This document shows positions 1-64,000 of a DNA stretch of 64,000 nucleotides, piece after piece (positions within the stretch are counted from its first letter, which is position 1; each line of letters starts with the position of its first letter). The stretch lies in contig CP126205.1 of assembly GCA_030272155.1 (NCBI GenBank), positions 918,501-982,500 of the forward strand. Reading direction: 5' to 3'. This DNA is from Tetradesmus obliquus. Lineage: Eukaryota > Chlorophyta > Chlorophyceae > Sphaeropleales > Scenedesmaceae. The notes below the pieces were generated by a model, which worked only from the letters and a program-made list of their open reading frames with translations, made no database searches and was not told the DNA's origin. Both the position numbers and the translations under genes were made by a program.

Positions 1-1996
1 GGCAAGTGACCTGGTGCCTCCATCAACACCATCACCCAGCCCACCCCCACCACCCAGCCCGTCACCATCCCCCTCTCCCTCTCCGTCCCCGTCACCCAGC
101 CCGTCACCCAGCCCATCACCCAGCCCATCACCCAGCCCGTCACCCAGCCCATCACCGTCACCCAGCCCATCACCCAGCCCGTCACCATCGCCCAGCCCAT
201 CACCGTCACCCAGCCCTGCGCCCAGTGAGTGCAGCAGGCAGACTTGCTGCATCCAGCACGATGCTGCGGCAGCAGATTCAGCAGGTTGCGTTGGATGCCC
301 ACATGTATGCACACGGCAGATGCAGGCAAAGGCTCTTTGCCCGACACCATCAGCAGTGCCATGCTGCAGGTGTTGCATGTTTTGACACACTTGCGTGCAT
401 AAACACAGCTGCTTCATCTCGTGCTATGGTGTTGTCGTGGATTGAACAAAAGTGTGTACCCTTACCAATGCACATGTGTTTGAGTGCTCATCAAGGCGCA
501 CACGCACGCTCACATCATGCTTACATGCGAACAAGGAAAGTTTTAGGCATGGTAAATGCACAACTGCGCACCTGCAAGCAACGCTGGTTAGAAGCCCCCT
601 GCCGTACTTGTACATGTGCGCGTACTGCAGCATGATGTGTCCGATGGCTACGCAACACTTGGGCCAAGGCCATGGCAACACACATTAGTGCATGCATACA
701 GTTTGTACATCAAGATTTCTCGCCAACAGTTTAATAGTTGCTGCGGAGAGCTGATAACAACTTGCTGCCAATGCTGCTGCAGACCTTCAGCAGTGCGACC
801 AGCCAGGTAACACCGACCCGGTGTGTCAGAACTGCGCACGGCAGGTGGTGTCATTCAATCAGGATTGCATCTTGTTCAACAACGGCAGCCTCGCGTGCCT
901 TGGAAGCAATGAGAATGGGCAACTCGGGCGTGGGACCACCAGCAGGGATGAACCCTTCTTTGCACTGGCGACTGTAGTGTCTGGAACCCCCATCAGATCT
1001 GCAGGCACAGGAGAGCAGTTCACATGCGTCTTGGCAGATTCCCCGCAGACTAATAAGGTGCTGTGCTTTGGTTATGGAGGGGGTGGTGAACTTGGGGACG
1101 GCAGGACATACGCAGCCAGCCCCCTTGACCCCGCTTCTCGGTCCCTGGCGGCTGTAGAGGTGCAGAACCTGAAGCAGTCGTCGCAGCTGTTCACAACCCC
1201 GCGCATAACCCAACTAGTAGTCGGCCAAGACAGCGCGTGCGTGTTGTACGAGTCATCAGCAGGCGCTTGGGATGCTGCAGTGCAATGCTGGGGAGCCAAC
1301 TACGGACTCTCAGCCACGAATGTGGCTGGCACAGGGGACGCAGCAGCGATCGCGATGTCCATATCAGGCAAAGGCGCATGCATGCTCGCGAAGCAAGGCA
1401 CCGTCTTTTGTTGGTCCAACGCGATCAGTTTCACGAAGCCGCTGCCTCAGATTGTAGGCGGGATGTCCAGTGTGGTCCACATCTCCTATGGTGGATACAC
1501 AACGGCGCAGAACGTCCCTGCGCCTGTCGGGTGTGGGATTGTGCGGCCCCAGGGCGAGAAGGGATCCGTGTGGTGCTGGGGCCTTGACCAGATGTTCAAG
1601 GGGCTCCTTTCAAACCGCGCAGCCCCATGGCAGGTGCAGGGGCTGCCTGACGGGAACGCGATTGATGTGGTGGTTGGTGCCGCCCACGCATGTGCGCTGG
1701 TTGATGTGCGCCGCGGTGAAGTGTACTGCTGGGGAGCCAATCACCTCGGCCAGCTGGGGCAGGGCTACAGCAACGGCACATGGGCTGATATCAAAGGCAG
1801 CGCCGTGCCGCTGAAGGTCAAAGGGCTCGACGGCGTCAGCGTGATCAGCTTGTTTGGCCGCACTCCCACGTCGACCCTCACATGCGCAAAGGCCAGCTCG
1901 CAGCGCGTGCTGTGCTGGGGTGCCGCGTTCTTCTCGTTCCAAGACCCGATAGGGACATGGTATGCCGCTAGTCCCCTGAGCGGGCTGTGTGCTTGA
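1..1996 (+). CDS. Ser-Pro-rich RCC1-repeat protein, 5'-truncated
   Basis: The 3' part of a gene that begins left of the window. The first exon visible (to 224) encodes an almost pure Ser-Pro repeat, typical of hydroxyproline-rich extracellular matrix proteins of green algae. A donor GTGAGT at 225 and an acceptor ending at 782 remove a 558-base intron and join the two frames in phase 1. The second exon (783-1996, stop TGA 1994-1996) encodes about 400 residues with several RCC1-type blades, recognisable from recurring V-x-C-W-G and G-x-N-x-x-G-Q-L-G elements (SNENGQLGRGT, YCWGANHLGQLGQG). It is rich in Cys, which fits an exported protein. RCC1 blades form a beta-propeller; the Ser-Pro stalk suggests a wall or matrix location rather than Ran nucleotide exchange, but that is inference. 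The start and any signal peptide lie outside the window. Confidence 0.8.
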
Positions 1997-3165
1997 TGAC
2001 AGGGTGGCATGCGCTGACTGTCTGCAGAATTCTTGTGTTGTGTACGTACATTACGAGTTGTGTTGCTCATGCAGCTATCACGGGTGTATGTCACAGGCAC
2101 TGCGACAACTGCAGTGCATGACTGACTGTCAGCACAATGGCACCAAACTATGACGTGGATGATATGCACAACCACACGTTGCAAATGTTTAGTACAAAGG
2201 ACGCATGCAGGGGTTGTGATGCACTTCAGAGCCGGTGATGCACGTGTACATGTTTTGTGCCAACTAGCCCACCATGGGCATCAGCAGGCCTAGGCATTAC
2301 TGGTGTTGCACAGCAGCACATGCATCATGCACATGGTTGACTCAACCTTCTTTGGACGAATCAAGCCCATGCACTGCAGTGAGCATCTTTGGCTCACATG
2401 TTTCTCTGCATCGTGTCCAGCTTCTTTCAAGCCGCTAACAATGGATAATATCAGTTCTTGTTGTGTTGCCTGATACCACTCGAGTGGAGCCTGCTGCAGC
2501 TGCCGGTGCTGCTTAACGGAAGGACAGCATGACTGGCGCGTCTTCAAATAGAGTGCCTGTTGTCGTCTCCTGCTGCACGTGCCCCTTGTGGTGGAAGAGT
2601 TCAAGCATGTGGTGGCCGCATGGTAGTTACCACCCAGTTTGCGGCATGTCCTGATTGCACCTGGCTCATGACGCCTGTGTAACAGCAGCATGCCTAGACA
2701 CACGGGATGCTTGCTATAACTGTTACTATTATATGCTGCAAGCCTGCTGGGCAGAAGTAGCGCACAACGCAACTGATTGCTACCGTGGCGTGCCTGGCGC
2801 ACAACCATGGTGCAGTGCATTCCTCTGCCAACAACCTTGGTGCAATGTGTTGAACCCGCACATAGATGCGTTGATCTGTGCTGCCTTGCCAGGTTCAATT
2901 CACTGATGCAGTACAGCCTGCTGTTGGCCGTCCTTGCTGCTGTTATGCAGCAGGACATGCAAGAACATGCATGTGCTTGCGCTGATGCATGGTGATGTCT
3001 ACAAAGTCGCTTACCTGGCCACCTTGCTTTCCAATGCTTGGTTACAGGTTAAATTTGGCACCCCTTGATTGATTTCAGTGGGTGCAGGCAAAGGGTTAAG
3101 AGGCGTTGGACATATGGGCTGCGCCGCCTGGTAGCTTGCCGTGAAACTGAGTAGGTGGGCGCGGT
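1997..3165. other. Gene-poor interval after the RCC1-like gene
   Basis: No open frame here resembles a known protein and none has convincing splice signals. The longest, on the minus strand around 2290-2958, is Cys/His/Ser-rich with no domain pattern. The first few hundred bases are presumably the 3' UTR of the upstream gene. The variant motifs around 2790-2850 (accatggtgcagtgcattcc and accttggtgcaatgtg) hint at a small decayed duplication. Confidence 0.4.
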
Positions 3166-4000
3166 GCACAGCAGACGCAAGTGCAGCTTCCTGCATTGTC
3201 ACGTACACACAGGCTGACAGGTGACATGCCGTGCAGTTGAATTGGTGGGCGCTCTGCACATGTAAGCATAGCACAGCAGACGCAAGTGCTGCTTCCGGTG
3301 TTGTTGATTACATGTAGGCTGCGCTGGCAGCATGCCTTATGTTGACTAGGTGGGCGCTTTGCACAGCAGACGCAAGTGCTGCTTCCGGTGTTGTTGATTA
3401 CATGTAGGCTGCGCTGGCAGCATGCCTTATGTTGACTAGGTGAGCGCTTTGCACAGCAGACGCAAGTGCTGCTTCCGGTGTTGTTGATTACATGTAGGCT
3501 GCGCTGGCAGCATGCCTTATGTTGACTAGGTGGGCGCTTTGCACAGCAGACGCAAGTGCTGCTTCCGGTGTTGTTGATGACATGTAGGCTGCGCTGGCAG
3601 CAAGCCTTATGTTGACTAGGTGGGCGCTTTGCACAGCAGACGCAAGTGCTGCTTCCGGTGTTGTTGATGACATGTAGGCTGCGCTGGCAGCATGCCTTAT
3701 GTTGACTAGGTGGGTGCTTTGCACAGCAGACGCAAGTGCTGCTTCCGGTGTTGTTGATTACATGTAGGCTGCGCTGGCAGCATGCCTTATGTTGACTAGG
3801 TGGGCGCTTTGCACAGCAGACGCAAGTGCTGCTTCCGGTGTTGTTGATGACATGTAGGCTGCGCTGGCAGCATGCCTTATGTTGACTAGGTGGGCGCTTT
3901 GCACAGCAGACGCAAGTGCTGCTTCCGGTGTTGTTGATTACATGTAGGCTGCGCTGGCAGCAAGCCTTATGTTGACTAGGTGGGCGCTTTGCACAGCAGA
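3166..4000. repeat. 90-bp minisatellite, about 8 units plus a diverged leading unit
   Basis: A unit beginning gcacagcagacgcaagtgct recurs exactly every 90 bases at 3271, 3361, 3451, 3541, 3631, 3721, 3811 and 3901, with a partial unit from 3991 and a diverged unit from about 3166. Units differ at only a few sites (for example ttgattaca/ttgatgaca and catgcctt/caagcctt), so the array is young. Because 90 is a multiple of three, the minus strand stays open through the array, giving a Cys-rich 30-residue repeat. I see no start context, domain or splice context for it and treat the frame as a by-product. Confidence 0.93.
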
Positions 4001-5150
4001 CCCTTGTGCCGCACAAAGCAGCTTTCCTGTCTGGTGTCTGGGTAACTGTGCAGATGTGATCCATTTGATGCAGCGGATTGTTGCCTTGTTTGCTGGCCTT
4101 GCACTTGTACCTGCCCTCGACTGCAGTGTCCTAAAATGCTGAGTCTGAGTCTTTTGGCCAAAGTCGGCCGGCCAAGGCGCCGTGGCTCAAATGTGTTATC
4201 TTTCTGTCGCCCAGGCGTGCGAGGTAACTTATGAGAGTGCGTGTGCAGCCAGTGAGCAGAGCCCCTTCTTGCTATGTGAGTACGCATCATGTTGCATGCA
4301 TTGATTGACCTGTAATGATTGACCTGCTTGCACGCTGTACCAATTTTATACAGAGCTCCCTGGGACTCTGCCTGAGACTTCAGGCACCGAGCTGTCAGCT
4401 GCTGCTGAACCTCAGCATGCGGAAGGCCAGGGATCCATGCCCCTGTGAACCTCCTGGGACCCTGAATAGGGACTTCACACCCTTCCGGCGGAAGCATGTG
4501 CTTTGATCTCATAAGTTGAATAGACCGTGTTCATGTTTGAACGTTGCAGGCACATCTGTGCAATGCAGTACCACAGCGGCATGCCAAGCTGGTTGAGATC
4601 TAAAATGCAGTCAGTGCGACACTATCCTAATCATGAGATGCATATGCCGCTCAGTCTGGTTCACACAAACGCCCATCGGAGCGTGTGCAGTACAACACAG
4701 GAAAAAAATTCAGAACGAAATGGCCATGCCATTCCACCTCACGCTGCAGAGCCAAGTGCGCGACGTTATTCGTATGCGCACAGATCCTCACATTCACCAT
4801 GGAAAAATGCTCTAGAGCACCTGCCAGGGATCGCATCTCAGGCATGTACCGCCACAGCTAGAATGGAGATCACACACAGCACCAGATCAATCCCTGGTCT
4901 ACGGCGCCCCTGATGGGTCTTTCCTGACGTATTACCACAAATGGCAACACATACAACTTGAAGCAAAACCCTTCAGTTGTTGCTGGACCCCAGGTGAAAG
5001 ACATAAACCTTCGTCGCAGCAAGGCCATGATGTTTAGTCATCAGGAGTTGTCATCAGAACTGCGATCAAGCAAGCTGCATGGCCTCAAAGCGGCAGCAGC
5101 TGCATGCCATGCTACAGCTGCCAGCAGTGCCAATGCACGGCTCCATTGTG
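4001..5150. other. Interval without recognisable genes
   Basis: Moderate-GC sequence between the minisatellite and a short tandem repeat. Open frames are short, overlap on both strands and show no domain pattern. Confidence 0.4.
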
Positions 5151-5260
5151 GTGCCAGGACCCACATGTACTGAAGTGATGGTGCCAGGACCCACATGTAC
5201 TGAAGTGATGGTGCCAGGACCCACATGTACTGAAGTGATGGTGCCAGGACCCACATGTAC
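5151..5260. repeat. 30-bp tandem repeat, 3 full units plus a partial fourth
   Basis: Units of gtgccaggacccacatgtac followed by tgaagtgatg start at 5151, 5181, 5211 and 5241; the fourth lacks the tail. The core gccaggacccacatgta also occurs once near 15182, inside the COMT-like gene, so it is a dispersed element as well as a local array. Confidence 0.95.
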
Positions 5261-5554
5261 CCGTCCACTGTCATTGTGGCAACTATGCACATGAGCCAGT
5301 AGGCTCTTCAGCGCACGTGTACAGAGTTTAAGACATACATTCAACTGCAGCCGCAACCTTGCCTATCACACAACAAAGCTGATTGCATGCGCAAACAACA
5401 GCCAATATAAGGGACCAAAGTCCCACACAGCGCAGTTTTAGCTCACTTCCGAGTCAACCCAACCTCACAGCCAATACCCATAAAGCCTGATCATGCTCCT
5501 TCACCAAGCCTGCACATTGAGATTCCCGCAATTGGGGGACTCCTCGGTAGAAGG

Positions 5555-5957
5555 TTAAGCCCGGGGTGTAGCTGTGAGCCACAAGCCGTCCTGCACCTTG
5601 ATGGTCACACTTCTTCATGCCCTGAGTATGCCTTGATGGTCACACTTCTTCATGCCCTGATAGTGCTAAGCCTGGTCACACTTCCTCAGGCCCGGGGTGT
5701 AGCCGTAAGCCACAAGCCATCTTGCACCTTGATTGTCACCCCCAGATAGGTGCGCGCTGCCACACCAGCCTCGCCCCTGCAGCGCAGCAGCAGCAGCGGC
5801 AGCAGCAGCAGCGGCAGCGGCAGCAGCAGCAGCAGCAGCAGCAGCAGTGCAGGCGGCAGCAGTCAGACACAGGCCGCCCTGCACCTTGATTGTTACTCCC
5901 AGATAGGTGCGCGCTGCCACACCAGCCTCGCCCCTGCAGCGCAGTAGCAGCAGCAGC

Positions 5958-6008
<51 letters not shown>

Positions 6009-6300
6009 TCAGCCACACCAGCTTCAGCATATGTTGACACGCAAGGCCTGGCGGGAACAGCGATGCAAACCCTAGGACATGCAAACACCCAGCACAAGTA
6101 CACCGATACTCCCCCCATGCATGGCGCAAGGCTCAATTCATAGCCCGCCACAGCAGTGCCAGGTGCGCCTTGCTCTGCAGCAACGCTACAGCTGCGCGAG
6201 CATACACACAGCAACAGTTAAACAAAGCCACACCCACCCCATGCGCGGCGCCAAGCTCCACTCGTATCCCGCCAGCAGCATAGCTAAATGCGCCTTGCTC
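5555..6300 (-). repeat. Duplicated 3'-terminal P450 exons
   Basis: The C-terminal coding unit (V-T-I-K-V-Q-[DG]-G-L-[WC]-L-T-A) occurs three times on the minus strand: around 5912-5880 (runs into a CAG tract), 5757-5686 (ends TPRA then TGA), and about 5620-5555 (ends TPRA then TAA). The preceding unit (L-Q-S-K-A-H-L-A) occurs twice, at about 6300-6230 and 6190-6120. Two short leftovers of the terminal unit lie at 5618-5670. CTG tracts (sense strand) separate the copies. Confidence 0.85.
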
Positions 6301-7442
6301 TGCAGCATTGCCAGATTCTGCCCAGCACACGCCTTGGGTCCCAGACTGAACGGCACCCAGCGCGCAGCACCCGTGATTGGGTCTTTCTCTGCATGCTCTT
6401 GCGCCCAGCGCTCCGGCTGAAACTGCAGCAGCGACGGCAAGCACATTTTCAGTACGTATGCACAATCAGCAAGTCACTATCAGCGGCATCCAGCGCGCAG
6501 CTGCTGCGACTGGGTCCTTTTCAGCGTGCTCTTGCGCCCAGCGCTTGGGCTGGAACTGCAGCAGTGCGGGGGTTGCAAGAGGCTGCGCATGAGTACTGTG
6601 ATCGAGTATGTAAACAAAGGGACCCAGCGCGCAGCGCTTGCAACAGCATCCTTCTCTGCATGCTCTTGCGCCCAGCGCTCGAGCTGGAACTGCAAGGCAG
6701 CACCAAGAGTGTCAAACACAACGATAGGTTGAGCAAACACAGGTGACATGCTACGACTGTACGCTGCACCCGCAACTAGATCTTTCTCTGCATGCTCTTG
6801 CGCCCAGCGCTCCGGCTGAAACTGCAGGGCAGCACAAAGGGTGCAGACTTCAGACATGCATCAGTTACGTGCGCGAGTTGTGCGCTGCACCAATGACCAG
6901 GCTTTCCGCGCACAGTCCTCTGGCCAGAGCCGCAACTGGAACTGTAGGGCAGGCCAGGGCGAGCCATTGTTATAACATGCAATGTGACACATTTTCCCAA
7001 AGATGGGCCAGTCATCCCTAAGCTCATCTCACGCCTGCTGTTTCACTTATTTGCATATTTGCTGGACTTGTGCCTTAGCTGTACAGGCCGGATGCAGCAC
7101 AGCAGCTGCTTCTTGGTCTGCAAAGTGTCTTGCAGGGGCCAGCCATCTTGCTCTGCCTCCTGCTGCCGGCTGCTGCTGCATCAGCTGCTGGACTAAACCG
7201 TACCTGCTCAGGCTGCTGCCAGTTGCTGCTGACGTTCATGATGGCATACAGGTTGGGGAACACGATGACACCAGGGGGCAACAGGTAGGGCCCCACACGC
7301 GTGGGCTGCTCAACCATCCTGCAAGCGGCAGCAGCAGCAGCAGTGGGTTCAAGTGCCAAGGAACATGACGCTGGGATGCACCAGATAGGGCCCTACACGC
7401 GTGGGCTGCTCAACCATCCTGCAAGCAGCAACAGCAGCAGGT

Positions 7443-7478
<36 letters not shown>

Positions 7479-8934
7479 GGCTTCAGTGCCAAGGAACACT
7501 CGATGACACCAGGGGGCACCAGGTAGGGCCCCACACGCGTGGGTTGCTCAACCATCCTGCAAGCAGCAACAGCAGCAGGTGCAGCATGAGATTCGATTTG
7601 AGTCCCTCTGGTGTGCAGCTCCTTTTGCTAGGCATTCGGTTGCTTGGCCTGCTCACCGCCTGCTATTCACAATCAGACCACAGTCCGCATCAGCATGCGT
7701 CATCAACAGCCAGACATGCCAGCAGTGCTTGGTTATAACAGCACACACATCACTGCTGCGCACCTTCGTGCGCCAGGAGCCCCTGCAGGGTGCAGCCGCA
7801 TCGCTTCAAACAGGCAGGCCCATGGCTGTGTGCAGCAGTGCTTAGTCACCCATGCACACGCATGCATACTCATGCATACCTACCTTGGTGCAATGTGTGA
7901 CCAGGCTAGCATCTCCACGCATGCCCACCTTGGTGCGCCAGATATACCTGGGTACAGCCTCATCGCTTCATACAGGCAGGCTTGCAGCCTGCTGCATGTC
8001 AGGCAGTGCTTTATATATCCATACTCATGCGTCCCCAGCGCTGCCTACCTTGGTGCACCGGGTGCTCCTGCTGGGTACAGCCTCATTGCCTCATACAGGC
8101 AGGCCTGCAGCAGCGGCAGCTGCTTCAGCACCTCCGGCCCAGCAGCAGCAAAGGCATCCAGCAGCCGCTGCCGCCGCTGCTGCAGCACCTCTGCGCTCAC
8201 TGCTGCCGCCTGCTGCTTCACACCTGCTGCTGCTGATGATTTGCCGGATGCGCTGAAGGTTTCTGGTCCAGCAAGTGCCAGGTCTCCCTGGTCTCGCAGG
8301 CTGGCTGCATCGTCGCTGCCGTTGCAGGTGGTGCTGCTGCTGCTGTTGGCAGCAGCAGCAGCAGCAATGGTGCTGCTAGTGATGCCTGTTGCTGCAAACT
8401 CGTGCTGCAGCTGCTGCTGCAGCTGTGGCCGCACAGCAATGCAGTACCTGCAGGGCGCAAAGGTGCACAATGCAGCCCTCAGCACATATGCCTGTCCATG
8501 CCTAGATGCACTGGACAAGCAGCAGCGACTTCGCGCATTACGGATACAAGATACATTTTAGAGAAGTCAAGAACTTCAAAAAATTAGAGATGTTGTGAAT
8601 TAGTTAGCATAAGAGCAGGTTGGCTGCCCCAGCGTCCCATGCTGTGTGATTGGTGCAGGCTGGAAGCGTTGCTGAGTCCCTACAAAGTTCTGATCTCATG
8701 ATCCTAATCCTGCCTGCCACTCACAGCATTCACCTTCTGCTGGATGGCACCGTTTCTGAAGCGGTCATTGCATCATAGTGTCAGTGCGAATCACAGCTGT
8801 AACATGTTCCTTTGTTATGAAATTAAGTGTGCCTGCCACTCACAGTGTCCACATGATACTTGATGGCACCGTCTCTGAGGCAGTCAGTGCATCACAGATC
8901 TCCGCCACCAGCGCCCCGCGGTTCGGCTGCAGCA

Positions 8935-8981
<47 letters not shown>

Positions 8982-10385
8982 GCAGTCAGTGCATCGCATA
9001 TCTCAGCCACCGACGCGCCACGCTTTGGCTGCAGCAGCGGCAGCAACAAAGGGAGCAGGGCGGCACAAATAGCGCACTGCAGCGCAGCTGCAGCCGCTTG
9101 CGGGCCAAGCAGCAGCAGGTTGTGTGGCATGTGGTTCTGTACCTCAGCCCAGGGTAGGTAGCTCACGCTACGCCTGCCACTGCTGCGCAGTTGCCGCTAG
9201 GCAACCCTGCAGCTTGCCGCAAACCCATGTCATGTCAAATAACAGACACTGCTCACCTTGGTGCCGTGCTCGTCGGTGCTTGCATGAGGCAGCCAGCCGC
9301 CAAGCAGCCATGCATACATGCAGATGTTGGATACACACACATACCACACATGTACATGTGTTACGTACACAACAGCGGCACTCTTTGTTCCTGTGCTTGT
9401 CGGTGATGCGCATGTGGCGGCCGGCTAGGCTGTGGTCATTCACCAGCACAAGCACCATTTTGCATTCTACAAGCCTGTACCAGCGCAGACTGTTGCGTTT
9501 CCACTCACGTTGTTGCCGTGCTTGTTGGTGGTGCGCATGAGGCAGCCAACCACGAGGCAGATATGCAGCATTCGTACTAGCCAGACATTCACTACACACC
9601 TTGTTGCCGTGTTTGTCAGTGATGCGCATAGCGCAGCCAGCCAGGCTGGTGTCATCTTCAGGCACTTATGATCTCATGCGATCTACCAGCACCACATATA
9701 GTGTTTCTTCTACTTTTTCTTCGCACCTTGTTGCCGTGCTTGTCAGTGATGCGCATGAGGCAGCCAGCCAGGCTGTGGTCGTCCTCAGGCACTTGTAAGC
9801 TCATGCAGTCAGCACCACATTCCGCGCCGCTTTGATTTCTTGCGCACCTTGTTGCCGTGTTTGTCAGTGATGCGCATCAGCCAGCCAGCCAGGCTGTGGT
9901 CATTCACCAGCACAAGCACCACTTTGCATTCTACAAGCCTGTACCGCGTTTCCACTCACCTTGTTGCCGTTTTTGTCGGTGATGCGCATGAGGCAGCCAG
10001 CCAGGCTGTGGTCGTCCTCAGGCGCGCCACGTCAGCCACAGATGATGGCGTGCTTCAAAGCTGACGCTGGGTGTTGTGTTTCTGCCCCACATCTTGTTGC
10101 TGTGCTAGTGTGTGCGCGATGCGCATAAGGCAGCCAGCCGCCAAGCAGTCCAGACCGCACACATGCGGCTGTTGAATGCTCACGAATCATATGAAACAGT
10201 GGCTCACCTTGTTGCCATGTTTGTCGGTTATGCGCATGAGGCAGCCAGCAAGGCTGTGGTCGTCCTCGGGCACGCCGCCAGCGGCAGCGTAGCGCTGCTG
10301 CAGCAGGTCGTAGATAGATTCGCCCCAGCCCGCCAAGCGGCGCCGCGCAGACCACATGCGGCGGCCCTCCTGTGAAATGAAGGAA

Positions 10386-10428
<43 letters not shown>

Positions 10429-10970
10429 CGTCAGACGATGGCGCATGGCAATAGGCAGAAGGAACCGGCGGCAGCTTAGCGCTGCTGCAGCAGGTCGTGG
10501 GTGAACTCGCCCCAGCCCGCCAAGCGGCGCCGCGCAGACCACATGCGGCGGCCCTCCTGGGAAATGTAGATTAAAGCAACAGCAGCAGCAGCAGCAGCAG
10601 CACAACAAAGCACATGGCAACTGGCTGAAGGCACCGGCGGCAGCGTAGCGCTGCTGCAGCAGGTCGTAAATAGATTCACCCCAGCCTGCCAGGCGGCGCC
10701 GCGCAAACCACATGCGCCGGCCCTCCTGTTGACATGTGAACAGGAGCAAAGCGCAGCAACATCGACAGGTCACATCACAGCAGCTGGGTGCAGGTCGGAG
10801 CGTTGCCAGGGCAGACGTGGTGGGCGTTGGATGGATGCAGTTGCAAGGGGTTTGTGGTAAAATCATAGCTTCAGGAAGGGCATTGCATGCAGCTCATAGA
10901 TGGAACCGCCCCAGCCCGCCAAGCGGCGCCGCGCAGACCACATGCGGCGGTCCTCCTGCGATGCGATGGA

Positions 10971-11008
<38 letters not shown>

Positions 11009-12217
11009 CGGCAGCAGCAGGTCAAACTAAAGCACATGGCAACTGGCCGAAGGCAGCGGCAGCAGCGTAGCGCTGCTGCAGCAGGTCGTAGATTGACTCG
11101 CCCCAGCCCGCCAGGCGGCGTCGCGCAGACTACATGCAGCAGCCATCCTGTGATTGGACTTCCAATCCTTCCAAATTGGAAGAAGGCAGCAGGTCAGCTC
11201 GGACGATTGGCGGATGGCGACAAGCGAAACCATATGCAGCGGCGTGCGAGGTGCGAGTGCAAGATGCAATATCATCAGGGGCGAGTCAAACCACGGTCAA
11301 ACCATGGTCAAACCACGGTCAAACTATGGTCAAAACATGGTCAAACCAGGACTCACCGCAGTGAGGAAGGGCAGGTACAGGTGCCCCACCCATCTCCAGG
11401 GCTCGCAAATGAACCGACTGGCCGTAGCCATGATAAATGACACATCTCGAGCCTGCTGCTCCGGGTCGATGAAACCCTCGGGAAGCTTCAAAAACCCTCG
11501 GCCGATAACGTTATTTGTCGCGATGAGCACATGGTGCTCGATGTCGAAATCGGCCGGTCCGCCTGCTGCTGCGATGGCTGTGTCGAGGGTGTGCATGGTG
11601 TCACCCATGCAGCCTAGGATGACAGGGTACTGCTTCCTGCAGGGTGCAGCAGCGAGGAGGCGTGAACAGATGTTAAGACGTCTTGATGGTAAATGCACGC
11701 ATGAGTGACAACGATTGCAAAGGATGGATTTGATGCTGCATGGCACAGCAGCCAGATAAGACAATACATTGGACCTGCTGCAGGGTTCAACAGCGAGGTT
11801 TAGGAGTTGACGAACAACATGCACAGAGATAGCTCAAGCAGCCAACACACAAGGCGTCACGCATGCAGCCCAGAATGATAGGGTACTGCTTCCTGCACGG
11901 TGCAGCAGCAAGGACGTGTAAGCAGTGACAAAGGACACTAAAGCACCAAGCCCAGCAGCAATTGGAACAGCCGCTGCAAGTCAAAGCAGGCGAGGCTCAA
12001 TACAACCTTGGACATGCATGCCACGCAGTATCCGTACATAGCATCGCAGATGTACTCCACAGTCTGAAGCCAGCGCGACCAGCAAATGCAAGCTGGAGAG
12101 AGCCTCACTTGACCTCGCTGACAGTGAAAGCTGGCGCTATCGCGCGTCGCGCAGCCCTCCAGGTGCCCTCGTCTTGGTGAGTCAGCATGCCGTTGTAGCC
12201 CTGCAGCCCGTGAGCCT

Positions 12218-12256
<39 letters not shown>

Positions 12257-12998
12257 TTTCAAGTCAAGTCGGCTTGCTGTTGCAGCCCTGCAGCCTGTGA
12301 GCCTGCAGCAGGCGGCAGCAGCGGCCATCAGCAGAAGCACAGCCAGTTGCGGCACTGCTGACGTTTGTGTAGTCTGTGGCTGTCAAGCGTGTGCAGACGA
12401 TATGGCCGGCAAATGCCACAAGGTAACAAATCCAGTGCTACATTTGCTGCTGTATGTCCGCCACAGCAGCAAGCATCATTTGATGGCTGTACAGCTGCTG
12501 GCAAATCAGCCTCCAGCGCCTCAACCACCATCGCCTGAAAGCCCGCTGACCTACCAGCCCAAGCACAGCGCTGCAGCACACCACAGCAGCTACTCAACCT
12601 GAAGACCGCTGCAAGCACCCACCACATCAAATGCTGTGTACTCGGAAAATGCTGTGTACTCGGATGGCTTGCGTGGCACATATCAAGGTTTTCATTTGCC
12701 GCGCTACAGGCTGTGCACTACCACCTTGCCCTCATCCCAAACCTCAGCACTGCAGCAGCTCTGCAACTCAAAGCAATGCCTCAAGCTCTGGCACAGCTGC
12801 TGTTCAAGCGCCCACCACATCAAAGGCTGTGTACTCAGAAGGCTTGCGTGGCACATAGCCTGGGCCCTTGACCAGGATGGATGAAGCAGCGGCAGGGTCT
12901 GCCACCAGCAGCATGCAGCGGTGCGCGATTCGAACACGCACAAATGGGCCGAAGCGCTCATGCCACTCGGTGTAGAGCCTGTGGCGGTCAGCCACCCT

Positions 12999-13071
<73 letters not shown>

Positions 13072-13594
13072 CAGCAGCAGCAACAGCATACAGAAAGTGA
13101 AGCGCTCGTGCCACTCTGTGTAGAGCCTGTGGCGGTCAGCCACCCTGCAGTGCATGGCGCTGTCACAGTGCGCATGCTCAGCCGTTCAGCTGGTGGGCAT
13201 GCGTGCTGCTGAATCTGACCGGCAACAGCTCCTGTGCATGCTGTGTGTCAACGAAGTCAAGGTGATGTGGGGTGCATAGCGCTGCCACAGTCACTGAGTG
13301 TGCATGCTCAGCCATTCAATCAGTGGCCATGCACGCTGCTTGACACTGACAAGCAGCTGCTGCTGCGCATGTCGTGTGTCAGCACGGCTCATACCTTTCT
13401 ACCATTTCCACATTGCCGAAGAGCCAGTAAGGGGCCCTCAAGGGGGGGCTTGGGGCACTGTAGTAGCTGTACTTGGACCTGTGCAGGCTGAGCAGCAGCA
13501 GCAGCGCTCCCAGCACCAACGTAGCCAGCAGCAAGCCCGCGTTGCCACTTGAATGAGCCTCTATGGCGCTGTACAGTTCGCTCAACGGCTCCAT
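5686..13594 (-). CDS. Cytochrome P450 monooxygenase with many duplicated exons
   Basis: A membrane-anchored heme-thiolate monooxygenase. The first exon (13594-13395) encodes a start Met and a hydrophobic helix (GLLLATLVLGALLLLLSL) followed by a Pro-rich hinge. Further exons read by GT/AG and family pattern: 12996-12816 (HRLYTEWHERFGPF); 12215-12109 (GMLTHQDEGTWRAARRAI, helix C W-x-x-x-R); 11636-11357; 10369-10208; I-helix copies at 9136-8845 (ALTASETVPSS, with ET but no canonical AG); 8447-8049 (K-helix ExxR in YEAMRLYP); 7318-7204 (PPGVIVFPNLYAIM); and the PERW and heme exon near 6428-6240 (FSLGPKACAGQNLAM, with the Cys ligand). The C-terminal exon ends at TGA 5688-5686 after GLWLTATPRA. Nearly every exon has extra neighbouring copies, so the copy used in mRNA is uncertain in places. 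The clan is not assigned. Confidence 0.85.
6395..6950 (-). repeat. P450 PERW exon, five tandem copies
   Basis: The unit encoding LQFQPERWAQEHAEKD, which lies just before the heme-binding loop, recurs at roughly 6945, 6820, 6690, 6560 and 6425 (minus strand). Only the last copy runs directly into the heme motif. Three others read LQFQPERWAQEHAEKD or a one-residue variant in frame; the most upstream copy is diverged (LRLWPEDCARKAW). Confidence 0.85.
7195..7575 (-). repeat. P450 PPGV exon, three tandem copies
   Basis: The unit R-M-V-E-Q-P-T-R-V-G-P-Y-L-[VL] occurs three times. The copy at 7318-7204 is complete, with acceptor cttgcag and donor GTACGG. The two upstream copies (about 7435-7380 and 7560-7500) break off shortly after the shared start. 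A sense-strand CTG tract precedes the middle copy. Confidence 0.85.
7755..8115 (-). repeat. P450 ExxR (K-helix) exon, about three tandem copies
   Basis: The end of exon 8447-8049 (CLYEAMRLYPAGAPGAP, donor GTAGGC) is repeated at about 7985-7925 and 7825-7760, with E-A-M-R-like residues and a following Gly-Ala-Pro segment. The duplicated part is the last 60-70 bases of the exon with its donor region. Confidence 0.75.
8705..9035 (-). repeat. P450 I-helix exon, about three copies
   Basis: A-E-I-C-D-A-L-T-A is encoded at about 9030-8985, where the copy runs into a repeat and lacks the ET motif. It recurs at about 8935-8845 with the full TASETVPSSIMWTL end and donor GTGAGT. A shorter third copy (TASETVPSS) is at about 8775-8715, also followed by GTGAGT. 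A (CTG)n tract and CAG acceptor precede the second copy. Confidence 0.8.
9255..10275 (-). repeat. P450 exon-end array, eight to nine copies
   Basis: The unit D-D-H-S-L-A-G-C-L-M-R-I-T-D-K-H-G-N-K followed by a splice donor recurs on the minus strand. The exon copy is at 10275-10208 (GTGAGC). Further copies lie near 10020-9957 (K-N-G-N-K, GTGAGT), 9912-9847 (GTGCGC), 9790-9725 (GTGCGA), 9660-9600 (GTGTGT), 9550-9510 (GTGAGT), 9440-9390, 9310-9258 and about 10150-10095. At least four keep frame and a GT donor. The copies at 9912 and 9440 also share about 45 bases of upstream sequence, showing nested duplication. Confidence 0.85.
10285..11145 (-). repeat. P450 exon-start array, five copies
   Basis: The unit R-R-R-L-A-G-W-G-E-[SF]-I-Y-D-L-L-Q-Q-R-Y-A-A-A is found at about 10369-10285 (fused to the downstream half of its exon), 10560-10480, 10730-10640, 10960-10895 and 11145-11075. 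A (CTG)n tract lies beside most copies on the sense strand. The two most upstream copies carry substitutions, including a stop near the start of the 11145 copy. Confidence 0.85.
11285..11348. repeat. 11-bp tandem repeat just inside a P450 intron
   Basis: About six units of gtcaaaccatg (variants cacg, tatg, acatg). On the coding strand the array starts a few bases after the donor GTGAGT at 11356. Confidence 0.9.
11620..11905 (-). repeat. Copies of the start of P450 exon 11636-11357
   Basis: The acceptor and first residues (K-Q-Y-P-V-I-L-G-C-M) of the exon beginning at 11636 are repeated near 11900-11850 (K-Q-Y-P-I-I-L-G-C-M), with a shorter remnant of the acceptor region near 11775. Neither carries the rest of the exon. 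Confidence 0.75.
12185..13150 (-). repeat. Copies of P450 exons 2 and 3
   Basis: The start of exon 2 (V-A-D-R-H-R-L-Y-T-E-W-H-E-R-F) is present twice, at 12996 and about 13149, separated by the CTG tract. Its end (R-K-P-S-E-Y-T-A-F) is copied at about 12690-12610, where the short segment S-E-Y-T-A-F is itself repeated. The acceptor region of exon 3 (cctgcagg plus about 25 bases) recurs at 12315-12270. Confidence 0.75.
13000..13068. repeat. (CAG)23 tract, sense-strand CTG before a P450 exon
   Basis: 23 uninterrupted CAG triplets on the plus strand. On the coding strand this is (CTG)n ending directly in the CTGCAG acceptor of the exon starting at 12996. Confidence 0.97.
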
Positions 13595-13940
13595 GCTGCT
13601 TATGCAGCTGCGATCAACAACTTCTGCCTAGTGACCTGGCACGACTGAAGTGCCACAGCAACGATTCTCGCCCGTGCGCATAGCGCTTCTTCAGATCAGG
13701 TTAAAGAATGCTAATGCGGTGGAATTACTTGTGATCGGATCACGCCAGGAAGGCACCGAAAAACGTAAAACATGGGCTTAAATTTAGTTCATACACAGAG
13801 GGAATGCCATGTGGCCAAGTGAGTAGCACACGGTGCACTACGATCGTTTGATGCATGTGTTTTTTTAAACACGACGCTAAACATTTGTACTGCAAGAGCT
13901 CCTGCACGTGCGTCACTCTACCTGAGGGCAGTAATCAGCC
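13595..13940. promoter_or_regulatory. Divergent intergenic region between the P450 and COMT-like genes
   Basis: About 346 bases separate the start Met of the P450 (minus) from the first Met of the methyltransferase (plus), so both promoters must lie here or overlap neighbouring transcribed sequence. I see an A/T-rich stretch (ttttttaaac at 13861) but no unambiguous TATA element. The region is more AT-rich than its flanks. Confidence 0.5.
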
Positions 13941-16900
13941 ATGAGCCACATAGTAAAGCCCGTCTTTTCCTACTTAATGTTTGCAGTAGACCTTGTAAGG
14001 GTGAGTGATTGCGCGCTCCTTTTGGCGTTACAAGGCTTGCATGAGCGGGAAGTGACCAACCACCCCCTCACTTACCTCGTGGCTTTGCTTCTGCTGCCTT
14101 TGCTGCCGCTGTTCTCCCGTACAGGGGCGGTATCATTCATCAAACGGCAGGGAGGTGAGCGTGCGCCACCCTATGAGTACTTCAGCAGCACAGCAGCAGG
14201 GCGCAGGAGCCAAGCAAGCGCTCCTATGCATGGTTCCCTCAAGCTGCATAGCTTAAGCAATACTTGTGCACTGCACAACAGGCGCGTCTGCTGGAGCATG
14301 TGAAGAAGGTGGCTGAGGCGGGCAACCCTCAGGCAGTGCTGGACGCAATTGACCAGTACGCCCACTCACAAGAGTGAGTGCGCCAGCAGCTGCAACTGCC
14401 GCTGCTCAAGATAGCACTGTTCTTGAGCCGCTTGAAAGCCATTTGTCCAATGCACAGCGATTAGTTGATGCATGAATTGTATATCCTTTCTCCATTCTGT
14501 GATTTAGCAACAGAGCTGCTGATGCGGCACTTCCTTTGTGGGGCAACTGCAGGAGCCTGCTGTCTGCGCGTGCCATACTCGCACACACTTGCAGATCGTG
14601 TTGAATGCGGCTGGACCTGCCACCCTATATTCAACCAACAAAAAGTGCGCCGTTACATAACCTGCAAACCTGCTCAATCATCTGTCACTGCTGCTCCTGC
14701 TGCAGGTTCTTCATGAACGTGGGTGATGACAAGGGCAAGATCCTGCTGCAGGAGATGGACAAGCTGCCTGCACCACCCAAGGCCGTGCTGGTGCGTCACT
14801 ATGGTTGCTGTTGTGCAATGCCATTTTTGTGCCAGAAGATGACACGCTACATGCTGTTGAACCTAGCTCATGAGCGCGTCACGCGCAGTAGGGTAGTTGT
14901 ACTGTCCATTTGCTGCCAACTGCTGGACCTTGCCTTAGAAGCTGCTGCCCGACCCTTCTGGCTATTGATTTGCGACAACATGCTATCTGTTGGTGTGGTT
15001 GGCAATTAGAGCAAGCTGTCGGTGAGGTGGGGTGCCGTTGCGCACCGCAGTAAAGACGTCTCTGGATATAACATGAGAGATTTGGTGCTCAAGGGTGTGC
15101 ATTGTGTTTTACGGTGCTCACTCTCCTTTTTGGTCTCAGACCTGTGTTCAACCTGTTGTGGCTCATACCATCCAAGATGGCGCCAGGACCCACATGTAAC
15201 TATTCTCTTTCACTTTTGATGGAACAGTAAGTTGTCAGCTGTTACTAGATGCCGGCAAGATCCTGCTGCATGAGATGGACAAGCTGCCTGCACCACCCAA
15301 GGCTATGCTGGTGCGTCACTTTGTATGTTATTTTGGGACAAGTACGGCAGCATGATTGGGTTTGTGGTTGGTGACATGTTGTGTGTGTGCTGTCTGGCAT
15401 GTGCCGTGAAATGCGATGAGTGGGAGCAGGACTTGCAATTCAGCGCATGCATATGCTTGCACACAGCTCACAAGCATACCCAGCAGCCCTCGGTGCTGCA
15501 GACATGTGCATGGCATCTTCCACCGCCTTTGTTGCTACCCCTTCCATCATGCAATCACAGCACGTAGTAAGACGCATTGTAGCATGTGTTATAAGGTTTT
15601 GGGTAACGCTGCAGGAGCTGGGCACATACTGCGGCTACAGCATCATCCTGCTGGCAGCACACCTCAAGGACCCACAAAATTCACAAAATAACACGCATAT
15701 CAACACACTTCATAGCATTCTCTCTACACTGCGGGACCCAGCAATGCAATCTGCACATCACAACACTCATAGTATCATGTGTTACAACACTCGCTGTAAC
15801 GCTGCCGGAGCTGGGCACGTATTGCGGCTACAGCACCATCCTGCTGGCTGCGCACCTCAAGGACGCACCAACCATTTTGTTACAATACAATAACACTCAT
15901 TGTAACACGTGTTATACCACTCCTTGTAACGCTGCAGGAGCTGGGCACGTACTGTGGTTACAGCACCATCCTGCTGGCTGCACACCTCAAGGACCCCTCA
16001 GCAAAGGTGTACACCATCGACATCTGCGAGGAGAATGTGGAGATAGCAAAGCAGATGATTGCCCACGCTGGGCTGACAGAGCGCGTGGTGCATGTGGTGA
16101 AGCCACTGGACCAGGCGGTGCAGGTGCGCAGCAGCAGCAGCAGCAGCAGCGTGGTGCATGTGGTGAAGCCACTGGACCAGGCGGTGCAGGTGCGCAGCAG
16201 CAGCAGCAGCAGCAGCAGCAGCGTGGTGCATGTGGTGAAGCCACTGGACCAGGCGGTGCAGGTGCGCAGCAGCAGCAGCAGCAGCAGCAGCGTGGTGCAT
16301 GTGGTGAAGCCACTGGACCAGGCGGTGCAGGTGCGCAGCAGCAGCAGCAGCAGCAGCAGCAGCCAGCAGTGGCAGCAGTAGCAGCAGCTGCTTTGTGGTA
16401 GCGCGCAGCTGGTGATGTGTAACGAAAGCTGGTTGTAGCTTTCAAGGATGTGGAGAAAGCCAGGCAGATGATTGCGCACGCTGGGCTGAGCAACAGGGTG
16501 GTGCTGAACTGTCAATTCAACTGTGTTCTAACATGTTACAACTCATGTTATTACACACTACTGCTTGCAGGAGCTGCGTGCTGCGCTCAAGTCTCAGAAG
16601 GCCGACTGCTTTGAGGTGGTGTTCATCGACCACGAAAAGAGCGTGTACCTGTCAGACCTGCTGCTGCTGGTCAAGGAGCAGCTGATCAAGTGAGTTCCAT
16701 CTAACAACAAAAGCATGGAGGCGCGCGCCTGCAGACAACAGTGATCCTTTTTCACACCAGTGGCTATGCACTGTGTGTGCCACATGCTTTCAAATGTCAT
16801 CTGTCGATCTTGGCACAGCATCCTCATTTTGGGGAGAAGAGTGTGTACCTGTCAGACCTGCTGCTGCTGGTGAAGGAGCAGCTCATCAAGTGAAGTCCGG

Positions 16901-17030
16901 TGTTGCTGCAGTTGTTCTGTTGTGGCAGCTGCAGAAGAGACAAGCGCTTGCAGACAACCTTAGATCGCTGGTGCAGCTGACCGCGCACATGATGTGGGAC
17001 ATCACCCGTTCAACTTGTGCACCATGTTCA

Positions 17031-17075
<45 letters not shown>

Positions 17076-17261
17076 AGGGAGGGCAGCGTGGTGGTGGCAG
17101 ACAACCTGAAGATCCCCGGGGCACCCGAGTATGTCAAGTGGATGAAGCAGCAGAGCGACTTCAGCTTTGAGCAGCACTCCGTCTGCATGGGGCCCTCTGC
17201 GCTGTGGCTGCATGACATAATTGGCGTGAGTGTGTACAAGCCGGTGACAGCAGCAGCTTGA
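13941..17261 (+). CDS. Catechol O-methyltransferase-like, membrane-anchored
   Basis: An S-adenosylmethionine-dependent O-methyltransferase of the catechol type. The N-terminal exon(s) from 13941 encode a hydrophobic anchor (YLVALLLLPLLPLF), like the membrane form of animal COMT; their junction with the next exon is unresolved (GTATCA at 14130 fits in phase). Exons: 14282-14373 (LLEHVKKVAEAGNPQAVL), 14706-14790 (MNVGDDKGKILL), 15938-16123 (ELGTYCGYS SAM loop, then YTIDICEEN), 16571-16689 (VFIDHEKSVYLSD, metal-binding Asp), 17078-17261 (VVVADNLKIPGAPEY, the second metal site Asp-Asn). Phases agree from 14282 onward. The last two acceptors follow ttgcag and (CTG)n. The physiological substrate is unknown; a phenolic diol is the family's usual acceptor. 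Five sets of exon copies interrupt the gene. Confidence 0.85.
14706..15315 (+). repeat. COMT-like exon MNVGDDKGK and a truncated copy
   Basis: The exon at 14706-14790 (KILLQEMDKLPAPPKAVL, donor GTGCGT) has a second copy at about 15251-15310 beginning within the exon (KILLHEMDKLPAPPKAML, donor GTGCGT). The copy lacks the first eight or so residues and an obvious acceptor. A single gccaggacccacatgta element, the core of the 5151 repeat, lies near 15182. Confidence 0.85.
15605..16125 (+). repeat. COMT-like SAM-loop exon, three copies
   Basis: The unit gctgcag then E-L-G-T-Y-C-G-Y-S-[IT]-I-L-L-A-A-H-L-K-D appears at about 15608, 15798 and 15938. All three retain the acceptor and an open frame over 20 residues; only the third continues into the rest of the exon. 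The separating introns share aacactc/tgtaac-type sequence, so whole intron-plus-exon units were copied. Confidence 0.9.
16076..16378 (+). repeat. V-V-H-V-V-K-P-L-D-Q-A-V-Q-V units with (CAG)n spacers
   Basis: The last 45 or so bases of exon 15938-16123 plus its donor (GTGCGC) and a run of cagcag occur four times, at 16083, 16150, 16222 and 16293. The frame stays open across the array, so it could be read as in-frame repeats or as four competing donors. The CAG spacers have slightly different lengths. Confidence 0.9.
16430..16895 (+). repeat. Copies of two COMT-like exons
   Basis: At 16436-16510 is a rearranged copy of the exon 15938 interior (K-A-R-Q-M-I-A-H-A-G-L-S-N-R-V-V). At about 16838-16892 is a copy of the end of exon 16571-16689 (S-V-Y-L-S-D-L-L-L-L-V-K-E-Q-L-I-K with GTGAAG in place of GTGAGT). 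Confidence 0.85.
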
Positions 17262-17535
17262 TACTGCTGCTGATTGCTGCTGCTGCTGTGCGCGTGGGCA
17301 GCAGCTGGAGCGCAGGTTGTGCCTAGTGCTGCTGCTGATTCTGTCTGCTGCTGCTTTGTGGGGGGGATGAAGCAGCAGAGTGACTTCAGCTTTGAGCAGC
17401 ACTTGCACTGCTGATAGCACTCCATCTGCATGGGGCCCTCTGCGCTGTGGCTGCATGACATAATCGGAGTGAGCGTGTACAAGCCGGCAACAGCAGCAGC
17501 ATAAGGCCAGGTTGTGGCTCTTGCATTGCTGCTGA

Positions 17536-17572
<37 letters not shown>

Positions 17573-17595
17573 GGGCGTGAGCGTGTACAGGCAAT
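17140..17595 (+). repeat. Copies of the COMT-like C-terminal exon
   Basis: M-K-Q-Q-S-D-F-S-F-E-Q-H and the following M-G-P-S-A-L-W-L-H-D-I-I-G-V-S-V-Y-K-P recur at about 17367-17505. This copy contains an insertion with a stop after the first segment but ends in a similar tail, V-Y-K-P-A-T-A-A-A and a stop. A third fragment (gtgagcgtgtacagg) lies near 17577. Short CTG tracts separate them. Confidence 0.85.
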
Positions 17596-17599
17596 TGGC

Positions 17600-18425
17600 C
17601 GCAGCAACTGTAGCCCAGGCTGTGGCTGCTGCTGCTGCTGATTTTGTCTGCTGCTTTGGTTGTAAAGTTGCTGCTGCATCAGTACCAAGCATTTGCAAAG
17701 GGAGACTTCATTCTACAGTTGCATGTGTGTGGTGTATGTGGCTGGAAACATGCATGCACATATGTGCAGCATGTGTGTCGCATGCGGTGTTGGTTCACAC
17801 AGGCAGGGCTTGTGGGCAGATGCAACGCGCGCTGCAATGGACCGTACATATGCATTTGTTCTTATACATATGCTTGCTGTGCGGCAGCGTCGAGTGTCCT
17901 TGGAGTGTCTTTGGTGGATGAGTGGTGAAACCCAATCAAGCATTCTGCATGCAAATGCTGTGTCTGGCTGTTACATCTGGTGCTGCTGTACAGCACATCT
18001 GGCATGGTGCAAATGTGGGCTGGTGCATGTGTGGGTGCTGGCAGCCATTGGCATAGTGGTCATACTGGCAGCAAGGGGTTTTCTGCGTTTTAGCGTCAAG
18101 CTTACAGACAAGGGAAGAGAGGGCAGAGATGAAGGTGTTGCATTGGTGTCGAAGCTGATGTTGCATGAGTGCCACGTCAAAGAGAGATGCTGGGTGGCGG
18201 TTGCGTGGGGGCCAACTGGAAGAGGAGAGGTGGAGGACGTGTGTAACAATCAACTGTCACGCAACGGCGAATGTTACACTGTTATGCCGCCTCTATGGAC
18301 CACTCTTCTACTCTTCTCGTCTTGCAATGCAACCAGCTTCGCTACCAGCAACAATTGCGAAGGCTAGAATCCACGTCTCACCCAGCAGGACAGTGCCCCA
18401 CAGATTCCGTTACAAAATGGCAACG
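17600..18425. other. Interval between the COMT-like gene and the PHD gene
   Basis: The 3' flank of the COMT-like gene and a convergent 3' flank of the PHD gene. A 224-codon open frame at 17693-18367 has no domain pattern, a Cys/His-rich composition and no splice context; I do not call it a gene. Confidence 0.4.
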
Positions 18426-18429
18426 CCCT

Positions 18430-19125
18430 CACATGCCGCCAGCGCAGTGCGCCACGCGATCCTCACACGCCTCTGCCGGCAGCGTGTAGTCACCCTACCA
18501 ACGCCATGGGGGTTTTACTCGGCACGTTACCCCAGTTTTGGGGGTTTACATGGGGGTTTACTCGGAGTAAGCCGCAAAGCCTGTTCACTCGGCTGAGTAA
18601 TTGCACACATGCATCACATGCAGCGCTGCACTCAGGTCTGCAGGGCGGTGCCAGTGCAGTGCGACACAGAATCCTCACACGCCTCTGCCAGCAGTGTGCA
18701 GTCCTCCATCAACACATGCAGCGCTGCATGGGACACATGTCTGCGCAACCAGCAGCACTGTCATCAAAATGGTGAGCAGTAGCGCAACGCTGCACGCCAG
18801 CACCAAATAACACTCACTGATGCTGCAGGGTTCATCGGCAGGCTTGATGACAGCACAGGTATGTAGCCAGCGGCACACACAGCATTGGAAAATTCCTTAC
18901 ATGCTGCGAGTGCAATGACACACTGAGTCTTCACACGCTTCTGCCAGCAGTGTGCAGTCCTCCATCAACACATGCCAAGCACAACCACATGCAGCTTCAC
19001 GCGTGCACTGCTGCTGCTGCTGCTGCTGCTGCTGGCCTTCGGTGCTGCCCTGCAGCAGCAGCAGCTGCCCAGCCCTTTGCAGCAAGCCCACACTGTACTG
19101 CACAAGGCTGCTGTCTAGGCCTAAC
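18430..19125 (-). repeat. Extra copies of the 3'-terminal exon of the PHD gene
   Basis: The coding end of the PHD gene (L-G-L-D-S-S-L-V-Q-Y-S-V-G-L-L, a polyQ run, then H-V-L-M-E-D-C-T-L-L-A-E-A-C-E-D-S-V) is duplicated downstream. A long copy at about 19125-18897 ends C-H-C-T-R-S-M and TAA. Shorter, decayed copies lie at about 18780-18650 and 18500-18425. The long copy differs by scattered substitutions only and keeps its frame, so it could serve as an alternative last exon. Confidence 0.85.
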
Positions 19126-19145
19126 ACCACAAACCCTAAACCTGT

Positions 19146-19486
19146 TCAGGCCTGCAGGGCCGCGACAGTGCAGTGCGCCACAGAATCTTCACACGCCTCT
19201 GCCAGCAGTGTGCAGTCCTCCATCAACACATGCCAGGCGCAACCACATGCAGCTTCACGCGTGCACTGCTGCTGCTGCTGCTGCTGCTGCTGGCCTTCTG
19301 TGCTGCTCTGCAGCAGCAGCAGCTGCCTAGCCCTCTCCAGCAAGCCCACACTATACTGCACAAGGCTGCTGTCTAGGCCAAGCGCCACAAACCCTAAAAC
19401 CTGTGACAGCTGCGCATCTGGCAGCAGCAGCGCACGCGTCACGCTCCAAGCCACCGACAGCACATGCGATAGCACCTCCTGCACCA

Positions 19487-19521
<35 letters not shown>

Positions 19522-19777
19522 AGCCCAGCCTCAGCTTGTGCTCCCGTGTCACGGCTACTGCCAAAGCCAGCTTTTGCTGCAGCGAGCATTGCACCCAGTG
19601 CCGGCAGCAGCACCTGCACTGCAAGCTGCCGCTCCCGCTGCTGCTGACTCTGCTGCTGCTGCTGCTGCTGCACATCAGCCACCTGCTGTGTCAGCTCTGC
19701 TGCCTTCTCAAACACTCTGAACAGCATTCTCAGCAGGCAGGAGCCGCCTCCTCCTGATGAGTCCGGCTCGCCTGAGC

Positions 19778-19817
<40 letters not shown>

Positions 19818-20006
19818 TTTGGCTGCAGCAGTCGTGCCATCATTGCTGCTGCCACCAATGCTAGCTGATGCTGATGCTTCCAGCAAAACCGCCTGCCAGG
19901 CAGCTGATGCATCTTCCAGAACATCCAGCAGCTGCAGCAGAGCGTCTAGTGCAACCAGCCTGTTGCTGCTGCTGCCATGACCATCACCTTGAACAGATCC
20001 AGCTGG

Positions 20007-20076
<70 letters not shown>

Positions 20077-20303
20077 AGCACGCGCTTGATGATCCTGTGC
20101 AGCTCCTGCCAGGTGTGAGGGGCAATGGCTGCCACATCCCTACCAGGCTGCAGCAAGCACTTGACCTTAGCACACAGTGCACACATGTGCACCAGCAGCT
20201 GCAGCTGCTGAGCAGTGGCACCAGGCTGAGCATCAGTGCTGCTTGATGCGGCCACCGCTGCTGCTGCAGATGCCAGCACAGCAGCAGCAACCCTGCTGGC
20301 CTG

Positions 20304-20338
<35 letters not shown>

Positions 20339-20821
20339 CTTCTGCAGCTACAGCTAGCTGCAGCATAGCTTGCACAAGATCCCTCTGCTGCGGCAAGCAG
20401 GCACCAGATCCCTCTTCCGCTGCTGCTGCAACCTGCTGCTCTTGGCCCCTGCGGTTACCCACCCCAGTAATACCACTTCTCCTGCAACACACAGCCCTCA
20501 AGGCATCTAAGCATGGACGTGCAATGCTGCTGCCGGGCGCAGCCACCCTCAGCAGCTCCACCACCAGCTGCAGCAAGCCATCAGCCCGCAAAGCAGCCCA
20601 ATCCCAACCCACTGCCCCTGCAGCAGCACCAGCACCACCACCAGCACTACCACCAGCACCAGCCGATCCTGCTGCTGCTGCTGCTGCTGGTGCAAACACA
20701 TCCAGCAGCCGTGCAGCCAGGGCAGCATCCTCCTGCACTCCTGAGTTGAGCAGCTCCCGAAGCTGCAGCAGCCGCCGGGCAGAAGCTTCCACCCGCAGCA
20801 GCTGCCAGCGCAGCTGCAGGC

Positions 20822-20852
<31 letters not shown>

Positions 20853-20914
20853 TGGAGCTTGCGGCTGGCCGCCTGGTAAGCTCACTGGCTCGCTGCTGTC
20901 TGGCGTAGCAGCCA

Positions 20915-20949
<35 letters not shown>

Positions 20950-21429
20950 GGTTGAGCCTTGTCAGCAGCGCGGTGCCGCTTTGCTGCAGGCTGTGCTTGG
21001 CTGCCAGCCGCATCCTCACCCTGACCTGCTGCTGCTGCTGCTGCTGCACTGTCCCAGGCTGTCAGTGATGCAGCTGTACCTGCCATGCCCGCACCTCCAG
21101 TTTCTGTACCGTTGGCGGCTGGCGCTTTCTTGATCTTGTGCTTCTTGTGCTGCTGCTGCTGCTGCTGCTGCAGTAACGGTTCAGAGGCGGCCTTCCGCTT
21201 GTTCTTGCCAGCCTCAGCAGAGCTGCTGCCATGTGCAGCAGCAGCAGCTGCAGCAGCAGCAAAAGCAGCAGCAGCAGCAGCATCTCGCTCTCCAAACACA
21301 GCAGCAGGCTGCCGTCCTGCGCTGCTGCCATCTGCAGGTGCCGCTGCAGTGTCAACAGCTGCCTCACGCACCCCATTGGCGGCTGTAGCAGCAGCAGCAG
21401 CAGCAGCATGCTTGCCTGCTCCACTGGTG

Positions 21430-21461
<32 letters not shown>

Positions 21462-22938
21462 TGCTGCAGGATAGCTATGTGCCAGCACCTGCAGCCTGGG
21501 GTCTCTGTGAGAAGGCACATGCACTGCACCGCGCAATGCATTTTGAGCAGCAGCCCTGCTGGCTGCCACATTTCCAGGAGCCTCAGCAGCAGGCGCAGCA
21601 GCAGCAGGCGCAGCAGGGGCGCTGCCCCGAGAATGCTGTGTGCCAGTACCAGCACCAGCACCTGCTGCTGCTGCTGCCGCCGGCCTCAGCTCCTTGCTGC
21701 CATCATAATCAGCAGCAGGCGCAGCAGGGCCTCTAGTGCAGGAGTGCTTTGGGCCAGTGCCAACACCACCTTCTGCTGCTGCCGCCCCCCTCGGCTCCTT
21801 GCTGCCACCAGCAGCAGCAGCAGCAGCAGCAGCAGGCGCCTCATGCTCATGGCTGTCAGCGTCACTGTCGTTGTCTGCTGCGGCTGCTGCTGCTGCTGGT
21901 GATGGCGCCGCGTCCCGCAGCTGTCCCAGAATCGGGGCCACAGAGGCCCCAGTGAATTGAGTGCTCTGCGTGTTGGGTGTAGCAGCAGCAGCAGCAGCAG
22001 CAGTAGCCTGCGCCGCCCTCAAAGAGCCTCCAGCAGCAGCAGCAGCCGCCTTGGGAGTGACCAGGAGGTGATCATCGTCTCCCATCACCATCTGCTCTTG
22101 CTGCTGCGTGCCTGGCAGCTGCACATCGTTGTCAACTGCTGCTGCTGCTGCTGCTGCTGCTGCTCGAGCCTCTGCACCTGCTGCTGCCTGCATGCTGCGT
22201 TGCGGTGGCCCCATGCACCCATTCGCCAGCAGCTGCAGCGCACTGGCAGCAGCAGCATCCATGGACCGCACTGGACTTAAGCCACGCTGCTGCTGCTGCT
22301 GCTCATCTTCCTCGCTGCTGCCGGTGTCATCCAGATCGTCGATTACCCACTTGAGGTAATCCTTAATGCTTGTGCCCGTGCCGATTACATGCATGTTGTC
22401 ATACACCCTGTTGCTGTTCATGCCGTTGAGCACGTGACGCTCTGCTGCACTCCACGACTTGAATGCACTGCGGCACACACAGCAGCGCAGCACCAGCTGC
22501 TGCTGCTGCTGCTGCTGGTTCTGCGAGCTTCCTCCGGCTGCTGCTGCACCTGCTGCCGCACCTACTGTTGCTGCTGCCTTTGCAACATCAAACCTGCCTC
22601 CAACAGTACCCTTCCCAAGCTGACCTACCGTCAGATCTAGCTGCATCCCCACAGGTAGCACAGCATGCTTCAGCAGTCCCCTACTGTCCAAGGTTGCTGC
22701 ATCCAGCCCCTGCTGCTGCACCAGCCGCCGCACAACCTTCCTGCTATACCTACAGTACTTACGATCTGCTACTGCCGCCTCAGCTACCGACAGCTGCGGC
22801 GGAGACGGCGGCTTGCTTGCAAACTTGCACAGCTGCCACTGCTGCTGCTGCTGCTGCTGTGCTGGCGGCTGCCCCAGCTGCTGCGGCTGTGCTGAGTGAG
22901 CCTGCCGGGGCATCCTGAAGCCCTGCTGACCTGGCTTG

Positions 22939-22988
<50 letters not shown>

Positions 22989-24035
22989 GCCATTGGCTGT
23001 GGCGCCGGCAGTGTGCTTTTCCCTTCTTGCACCTGCGCTTGCGCCAGCGTCTTTGCCAGCTGCTGCTGCTGCAGCAGGTGAGTCAGGCAGTGCTGCCTCA
23101 GCAGCTCCCCGCGGGCTGCTGCTCTTGCGGCCACCCACAGCAGCAGAGCGCTTGGCAGCACCTGAGCCAGCAGAAGCCGCTGCTGCTGCTGCTGGCGCTG
23201 GCGAACCTCCTGCCGCACGCTTGGCACCGCCAGATGCATTTGTGTTTGCCTTTGCTGCTGGCGCTGCTGCTGCCGCCGCTAGTGATCGTTTGGATGCCAC
23301 TTGGGTGCCGTTGGCTTTGTTGCCTGCTGCTGCTGCTGCTGCCGGAGACCCCGCTGCAGCAGCAGCAGCAGCACCAGCCGCAGCGCCTGCTGCTTTTGGC
23401 ACACTGCTGCCGCTGCTGCTGCTGGACAGTGATCCAGGGAAGCCCTGACAGCCCAAGCACAGCCCGCCCTGCGCCCGCCTCTTAGCTTTCTTTGAGTACT
23501 TCACGCCCGCCTTATCTTCGTCCAGCGCACAGCTCAAATGGTAGCTGTGGCAGCAGCTGCTGCAGTTCACCAGCTGCTCTTGTGGCGGCTCCCAATCCTG
23601 GCCGCAGATCACGCACAGATCTAGCTGAATATCTACGCAAGGATCTTCGGCAGAAGCAGCCCAGATGTGATCCAGCGTGAGGCCCCGCAGGCCCAGCCAG
23701 CTGCTGACAAATGCAGCATCAATTTGCTGCTCCTGCTGCTGCTGCTGCTGCTGAGGGGTGTGATTTGCAGCAGCTGCGCCTGCAGCAGCTGAGGTGCCAG
23801 ATCTGCCGCTGAAGCGCAGCAGCAGCTGCTGCAGCGCCGTCTGCACCTGCTGCTGTGTTGGCGCAGCATCATCATCAGCACCATCATCAGCATCCTGCCT
23901 GCGGGGCAGTAGCTTGCTCCTGTGCAGCAGCGCGAGGATGCAAGAGGCTTCCAAGGAGTAGTGCTTGACATCTACTGCGCATGCACTCTGGCAGAAGGGC
24001 GGCGCTCCTACCAGCAGCCACAGCAGCCGCGGATC

Positions 24036-24084
<49 letters not shown>

Positions 24085-24120
24085 ACTGCTTGACGATCAG
24101 CTGCTTGCGAGGAAGGTCCT

Positions 24121-24159
<39 letters not shown>

Positions 24160-24339
24160 GAGGGCCTGTAGCAGCTGCTCAGCTGCCACACTGCCCTGTC
24201 AAACAGCACACTGAGGGCTAGCTGCTTCAACCACTTATCACCAGCCCAGTGCGGTGTTCGTAGAATGAGCTGGGCCACTTCAACACACAGCAGCGCTGCT
24301 GCACGCTGGATGGGTAGGATGTGGTGCTTCGACTTCTTG

Positions 24340-24381
<42 letters not shown>

Positions 24382-25099
24382 GGGGACTGTCCGGCATTCA
24401 GCTGCTGCTCCAGCTGTGGTGCATTGGCTGGCTGCAGGAGCTGCTGCAGCTGCTGCTGCCGCTGCTGCTGCTGCTGCCATGGCAGCCATGCGGGGCAGTG
24501 GCCACTGTGTGCAGCCATGAAGTGGGCTGCTGCTGCTGGGGTGCTGCACTGCTGCAGCTGCTTGCAGGAGGGGCAGGTCAGCAGCACGTCCTGCAAGCAT
24601 AAACAGGAAGCCATGTTTGACCATGCTTTGAGTGTTTGCAGCAGATACCAGCATGCTGCAGCATATGGGGTTGCTTAGGGTGCAAGTGCTTCTCGCTGCG
24701 CAAGGGACAGTGTATGCTTGCAGCTTACAGCAACTGTTTGCAGGACAGCATCAGCAGGTCAGGGGGCTCCTGCACACGTTGTCAGCCATCATGCTGGGCA
24801 AACTGCACTGTATATGCACTATAGGCACTATAGGCACTATAGGCACTCAAAAAACATGCTAATGTATCTTCTACATCATTTTCAGTCAAACTCACCGGTG
24901 CTTGTGTCAGCAGCTCGAGCCCTTCTGCATCCACCATTTGAATTGACAGCTGCCAGTGCAGGCCCTCAGGAACAGGCGTGGCGGCTGCTTCTTTGTTGTT
25001 GCTGCATGTATGCACTGAGTTGAGGCCGCCTGTGACGGTCAAACTAACAAGGGAGCCTGTCTGCTGGCTGGAAGCACTGTCAGTGATGTTGATTTGGGC
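19146..25099 (-). CDS. Very large polyQ/polyA PHD-finger protein (3' part of gene)
   Basis: An uninterrupted frame runs from 24614 to TGA at 19148-19146 (1,822 residues). A Met opens it, but an acceptor (ttatgcttgcag) at 24591 and an upstream exon at 25099-24896 (acceptor caccacag, donor GTGAGT, 68 codons) join it in phase 0, so I place the Met inside an intron. Features from the N end: a Cys/His cluster (CPSCKQLQQC then HFMAAHSGHC, a possible zinc site); a C4HC3 PHD finger at about residues 331-395 (CVICG, NCSSC, HSYHLSC, LCLGC); a further Cys pair (CCVCRSAF) near 705-740; and a Leu-rich C-terminal third. Long Gln, Ala and Ser tracts fill the linkers. PHD fingers usually read histone tails, so a nuclear chromatin role is likely but inferred. 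No named family was recognised. Confidence 0.75.
20013..20075. repeat. (CTG)21, polyQ tract in the PHD gene
   Basis: On the coding strand this is (CAG)21 read as Gln, the longest of more than ten polyQ runs in this exon. Codons are almost purely CAG, so the tract should be length-unstable. Confidence 0.97.
24725..24769 (-). pseudogene. Relic copy of an internal PHD-gene exon
   Basis: An acceptor (gtgtgcag) at 24770 is followed by 15 codons (D-L-L-M-L-S-C-K-Q-L-L then TAA) that resemble the first codons of the exon at 24590 (D-V-L-L-T-C-P-S-C-K-Q-L). It lies in the intron between 25099-24896 and 24590. If spliced in, it would end the protein before the PHD finger. The homology is short and could be challenged. 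Confidence 0.5.
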
Positions 25100-25361
25100 C
25101 TGTGGTGTGTCGGCAGGCAGGCAGCGCGAGAGCAGTACAGGTACAGTTCGCTGGCTGTGCTGCATAGGCCATGCCTGTGCCTGCCATGTTTGAACCTTCC
25201 CATATTCCTCTGCTTTTGTTTAATTTTGTATGATGTGGCTGGCCCGGGCACAGCGTAGTCAGGCCAAGCAGCACAAACACAGGTGTAGGCCTAGCTTGCT
25301 GCTGGCAAGCCCCTATTGCAGGTTGCAGGCTGCTACGACGTCTTGGGGCATTCGAACGTAC

Positions 25362-28300
25362 CTTGGTGCAGCCATTAGTAACCAGGATAGCCCTGATCAA
25401 GGCCTTCAGGCCGCTGACTGGGGCCCCATCAGCTCTCACAAGGTATGACACCGTTCCCATGCTGGGTGCAGACACGATTGCGGAGCGACGAACACTTTAA
25501 ACGCGGAGCATTCTGTTGAGTAGGCCAGAGAAGCACCACAATGCCCTGCTTGTATCCTGCAGCTGCTATTCGCCGTGCTGTGTATGGAGGGACGGAGGGT
25601 CGTGCATGCTGTGCTGCTGGGCGTAGCTGCCACAACAACTTGAAAAGAGTTGCAAGCTACACACATACACAACACTTGAGCTCTGCATATAGGTCGCTGC
25701 ATACAGAGGGACAAGGGCCGGATCCAGTTGGGAACATGTGTTACATGTGGTTCAAGACCTGAAAACTGGTTCACACTAGCCAGCAAAGTTCTGAGCAAAG
25801 TTTCACCTTCACAGCTGCTTCACGTCTCCAATCAATGCGGGACGCAGCAAAAAACAGCAGCATCGGTACACCACTGGCATGAACGCACAGGCAGCGCAAT
25901 GCAAGCACGCTGCTGTATTGGAGACACTCAACAGCGTGGCACTGCCGCGGATTTGAACCATGCATGCAATGCAGGGCAGCAGGTGAGCTCAAGGCTGCCC
26001 AGCAGTTCAGCCGCTGAATGAGAACGCCCCCAGCATTACGCAGCATCAGCCTGTAAACGCTGTATGTAGCACAAACACCTTGCGCGGCCCACACCCAAAC
26101 TCCAGCCAGAGCACCACCGCTGAGGGGAGGTTGCCCCAAGTCCCACAAACCACAATAGCAGCCCACACCCAAAAGCAGCTGCTTACAGCACAAAGCAGCA
26201 GAGCCCAAAGATAGTGTCAGCACTGCCAAGCACCTTTCACGCCTCTGGGTGCTCATTTTTTTTTCCGCTGCAGCGGATGCGGCAGCCGCAGGCAGTTCAA
26301 CACACTGCAACATGATACAATGAACAGCAACAGGGCACAAAAAGGCCAGCCACGACACAGTATCATCTGCAGGGGTGCCCTGCAGCATAGAGGGTTGCAG
26401 GTCACACACTGCCTGCAGAGGCAGCGTTTCAAAGGTCAGCAGAAAGCACATGCCACTGTTTCCTGTCACATGCTGCACCTACTAGAGCCGCGTCATGTAC
26501 ATCAAACCCACCAGTACCATTTGAAATGCTCAGCACCGACAGGCGGGCCACTCCAGCAGGTACGAACATGACAAAGTGGCCTGTCAAGCACCACACATGC
26601 AAACCCTGTACGTTGTACCTCTGCATGTCACAAACATGTCGTCCATCCTCAAGCACTGTGAAAAAGTGCAGTCATCTGAACCCAAACCCATGGCTTGCCA
26701 CCTGTGTGAGGCAAAAGAATGCCCATTCAGTCATGGCAGTCCTGCCAGCCAACTGACATGCCTTGAACCACAGCAGAAAGTAAAGATTAGTAGATGGGCC
26801 ACGCAACACTGCGTGGCGCACCTACTACTGAAAGCACAGCTGCCCAGCATACGACAGTGCACTTCCAGTTGATGCTGCTGTGGCTCGCCCAACGCCCTGT
26901 CCTACGGCGGCAGTTGTGGGAAGAAAGCAAGGGACCCAAACAGGAACGATCGAGCCAGATCACAGCAATCAAAGGATAGAAAGCTAAGCCGCAGCCGCGA
27001 AGCACAGCGCAGTTGGTTGCAACTACGCTGTGCAGCTCGCTCAAGCACCTGACATAACCGATGGGTCACCATCTGGTGCAAAACAGTCCACGTAATGTGG
27101 GGCGCACACGACCTGCGGCTGTGGCCGCGCTCGCCGCAACCCCCAAATCCAGGCAAAATGCACGCGTGCATGTGAGCCACTACCCCAGAAAATATGGCAA
27201 GTGTGTCTGATGCATGCCGCCTGCTTCACAGCAGGCGTTTCAATGCAAAACGCTGCAAGGGTTGCAAGACACACGCCAGCCGATGCACCTCAGATGAGGA
27301 GGTGGGGGCTGGCGCAGTGACTGCAGTGTGTGTCGAGAGTGCCACGCTGTTTGCATGCACCTCAGCAATCTTGAAGAGGCTACCCTAAAGGCAAAGCCGC
27401 AGTCATCTCTGCTACTCATCTCCACCAGAAACATGTCCTGAGGCACACACAATGATGCCAAGTGGCTGCATCCACCCTGCAAAGGCAGGAGCAGCGCGCT
27501 CCAAATGCAGCGCATTCATTCCAAATGACGTACCGCCTGCGGCCAAAACATATCCGTGAAGCATGTGCTGAGTCGCAGCAACAGATCCTTTCAACATACT
27601 GAATGCTGTCGCACGCGCCAGACACTGTTAACACCTGCCTCAGTGTCCACTAAATTCCGTGCTCTCTGTTCCCTGCATGCAGCAAGGCTTGGCAGCCTCC
27701 CGCTCCCTCTGCCCAACAAACCACAAGCTGCCCTCCTGAAAGTGGGCATATCGGGCAGTCAAACACAGAAAACACGGCTAGTCCGCCTAAGCAACAGCTG
27801 CCTGTCACTGCCTTTGCTGCAGCTGACCAGCGCGGCTGCTCGGCACAGCTAGTCAAGGCAGCTGTGATGGCTGCTAGGCAGCTGGTACCCATATAACCAG
27901 TGAAAAATCCCTGCTCTTGCTGCAGGACTGCATTGCTGCAGCACCTACAACCAAGCTACTGGAAGAACTGCTGACACAACTGGATGCTGATGCGCAGCGG
28001 AGCAGAGCAAACCCATGCTCCAGTTGCTTTCTGACACGTAAGCTACGCACCACTCAAAAACTCCACAACATGCTGCATCTGCAGGCACCTAACCATACCT
28101 GCAGCCACCACCCAACACAAGCACGGACCTTCCTTTTACGTGTGCCTTTCAAATCCCGCTAATACCGCGGCAATCACATATGCCGAGTGCGTCCGCATGT
28201 ATGCAAGGCGCACACACACACAAGCAGACCCTTCACGCGCTGAAAGCACAACAGCAGGTGAGCAGGTGACGTGGCCTGCAGCCGGGTGGGTCTGCACTAA

Positions 28301-29651
28301 AAGCACCACCATAGAAAGCAGGTGCAGAGCATGGATGCTGCTGCGCCCATCCCTAAGCCAGCATTGCTGCTGGCCGTGCTTTGTTTTATGTTGCACGTCT
28401 GACGTGCCTTCGGTGTGAGTATGTATCCTGCAGCAGCACCATGATAACGACCCGGAATGCACCAGACGCGCAGGAAAACAGTGCAAGCTACACGGGAACA
28501 CCTGGGTCAGCACTCTCAAAAAACGGCTGCCAGGTGCCACAAACATTGCCACAAACATCCAGAGTAGCGCCAGCCAAGCTGCTTGTTGTTCTGCAGCGTA
28601 CCATGCCCCACTATCAGCAGTGCAGCCGAGGGACAGCTGCACAGGTGCAGCATTTTCACTAAGGGCAGAGCCATGGCCTCCAGGGTAACAAGCTATATGT
28701 TGGCCAATCAAGATCAGCCCCAGGCCGCCCACCAAACTAACACACTAAACCATGATCATGAACCCCGCCTGTGACCATGCCGGAACCAGGCACACAGAAT
28801 GTTCTACACCTTGTAGCAAGAGCACGTGCGGCAAACAGGTGGCCTGGCAATGCAGCGGCTGGGCACCGTCTGCTGCGTTTTCACTGCGGCATGCGTCAGG
28901 CACGCTTTGCACTCTGCCTGAGCTCTGGTAAGCAAGCAACACAGTTTCCTGGTCGGCTGTTGTCTGTGGTACCAGCAGGACCAGCACCCTAGCAGCACTC
29001 AGCTGCACAGGGCCAGACCACGACACAGCTTTAGGCCAGCTGGCACACCAGGCCACCCCCGCAGAACGATGCCAACGTACATAAAACATACTAGGTGCTA
29101 TTGCTACCCGCCGTGCATGAAAGGACCAATCCACAGTGCCGCAGTCTGTCAAAAGAATCGCTGCTGCATGTACCACGCATGCAGCCACACTCAAAACACC
29201 CCCAAAGTCAAGTAATGGTCTGTCTTTCGCTTTGCCACTTTACGTCATCAATACAGCAGATAGTCAAACAGACTCACGCGCGCCTGTGCGCGCCCACAGC
29301 AGCAACAAATGCAAATTTGCCTGTATGTTTTTTTGTGAAGGCACACACAGAGCCTACAGTGGGCTGGGTGTGCGCCAGCCGAATATATATACGTGAAGCC
29401 ACACTCACGCTACACAGGGGGAGAGTATGAAGCCCAACATGCACTGTACATCTTCCAAACGCCCACCGGACGGTACACACGCACGCACACCCACGCAAAG
29501 GACGGTGCACTCACAGCCTGAGCAGTGGAGCAACATCCTGCACATGCACAGCAGCAACGGCAGCCAAGCAATGGCTGCTGCCAGGCAAGACAGCAGCATG
29601 CACGCAGGCAAGGTTCGGCACCACCAGCTCAGCAGCTGTGTGACTACACGC
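25362..29651 (-). CDS. Probable 5' exons of the PHD gene or a separate unknown gene
   Basis: A series of short minus-strand coding-looking blocks with splice signals: 29651-29515 (acceptor tttctgcag, donor GTGAGT; H-T-A-A-E-L-V-V-P-N-L), 29002-28867 (V-L-V-L-L-V-P-Q-T-T-A-D-Q-E-T-V), a block near 28735-28560 (A-P-V-Q-L-S-L-G-C-T-A-D-S-G), 27476-27361 (P-Q-D-M-F-L-V-E-M-S-S-R-D-D-C-G), 26605 onward (W-C-L-T-G-H-F-V-M-F-V-P-A-G-V-A), 26412 onward (a hydrophobic segment, C-L-A-V-L-T-L-S-L-G), and 25461-25362 (Y-L-V-R-A-D-G-A-P-V-S-G-L-K, donor GTACGT). The last leads in phase to exon 25099-24896. Not all junctions could be resolved and no family was recognised. Alternating hydrophobic strands may indicate beta-rich folds. 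The start codon was not found. Confidence 0.45.
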
Positions 29652-30231
29652 CTGCAGAAACACGCGCACGTAAGCAGACAAATCACGCATGCGTGTTGCC
29701 TGCATACCATGAGCAGCCAGCAAACGAGCAGGGCTTCTGCTGGTGCAGTGGCTACGAACCTTTTTAGTGCTGTAGCAGGCTCATCTGCAAGCCCGGAGCA
29801 GTTGCCGCTGCCTGTAGCATGTGCACCAATGTGCCAATCGCTTCACGCCATTGATGTCATCGAGAGGAACCAGCCTAGCAGCTAGCGCACCTGCCAAAGC
29901 AGAGCCTGACGAGACGCGTGGCCGCGCTGCCCACACACCCCAACCACATCACCACCCACAATACCACCCACAAACGGACCGATACACACTCGAAGGAAAC
30001 ACAGTACAGTACACGCGCATGCGCCCGTGTGTGAGCGTCCACACACGGAGGCCACACCCTTCGCTCACACCCTCTTGAGTGAAATATTCAATCAGCACGT
30101 CCTAGTGCGCAGCTAAATTAGGCTGCTGACACCATGCTGGGAGCTGCGGTGCGCAAGCGGCAGCAGCAGCAGCAGCTGCGCGCTGCCAGCTGTCTGCAGG
30201 CTGCACACTGCATGTCCTGGGCAAAGGAGCC
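29652..30231. other. Interval between the unknown exons and the kinase 3' end
   Basis: Contains the kinase 3' UTR region and GC-poor sequence with cacacacg-type simple repeats (29930-30060). A minus-strand block near 29850-29705 (A-T-A-L-K-R-F-V-A-T-A-P-A-E-A, donor GTATGC) may be another exon of the gene to the left, joining 29651-29515 over a 56-base intron. Confidence 0.35.
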
Positions 30232-33200
30232 TCAGGATACAAATCGCTGGGATGAATGAGGTAGCCCAGATCCTGGCTGCAGCGCACACGCAGCTTGCTG
30301 CTGCTGCTCCAGGGCTACATGTGCAGTGGGCATCACGTACGGCAGCGGCACCTGCCCCGGCACAGCAATCGCAGGGACAACAGCCGCAGCAGCAGCATGC
30401 TGGGCTGCTGCTGCCGCTGCCGCTGCCGCAGCAGCCGCGGCAGCAATGTCCACCGAGTGCGGCTGCTGCACATGCAGCGCATGATGCGACTGCTGCTGCT
30501 GCTGTTGCTGGGTGAGCGCTTGCTGCATCCAGGCCTGCTGCTGCAGCAAGCTGTTTTCCAGCCACAGCATCCTGCCGCTCTGCTCAGCAAGCTGCTGCTG
30601 CAGCCCCTCCTGAGCCACCTGCTGCAGCTTTACTGTGGAATCCAGCACAGCCAGGTGCTGCAGCTGATGCTGCTGCTGCTGCTGCCGCTGCAGCAGCATT
30701 ACAGGAGCAGGTGCTGCCGCCGCCTCGGCCGCCTGCGGCAGCTGCTGCGGCAGTGGCGGCGGTAGGTACGGATGCGCCTGCTGCTGCTGCTGCTGCACTG
30801 CCGGCTCTGGCTCCGGTTGCTGCACCGCCTCATGCTGCGATGCCGGCTGCTGCGCTGCCGACTGCCGCTGGCTTGCCGTCGACTGCTGCACCTGCACCTG
30901 CGCCTGCAGCCGCTGCTGCTCGTGCGCCAGCTGCTGGTCGCGTATGGCCTCCAGCTGCCGAGCCAGCTCGCGCATGCTGGGCCGTGCGCTGGGGTTTGGC
31001 TCCAAGCAGGCCTCCAGCAGGCCGCGCCACTCGGGCTCGCACCACTCTGGGATGTCCAGATGCAGGTTGCCGCACATGAGGCCCATCAAGATCTGCTGCG
31101 GCGCGAGGTCCTGCAAGCAGCAAGCAGCACGATAGCAGAGGAGACATATGTTGGTGCGTTGAGTGGCATGCCTGTAGCAGTACGTGCAACGTGTATCTGA
31201 CGGTGCAGGCTAGCAGCAAAAGCATCACAAAATCAGAATCCACAGCCACTGGTGTTAATGACACCTGCAGTGAGTTCTGCCACCTCGCCAGCCCCGATGC
31301 GGCTACCGCACATGCCCAACAGAACCAGCAAGCCTGCTGCACCCACCTGGAAGGGGATCTCGCGCGTCAGCATCTCCCACATGACCACGCCCAGGCTCCA
31401 CACGTCCGCCTTTTCACACACACGCTCCGGGTCAGCCACCAGCTCAGGAGCCATGTACGGCAGCGTGCCGCGCAGGTCCCTGCAGCTGCTCACGTACGTG
31501 CTGTTCAGCTTGTGCTTGCTGAGCCCAAAGTCAGCCACCTTCACCACAGGCACCTCGCAGAACTCCGCAAAGCTGCCGGGCGCAGCAATCAAGCCGCTGC
31601 TGCGCCGGCCGCCGCGGCCGCCCCTGCTGCTGCCCGCCGGGCTCCTGCCAGACACTGACGGCGCCACGCTACTGCCGCCGTGGCTGCTGCCGTCTGCTGC
31701 ATCTCGAGCCGCCGCACTGCTAGCCGGCAGTGGCACAGCGCCAGCGCCGGCCGCGCCAGCAGCCGCGCTGCTGATGCGGATGCCGACGACTGGCTCCTCC
31801 AGGTCAGCGCCTGCTGCTGCCCGCACCACAGCCGGCGGCGCGTCCAGCAGCAGGTTGTCTGGCTTGAGGTCAAAGTGCACGATGCGCAGCTCGTGCAGAT
31901 ACGCCAGGCCGTTGGAGGCGGCCAGCGCCAGCTCGCAGCGCGTGCGCAGCGGCAGCAGGCTGCGGCTCATCCTGCGGTGGTTTTGGGATGCAACGGCAGA
32001 CAAGACAGGTAGCAGCAAAAGTCAGTCAAAATCGGTACAGTGTTCAGGTGTGCTGTGACTGTACTGGGGTGTGCAGTACGAGTGCAGTCTGTGCCCACAA
32101 CACGCGACAACACGCTGTCAAGGACTCCAGTGATCTGCATGCATGCACACCGCAAGCACATGTCCTTCCTTAACCCATGCTGAGTGGCTGCCTACAACGC
32201 CATGTTCATCCTCCTGCATTTTATGCATTTTGTGACCAACGCTGCACACACGCACCTGAGGAAGCTGGACATAGAGCCACCCCTGATGTACTCCGTCATG
32301 ATGCCGATGACTGTGTTGTCCTGAGCGCTCTCAGTGACCACGCCAAAGAAGCGCAGCACATTGGGGTGGTTCAGGTCAGCCAGCAGCGCAGCCTCGCGGC
32401 CAAAGGACGCAAAGTGCTTGCCAAAGCGCTCGCTCTGCAGGAGGGTCACATCACACAGGGGATGACAGCAGTAGCAGCAGCAGAGGGAGTCAGTGCAAGA
32501 CTAAAGCTGCACAGGAGCTTACACCACCACATGCACCCCTGTCCTGTGATGTGTCTGACAGTTTGGCTTGCGTGTGTCACAAATCTTGTGGTGTGCAGCC
32601 AAGCACAGCACCTGACTGCCCAGCAGCCACATCGCCAGCGCACCACCACCAACCCCTCCCATCAACCTGTCTCAGGAATCTCAGCAACCTCAGCAGCGCA
32701 CCTTGAGCCATTTCACCGCCACTGTGCCATACAGCGGCGCGCTCGCGACAGACACCTCGCCAAAAGCGCCCTCGCCAATCTTGGCCACGATGCGCAGGTC
32801 CGGCTTCGCCAGGCGATGCACCGGCTGCAGCTTGGGCAGGCTGGCGAGGCTGTCGCCGCTGTCCTGCCTGTCAGGCTGGCAGCCGCCGGCCTCGCCGCCA
32901 GCCTGGCCTTCGCCTGCTGCCCCAAGCTCCCCATCCAGGGAGAAGCTGGAGTCCTGGGTGCGGGGGCGGCCGTAGCCCCCAGCCAGCCGGGCAGAGAGCT
33001 GCCCTGGCCTGTCTGCTGGAGCAGAGGACAACAGCAGGGAGCACGATAGTGAGCAGAGACGCTACGTGGTTAAGACAACCAAATCTAAGAGATGGAAAAC
33101 AGACGTGGAGTGTTCACACTGTAGCCAAAAGACAAAACAGAACGGCGTACAGCATCATGCACATGGGACAGATGCCGTACTCAGCGTTTCCTGCAAGCAG

Positions 33201-35620
33201 CAGCTGTTCCTGCAAGCAGTACATCACTTGCTGCCCACTCACTCGCTGGCGCCTCGGCCTCCAGCTCGTCACTGCCAGCCAGTGCAGCAAACCCTTCCTG
33301 CTCGTTGCTGCCCAGGTCGTCGCCAAAGGCAGAGATGTGGCTGGGCAGCTGCGAGGCTGCCGTGATGGCATCCAACACAGCAGCGCCAGCACCCTCCTCG
33401 TCAAACCGCACGCTGCGCTGCCGCCGCTGCTCCAGAGAGGGCCTGCCTGCAGCTGCATCAGGCTCACCGCTGTCTCCATTCTGCTCCTGCTGCTCGTTGC
33501 CGTCATCGCCGAATGTGGAGATGTGGCTGGGCAAGCTCGGGAGCTGGGAGGCGTCGACAGGCTGCTGCGCTGCTTCTGCATGGGCGAAAGGAGAATCGGC
33601 AGAACACAAACATGCGTGGTCGGATGCTGATGTGCATGGTGAGGCAATATAGACAGCAAGTGCTATAGCCATAGTAATCACCAGACCACATGCAGGCAGA
33701 AAGGACAAAAGCAGGCTACAAGCAGTGACACCACCAGCGCTTGCACCTAGACAGCTGCCACGCACATCACAGCCACACTCACCATCAGACATGTCCCAAG
33801 GGTCAGCAGGCAGGCTGGCCTCCTCAGAAGGCTGCTGCCAGGACGAGCCATCATCGCCCGCTCCTGGCTCTGCCTCCGCTGCAGCTTCTGCTGCTGCATC
33901 ATCCGCACCAGCGGCGTCAACGCGCGCTGCATGCAGCAGCTGCGCGGCTCTCTGTTGCTGCTGCTGCTCGATGGCTGCCAGCACCTCTGCGATCTGCTCG
34001 GCGTCCTGCAGGCTGTCTGCATCGCCATCATCATCCTCGCCATCCTCGTGCTCATCCTCCAGCAGCTGTGACACGCCAGCATCACTGTCATAGCCCCTGC
34101 CGCCAGCCGCAGCGCGATACTGATCACGGGGCAGCTGGTGCTGATGGCTGTAGCTGACCGACATGCGCACCCTGTCCAGAGCCTCCTGCTCCATTGCAGA
34201 GTCAATGGGCGGCAGCCGCTGCTGCTGGCTGTGGCTGCTGTGCGCTGCCTGCTCAGAGCCCCCAGAATGCATTGCTGCGGAGGCCATCAGGTGCTGCAGC
34301 TGCAGCTCGCTCAGGTCCTCTGGGGCCAGCGCAGGTGCCTGCCCAGCACTACAAAGCAGACAACACATTGACAGGTGCACACATGCACCAGCAAAGCAGG
34401 GTGAGGCGTCGATATACTCGCCAATTTGAGTCAAGCTCGCTCTGCACTCTGCTCGCTCTGCACTCTGCTCAACTGTTTGTGACAGAGCCACGGCCACAGC
34501 CAGATGCTGCATGTGCGACGCCAAACAGCGATTGTGCTGGCCTATGGCCACAGCTTCCAGAATTAACTAAAGCATGTCTGCCACAAACACCATGCTACTC
34601 ACATGCTGCTGGGCCAGTCGCCTGTGGACATGTCCTGCTGCCGCGTGCATGGCGTGCCTGTCGAGCTGAGTGTGCTGCCCCAGCTGCTGCGGCCATCCAG
34701 CCCACGATATGTGCGGAGGCGTGGAGGTGCAACGCGCATCTCGCTGTGCACACAGCAGCGCCATTGAACAAGCAGTACAAGCTACTGAGCAGACACCCCA
34801 GCAAGCAGGAGCTTGTACAATGCTCACCCCATCCTGCTGCGTACAAGCACCAGCCAGGTGACGCATCTATCCTGCCAGGTCACACAAGATCGAATGTGGT
34901 TCTACTACAGACACCTGCTCACTGCTTCTGAACACCGTGCTGCAAGTGTGCTACGAGCTGTGCTGAAGACACATGCATTGTCTATGGTGCTGCCGCTGTG
35001 CTGGTTGCCTGCCTTACCTGAAGAAAGTCTGGCCCTCCATAATCTCATCTGGTGTGAGCGGCTCCTCCGCTGCCATGAACACAAAGACCTTGATCCTGAA
35101 GGTCTTGGACGGCGTGCCTGGCCGCTCCAGGTGAGCAAAGTAGTCCTCAACCAGCTCCTGCAGGCAGCAAAGCATGTGGAAGAGGGCGTGTAACGTCACT
35201 GCATATGTATCATTGCATGTCCCTGCTGGACACCATGCCAGCTGCCAACGCACTTCCCAAGGCAGCTGCTGCTGCTACTGCTGCCGCGAAATGTTGCCAG
35301 CTGTAATGCCACATCAGTTGTACCCAGAGGATCTTGCTTTGCTTGCTGCACCTGAGATGCTGTGACACATATGTCATGGTGAGTTCCCCCACAGCAGCAC
35401 AGCTGCAGCAGCACTGCCGTACCTGCAGATCTGCATCATCCTGCACTGATATGAGGGTCTCCGGGTCCAGATCCTCTCCAGGCGCTGCATACTTGACGCT
35501 GACTGCTGTCTTGAACTTTTCGGACAGCTTGAACATGAAGTCAGCATACTTGACCCCATACCCAATGCTCTCGTTGAAGTACTCCGCACCCACAAACTTC
35601 CAGGCCTGCTGGTTGGGCGT
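30232..35620 (-). CDS. PB1-domain Raf-like MAP kinase kinase kinase
   Basis: A Ser/Thr protein kinase with an N-terminal PB1 domain, the architecture of plant B-group Raf-like kinases. PB1 exons: 35620-35423 and 35157-35018, with a type-I acidic OPCA-like motif (APGEDLDPETLISVQDDADL). Regulatory exons: 34338-33783 and 33575-33243, rich in Gln, Ala and acidic residues. Kinase domain: 33015-32702 (Gly loop GEGAFGEV, VAVKW Lys), 32434-32256 (NHPNVLRFFGVV, EYIRGGS), 31971-31347 (HFDLKPDN, VADFGLSK, GTLPYMAPE, DVWSLGVVMWEM), 31110-30232 (NPSARPSMRELARQL, then a polyQ tail ending at TGA 30234-30232). Phases fit where checked. An insert of about 90 residues, Gly/Ser/Ala-rich, separates the catalytic loop from DFG. 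It is likely active, since all catalytic residues are present. The 5' end beyond 35620 is unresolved. Confidence 0.85.
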
Positions 35621-36729
35621 CTGTAAACACGATGCATACAAAAGGAAGGTGGCGGTCAGCGTGCTGGTGATCGCTGATGATGCCTGGTCGGTGCAGGGGG
35701 CCAAGGCCAAGGCGTGGGCGACAACGCGCGCGACAGCATACCTAACTGCCAAGGGAGCCCCGCACCAGACCGTACTTGTATTCATGGATATCAACACCAA
35801 GCCACTGCCTCTCCAAGACACGCATTGCTCTGTCTGCCTGATTGCTACTGCACACAGCCGACGGCCAAGACTTGCGTGTTTGGCCGCCGACTATGCTCCC
35901 ACCTGCTCAAATCGGCCATTGAAGCAAAGCCTAAGCTTGACTCTGCCCGAGCTGTCCTCTAAACAGGAACTGCTCGAAGGCAGGCTTGCGACGCTGGTGA
36001 TGCACGCAGACATGGCTGAAGGATTCAAAAGTACAGCAGAATCTCGATATTCATTTCGCTGCGAGGCCAGCCAGCAAGCTGGCCCTCCCACAAGGGGGCA
36101 GCATCAGCAAGCGTTTGCCTGGCTGCTCGGCAAGATTTTGCGTTGACTGCTGTATGAAACAAAGGATTGAGGTTGGTAAATACCGTAGCTCTCGCATCAG
36201 CGCAACTTGTGCAGACTGAGGTGCACTGGGTTGTCCCCACAGCAGAACCCTTGAAACATAGCATTGGAACGCCCCAAGGCGGCACCATTAGCCTGCACAA
36301 CTCCAAGACGTTGTTTTCGATTGCTTAGTACTTTGCTCTTTGAAACTGAGTAGGCCAAACCTGACATTGCATCACGTAGAGGCTTCTGGAGCACCGCGTG
36401 TGACACCGCACAGGAAGACTTGCAATCGCTGACAACTATATAAACGTACTTCGTTCTGCTCGATGATCAACGGTGCACTCCCACGTCTGCAAGGGGAAGG
36501 TTCCAGGTCCCATCCTGCAGGCAGTACGCACTAGGATTGCAGGCTAGCACGGTTGGCTGCGATTGCACCCTGTGGGAGGCTGTGAAGTTGTTTAGTTCCA
36601 TCCAGGCAGCTCATCGACTGCTAGGCTAGCCGGGACCAGGCCGCACAGCAAGCAGCAGGCAGCCTGCTGCTGGGGAGGAGGTAGCAGCTTGCAGCTGAAG
36701 CAGCACAGCAGGCAGCAGCAGTTGCTAAG
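35621..36729. promoter_or_regulatory. Divergent region between the kinase and DNAJB genes
   Basis: Holds the unresolved 5' end of the kinase (a Met-initiated minus-strand frame at 35821 reads into the first PB1 exon and could be the start, or there may be an exon ending at the GTATGC near 35742) and the promoter of the DNAJB gene. Short antisense frames here show no domain pattern. Confidence 0.4.
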
Positions 36730-39700
36730 ATGGGCAAGGATTACTACAATATCCTCGGTGTTGCCAAGGGCGCTGATGATGCGGAGCTGAAGAAGGGTGC
36801 GCCACAGCCTGTCCCTGCGCATGCATGCGTGGTGTGGCAGCCTGCAGCCTGTGCCTGCCATCAGCCATGCAAGTCAATGCAAAGCACTGATCAATGGGCT
36901 CATGTGCCAACCACGGCTGCTACTGCCGTGCTGCTGTGCAGCCTACCGCAAGCTAGCAATGAAATGGCACCCGGTGAGTGCCAGCCGGTAAATGTTTCAG
37001 TGTGGCTACAGCTGGCTAGCTGCTAATTAGCCCTGACAACCCTTGTCTGTAAGACATTTTTGCCAGGCGTGCATGAATGGATGGCCACAAACTGCTTGCA
37101 GGGCGCATGCATGCGTATGCTGCTGTGTTTCCTGCATGGTTTGAGTTTTCAGCGGCTCTGCATGACAGCTTCCTTTGCATCAGCACCAGTCCATCTGGGC
37201 GGGTCAGCAGCAGCAGGCTGTGAGGGGCCAACGCTGCCAAGATGCATAGCTGCCCAGCCTGTCACAAGTCAGCAGCTGACGCTGCTGTTGCTGTTGCACT
37301 GCTTTTGCAGGACAAGAACCCAGACAACAGGGCAACTGCAGAAGCAAAGTTCAAGGACGTATCAGAAGCATATGAGGTGCGTAGCACCACGCGCATTCTC
37401 AATGCGCCGTCCTTTGCAGCAACTGGCAGGTTGATCCGTCTACTGTGCATGCCTGGTAATCGCAGCGCCTCATTGCAGCGTCAAGCACTATGACTCTTGC
37501 TGCCTGAAATTATTAATGGTGCAGCTGTGCTGCGCACAGCAGGTGCTGTTGAACCCTGTGAGGCGCATTCCTGCGCTATCTCACATGTTTCTGGTGTACG
37601 TCACCAATGGCCGCGCCCCTCTTTGTATGTATGTGACCCAACTGCCCTGCAACAGGTACTGTCAGACCCTGAGAAGTGCTTGCTTACGCGTACTCAAGTG
37701 TCTTTCTGCTGTGTATGTCATTTTTCTGCTGTGTTGTTCCCCAACCGCGCTGCAACAGGTGCTGTCAGACCCTGAGAAGCGCCAGGTGTATGATGCATAT
37801 GGCGAGGAGGGGCTGAAGGCGGGTGGGGGCCCAGGTGGCCCCGCAGGTGCTGGCGCGCACCACTTCAACTTCCGCAGCGCAGACGACATCTTCAAGGACG
37901 TGAGTAATGTTGCGCAGCAGCAGCAGCAGCAGCAGCAACAGCGCTGACGACATTTTCAAGGACGTCAGCTGTGCTGTGCAGCAGCAGCAGCAGCAGGGGC
38001 AGCGGCAGCGGCAACGGCAGCAGCAGCGGCAGCAGCAGCAGTGGTGTTGTGTCGATTGTTGTGGCTGCAAGTCAGCAAGTGTGGCGTGGTCAGCGCTGTG
38101 TCTATGTTGCAGCAAGAGGCTGCGAAGCACATGCGGCTGCGCACTGCGTAAAAAGGGGACAATGCATGGCGATGTGTGACCATTGGTGGTTATGAGCTCT
38201 ATATTGCCCGCGCTGCATGGACGCAAAGCATACACTGCGGTTGTGTCTCTTCTACACCGCTGACAGCTCCGCACACGCTGCTGCATGCTGCTGCTGCTTC
38301 ACACCCACTATGCAGCGCCTTGCTCCTTCTGCTGCAGTTCTTTGGAGGTGGCGGCATGGGTGGCGGGGACCCCTTTGCAGGCCTCTTTGGGGGCATGGGC
38401 GGCATGGGAGGGGGCCCTTTTGGAGGCATGGATGGGATTGGGGGCAAAGCTGTTGCATGCATTGCAAGCACACATACGCTGCTGACAGTTTCGCACGCGC
38501 CCTGGTTCCTGCCTTTGCTGCCTCCTTCATCTGCTGCAGTTCTTTGGAGGTGGCGGCATGGGCGGCGGGGACCCCTTTGCAGGCCTCTTTGGGGGCATGG
38601 GCGGCATGGGAGGGGGCCCCTTTGGTGGCGTGGGCGGGATTGGGGGCAAAGATTCTGCAGGCATTGCACGCACACATGCTCTGCTCACAGTATCGCACAC
38701 ACCGCTGACAGTTGCTCGTGCCCTGCTTCTGCCATTGCTGCCTCTTCCTTATGCTGCAGTTCTTTGGAGGCGGCGGCATGGGTGGCGGGGACCCCTTTGC
38801 AGGCCTCTTTGGGGGCATGGGCGGCATGGGAGGGGGCCCCTTTGGCGGCATGGGAGGGGTTGGGGGCAAAGCTGTTGCATGCATTGCACGCACACATATA
38901 CTGTTGGCACATTTTCACACACTGCTAACAGTTTCTCGCGCCCTGCTTCATGCCGTTGCTGCCTCTCATTTGTGCTGCAGTTCTTTGGCGGCGGCGGCAT
39001 GGGCGGCGGGGACCCCTTTGCAGGCCTCTTTGGGGGCATGGGCGGCATGGGAGGAGGCCCTTTTGGCGGCATGGGCGGGATGCCTGGCATGCATCAAGGA
39101 ATGGGAGGGATGGGAGGCAACCCTTTTGGAGGGATGGGCGGAATGGGTGGTGGCGGACCCATGGGTGGTATGCACCAAGGGCCAGTCAAAGACAAGCCCA
39201 TCACTCGGCAGCTGGGATGCACGCTCGAGGAGCTTTTTAATGGAAGCACGCGCAAGATGAAGATCACGCGGACGATCTTTGATGCCAGCGGCAGGGCCAC
39301 GCGCAGCGAGGAGGAGATCCTGGAGCTGAATGTGAAGCCGGGCTGGAAGAAGGGCACCAAGCTGACCTTCCAGCAGAAAGGTGAGCTGAGTTTGACTGGA
39401 AGTTTGACCAGAAGGTTGACTGGAAGTTTGACCGCGATGTGACATGCGAAGCGAGGAGGAGATCCTGGAGCTGAATGTGAAGCCGGGCTGGAAGAAGGGC
39501 ACCAAGCTGACCTTCCAGCAGAAATGTGAGCTGAGTTTGACTGGAAGTTTGACCAGAAGTTTGACTGGAAGTTTGACTGGAAGTTTGACCGCGATGTGAC
39601 ATGCGAAGCGAGGAGGAGATCCTGGAGCTGAATGTGAAGCCGGGCTGGAAGAAGGGCACCAAGCTGGCCTTCCAGCAGAAAGGTGAGCTGAGTTTGACTG

Positions 39701-41015
39701 GAAGTTTGATCAGAAGTTTGACTGGAAGTTTGACTGGAAGTTTGACCGCGATGTGACATGCGAAGCGAGGAGGAGATCCTGGAGCTGAATGTGAAGCCAG
39801 GCTGGAAGAAGGGCACCAAGCTGACCTTCCAGCAGAAAGGTGAGCTGAGTATTACTGGAAGTTTGACCAGAAGTTTGACCGACAAAGTGACATGCTTGTA
39901 GAGGGGGAGATTTGTGGATCTGAATGTGAAGCCTGGGTGGAAGAAGAGCACCAAGCTGACCTTCCAACAAAAAGGTGAGCTGAGTTTGACTGGAAGTTTG
40001 ACTGGAAGTTTGACCACGATGTGACTTGGAAGCGAGGAGGAGATCCTGGAGCTGAATGTGAAGCCTGGGGGGAAGAAGGGCACCAAGCTGACCTTCCAGC
40101 AGAAAGGTTAGCTAAGTTTGACTGGAAGTTTGACTGGAAGTTTGACTGGAAGTTTGACTGGAAGTTTGACTGGAAGTTTGACTGGAAGTTTGACTGGAAG
40201 TTTGACTGGAAGTTTGACTGGAAGTTTGACTGAGATGTGACATGTGACATGGGCAGCAAGGAGGAGATCCTGGAGCTGAATGTGAAGCTGGGCTGGAAGA
40301 AGGGCACCAAGCTGACCAAGGGCACCAAGCGGAGTTTGCAAGGAAGTTTCACCATCAGTTTAGCCAGCATGTGACGTGGTCTTGGAGTGTTAAAGATATG
40401 ATTTGGCACTGCACTGTGGTGCAGCATGGCCGCCTTTTGAAGGAAAATGAACCCCATGTTGCACACTCATTTGCTGCTAGTGCTCCTTAAGGTGCTGATG
40501 GTGCACGGCACATGCCTTGCTGCACAAACCACACCAACTCAACAACCCTACTGTTGCCGCTGCACCTCAACCACCGCACACAACAGGTGACGAGCGGCCA
40601 GGCCACATCCCAGCTGACATGGTGTTCATCATAGACGAAAAGCCGCACGCACGCTTCAAGCGCGATGGAGACAACCTGCTGCTCACCAAGCGGCTCAGCC
40701 TGGGTGATGCACTGTGCGGGACAGAGTTCCAGGTGCAGACGCTGGACGGCAGGGCCATCACAGTCAGCACCAAGGATGAGGTGGTCACGCCACACACCAG
40801 CAAAATCATCAGGTGAGTGCTGTGGCGGTTCCGCTGATTAGGCTGCTGCTGCTGCTGCTGCTGTTGCTGCTGAGGTCGTGGGAGTTGTGGGGTCAGCAGC
40901 ACTGCAGGTTAAGCTGGTGGGGAGTTGCTATGCAGTCCAACTTGTCCTTATTGCTAGCAGGATGCTAGGTATACTCAGCTGTTCCAAAGGCTGTACTTCG
41001 ACTTATGCATCTAAC

Positions 41016-41053
<38 letters not shown>

Positions 41054-41205
41054 CGGTCTGCACCTGCAGGGGCGAGGGCATGCCTATCAGCAAGCAGCCC
41101 GGCAGCAGAGGCAACCTGGTCATCAAGTTCGACGTGGCCTTCCCTCGCCAGCTCAACAGCAGCCAAAAGGAGCAGATACGCAGCGTGCTGCCGCAGGCGG
41201 TGTAG
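36730..41205 (+). CDS. DNAJB/Sis1-type Hsp40 co-chaperone
   Basis: A class-B J-domain protein that stimulates Hsp70 ATPase and delivers unfolded clients, probably cytosolic or nuclear since no targeting peptide is seen. Exons: 36730-36796 (MGKDYYNILGVAKGADDAEL), 36942-36973 (YRKLAMKWHP), 37311-37376 (DKNPDNRATAEAKF), 37759-37899 (end of J domain, YDAYGEEGLK), 38981-39380 (Gly/Met/Phe-rich region, then the substrate-binding start LGCTLEELFNGSTRKMKI), 40587-40812 (HARFKRDGDNLL, TSKIIR), 41070-41205 (G-E-G-M-P-I-S-K, ending in VLPQAV and TAG). The HPD motif is split across the exon 2-3 junction. All phases agree. There is no Cys-rich zinc domain, which excludes class A. Several exons have tandem copies. 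Confidence 0.92.
37640..37975 (+). repeat. Small copies flanking the J-domain end exon
   Basis: About 100 bases before exon 37759-37899 a copy of its first bases (gccctgcaacag then V-L-S-D-P-E-K) lies near 37655. Just after the exon, ADDIFKDVS is repeated at about 37943-37970, separated by a CAG tract. Confidence 0.8.
38338..39065 (+). repeat. Gly/Met/Phe-rich DNAJB exon, four tandem copies
   Basis: The unit starting ctgcag then F-F-G-G-G-G-M-G-G-G-D-P-F-A-G-L-F-G-G-M begins at 38338, 38540, 38760 and 38981, a spacing of 202-221 bases. Copies 1-3 end in gggggcaaag without a clear GT donor and share about 90 bases of intron. Only copy 4 continues into the substrate-binding domain. All four keep the acceptor and frame, so splicing into any of the first three would need an unrecognised donor or cause read-through. 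Confidence 0.93.
39430..40330 (+). repeat. E-E-I-L-E-L-N-V-K-P-G-W-K-K exon end, about six extra copies
   Basis: The last 75 bases of exon 38981-39380 (G-W-K-K-G-T-K-L-T-F-Q-Q-K and the donor GTGAGC) plus intron sequence recur with starts near 39448, 39610, 39765, 39905 (diverged), 40033 and 40258. Most keep frame and a GTGAGC-type donor; the copy at 40033 has GTTAGC and the last is truncated. The shared intron begins with a tttgac-containing 12-bp repeat. Confidence 0.92.
40117..40231. repeat. 12-bp tandem repeat tttgactggaag, about 9 units
   Basis: A perfect or near-perfect array in a DNAJB intron, with shorter versions after each copied exon end from 39396 onward. Confidence 0.95.
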
Positions 41206-41239
41206 ATGAAAGCCTAATGCCTGATGCCTGAGGCGCGCT

Positions 41240-41525
41240 GGTGTGCCTGCTAGCTCAACAGCAGCCAAAGGAGCAGATACGCAGCGTGCTGCCGCAGGCG
41301 GTGTAGATGAAAGCCTAATGCCTGATGCCTGAGGTGCGCTGGTGCTCCTGCTAGCTCAACAGCAGCCAAAAGGAGCAGATACGCAGCGTGCTGCCGCAGG
41401 CCGTTGGCGGATGCCTGATGCACGCTGGTGTGGTGTTAGTACAATGGGATGTTTGGCCTATGGCAGCTCAGCAGCAGCCAAAAGGAACAGATACACAGCG
41501 TGCTGCCGCAGGCTTTATGGATATG
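41240..41525 (+). repeat. Copies of the DNAJB 3'-terminal exon
   Basis: The coding end with agcagccaaaaggagcagat (Q-L-N-S-S-Q-K-E-Q-I-R-S-V-L-P-Q-A-V then TAG) recurs after the stop at about 41250-41310, 41355-41402 and 41467-41515. The first keeps the same stop. They are 3' of the gene and would be part of the 3' UTR unless used as alternative ends. Confidence 0.9.
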
Positions 41526-41529
41526 CGGC

Positions 41530-43207
41530 AAGCGTTGCCTGATGTATCCTTGCTAGGATGGAAGCTGTTGCAGCTTGATGCTGAATGGCTGTGTCGCAGC
41601 TTTGCTCAGCACTGCTGCTGAATAAGAGGCAGTTGGTCAGCTGTGTTTGCGGCTGTGGTTTTGGAAGCATTTTCGCAATGCATTGCATGGGCGGGTGGAC
41701 CTGTGTTGGCAGCAGCAGTAGCAGTTTGAACGCGCGCAGCTCTGGATTGAAGTCAAAGCCTGATTCATATCAGGGAGGAGACTTCGATCATTGATTGCTG
41801 GCTGGCAGTGATGGCTGTTCGTCTGTTGATGCATTGACTGCACATGCGGATGCATCAAGTTGCGATTGGCAAGTGCACGGCGGCGACTCATGTGCCGCAG
41901 GCAGGGCCTTTGCACATGGCTTGTTTGTACAGGATCTATTGGTTACGGCTGCAGTGCGAGGGATGTTTAATTCGTTGATTGCATGATTATGACAGTGATG
42001 AAGACAGTGGTGATGACACTGACGGCTGCACTGCTAGGCGGCAGCGGGCACGCTGCAGCCTGTGCAGTGTTGGTGCCACACCGCCAACCGGCATGCACCA
42101 GCTACAGCCACTGCATGTTTTTTGTAGGCGCTACATCTTGCTTGGCATGCCAGTGTGAGGCACATGCATGTTGAGCATGCATCCTGATTTGACTTTGTTC
42201 TTTTGGTTGAGGTTTGTTTGGTTGTAGTGCAGCCTGAGGCTGCTCATGCTTACTTGGGACGGCAGCTAGCAACAGCAGCAACAACTGCAAGGCAGCAGTG
42301 CAAACCATTGCATGGTGCAAGGTGTGCGATGTGGCACGCCAAGCGTGCATGTGCAGTTTGCAGGTGTTGAAACACACACCAATGCTACCTGCAACAATGC
42401 CGGTAGCTTCAAATGCTGTTGACCTATCATGATGGAGTGGCACACTTCAGATCCTGGGGAGCAGCAGCAGAGCGAGCGACTGGCAGTGCCTCAGCGGCCC
42501 TTGCATGCTCTTGGGGTGAGGCATCCAGTTGCTGTGGTGATAACTAACTAAAATGCTCTTGAACATCAACATGCATCAAGTGCCGAAGTTTTAGACCGTC
42601 TGCTGCAAGTCTGGCGCGCACGCGCGGGCAGTTTGGCGCCTTGCGACAAACTGATCTTCGGGTGCACATATCATTGCACTCAGAGACGCAAGACCGTCAG
42701 TTTGTTTGGTGGTACAAAATAGGTCGGCAGGCGCACAACATGCCCTCCACAGCAGCTGACAGTGTCACACGTAGCCTGACAGTGGCCTCCCAAAGACTGT
42801 CAGTAATCATGAGGATAATAATTTATATTTCCTAAAGCAAATGATTACAGGTGAAACGTCGCTACTTCAGTGGTGTCACTCGCATCCTTCCAAGCATGCT
42901 GTCTGAGCAGCACGAGCGACGCCGGCCACACATAGTCAGTTACTGATCGACATTAGATATTAAACAACTGTCATTGATCTGTTTTGCCAATGGATTCACG
43001 CCAATGCTGGTGATCAACAGCATCACTGTCGTGAAGTGAATCACAGGTGCGTCCTTCAGCAGAATGTCTCGAATTTCTCTCCCAGATTGAATCTACAAGC
43101 GATATCTGATTATCTTCCTTTCGATTGTACAGCTTACAACTTGCCCTCGACCTGCATTCGTGACCTGCTGCTGCCCTTCCTCGTGTCTGTTAGGCATGAA
43201 ATGCAGG
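41530..43207. other. Intergenic interval between DNAJB and the oxidase gene
   Basis: No frame here resembles a known protein. GC is lower than in the genes, especially 42540-43100. The last part must contain the oxidase promoter. Confidence 0.5.
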
Positions 43208-43878
43208 ATGATGTGCTCTTGCAGCAGATGGCTTGCTGCCGCCCTGTTTGTGTTGGCTTCAGTGCAGTGCTGCGGTGCCACCAAGGTAGGGAAGACATTC
43301 CTGCAAAACGTTGTCTGCCAGTGCTGAGATGCTGCTTGAGTCCCACCCAGGCATGCCACACCATCAGCGAGCGTGACCATCCAACTGGTTGATGCATACA
43401 GCAGCTTGCACTGTGGATATGTACCGTTCTTGGAAAGCAGCAAGCTTCAGCCATCTCCTATATGCTTTAGACGGTCAAAAGAGTGATGAGTCCTGTGTAT
43501 GACTACAAAATGGCTGCTGGCGACTTGACCTTTGGCATGCAGATCAGCAGCCACGAAGTCAGCAGCGCCTATGGCATGGTCTGCCGTGCGACAGAAGTGC
43601 TGGCCCCCACCAGCACTGAGCAGCTGGCAGCAGCCATCAAATCATATGCCAAGCTGGCCACCAAGCAGCCAGTCCACGTCCGTGCAACACACAAGTAAGA
43701 TCTGGCCAGTAACCAAGAAGCAGCTGCCTGGTTGGCAGATGTTTTCCACCAGCACATGTGCATGTTTTCTGTTGCTGGTACCAACATTTGGCAGTTGAAA
43801 GCTGCCCAGCCAGGGCAAAGCAACCATGGACAATTCATCAGGTCCTTGCTGTGTCCTGCACCTCTATCAAACGTCTTG

Positions 43879-43956
<78 letters not shown>

Positions 43957-46157
43957 GCGCAGGTACTACCACAGCACCGCCAGCTTCCCATGCGCAGCGG
44001 CAACTGCCGGCCAGCATCACCTGCCAGCTGACAGCAGCGCAGCCATGACAGTAGATGTGCTGATGCAGGGTATGGACCAGCTGGTGACTGCTGATGCAGC
44101 AGCCAAGACCATCACAGTGCAGGCTGGTGAGTGATCCACATCCAGTCACTGGATGTTTCACACTCAGTGTGAATTCACACTGGGTGTGAATTGTGACAGG
44201 CATGGCAAGTGCTTGTAGCATCAGTAACTCCTCATGAGATCTGCCCATTTGACGTTTGTGCTTTTACCCCTGCTGCAGGCATGACTGTGAGCAGTATGAT
44301 AACCATTGCAAAGCAGCAGGGGCTAGCAGTGCCTCTCATGGCAGTGCCAAACTATGGAGGCCTCACGATTGGTGGCATCATGGCAACAGCAGCAACAGGC
44401 ACTGGCACTGCTGGAAGCCCAAGTGCCCTCTGTGACATCGTTACTAACATTCAGTGGGTGGATGGGAAGGGTGAAGTTCACAGCAGTGACAGAAGTTCAC
44501 CGGAGGGCAGGGCGATATGTGGTGGGCTGGGTGTCACCGGTGTGGTGACACAAGTGACACTGCAGCTGCAGGAAGCTGGAAAGGTGCTGGTGAGGACAAA
44601 TGCACATGTGGCAGATACAAGGCTCATGGATGACATCGAAGCAGTGCAGAAGGTGAGTGTGAGGGGATCAGCAGCAACTGCAGCAGCAGCAGCAGCAGCG
44701 GTGGCAGCAGCTTGCAGCAGTGGCGGTGTCAGCAGCAGCGGTGTCAGCGGCAAGTGTGGCAGTAGCAGCAGCAGCAGCAGTAGCAGCAGCAGTAGTGGGT
44801 GAAGTAGTGGGTGCACTGGAAGAGGCAGCAGCTGCAGAGCCGCGACGGCATTCGCTGCAGCAGCAATGAACCGGATTGCAGTAGCCTTGTGTCTCAGCAG
44901 TTGCTGCCACCTGCACATCACCGTAGCCTTGTCTTGTTGATGAAAGAAAAACATTGGACCCGCACCCTGCTGCACCTGCAGGCGACACAGCATGTGACAG
45001 TCACATGGCGGCCAGATCTCGGCAAGTACACAGCACACATGTTCACACCCACTGATCTGCCAGATCCAGTCAACGCCACAATCTACCAAGTTGACCGGCC
45101 AGAAAGTGACGCCTTGCTGCTCAGCCAAGCACTCAAGGACTGGCAGAATGATGTTCACAGCGTGAATCAGCTGCTGAACTCTGCGATGTGTCAGATTGCG
45201 GTGCCGCTGTCATCCCTGGACATCTTCTGGGTGAGATTAGCATGTCACTGCTGCATGCCTTGAATGACCAACTTGCAGCTGGTATTGAATCTTTATAAAT
45301 TGGTTAACAAAAGTTTGCCATGGGCAGGCTCAGAGCACTATGCATCTGCTGGCGTGCAACAGACAAAATGGCAAGATCGCAGCCAGCGGCCACCAACATG
45401 GCAGATAACAGTCATTTTTCTGTTATTTTGTTACAGGCTGTCAGCAAGATCACGAAAAAAGGAGTCAACCACGGCCTCGCAGAGACCAACAGCATCCTGT
45501 CAAGTGCATGCCATGGCGGCCCAGATGGCAGCTGCTCATTCACAACAGTAGGCCACATCGGAGTTGGAGATATCCACTTCACCATTGATCAATCGGATCT
45601 AAGGAATTGGATTGCAGATGTCAAGGAAGTGATTAACAAGGACTTGCAGAATGCAGGGACCAGCTTCTTCAATGCGCTGCTTGGCAAGAACAAGAGGGAC
45701 TGCCTGCCTCCTGGCTACTTCTGGTGAGCAGCCTGCAGTGCCTGCTGTTACAAGGGGTGACATGAGAGCCAGCGGCTTTGTCTGTGGCAGGGGTTAAGTT
45801 TTGGGTGATACTTGAGTCAGGGGGTGACATAAGGGCCAGGGGTTTTGGGTTACTTGTAGCCAGGGGATTTTGGTGAGGCTTCGTCCCTCTTGGCAGGACC
45901 AAGAGGCACTGCCTGCCTCCTGGCTACTTCTGGTGAGAGGCTGTTGTTTTCAACCAGTGGCTGTTACATGTGCAAGGCGTTGTGTGTGAGACAGGGGTCT
46001 TGAGTATGCTGCATGCATGTTTGTTCGGTCTTTGTCACAGCTCCCCTGCAACTTCTGTTACCCGCGACTGATGCTGCTGTTGTTGCTGCTGCTGCTGCAA
46101 ACAGGCTGCGCTTTGGCAACCCCACAGATGACCATGTTGGCCTCAATGCATCTTGTC

Positions 46158-46193
<36 letters not shown>

Positions 46194-47332
46194 CCAACCG
46201 GCTGCGCTTTGGCAACCCTACCAATGACTACGTCGGCCTCGATGCAACATATCATACTGCTGGACTATGTTGGGCTAAGTGCATCTTGTCCTGCTGCTGC
46301 TGCTGCTGCCAGGTTGCGCTTTGGCAACCCCACAGATGACTGTGTTGGCCTCAATGCAACTTGTCATGCTGCTGGACTGTGTCGGCTTCAATGCATCTTG
46401 TCCTGCTGCTGCTGCTGCTGCTGCTGCTGCCGCTGCTGCTGCTGCCAACAGGCTGCGCTTTGGCAACCCCACAGATGACTATGTTGGCCTCAACGCAGCG
46501 CCATACAAGCAGCCAGTGCATGTGCAGCTGTCACTGTTCAGGAACAGGGAGCACGGCGCGGCACCACTCAAGAATGGACATGTGCTGGCATTCTTGGAGC
46601 AGCTGACTCTGTGCAAGTGAGTGTGACATATTGTTCACTTGAGGTACAGCTGAGCTCCCAGCAGCATTTTGAGATGCGGCTGAGCTCCCAACAGGTTTTG
46701 AGGTACAGCTGAGTGCGCAACAGCGTGGCAGACACGTGCATCTGTATGACGTGGTTAACAGAACATCGACCGGGCCTTTACCTACAGCAGACTGCCTGCC
46801 TGTATGATCTGTAACATGATCTGCCGCTGCCTGTGCTGCATCCTGGCACTGCCCTGTCGCAGGTACCGCGGCGGACCACCTATTGGAAAGAACTATGACA
46901 GGACAATTACATACAGCAGACTGTGCTCAAGTGGCACTGGCTGCCGTGATGATCTGTAACATGATACACCGCTGCCTGTGCTGCATCTTGGCACTGCCCT
47001 GCCGCAGGTACCGCGGCCGTCCACACTTTGGCAAAAACTACGACAGAACCTTCACCTACAGCAAGTGCCCCATCGCCGACCGCCACCCCCAATGGTCAAG
47101 CTGGACAGCAGCTGCAAAGCAGCACGACCCTCTAGGGTTGTTTGCATCCCCACTGGTTGCCACAGTGCTGCGCAATGGCAGCTATGAGAATTATCCTGGC
47201 TGTGGCATTGATGGTGGCTGCTTCTGTGAGACTGATGAGCACTGCAGGCATCCTAGCCAGGGCACGAGCTATGGCTGGAAGTGCCTGCCTTCGAAAGCCT
47301 TCCCAGATATCAAGGCGTGCAGGCCAGTGTGA
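43208..47332 (+). CDS. L-gulono-1,4-lactone oxidase-like FAD enzyme, secreted
   Basis: A FAD-dependent aldonolactone oxidase-type protein resembling the plant gulonolactone oxidase family, oxidising a sugar lactone towards ascorbate or an analogue. Exon 1 (43208-43285, donor GTAGGG) encodes a signal peptide (SRWLAAALFVLASVQCCG). Exons: 43471-43694, 43963-44126, 44279-44652 (FAD-domain part: VPNYGGLTIGGIMATAATG), 44982-45230 (VTVTWRPDLGKYTAHMF), 45437-45723 (HGLAETNSIL), 46452-46616 (LRFGNPTDDYVGLNA), 47008-47332 (FGKNYDRTFTY, then a Cys-rich tail CGIDGGCFCETDEHC, stop TGA 47330-47332). Phases agree throughout. The Cys-rich C terminus and signal peptide match plant family members rather than the mitochondrial galactonolactone dehydrogenase. 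Substrate and acceptor are not predictable. Exons are duplicated in three places. Confidence 0.85.
43881..43955. repeat. (CTG)25 before an oxidase exon
   Basis: 25 uninterrupted CTG triplets, followed by tgcgcag as the 3' splice site of exon 43963-44126. It is the longest pure tract in the window placed at a splice acceptor. Confidence 0.97.
45895..46475 (+). repeat. Oxidase exon copies: PPGYFW end and LRFGNPTDD start
   Basis: The end of exon 45437-45723 (C-L-P-P-G-Y-F-W then GTGAGC) is copied at about 45899-45932 with donor GTGAGA. The start of exon 46452-46616 (L-R-F-G-N-P-T-D-D-Y-V-G-L-N-A) is copied three times upstream at about 46100, 46199 and 46314; each has a (CTG)n tract and acceptor before it. 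The copies carry only the first 17 or so codons, then run into more CTG. Confidence 0.9.
46735..46925 (+). repeat. Partial copies of the last oxidase exon start
   Basis: Two fragments precede exon 47008-47332: about 46760-46798 (I-D-R-A-F-T-Y-S-R-L) and 46857-46922 (acceptor gcag, Y-R-G-G-P-P-I-G-K-N-Y-D-R-T-I-T-Y-S). The second keeps the acceptor and phase but no donor. Confidence 0.85.
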
Positions 47333-47359
47333 TTGCCTCGGCAGGCCTGCAGATCTATC

Positions 47360-47589
47360 TGGCGTCCCTTCAAAACTTTGATGGAGTCAGTTGGCTTTTT
47401 GCGTCTCCGCTGGTCGCCGCTGTGCTTGAAACCAGGAGCTATGCCACAAGTCCTGGCTGTGGCATTGATGGCGGCTGTTTCTGTGAGACTGATGAGCACT
47501 GCAGGAATCCTAGCCAGGGCACCAGTCATGGCTGGGGGTGCCTGCCTTCAAAAGCCTTTCCAGAACTCAAGGCATGCCGGTCAGTGTGA
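47360..47589 (+). repeat. Duplicate of the last oxidase exon with its own stop
   Basis: A copy of the C-terminal part (L-F-A-S-P-L-V-A, C-G-I-D-G-G-C-F-C-E-T-D-E-H-C, S-K-A-F-P-E-L-K-A-C-R-S-V) ends in TGA at 47587-47589. All seven or so Cys of the tail are kept and changes are mostly conservative, so it could be a functional alternative last exon. Confidence 0.88.
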
Positions 47590-49304
47590 GTGCCTCGGCA
47601 GGCCTGGCAGAGACGCCCAGAAGCTCTGCTGGACAGCTTTGCTGATGATGGGTTGTTGTAGCCAGTGGGTGATGCTGGTCTGCACGTGACCTGTGGTGCT
47701 TTGACAGGGCCATCCAGCAGCTTTGCTAAAGTCAGAGGCAGCTGGGCAGCGACCTGATCTTGGTGCAGGTGTGCTGCTCAGCAGCGCACCTATTATAAGA
47801 GTAAACGTCAGAGGCAGGGCAGGTTGTAGAGTTGCTGCTGCAGAAATAGACAGCTCAAGGTTTGCAGGCCAGTGCACATGTTGCTGGCTATTCAGCCTTG
47901 CAGCAGGTGGTATGCCAGGCAAGCATTGTAGATCTACATGGTTGATCATGATCAGAGGCATTAGGTGGGTAGCTGTTGGTAGCTATACATATAGGACAGC
48001 CCAGCGCGCGCATCCGCGACATCAGCTTTCAACCAATCCAGCCACATAAACAACGCTGTGGGCAATGTCAGCATCCGCATCCGCATGCTGCATCATGCAT
48101 CATGATGGCATCATGGCATCTTCAAGCAACATATCAACAATGGCGCAGGCAGAGGACAGGCTGCCGCCACTGCTAGCATAGAGTAGCCCAATAGCTATGT
48201 GTGTGCAGGTTCGGTCGGTTCTCTCATCAGTTTGTTGTCAGTATGTTAGCAGTTTAGGGGGAGAGAGTTGGTTTCTTGTGGGTGCTGGCACCATCTTGGC
48301 AGTGAAGCGGCAGCAGGAACCAGATCTGCTGCTACCAGCACATGCTATTGGACAGCGTGTGAGCATGATGCCGCTGCACAGCAGTACTGTACAGGTCACG
48401 GTCAGCACAGCAGGTTTGAACCGGTAGCAAAGGTTTGGTGCGGTTATGGGTGTGTTGGCAGTAAAGATAGAAACACATGGTTTGTCAAACGACTGCTGTA
48501 GAGTTTTTCGCTGGGTTCAGGGGTTTGCGTGTCAGGCTGGATTAGGCTTAACCAGGCAAGGCGTGTTGTGTGCAAGGTGATGTGCGGGTGGCTGCAGTGC
48601 GCTGTGTACAGAATTACAGCGTACTTGCCTTGACAGTGCCAACGCCAACATGTGGGTACCGGGTGTGGCTAGTTTGTGCCTATTATCGTGATCAGTCCCC
48701 CAGTGCCAGGTGGAACCTGGTTTGAGCAGTGAGGTTTTAACATACTTTTGTTGAGAAGGCGGGCGCATTTGAGTAACACCGTTGTTATTTTCATGCAATG
48801 TGACCTGCGTTGTACTATCCAGCACAATTACAACGTAAACACCACATAAGCAGGGCGATGACTAGCTGAAATACGTTTTAGGTACTAAGCAACTCAGACA
48901 AACATGTACAGGCGACACCACGGTGCTTGCTGGATGGGAGCCAGTGGACTCCCATTGGAGTATCATGCTGTGAAAGCAAGCAGTCCAATGTTGATGCAAT
49001 GCATATACTAGCCCTTAACCAAGCAAAGCAATCCCATACCTGTACACACCATCAAACAGTGATCACTGTGCATCTTGAAATGTCAAACTTTGAGCTTATG
49101 GCAAGCCGCTGCTTCAGCAACATACCTGCCTGACATATGGGTCACACATCCACCGGAGTAGCAGCAGCAGCATTTGCTGTCCATGCTTCTGCAAAACCAC
49201 CACTACCACCACCGCCAGCAGCAGCAACAGCGTGCCAGCCCATCATGGGGTTTATTGCCCACCCAAAAATACATCTTAATACGATGGGCATCACATCATT
49301 ACAT
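47590..49304. other. Interval between the oxidase and AP2 genes
   Basis: Convergent 3' flanks of the two genes. No known protein pattern. A minus-strand end block at about 49190-49142 (E-A-W-T-A-N-A-A-A-A-T-P-V-D-V, stop) has an acceptor (ggttttgcag) and could be an alternative last exon of the AP2 gene. Confidence 0.4.
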
Positions 49305-49835
49305 TCATAGTTTGTTGATGATTGCTTGTAATGCCTCAGGACCTGAGTGCAGTCCAAAGCTTGCCAAGTTCCTCCAAAGCCATTGCCAACATGACCCACC
49401 CAGTATATGTCCAACAACACAAAAGCTGTCCTCCTGCTGCTGCAGCTGCTGCTCATACTGTGGAAGCAGCATCATATAGTAAGGGACATACTGCAAGGCA
49501 GCAGTGAATGTGTTGCTCGACATCACTCAGGCATCTCACTGGAGAATCACTGGATCTGTGGTATCAACCAGTACTAACAGCTGTGATGCTGACCATATGT
49601 CAGTACTGAACCCCAAAATGTGCACATACACTCCATCACCAGCCACCCCCCATACTCCCCCCAGCTGCTCACACACTGCCTGCAAGAGAATAAACAGCTG
49701 CCGCAGCTGCAGCAGCAGCAGCTGCCACTGCTGCTGCCGGCGCACACCCCTCACCAGCAGCAGCAGCTGCTGCATCACCCTCATCGGAGGCATCAGATGC
49801 CAGCAGGGCCATCATAGAGCCACTGGCCCGCATGC

Positions 49836-49867
<32 letters not shown>

Positions 49868-50656
49868 CCCCTGCAGCTCCTGCATGTCTTTGTAGTCAGT
49901 CAGTGGGAAGTTGGTCACCAACTTCCATGGCCATCAGTGATGGCCCGAGTGCCCCAGAAGCCAACGGCTGCTTAACATCACCATCACCGCCAATGTCACT
50001 TCTAACCACACATTTCTGGTGTCAGCACTTGTTCCCAGCATGTCCCCATCACACACACTTGTAAGCCAAGGTCCCTGCCATCCCAGGTTGCTCATGCACT
50101 GCCTACCAGAGGATAACTGGCTGCCGCAGCAGCAGCTGCCACTGCTGCTGCCGGCGCATACCCCTCACCAGCAGCAGCAGCTGCTGCATCACCCTTATCA
50201 GAGCCATCAGATGCCAGCAGGGCCATCATAGAGCCACTGGCCCGCATGCCCTGCTGCTGCTGCTGCTGCTGCAGCTCCTGCATGTCTTTGTAGTCAGTCA
50301 GTGGGAAGTTGGTGATGGCCCGAGTGCCACATAAGCCTACGGCTGCCCTGTCATACGCAGCAAGGAACCCTGCGCGATATCGCTGGATCTGTCATCAGAA
50401 GTGGTGCTGATAGAAGTGCTGCTGACGTTAACACTGGACCAATGCATGTGCCCATACACTCCCTCACACGCCGTGCACCAAACTGCTTACACGCTGCCTG
50501 CAAGGGGAGAAAAAGCTGCTGCTGCTGCTGCAGCTGCTGCCGGGGCATACCCCTCACCAGCAGCAGCAGCAGCTGCATCACCCTCATCAGAACCGTCAGA
50601 TGCCAGCAGCGCCATCATAGAGCCACTGGCCCGCATGCCCTGCACAACAGCCACAC

Positions 50657-50703
<47 letters not shown>

Positions 50704-50836
50704 CCCTGCAGCTCGTGCATGTCTTTGTAGTCAGTCAGTGGGAAGTTGGTGATGGCCCGAGTGCCTCGGAAACCAATGGCGGCCCTGTCATACGCCTGCG
50801 CTGCGTCCTTCTCAGACTCAAAGGTGCCCAGGTACT

Positions 50837-50869
<33 letters not shown>

Positions 50870-51259
50870 GCAGCAGCAGCAGCGGCAGCGGCAGCGGCAG
50901 CAGCAGCAGCAGAAAGCGAAGCATGGTGAAAGGCCTCTCTGGTGATGCAAGTCCGGACAACTGGAGGATGTGGGTAGCCTGCCGGATGACAGACCATGCA
51001 AGCAGCCCCTACAGGTTATCACATGAAGTGCTCATGCAAAGACGTTCTGTCGCAGCAATTGATGTGCGACTCACAAAGAGAATGTTACATGGGGGCTTTG
51101 GCACCATTGAAGCATGTACAAATATGATCAGTGACATGGTGACACAGCAGCTGTTACAGCACTCACAATATACTTCTTGCCGGTGGCGCTGCCGATGCGT
51201 GCCTCCCACTTGTCTGGCTGGTGGTGCTTGGTCACGCCGCGGTACTGGCTCACACCCCT

Positions 51260-51295
<36 letters not shown>

Positions 51296-54200
51296 GCAGT
51301 AATCGTGAGCAGCAAGAAAGTGACATTTCTGCACCGCTGCATATGTATGGCCCGGCCACTTGTCCCAACAATTGCCCATGATTTCAACCCATGCATGGCC
51401 GGCTGCGTGCTTGTACTGCCTACGAGTGCATCAGTTCCTACAGCGCAGCCGAATGCAGGCTATGCAACAGCGCATTGTTCCGCCACCAACCTTGCAAAGC
51501 AGCTGCTGCCGCGCCTCAGCGCCTGCACAGATAACACATTGCTGCAGTGCTGCTGAATGCAGGCTATGCAACAGTGCATTGTGCCCTCCACTCACGTTGC
51601 AAAGCAGCTGCTGCCAGCCACACTGCAGTGCAGCTCAAAGCTGCACACATCCTTGATAATACAATTGCGGCAAAGATGATCACGATCTCACCCACCTCGC
51701 GAAGCAGCTGCTGCCGCGCCTCAGCGCCTGCACGATCTCCTCCTTGCTGCTGCCCAGCAGCACCTCCATCTCCCCCGCATACTCCTCCAGCGCAAACTGC
51801 ACGCAAAAAGTGAAGCATTATCACAGGACAGCACAGCGGGAGTGAATGTGTCAGGGTGATGCAACTTGCAGCACCTTCATCCCCCCGGCATACTCCTCCA
51901 GCGCAAACTGCGTGCACAAACAGGCAGACAGGCACAGCAGAAATGTTTGTCTAGGTGCCACTCAATGAGGCAGCACGCCTTGCAGATTTTCTGCTCAGCA
52001 GCACCCCCAGCGCAAACTGCAAGCACCAGAGGACAGGCAGCCATGGGCAGTCATGCAGACACATTCAAAATGATGGAGTCCAAGTGAGGCAACTTCCAGC
52101 AGCTCCATCTCCCCCGCTTACTCCTCCAGCGCAAACTGCGAGCAGAAACCGGCAGGCGGACACAGCATGGGTAATTGCGTGAGGTGGTGGAACGTGCAGC
52201 GCCTCCCACATACTCCTCTAGACACAGCAGACAAGATTGTCCAAGTGAAGCAGCAAGTTGGGCAGGTCTTCTGCCAGCAGCACCAACATCTCTTCGCATA
52301 CTCCTCCAGCGCAACCTGCAAGTATCAGAAGAAAAGGCACAGCAAGGCTATTTCTGTCAGTTGATAGGACTGGCAGCACCTCCATTTCACCCGCTTGCAC
52401 CTCCGCTGCAAACTGTAAGCACAGACAAGCAGGCACACAAAGCAGGGCCCACGTCAGCAACATGTTTTGGTGACTTGCAGGTTTTTTGTGCAGCACCTCC
52501 ATCTCGCGGCATACTTGCCCAGCACGAACTACAGCCACATGCATGCACTCACGTTTGGTGGCTGTCACGCCCCCGTAGGCCAGCGCCTTGTGGTAGTGAA
52601 GCTGGATGGCTATGCACGCGCTGTGGCATATACTGATAGATAGAGGGGTTACACTAGCATGTAGTTTGTGCCAGGCAGGTGAGCCGACATTTCTGAACTT
52701 AAAGTGCTTACCAGTGATGGACTACCGTGTGACAAATCGGCGGCCATGGACATGGTTTGTTTTGCAGCTGGCTGTTTTGTTGTTGCCATTCACTCACATT
52801 GGTGGTGGCAGACACACCCCAGTAGGCCAGCGCCGCCTTGTCGTAGGCCCTCGCAGCATCCTCCTCAGTGGCAAAGCCGCCCAGGTACACCTGCAGCAGC
52901 AATGATGCACATTTGGGGTTTTAAGGTTTCACATACACACACACATACAGACAGACAGCAAGCAGTGCATTGTTGAGGCCCTCGCAGCATCCTCCTCAGT
53001 GGCAAAGCCGCCCAGGTACACCTGCAGCAGCAATGACGGGAACGAAAAGCAAGCAAAACATTAGCCAGGTGTTCAGGTGCACTGCTTGCGGAAGGAGAGC
53101 GCCAAGCCACCCAGGTACACCTGCAGCAGCCATGATGCACAGACACACAGCAAGCAGGACATCATTTTGGCATGTGATTAGACATATAGTTGCACGCACA
53201 GCATCCTCCTCACTGGCAAAGTCTCCCAGGTACACCTGCAGCAGCAGCGATGCGCAGGGCAGCAGCAACAATAGCAAGCACGGCATCAGTTTGGCGTTTG
53301 ATTAGGCATAGAGTTGCACGTGCAGCATCTTTCTCAGAGGCGAAGCTACGCGGGTACACCTGCAGCAGCAATGATGCACATACAAACAGCAAGCAGGCCA
53401 CCAATTTTTGTGTGATATTAGGCGTATGGTTGCACGCGCAGCATCCTCCTGAGTGGCAAAGCCGCTCTGCAGCATTATTGTGCACCAATCAATGTAATCC
53501 ATCCATCAGTTATGTATGCATTACATCGACACACGTGACAGGGCAGCAGCAGCAGCAGCAGCAGCTTCAGCACCAGCAGCCTGCCAGTTCACATCTTACT
53601 GCTGCGTGTCACTCAGCACTGCCCTCGCTGGGAAGCAGCAGTAGAAGTATGCGTTTGAAATAACTCAAATGGCTGTGTACATTGCAACAGCAGCAACACG
53701 CCCCACCTGTTTGCCGCGCGTGCGGCCGCCGCTGCCTGCCGTCTTGCGTGCGGCATGTGCATCCCACAGGTGCGCCTCCCACTTGCCTGTCCAGCGGTGC
53801 CTGCAGTCAGACAGTCCAACGCATGTTGCAATCAGGGGGCGTTCTGGCACACACCAACCTACTAGGGTGCGCCTTCCACTTGCCTGTCAGCGGTGCCTGC
53901 AGTAGCCAGGCAAACATGCTACCAAGAAAGCTAATAGGATTGTTGTATCTGACCGGCAAGAAAGCTAATAGGATTGTTGTATCTGACAGACAATGTCCAC
54001 TGGGGGAGGCCTCCTCTTTGCCTGACCAGCGGTGTCTGCAGGCAGACAGCCCCAGACAGCTGCAGTGTGTCAGAAAGGTGGGGAGGCTGCAGACTGTCTC
54101 TATCACTGCAGCTTTGCAATCCTGGGACTGTGCCTCACCGTGTCACTCCCTTGAAGCTGCTTGTTGAGGAGTGCCCCACTGCTGTGCCCCTGCGGCCTGG

Positions 54201-56780
54201 CGGCACAGCAGCAGCAGCCCCCGGCAGCTCCAGGCCATCAGCTTCAGCCACAGCAGCAGCACCGCCGGGAGCCCTGCGGCGCTTGGCGGTGCGTGCGTTG
54301 GCTGTAGCAAACGATTGCGGCAGCAGAGACAGCAGCAGCAGCAGGCAGGCAGGGCAGCAGTCCTCAGCCAGCGGCCTCGGCCTGTTTGTGCAGCCTGACG
54401 CAAGACAAGCTCGAGCAGCTTGTGATTGTGCTATCAATGTGTCCCGGAGGGTTGGTGTCCAGCAGGAGACCGCTCGCTGCTTACTTTCACAGTGAACGGG
54501 TGACCTTTGCAACTAGCACGCTGTGATTTAACACCATGTCGTCACCCCACCTGCACTGTCGTCGCTGTCCTCTGCTCCCTCATGCTTCCAGCTGCCGTCG
54601 TCACTCTTCACCTCCCCTGACCCGCTCCCACCAGCATGTGCTGCTGCATTCGCTGCTGCCCTGGCCGCAGCCACCTGGCGATGCTTTCCTGCTGCTGCCG
54701 CATGGCTGCTGCCTGCGCCGCCGCCCCTGCTGCTGCTGCCGCTGCTGCTGCGGCCGATTGGCTTCAGCTCCATCAGCAGGTCATCGCCAGTGTAGCTGTC
54801 TGTTGCATACTGGCGGATCATATTTCGCCCTTTGAGTGCTGCACGGCGCTGGCTGCGGCCTCCTGCTGGGGTCTGCTGGAGAATGCTGCTGGTGCTCTCG
54901 GTGCGGTGCAATTCCTCATCTACCTCTTCAACTGCTGTGGAGTTCACACAAAAGAAATGGTGCGGCAGCAGAACAGGCATGATGCAACGTACTGAACAGC
55001 TTTGAAATGCCACACACGCTAGCACTGCATGGGGTGTGCAGGATGCTGCTCGTGCTCTCAGTGCGGTGCAGCTCCTCATCTACCTCTTCAACTGCTGCAA
55101 AGTTTAGACAGAGTTTTGATGCGGCAGCAGAACAGGAAGCAAAGCTGTCAGTGCACAAACGTTGCGCCATAAGACAGCAGCAGTGATGCAACGTAGGCAA
55201 CAGCAGTGAAGCTGCTACATACGCCAGCAATGCATGGGGTGTGCAGGAAGCTGCTGGTGCTCTCGGTGCGGTGCGACTCCTCATCATGCTCTTCAACTGC
55301 TGTGCAGTTTACACACAGGACCGAGATGGAAGCAGAATAGGCAGCAAAACGGTCAGTTCAAAGATGTGGGGTGTGCAGGAAGCTGCTGGTGCTCTCGGTG
55401 TGATGCGACTCCTCATCATGCTCCTCAGCTGCTGCAAGGTTACATACACAACATATTGGGTGTGGCAGCAGTGTACAGCAGATCCAGCAGCAAGGCAGAC
55501 AGTTGCCAGCAGACAACATCACTGTCATTGACGATGCTAATCGCAGATTCAACAATGCAACAGTTGCTGCTCAATAGCTGGGCTGTACAGGGGCTGGCAC
55601 TTTTCAAAAAATCTTTTCAACAAACCTCACCTGCCACCAATCCGTCCAAGCCCTCCATTGCTACAGGCTCCTGCAGTCCCGCCACCCCCTCCAGTGTAGG
55701 GCTGCCAGATGCTGCCATCAGGCGCTGCTTGTTGTTTGGTTTCTGTCTTCTCTCGGCCTCTTTTCCTCTCACACAAACCCACACTACCTACTTCATCTTC
55801 TACCAGTGCACATCACCGTATTCACACCTCACAGGCGGCTTCACAAACAACGAAAGCAAACACACCATTGGCCTCACCTGCTCCTAGACCGTCCAAGCCC
55901 TCCATAGCCGCAGGCTCCTGCAGTCCCGCCACCCCTTCTGTATAGTGTGCAGAACATCACAAGAAAGATACTAGTTGACCGCCTCACCTGCTGCCCCCAA
56001 CCCTTCCAAGCCCTCCATAGCTGCAGGGTCCTGCAGTCCCACCACCCCTTCCAGTGTAGGGCTGCCAGGTGCCGCTATCAGGCGCTGCTTGTTGTTCGGC
56101 TTCTGCCTGCTCTGTGGCCTCTTTTCTCTCTGACACAAACCCACACTACCTAATTCATTTTCTACCAGTGCACATCACCGTATTCACACCTCACAGGCGG
56201 CTTCACAAACAACGAAAGCAAACACACCATTGGCCTCACCTGCTCCTAGACCTTCCAAGCCCTCCATTGCTACAGGATCCTGCAGCCCCACTACCCCCTC
56301 CAGTGTGGGGCTGCCAAGCGCTGCCATGAGGCACAATTCAAACCCAGCGATCATCACAAGCTGGCAAAGCATCTCACCTGCCCCCAATCCTTCCAAGCCC
56401 TCCATAGCTGCAGGGTCCTGCAGTCCCGCCACCCCCTCCAGTGTAGGGCTGCCAGGTGCCGCCATCAGGCGCTGCTTGTTGTTTGGCTTCTGCCTGCTCT
56501 GCGGCCTCTTCTTTAGAAGCTTGCTTGACTTGCCGTCTGCTGCAGCCCCATGCCTTGGGCTGCCTTTCTTGGGGCTACCAGATGCTGCTGTCACCACATA
56601 ATCTATTGTACCGCCAGCTGTCAGCATCTGCTGACTGTACTGCTGACTGTACTGCTGGTTGAACTGCTGGTTGTAATAGTAGTAGTTGTACTGCTGAGCT
56701 GCCAGCGAGTCTGTCGCTGCCACTCTCAGACCTGTAAGGCCCATCACTCCCATGCCTGCATGATGATGATGATGTTGTCC

Positions 56781-56825
<45 letters not shown>

Positions 56826-56863
56826 GGCTATGGGGTCACCGTAAGGCATGTAGCCAGCCCACA

Positions 56864-56925
<62 letters not shown>

Positions 56926-57604
56926 GCTGTCAGATTTTGAGCCTGTCCATTCTGGCTGCTGAGCCTCCTGAGGCTATTAGCATCAATCAGTAGATGCGGC
57001 CTAGCATGTAGCAGCCGCTGCTGCTGGCTGCCAGCTGAAGCACCTGCCCCCTGCTGCCCTGGCACGCCAGCTGCACTCGCTGGCACCACCAACCTGGCAT
57101 CTATCATGATATCTCCACCATCAGGTGCTGTCAACTCACTCAGCAAGCTCTGCAGATCTGGGCAAGCGTCTTCCAGATCCATCAGAAGGGATCCTGGCTG
57201 CGGCATGCTGCCTGCTGCACCATTTGCTGCTGCAGCAGCTGCTGCCATACCAGCTACATTGCTGCCGGCTACCATGCTCGCAGTCAATGACAGTCCATGC
57301 GGAAGGCTGTTCAGTCCTGCAAGGGTGCCGAGGGCTGCCACATTCATGCTGCCTGCTGCTGGCAATAGCTGCCCATCCTGACCATCGCTGAACCTGAATC
57401 TGTCAATGCTGACCAGCATACCTCCACTGCTGTTCCTGCTGCTGAACTCAATACCTGCTGGCACTGCTGTTGCAGCGGCAGCAGCAGCAGCAGCAGGACC
57501 TGCTGCTGCCCCTTGCAGCTGCATTGGCTGTGGTTGAACTCGAAAGCCTGTAGCAGATGCTGCTGCAAATGCTGCCGCAGCAGCTGCAGCAGACCCTGGT
57601 GTCA

Positions 57605-57642
<38 letters not shown>

Positions 57643-58592
57643 CCAGCAGGTGTCACTGCCCCCGCAGGAATCTGCAGTCTGAGGCCCTGCAGGGATTGGG
57701 GACTGGCTGCCACCTGCCCTGCAATGCTGCTGCTGCTGCCAGGGAAGGCACCCCCAGCACCAGCAGCAGCAGCAGCAGCTGCTGCTGGCTGCTGCATGCT
57801 GACAAGGCCACTGCTCACTGTCCAGCCCTGTGGAGTCATGCCCTGCAGTTGCTGCATTGCCACGCCATGCTGCGGTGCTGCTGTGTGTACAGCCGGGCTC
57901 CCTGAAGCATGTGCTGTCAGCGGTGTCTGGTGGGATGCAGCGGACGGGGAAGTTAGCGCTGGCGTGTAAGGTCCTGCTGCTGCCGCTGGCTGCTGCATGA
58001 GAGCAGCAGTATCAGCAGGTGCTGCTGCAGCAGCCTGTCCCTTGCTGCCAGGTGCTGCTGCATTGGCAGCTGCTGCTTGCTGCATCAGCGGCTGGGGCTG
58101 GGGAGCCAGTAGGGCATCTAAACTGACAGATTGATCAGCTGCAGCGGCGCTTGACAAAATCCCATCCAGGGAATCTGATCCGCTGCCTGAGCTTAGCACT
58201 TTTGGGATGTCCATAGACCCATCCTGTGATTGCTTGGGGCTTCCAGGGTGGCCTTTGTACTGCCAGTGTTCCGCATACGTGTTTGTTGTGTAGCTGAAGG
58301 GCTGTGTCTGTTGCTGCAGGCTGTTGGAAAGCTGTAGCCCTGCTGGATTGGCTGCAGGGTTTGCTGCTGCTGCTGCGCTGGCGGTGTTGAGGGGGCTTAT
58401 GGTGAGCGTGGGGTTGTGGCGGGGGCTGATTTGGAGGGTAGTGTTATGTAGGGTTGACCCAGGGTTGGTGGTGGCGATGGGGTCGGCAGTTGTGTTGGTA
58501 GGATCAGGTTGGCTGTGCCAGTTGGGTGGGGTGCCAGGGGATGACAGCAGTGTGGGCTGGTCGGGTGGGAGCTGCTGCTGAAGTGACGACAT
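49305..58592 (-). CDS. Two-domain AP2 transcription factor (AINTEGUMENTA-like architecture)
   Basis: A plant-type transcription factor with two AP2 DNA-binding domains. The first exon (58592-56378, donor GTGAGA) encodes a 738-residue Gln/Ala/Ser-rich region with a basic stretch ([19 protein letters not shown]). Next: 54934-54551 (acidic/Ser-rich), 54301-54139 (KRRR, then SSFKGVTR opening AP2 domain 1), 53800-53707 ([13 protein letters not shown]), 52890-52798 ([20 protein letters not shown]), 51796-51696 (linker, [15 protein letters not shown]), 51257-51167 ([20 protein letters not shown] opening domain 2), 50834-50491 ([29 protein letters not shown]), and 49490 to 49305 ([15 protein letters not shown]). 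Both domains keep the YRG-like and RAYD/KAYD elements. A short exon near 52562-52603 may belong too. Nearly every exon has tandem copies, so the real combination needs transcripts. Confidence 0.85.
49700..50770 (-). repeat. AP2 gene exon with T-D-Y-K-D-M, two further copies
   Basis: The unit F-P-L-T-D-Y-K-D-M-[HQ]-E-L-Q then poly[19 protein letters not shown] and G-E-G-Y-A-P-A-A-A is in exon 50834-50491 and again at about 50330-50090 and 49920-49680. The two extra copies end in similar Leu/Gln-rich tails; the spacer before them includes a remnant of the preceding coding block (G-L-[CR]-G-T-R). Confidence 0.88.
51690..52510 (-). repeat. AP2 linker exon, about six tandem copies
   Basis: The start of exon 51796-51696 (acceptor, then [10 protein letters not shown]) recurs on the minus strand at about 51910, 52015, 52135, 52315 and 52410, with variants V-A-L-E-E-Y-A-K-R and [10 protein letters not shown]. 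All but the first break off after 10-20 codons. Conserved gcag acceptors suggest copying from the intron side. Confidence 0.85.
52560..53480 (-). repeat. AP2 domain-1 YLGGFAT exon, about six tandem copies
   Basis: Acceptor ctgcag then V-Y-L-G-[GD]-F-A-[TS]-E-E-D-A occurs at 52890 (complete), 53030, 53125, 53235, 53355 and, without the start, near 53470. The upstream copies carry only the first 11-16 codons. The later part of the exon (Y-[DH]-K-A-[AL]-[LA]-A-Y-[WG]-G-V-[ST]-A-T) is copied at 52603-52562 with donor GTGAGT. Confidence 0.88.
53755..54050 (-). repeat. AP2 W-E-A-H-L exon, three copies
   Basis: ctgcag then [12 protein letters not shown] begins at 53800 (complete). Shorter copies begin near 53901 (L-T-G-K-W-K-A-H) and 54042 (W-S-G-K-E-E-A). 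Between them lies a perfect 30-base duplication (caagaaagctaataggattg and on) at 53926 and 53957. Confidence 0.85.
54870..55445 (-). repeat. AP2-gene exon start [12 protein letters not shown], four copies
   Basis: The exon start at 54934 ([18 protein letters not shown]) is preceded by three copies at about 55095, 55293 and 55432 (E-E-H-D-E-E-S-H in the last two). The three extra copies share a different continuation, H-T-P, in place of Q-Q-T-P. Confidence 0.9.
55625..56455 (-). repeat. AP2-gene exon end [10 protein letters not shown], five copies
   Basis: The end of the first exon ([24 protein letters not shown], donor GTGAG at 56377) is followed by four copies, at about 56314-56238, 56060-55985, 55940-55880 and 55700-55625. 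Each is followed by GTGAGG, so all keep a donor. The copies at 56314 and 55940 share a long following intron block (cacacaccattggcctcacc on the plus strand). Confidence 0.9.
56865..56924. repeat. (CTG)20, polyQ tract in the AP2 gene
   Basis: Coding-strand (CAG)20 read as Gln in the first exon. Confidence 0.97.
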
Positions 58593-59857
58593 GCTGGGGC
58601 CTGCGGCAAAGAAGGGCGATGAAAGACAGCATGTAAGTCGGCTCGCCGCATTTCATTGTGTGTTTTTCTGCATGTAAGTCTGTGCCGGAAGTAGGCATGC
58701 AGACACAGTGGGTGCTGCCGCCCTAGCAGTGAACCTTGCAGCACATAGCGCAAGCTGCTGGCAGCGCAAAGGTTGATATGCAACTGCTGCACATTGCAAG
58801 CTGTAACATATCGCAATTTCTTCCTATTTTTTGACGCTGTTAAGGCTCCTGCGCTATTACCTGTATGTCACCAGCGCTGCTTGCTGTTGTCAGGACACAA
58901 GCCTGGTGGTGACCTGGCAGCTGCCCAGGCCTGAAGCAGCACACCAAGCGACAGGAAAAGAGCTGCGGAAATGTGGAAACGTATATATGTTCATTAAGCG
59001 AGCTTCAAAATGTGTCAATGTCAGGGTCTGGCGTGCGAGTAGGGCTGCTGCAGTACACATGCGTGCTGAGAATGCTGCTTCATGCCGGGGCCACGTACCT
59101 GTGTACCTGTGCTATCGTTGTCGCTGCCTGCCGGTATTTTATACGTTGATTTACAAATTATTGAAATAGCTCTTGTATCACATACGGCCAGTACGTACAG
59201 CGGGAAAGTGCAATGAAGCGTACGTGCGCGTGGTGAGGTCCGTCTTTGTACACAATATACACAGCTATACAGCTATACACATTTGTTGAGCATTAAAATC
59301 TTTCGTGTATGTCATTAAAAGTTGCGCTGCTCGTGATGACTCTGTCACTGCCCATACCAGCTGTAGCTTGCTAGCAGTAGCGAGTGCTTGTGTCTTACAG
59401 CCTTGGGTGACCGGTGCACAGGGCCTGAGCAAGCAGCACCACTAGCATACTACGTGCAGTTTCCGTATTCAAGTACAGCAGGAATGATAAGATTGTCACA
59501 TGTCCAGCATTTGAAGAGCATGCTGTTGAAGCAGTACGTGGCAGCCTCAAGCTCATGAGCTTGCTGATCAGCAAGTTGCCCAAGTCTTGAGCAGGCTGCG
59601 CATTGCTGCCGCTGCATCAGTTGCCTGCAGGGAACATTCAGAGGCACTGCGACCTGCTGAAAGCCGGTTGCAGACACAAACTGCATACACACCTGGCAGG
59701 GGCGGGCTGCACTACAGCAGCAATGGTCACGTAATGAAACTCTGGCTAGGTGTGAATACAGGGTTTCGGCTGAACACCATCAGCCTCACGTTCGGGCCTT
59801 CTTACTGCAAAACGTCTGTCCACAAACTCGTGCCGCTGACGTGATGCCATCTTTGCA
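58593..59857. promoter_or_regulatory. Divergent region between the AP2 and TatD-like genes
   Basis: 1.27 kb between the two first Met codons, with the lowest GC of the right half (58820-59330 includes acatatcgcaatttcttcct and attaaaatctttcg). It must hold both promoters. No open frame here resembles a protein and I cannot place a TATA box with confidence. Confidence 0.5.
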
Positions 59858-61086
59858 ATGTTGCGACGCACCTGTGCTGGAATGACTGCCCTGAGCTGGC
59901 CCAGCACAACGCTCCGCCCTCCCATCTGTCAGAAGCACCGAAACCATCGCATACAGCAGCATCGAACAACCTCGATAAGCATCGCCGCACGCGGAGGCAT
60001 GGCTGCGTCCGCAGCAGGGCAGCATGCAGCAGCAGAACAGCAGCAGCTGATGGCCCTGCTTGCAGATGCCCATGCGCATCCTCAGCTGGATCCTGCAAAC
60101 ATGCATCGCGTATCGGAACTGCAGTGCTGCCACGTGGCCGCTATGAGCGTGTCATATGACGTTGACTGGGACATCATGCTGCAGCTGCAGCAGATGGCAG
60201 GTCGGTGCGCAAATTGCTCTGCTGCTGTTGCTCGCCTCATGCACAGACAGCAAGCTACACATGTTCAACAAGCGCAGCATGTTCAACCAGCACAGCAAGC
60301 TACACATGTTCAACAAGCGCAGCATGTTCAACCAGCACAGCAAGCTACACATGTTCAACAAGCGCAGCATGTTCAACCAGCACAGCAAGCTACACATGTT
60401 CAACAAGCGCAGCATGTTCAACCAGCACAGCAAGCTACACATGTTCAACAAGCGCAGCATGTTCAACCAGCACAGCAAGCTATACATGTTCAACAAGCGC
60501 AGCATGTTCAACCAGCACAGCAAGCTACACATGTTCAACAAGCGCAACCTTCAGGTTGATTCAAGCGGCCAGCAGCATCAGCACGACTGCAAGCAGTGGC
60601 AAACTTGCTGTGTTCGTGCACAGCTTGGCTGTTCTCCATGCAGCCCTGCGACCAGCAAGTCTTGCAGGATCGACACTGAATGGCCTTTCACTGTTCTGTG
60701 CTTGCCCCACCAGGTAGCAAGGTGATCCCCGGCTTTGGCATCCACCCATGGTGGTCTCACCTGCACGCCTCAAGCAAGGGCAACACATGGCAGCAGCTGC
60801 TGGAGGCCCCTTCCCAAGAGCAGCTGCAGCAGGCCATAGACATCCTAGCACAGCACGACCCTGTGACCAACTCAGGCGCGTATGCTACCAACAGGCCAGA
60901 GAGCCCACATGGCACCAGCACCAGCAGCAGCAGCAATCACAGCAGCAGGCCTGGCAGCAGCAGTGAAGCGGCTAGGAGTATAGTTGATGCTGCAGACACA
61001 GCATCAGCAGCACCAGCAGCAGCACCAGCAGGAGCTGGAAGGGCATTTGCCGGCATTCACAGTGCCCAAGAAACAAGCCTGCAGCA

Positions 61087-61152
<66 letters not shown>

Positions 61153-61625
61153 GTACCTGGGCTCAGGGCTGCGGGTGGTGCCCCAGCAGGAGTGGGCGGG
61201 CCGGCTGCGGCAGCTGCTGCAGCAGATGCCACATGCATTTGTTGGTGGTGAGTGTTTGTTGGCTGGCCCAGTGACTGCCAGGTCGTTGCTGTCTGCTACT
61301 GTGATGGCGTTAGCAGCTGTCTTCTGCAGCAGCTGTGGCTCCCGCCTGTTTTGCTTGCGCTATTGCAGTGGCCACCTTGCGGCCTGTTTGGCATGTTTGC
61401 CGTTGCAAGCTGTTGCTGTATACACACCAGCGCCACCACAGCCCCTCAAAAAGCTCTGTACCTAAATGCAATTTACTATTACTGTGTTGCTGTAAGTCAC
61501 TGCGTGAGGCGCTGCGCATGCTGAGCCCACTCCAAAGCTGCCTCCTCCTAGCTGCATATCTTTTTGCCTGTATAAAAAGCCTGCTTGCAGGCCTGCACCC
61601 TCATTCATGTCAAACATGTGTCGGT

Positions 61626-61659
<34 letters not shown>

Positions 61660-62762
61660 CGCTGCTGCATTGGCAGAGATTGGCCTTGACCGGGCAGCAC
61701 TCATCCCCGGCAGCAAGGCCAGGACGTCACTGCAGCACCAGCTGGAGCTGGTGGAGCGGCAGGTGAGGCCATGCAGCAGCAGCAGCAGCAGCAGTCAGCA
61801 GCAGTCAGCAGCAGCAGCAGCATCAGCATGCTTTGCTTTTGTGGCAGGTCACCTGCTGCAGCCATGCTTGGCACCTTGGTGCTGGCCAGCACCCACACCC
61901 CGCGCTTGCCCACCAAAGGTCACGCTGCTCTGCACTGCTTTTGACTTTGTTTTTACATTGCCGCCAGATGCAGCTGCCCACCACATTTTCATCGCTCCTT
62001 GTGTTGTGGGTCTCTGCCCATCTGCAATGCAAACCGCAGGTGGCTATAGCAGCGGAGTTTCGACGCCCTATCAGCATGCACTGCGTGCGCGGCTACGGCC
62101 ACTTGCTGCAGCTTTTCACCGCACTAGCAGCCAACCCAGACAACTGCCCTCCCAAGGTCATGCTGCACAGCTACGGCGGTTCAGTGGAGGAGATCCCGAG
62201 GTTTTGCAGGCTGAAGGGTATAGGCGACAGGTTTTACTTCAGCTTTAGCCACGCCATCAATGCAAGGACGCCAGAGAAGCTGGCGGTGAGGATTGCTGCA
62301 GTGCCTGATGACCGGTTGCTGATTGAGTCGGATCAGGTGGGTGTTGACAGAGACTTTGCAGTTTACTTGTAAGCGTGTGAGCCACGTGGGCGTCGAATGT
62401 TTCATTGCACTGGGATTGTAGCGGTCAAAAGCGTGTGTGCTTGGCGGCGCTGTGTCACCGCTACTAGTTTTAAGTGCTGTTGCTGTCGTCGCTGCTGCTG
62501 CTGCTGCTAGCCATTGCTGCTGTGAAGGGAGAGTTTATTGTTTGCGTGTAGGCTGCGATCACTCATGAGTGTGGTTTTGTAATTGTTTGTGGGTAGATCT
62601 TGCAGTTTGCTGGCAGGGTACAGGCGGCTTCATGTTCTGCTGGCAGCAAGGTAACATCTCTGGCCAGTGACTTTGTGGGGCTCAATCGAGTGACAGTGGT
62701 TCACACTTCTGCTGGGTCTCACAAGGCTGCGGCCGCAGCCAATGCTTGCTTCTGCATGTTCA

Positions 62763-62819
<57 letters not shown>

Positions 62820-62992
62820 TGCAGGTGACGCCGCTGGTCATAGATGGCGGGCTGTTGGAGATCTGCAGGGTGGTGGCTGGTGTGAAGGGCTGGGGCATAA
62901 TGGAGACAGCGCAGCGCATGCTGGACAACTTTGAAGCCTTCTATGCCGGTCAACTCAGCGAAAAAGATGTGCGACATGTCTGGCCGTGCTAG
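59858..62992 (+). CDS. TatD-family metal-dependent hydrolase (Scn1-like)
   Basis: A TIM-barrel metallohydrolase of the TatD family, probably a DNase or phosphodiesterase. Exons: 59858-60200 (LLADAHAHPQLD, the first metal-binding His pair), 60714-61247 (FGIHPWW; then a Ser/Gln-rich insertion), 61677-61762 (EIGLDRAALIPG, the metal-binding Glu), 62040-62336 (RPISMHCVRGYGHLL, then LHSYGGS and LLIESD with the catalytic Asp), 62825-62992 (stop TAG 62990-62992). All junctions keep phase. The pattern HCVRGYGHL is closer to fungal Cut9-interacting Scn1 proteins than to bacterial TatD. The insertion between GIHPW and EIGLD is about 150 residues with polyQ. Two starts are possible: 59858, giving an Arg-rich N terminus that could be an organelle presequence, or 59999 directly before the domain. 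Confidence 0.88.
60248..60545. repeat. 45-bp tandem repeat in the first TatD-like intron
   Basis: About 6.6 units containing catgttcaacaagcgcag and catgttcaaccagcacag, so each unit is itself an imperfect double repeat. Units are almost identical. All three plus-strand frames stay open through it, but donor GTCGGT at 60201 and acceptor ccccaccag at 60713 place it in an intron. Confidence 0.95.
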
Positions 62993-63860
62993 GGTTGCGT
63001 GCTCAAGAGCCTTGTAAGCAACATGTCGATTGAGTGATGCCCGATCCGCTACATCAGTTACATGTGTAAAAGCAATATACAAAATGAACGTTTAAATGGA
63101 GCATGTAACCCAACATACCGTAACAAACTGGTGGACTTGAAATCATGGTGAGTTGAGCGTGCCTCATGTCCACCGGACATGCGGCATGCGCACCTCATGT
63201 GTACCAGCACACAAACCACCAGCGCAAAAGCCTTTGCTCTGGGCAAGGCGATGTTACCCATGCTCCACTTCGCACGTCAAGGTACGTGCATGTCATGCTG
63301 CATGTGCTGAGAGTGAGTAACTACCCAGGCAGCTCTGCAGCTCCTGGGTAAGTTAAGGCTGGAGAAGGTGTGTGTGGCCAGGGGCGGCGCCCCTGGGCTT
63401 CACGCCCTCTACCTGCCCACTTGCACCCCAGGGCACAAGCGGGGCGTGCATGTGCTCCCTGATGCCCACTGGAACCACTCTGGCCGGCTGGCCAGCCACG
63501 GCACGATGGCATACTGATGCATCATGATTACTAAATGACGACAAGATGCCATGCAGCACAGTGCAGCTGGCTGCACTGCAGCGCATTGTATGGATGATGC
63601 TGGCAGGTAACACCAGCATCTGTACCCCAGCACATCACGGCTGAAGCTTGTTGCAACCTTGCCTGCAGATCGATCAACATCAAGGTACCTGCATGCCTTG
63701 CTTTCTCATTGCTCGCCCCCAAAACCAGAGAATGCACAAGTTTATACCTTGCAGATCGTCACAGCAACCGCATCTCCCAGCAAACAAAGCACAGATGCGG
63801 CAGAGCGACCGCACGTGCGCCACAACAGTAAAGTAGTAGTAGATCAGTAGCAAACAACAA
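62993..63860. other. 3' flank of the TatD-like gene
   Basis: No recognisable gene. Short antisense frames lack domain pattern. Confidence 0.5.
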
Positions 63861-63950
63861 ACTCCGGATATCAACCCCCGGATATGAACCCCCGGATATC
63901 AACCCCCCGGATATCGACTCCGGATATGAACTCCCGGATATCAACCCCAT
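63861..63950. repeat. Short tandem repeat built on ccGGATATcaaccc
   Basis: About six units of 13-17 bases (ccggatatcaaccc, ccggatatgaaccc, ccggatatcgact) near the right edge. Half contain the palindrome GGATATC with C/G flanks. Confidence 0.9.
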
Positions 63951-64000
63951 GGAGGTGGTGGCCACCCCGCTTGACACACCAAAGTCAGGCACGCGCCCGG

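Follow-up and report, generated by a model that had tools for sequence, protein, structure and literature searches.

Tandem copies of exon ends, each with one splice site, in the introns of unrelated genes of the green alga Tetradesmus obliquus

To our knowledge, the evidence that introns arise by tandem duplication consists mostly of single cases. The potato RdRp gene is a single precedent in which a tandem duplication likewise crosses an intron-exon boundary; as reported there, one event produced a new spliced intron, with RNA reads as proof (PMC4974935). In the case of Hellsten (2011), as reviewed in PMC3443670, a local tandem duplication within a gene was also absorbed by splicing, the duplicated exon segment supplying both new splice sites. 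The ubiquitous internal gene duplication of Gao and Lynch (2009) is, like the present case, genome-wide duplication within genes; the segments for which it is cited can contain entire introns, and exon-end arrays are absent from the descriptions of it that we draw on. Mutually exclusive exon clusters, as described in PMC6071210, resemble the alga in having tandem homologous exons with adjacent intron, but those exons are complete, similar in length and flanked by both splice sites, whereas the alga has half exons.

The window analysed here is a stretch of 64,000 nucleotides of contig CP126205.1. Its genes contain copies that lie in direct orientation and a short distance apart, that are built from exon ends with their splice dinucleotides kept, and that occur in unrelated genes and also on other contigs. 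The copied unit is one end of an exon together with the neighbouring intron, with ragged inner ends, and "exon duplication" is the wrong term for it. Acceptor-type copies consist of an acceptor and the exon start, and lie upstream of the complete exon; donor-type copies consist of the exon end and a donor, and lie downstream of it (Table 1). For 19 hand-chosen exon-end segments, 52 extra copies were catalogued; one further match, which falls on an internal glycine repeat within the DnaJ exon, was excluded before counting and from the splice-site statistics, the polarised test and the dN/dS statistics. The catalogued copies cross existing splice junctions or abut them, and spare copies are present at 17 of the 22 junctions examined. 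An earlier note on this DNA had described individual exons, or one end of an exon, as copied two to nine times in six genes. The copying and its exon-end form are borne out; the whole-exon part is not, all catalogued copies being exon ends, and the largest exon-end arrays (at 9.4-10.3 kb and 39.3-40.3 kb) have seven members, the real end and six copies. The number of genes also stands, with a different list: the P450, COMT-like, DnaJ, GULO-like and AP2-like genes, and an unnamed gene at 54.5-58.6 kb in place of a PHD-like one.

Pfam confirms P450, O-methyltransferase and DnaJ_C in the window. Four pieces of the GULO-like and AP2-like genes gave no Pfam match, and we use these two labels as putative, after the earlier reader's call and characteristic motifs. 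The PHD-like frame (19,332-24,242) scored below the Pfam cut-off; the array beside it, at 18,437-19,404, is at most a candidate for exon content.

Table 1. Positions in the window of complete exons and of copied exon ends.
Gene	Feature	Position	Strand	Remarks
P450	Haem-site exon, real	6238..6422	-	PF00067 positions 382-438 in frame 6210-6464
P450	One donor-type copy, haem-site exon end	6114..6182	-	Donor lost (GGGAGT)
P450	Three acceptor-type copies, haem-site exon start	6484..6821	-	
P450	Exon GPYLLPPGV, real	7204..7318	-	
P450	Two acceptor-type copies, GPYLLPPGV exon start	7365..7556	-	
P450	Two donor-type copies, exon ending at 8049 (LYEAMRLYPAG)	7764..7987	-	
P450	Complete exon (EGRRMW...HGNK)	10208..10369	-	
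P450	Six donor-type copies, last 39-65 bp of EGRRMW exon	9385..10023	-	Donors GTGAGT, GTGCGC, GTGCGA, GTGTGT, GTGAGT, GAGTGC
P450	Four acceptor-type copies, first 72-92 bp of EGRRMW exon	11147-11059, 10955-10884, 10725-10634, 10556-10465	-	Two with stops
COMT-like	Donor-type copy, exon end at 14790	15254..15310	+	
COMT-like	Exon, real	15938..16123	+	Methyltransf_24 / Methyltransf_3, frame 15929-16333
COMT-like	Two acceptor-type copies, start of exon 15938..16123	15615..15864	+	One with AG changed to CG
COMT-like	Three identical donor-type copies, last 41 bp of exon 15938..16123 and CAG tract	16149..16330	+	
COMT-like	Donor-type copy, exon end at 16689	16834..16889	+	
COMT-like	Donor-type copy, exon end at 17225	17365..17467	+	18-bp insertion with stop
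DnaJ	One donor-type copy, earlier exon end	37900..38010	+	KD|GTGAGT, copy KD|GTCAGC
DnaJ	Three acceptor-type copies, AG and about 100 bp of exon start	38338-38437, 38540-38639, 38760-38858	+	
DnaJ	Complete exon (real copy)	38981..39380	+	DnaJ_C profile 3-56; next exon resumes at 55; junctions read
DnaJ	Six donor-type copies of exon end, in next intron	39443, 39600, 39757, 39901, 40031, 40248; span 39443..40317	+	Last copy (40248) without junction
DnaJ	Tandem copies, last exon end with stop codon and following sequence	41147..41513	+	
GULO-like	Three acceptor-type copies, exon starting 46452	46105..46358	+	
AP2-like region	One donor-type copy, exon end at 51696 (exon starting 51796)	51491..51528	-	
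AP2-like region	Three acceptor-type copies, exon start at 51796	51868..52314	-	
AP2-like	Three extra copies, exon start (real 52890 down)	52958..53465	-	
Unnamed	Three acceptor-type copies, exon start at 54934	55030..55431	-	
Unnamed	Donor-type array, five members	55631..56468	-	56240 taken as real; 56378 shares its open frame, so the end used is uncertain

The splice sites of the copies are well kept. AG is retained in 23 of 25 acceptor copies and GT in 23 of 25 donor copies, and in an ungapped comparison the splice dinucleotides mismatch at 4 of 100 positions, whereas nearby intron mismatches at 203 of 500. In the 17 segments inspected by eye, the inner ends are ragged and each copy has one splice site; at one P450 exon, some copies have a GT or AG there as well, so that a small number could be entire short exons. 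Stops are found in 4 of the 52 copies, and single-base indels also occur. In the DnaJ gene, profile positions 3-56 are covered by 38963-39439 and positions 55-111 by 40586-40792, with six copies lying between the two matches.

In the masked self-comparison of the window, which the earlier note had proposed as a check, the arrays prove real: all 144 of 144 matches are direct and less than 1 kb apart (113 at <500 bp, 31 at 500-1000 bp), and they form 36 local arrays. This is the pattern of adjacent direct copies that defines tandem genomic duplication. Divided into six 10-kb bins, the first 60 kb contain, in order, 8, 12, 0, 4, 6 and 7 arrays, covering 30.6, 30.8, 0, 15.8, 16.0 and 31.3% of bases, with no inverted matches within these bins; 3-mer-shuffled controls gave no arrays or matches. 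No matches more than 1 kb apart were found in the masked window, and introners and other mobile introns, which would place the same sequence in many genes, were rejected at this scope. Some arrays (3271-4001; 39.3-40.2 kb) have the short head-to-tail unit of a minisatellite, but many are made of two or three diverged members.

Beyond the window, one or more local arrays occur in 15 of 20 systematic 10-kb stretches spread over the genome. The satellite-like stretches L011 and L028 did not enter the sample means, the pair statistics or the placement tests; the remaining 18 hold 40 arrays, as against 37 in the six window bins, which makes the window about 2.8 times denser. A profile search for chaperone genes found repeated exon pieces in 10 of 32 gene clusters genome-wide (9 of 31 outside the window), and a chaperonin gene on another contig (L029) has three copies of the acceptor type and at least four of the donor type, some of which keep a donor consensus such as GTAAGT beside changed intron. 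The earlier claim that unrelated genes are affected through a property of the genome agrees with these counts of stretches and clusters. It had been made subject to the window not being exceptional, and here the answer is divided, arrays being widespread and the window still the denser. A literature search returned no report of a green alga with such a density of arrays, which does not prove that there is none.

Nearest-neighbour pairs (those more than 1.5 kb apart being left out) are contiguous tandem copies in 43 of 70 cases in the window and 30 of 43 in the sampled stretches; 16 and 7 pairs respectively are spaced, and 11 of the window pairs fall between. The median step is 157 bp in the window and 126 bp in the samples, and the median identity between neighbouring copies is 86%. 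Conceivably, repeated or alternative-haplotype pieces were set in tandem by the assembly, the divergence between copies being partly allele-like. However, this identity, the arrays of up to seven members with steps of about 100-250 bp, and the presence of the same class on many contigs make an assembly artefact highly unlikely. We attach equally little weight to two further models. Homologous coding blocks in tandem, their splice sites conserved, recall the mutually exclusive exon clusters of animals, but the copies are halves of ragged length with one splice site, and the step is a multiple of three in only 25 of 70 window pairs and 17 of 43 sample pairs, indicating that lengths are not tuned to the reading frame. 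A whole-exon or mutually exclusive model was rejected on the half-exon form of the copies, a few at one P450 exon possibly excepted, and on their lengths, and it is very improbable. The same holds for fragile triplet (CTG/CAG) tracts at intron ends as seeds of duplication at splice junctions: the window has 92 tracts of at least five units, often just before acceptors, but the tracts fall within pair spans no more than by chance (20 against 20.9 expected in the window, 10 against 11.9 in the samples), and the model was discarded for want of this association. Coding-scored sequence of 20 bp or more is present in 47 of the 70 window pairs, where random placement predicts 38.3, and in 35 sample pairs, where it predicts 26.0. 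Part of the arrays is non-exonic.

For a neutral copy next to an exon under constraint, dN/dS is expected to be at least 0.5. The value between real exons and copies is 0.25 (0.19-0.36; 0 of 4000 bootstraps reached 0.5), and chaperonin arrays gave 0.11 and 0.35, one hybrid chaperonin copy being included here and left out of the copy-copy test. Between copies, dN/dS is 0.38, a ratio over the real-copy value of 1.52 (95% 1.10-2.01; 6 in 1000 bootstraps at or below 1), and constraint on the copies is thus relaxed relative to the real exon. The first two codon positions are conserved (31/582, 23/581 and 97/578 changes by position; intron 421/2848). In a polarised test, 113 private changes comprised 47 synonymous, 63 nonsynonymous and 3 stop changes (expected fractions 0.287, 0.682 and 0.03), a mixed result in which stops come close to their neutral share. 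Calibration on non-coding parts of the arrays is milder, codon positions 1 and 2 (0.057 and 0.052) lying near the single-branch neutral rate of about 0.06. Pure neutral decay was at first assumed and then doubted in view of the conserved codon positions 1 and 2; in its plain form it is not a full fit to the data. The earlier view that the products mostly decay is partly upheld by the stops and the relaxation of the copies, and contradicted by a real-copy dN/dS below the neutral floor; that copying is ongoing fits one array, the four identical 41-bp exon ends of the COMT-like gene (16,083-16,360).

The same figures bear on the proposal that the spare ends are functional alternative exon ends, spliced and kept by selection. 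The low real-copy dN/dS, particularly the lower chaperonin value, and the rarity of splice dinucleotide mismatches speak for it. Against it, the inner ends are ragged and mostly lack a partner splice site, stops and single-base indels are present, steps are not multiples of three, copies differ from each other at a higher dN/dS than from the real exon, and codon positions 1 and 2 are near the neutral rate. On balance we consider it unlikely.

The explanation that we favour, and think fairly probable, is frequent local tandem duplication in which the duplications that cross a junction survive and leave the spare copy in the intron. A process at the DNA level would frequently make short direct tandem duplications. 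Those inside exons would be purged, whereas those across an intron-exon boundary would be tolerated, since the copy attached to the body of the exon still works and the spare end sits in the intron along with the acceptor or donor that it carries. Repeated events would array exon starts before the exon and exon ends after it, so that introns would come to be composed partly of echoes of both flanking exons. Splicing presumably uses the body-attached copy, as the continuity of the DnaJ profile best suggests, and exon definition may let the cell ignore unpaired spare sites. Copies may begin from already diverged alleles and then have a short neutral life, which would explain the partly constrained look of their divergence. 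Several observations sit uneasily with this explanation: the real-copy and chaperonin dN/dS values set against the neutral floor, the roughly 10% synonymous diversity that diverged alleles would require, the spaced pairs in both data sets, the coding content mildly above random placement, the inner GT or AG of some P450 copies, and the donor consensus kept beside changed intron in the chaperonin gene. More tentatively, it is possible, though we rather doubt it, that the introns of this lineage grow mainly by such echoing in most intron-rich genes, through serial tandem copies of flanking exon ends with near-consensus unpaired splice sites that are disregarded through exon definition, and that the spare, partly constrained ends can take the place of the working exon or lengthen it. 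If true, such echoing would drive intron growth across the genome and would provide a natural experiment on how one splice site is chosen among identical ones.

Exon ends and splice sites copied into neighbouring introns, in housekeeping genes among others, provide a setting for studying intron growth and look-alike splice sites. Conserved genes of a single genome supply many examples that can be dated, and intron growth is therefore open to statistical study. Identical splice sites stand side by side, of which only one can be joined to a complete exon, giving a direct test of exon definition. It is puzzling that the spare copies show constraint, and such copies will mislead gene predictors. 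Compared with the potato RdRp gene, the DNA of the alga shows arrays of up to seven members, at both exon ends and in many genes. Compared with the Hellsten case, it is existing junctions that are duplicated in the alga, and its introns lengthen.

The window spans 918,501-982,500 of contig C15, in a 17-contig genome of 104,662,953 bases; for Tetradesmus obliquus GCA_030272155.1 a table of PMC12571836 gives 104.70 Mb, 17 contigs and 56.5% GC. Short-period repeats were masked, and the window was then compared with itself. This gave 144 matches, all direct and with a spacing below 1 kb, falling into 36 arrays (groups of local repeat copies), and thus the local repeated blocks claimed in the earlier note are present. 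Nearest-neighbour pairs (n=70) were contiguous tandem in 43 cases, spaced in 16 and between these in 11, with a median step of 157 bp and a median identity of 86%. Six 10-kb bins of the window hold 8, 12, 0, 4, 6 and 7 arrays; there were no inverted matches within these bins, and no matches in their 3-mer-shuffled controls.

Genes placed in the window by Pfam and a self-trained hexamer model
Gene	Window position	Strand	Basis
P450 gene	about 13.5 to 5.7 kb	minus	hexamer model, Pfam
O-methyltransferase	14.1-17.5 kb	plus	hexamer model, Pfam
PHD-like single frame	19.3-24.2 kb	minus	Pfam score below cut-off
Kinase	30-36 kb	minus	hexamer model, Pfam
DnaJ gene	36.7-41.4 kb	plus	hexamer model, Pfam
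GULO-like (gulonolactone-oxidase-like), AP2-like, one unnamed gene			hexamer model; the GULO-like and AP2-like labels follow the earlier note

A stretch of about 6 kb (24200-30300) has weak coding signal on both strands and no local arrays. Between the RCC1-like and P450 genes, 8.1 copies of a 90-bp unit (3271-4001, 98% identity) leave the minus strand open over 235 codons. At 60247-60546, upstream of a match to TatD DNase (62031-62348), 6.7 copies (99%) of a 45-bp in-frame repeat encode HMFNKRSMFNQHSKL-like units.

The earlier note described copied exons and exon ends; the 52 extra copies catalogued for 19 exon ends in the window are exon ends with their splice site. AG is retained by 23 of 25 acceptor copies, and 23 of 25 donor copies retain GT. 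Judged by eye, these copies have ragged inner ends, most of them with no partner splice site, the exceptions being GT at the inner end of some P450 start copies and AG before two of the six P450 end copies. Two exons have the full pattern, with starts copied upstream and ends downstream. Upstream of the P450 exon at 10,369-10,208 its first 72-92 bp recur four times, with AG before each copy, and downstream its last 39-65 bp recur six times; across this region (10208-11147) start and end copies break at nearly one internal point, as if an intron had formerly been there. For the DnaJ exon at 38,981-39,380 there are three copies upstream, all acceptor-type, and six downstream, all donor-type. The first copy carries the DnaJ profile match as far as position 56, and the next exon takes it up again at position 55; this continuity points to the first copy as the probable working one and to the other six as intronic. 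For the other genes, the real copy was picked by its continuation into the remainder of the exon.

The earlier note took the duplication to be a property of the genome and asked for a genome-wide scan. The window pipeline was applied to 20 systematic 10-kb stretches, and 15 of these contain at least one array. Array coverage is zero in five stretches and at least 13% in five, the latter including L011 and L028, which resemble satellite or long-repeat DNA. With these two left out, arrays number 40 across 18 stretches (2.2 per stretch) and 37 across the six window bins (6.2 per bin). The feature is therefore general, as proposed, but the window is at its dense end. Inverted matches occur among the 20 stretches only in L010 (1), L011 (14) and L012 (2). 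In L011 (C1:4500001-4510000), 82% of the sequence consists of direct repeats spaced by as much as 8.6 kb, and the stretch resembles satellite DNA or a cluster of mobile elements.

Profile matches to three chaperone families were also grouped into gene clusters genome-wide, a repeat being two pieces whose profile ranges share 15 or more positions and half of the shorter range. Repeated pieces were found in 6 of 11 Cpn60_TCP1, 2 of 10 HSP70 and 2 of 11 DnaJ_C clusters (one of these two being the window gene), a total of 10 of 32. Short copies escape a profile, and several clusters consist of a single match and so could not show repeats. A chaperonin gene on another contig (stretch L029) has three acceptor-type copies upstream of a complete exon. 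After another exon it has at least four donor-type copies, the last of which is truncated and adjoins a copied start of the following exon, and this intron consists of echoes of both neighbouring exons. The donors of these exon-end copies (about 7268-7990 of L029) vary (GTGCGT, GTAAGT, GTGCGG, GTGCGG), the exon parts differing little.

The copies were said to mostly decay, and here the evidence is divided. If a copy is neutral and the exon next to it fully constrained, dN/dS of at least 0.5 is expected. Between real exon and copy in the window we find dN 0.056, dS 0.221 and dN/dS 0.25 (bootstrap over 19 arrays 0.19-0.36), with 0.5 reached in none of 4000 bootstraps; the ratio is again 0.25 when two chaperonin arrays are included (59 copies, 21 arrays). 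This low value counts for the main rival explanation, considered less likely, that the spare copies are presently functional. Against it, copy-copy dN/dS is 0.38, or 1.52 (1.10-2.01) times the real-copy value, so that the copies evolve under more relaxed constraint than the exon does, and stops make up 3 of 113 private changes, about the neutral share. Non-coding array parts give two-branch neutral rates of 0.12-0.13, a calibration that runs low because only alignable stretches enter it; by this measure codon positions 1 and 2 (0.057, 0.052) are near a single neutral branch and position 3 (0.200) is high. We infer that the copies have had a short neutral life, after originating from, or recombining beside, alleles that had already diverged.

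The strictly direct orientation and short distance fit slippage or unequal exchange. Duplications internal to an exon would be lost, while those crossing a junction could be retained as intron, where the cell presumably ignores the spare sites for want of a partner across the exon (exon definition). The window has 92 CTG/CAG tracts with at least five units; on the coding strand they often sit in introns, directly ahead of acceptors. These tracts show no association with the duplications: 20 lie within pair spans in the window against 20.9 expected, and 10 against 11.9 in the samples. Overlap of the pairs with coding sequence exceeds random placement by a small margin (47 in the window against 38.3, 35 in the samples against 26.0). 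With the tracts unassociated and coding overlap only mildly raised, an exon-seeking process is not needed.

Literature searches on Tetradesmus and on green algae listed no report of exons duplicated in tandem or in part. In Scenedesmus acutus, alternative transcripts by intron retention and exon skipping have been reported for one gene (PMC12899622), and the terms searched in that paper turned up no mention of duplication. The AGGT model, as described in a review (PMC3443670), is not followed by the copies in this genome.
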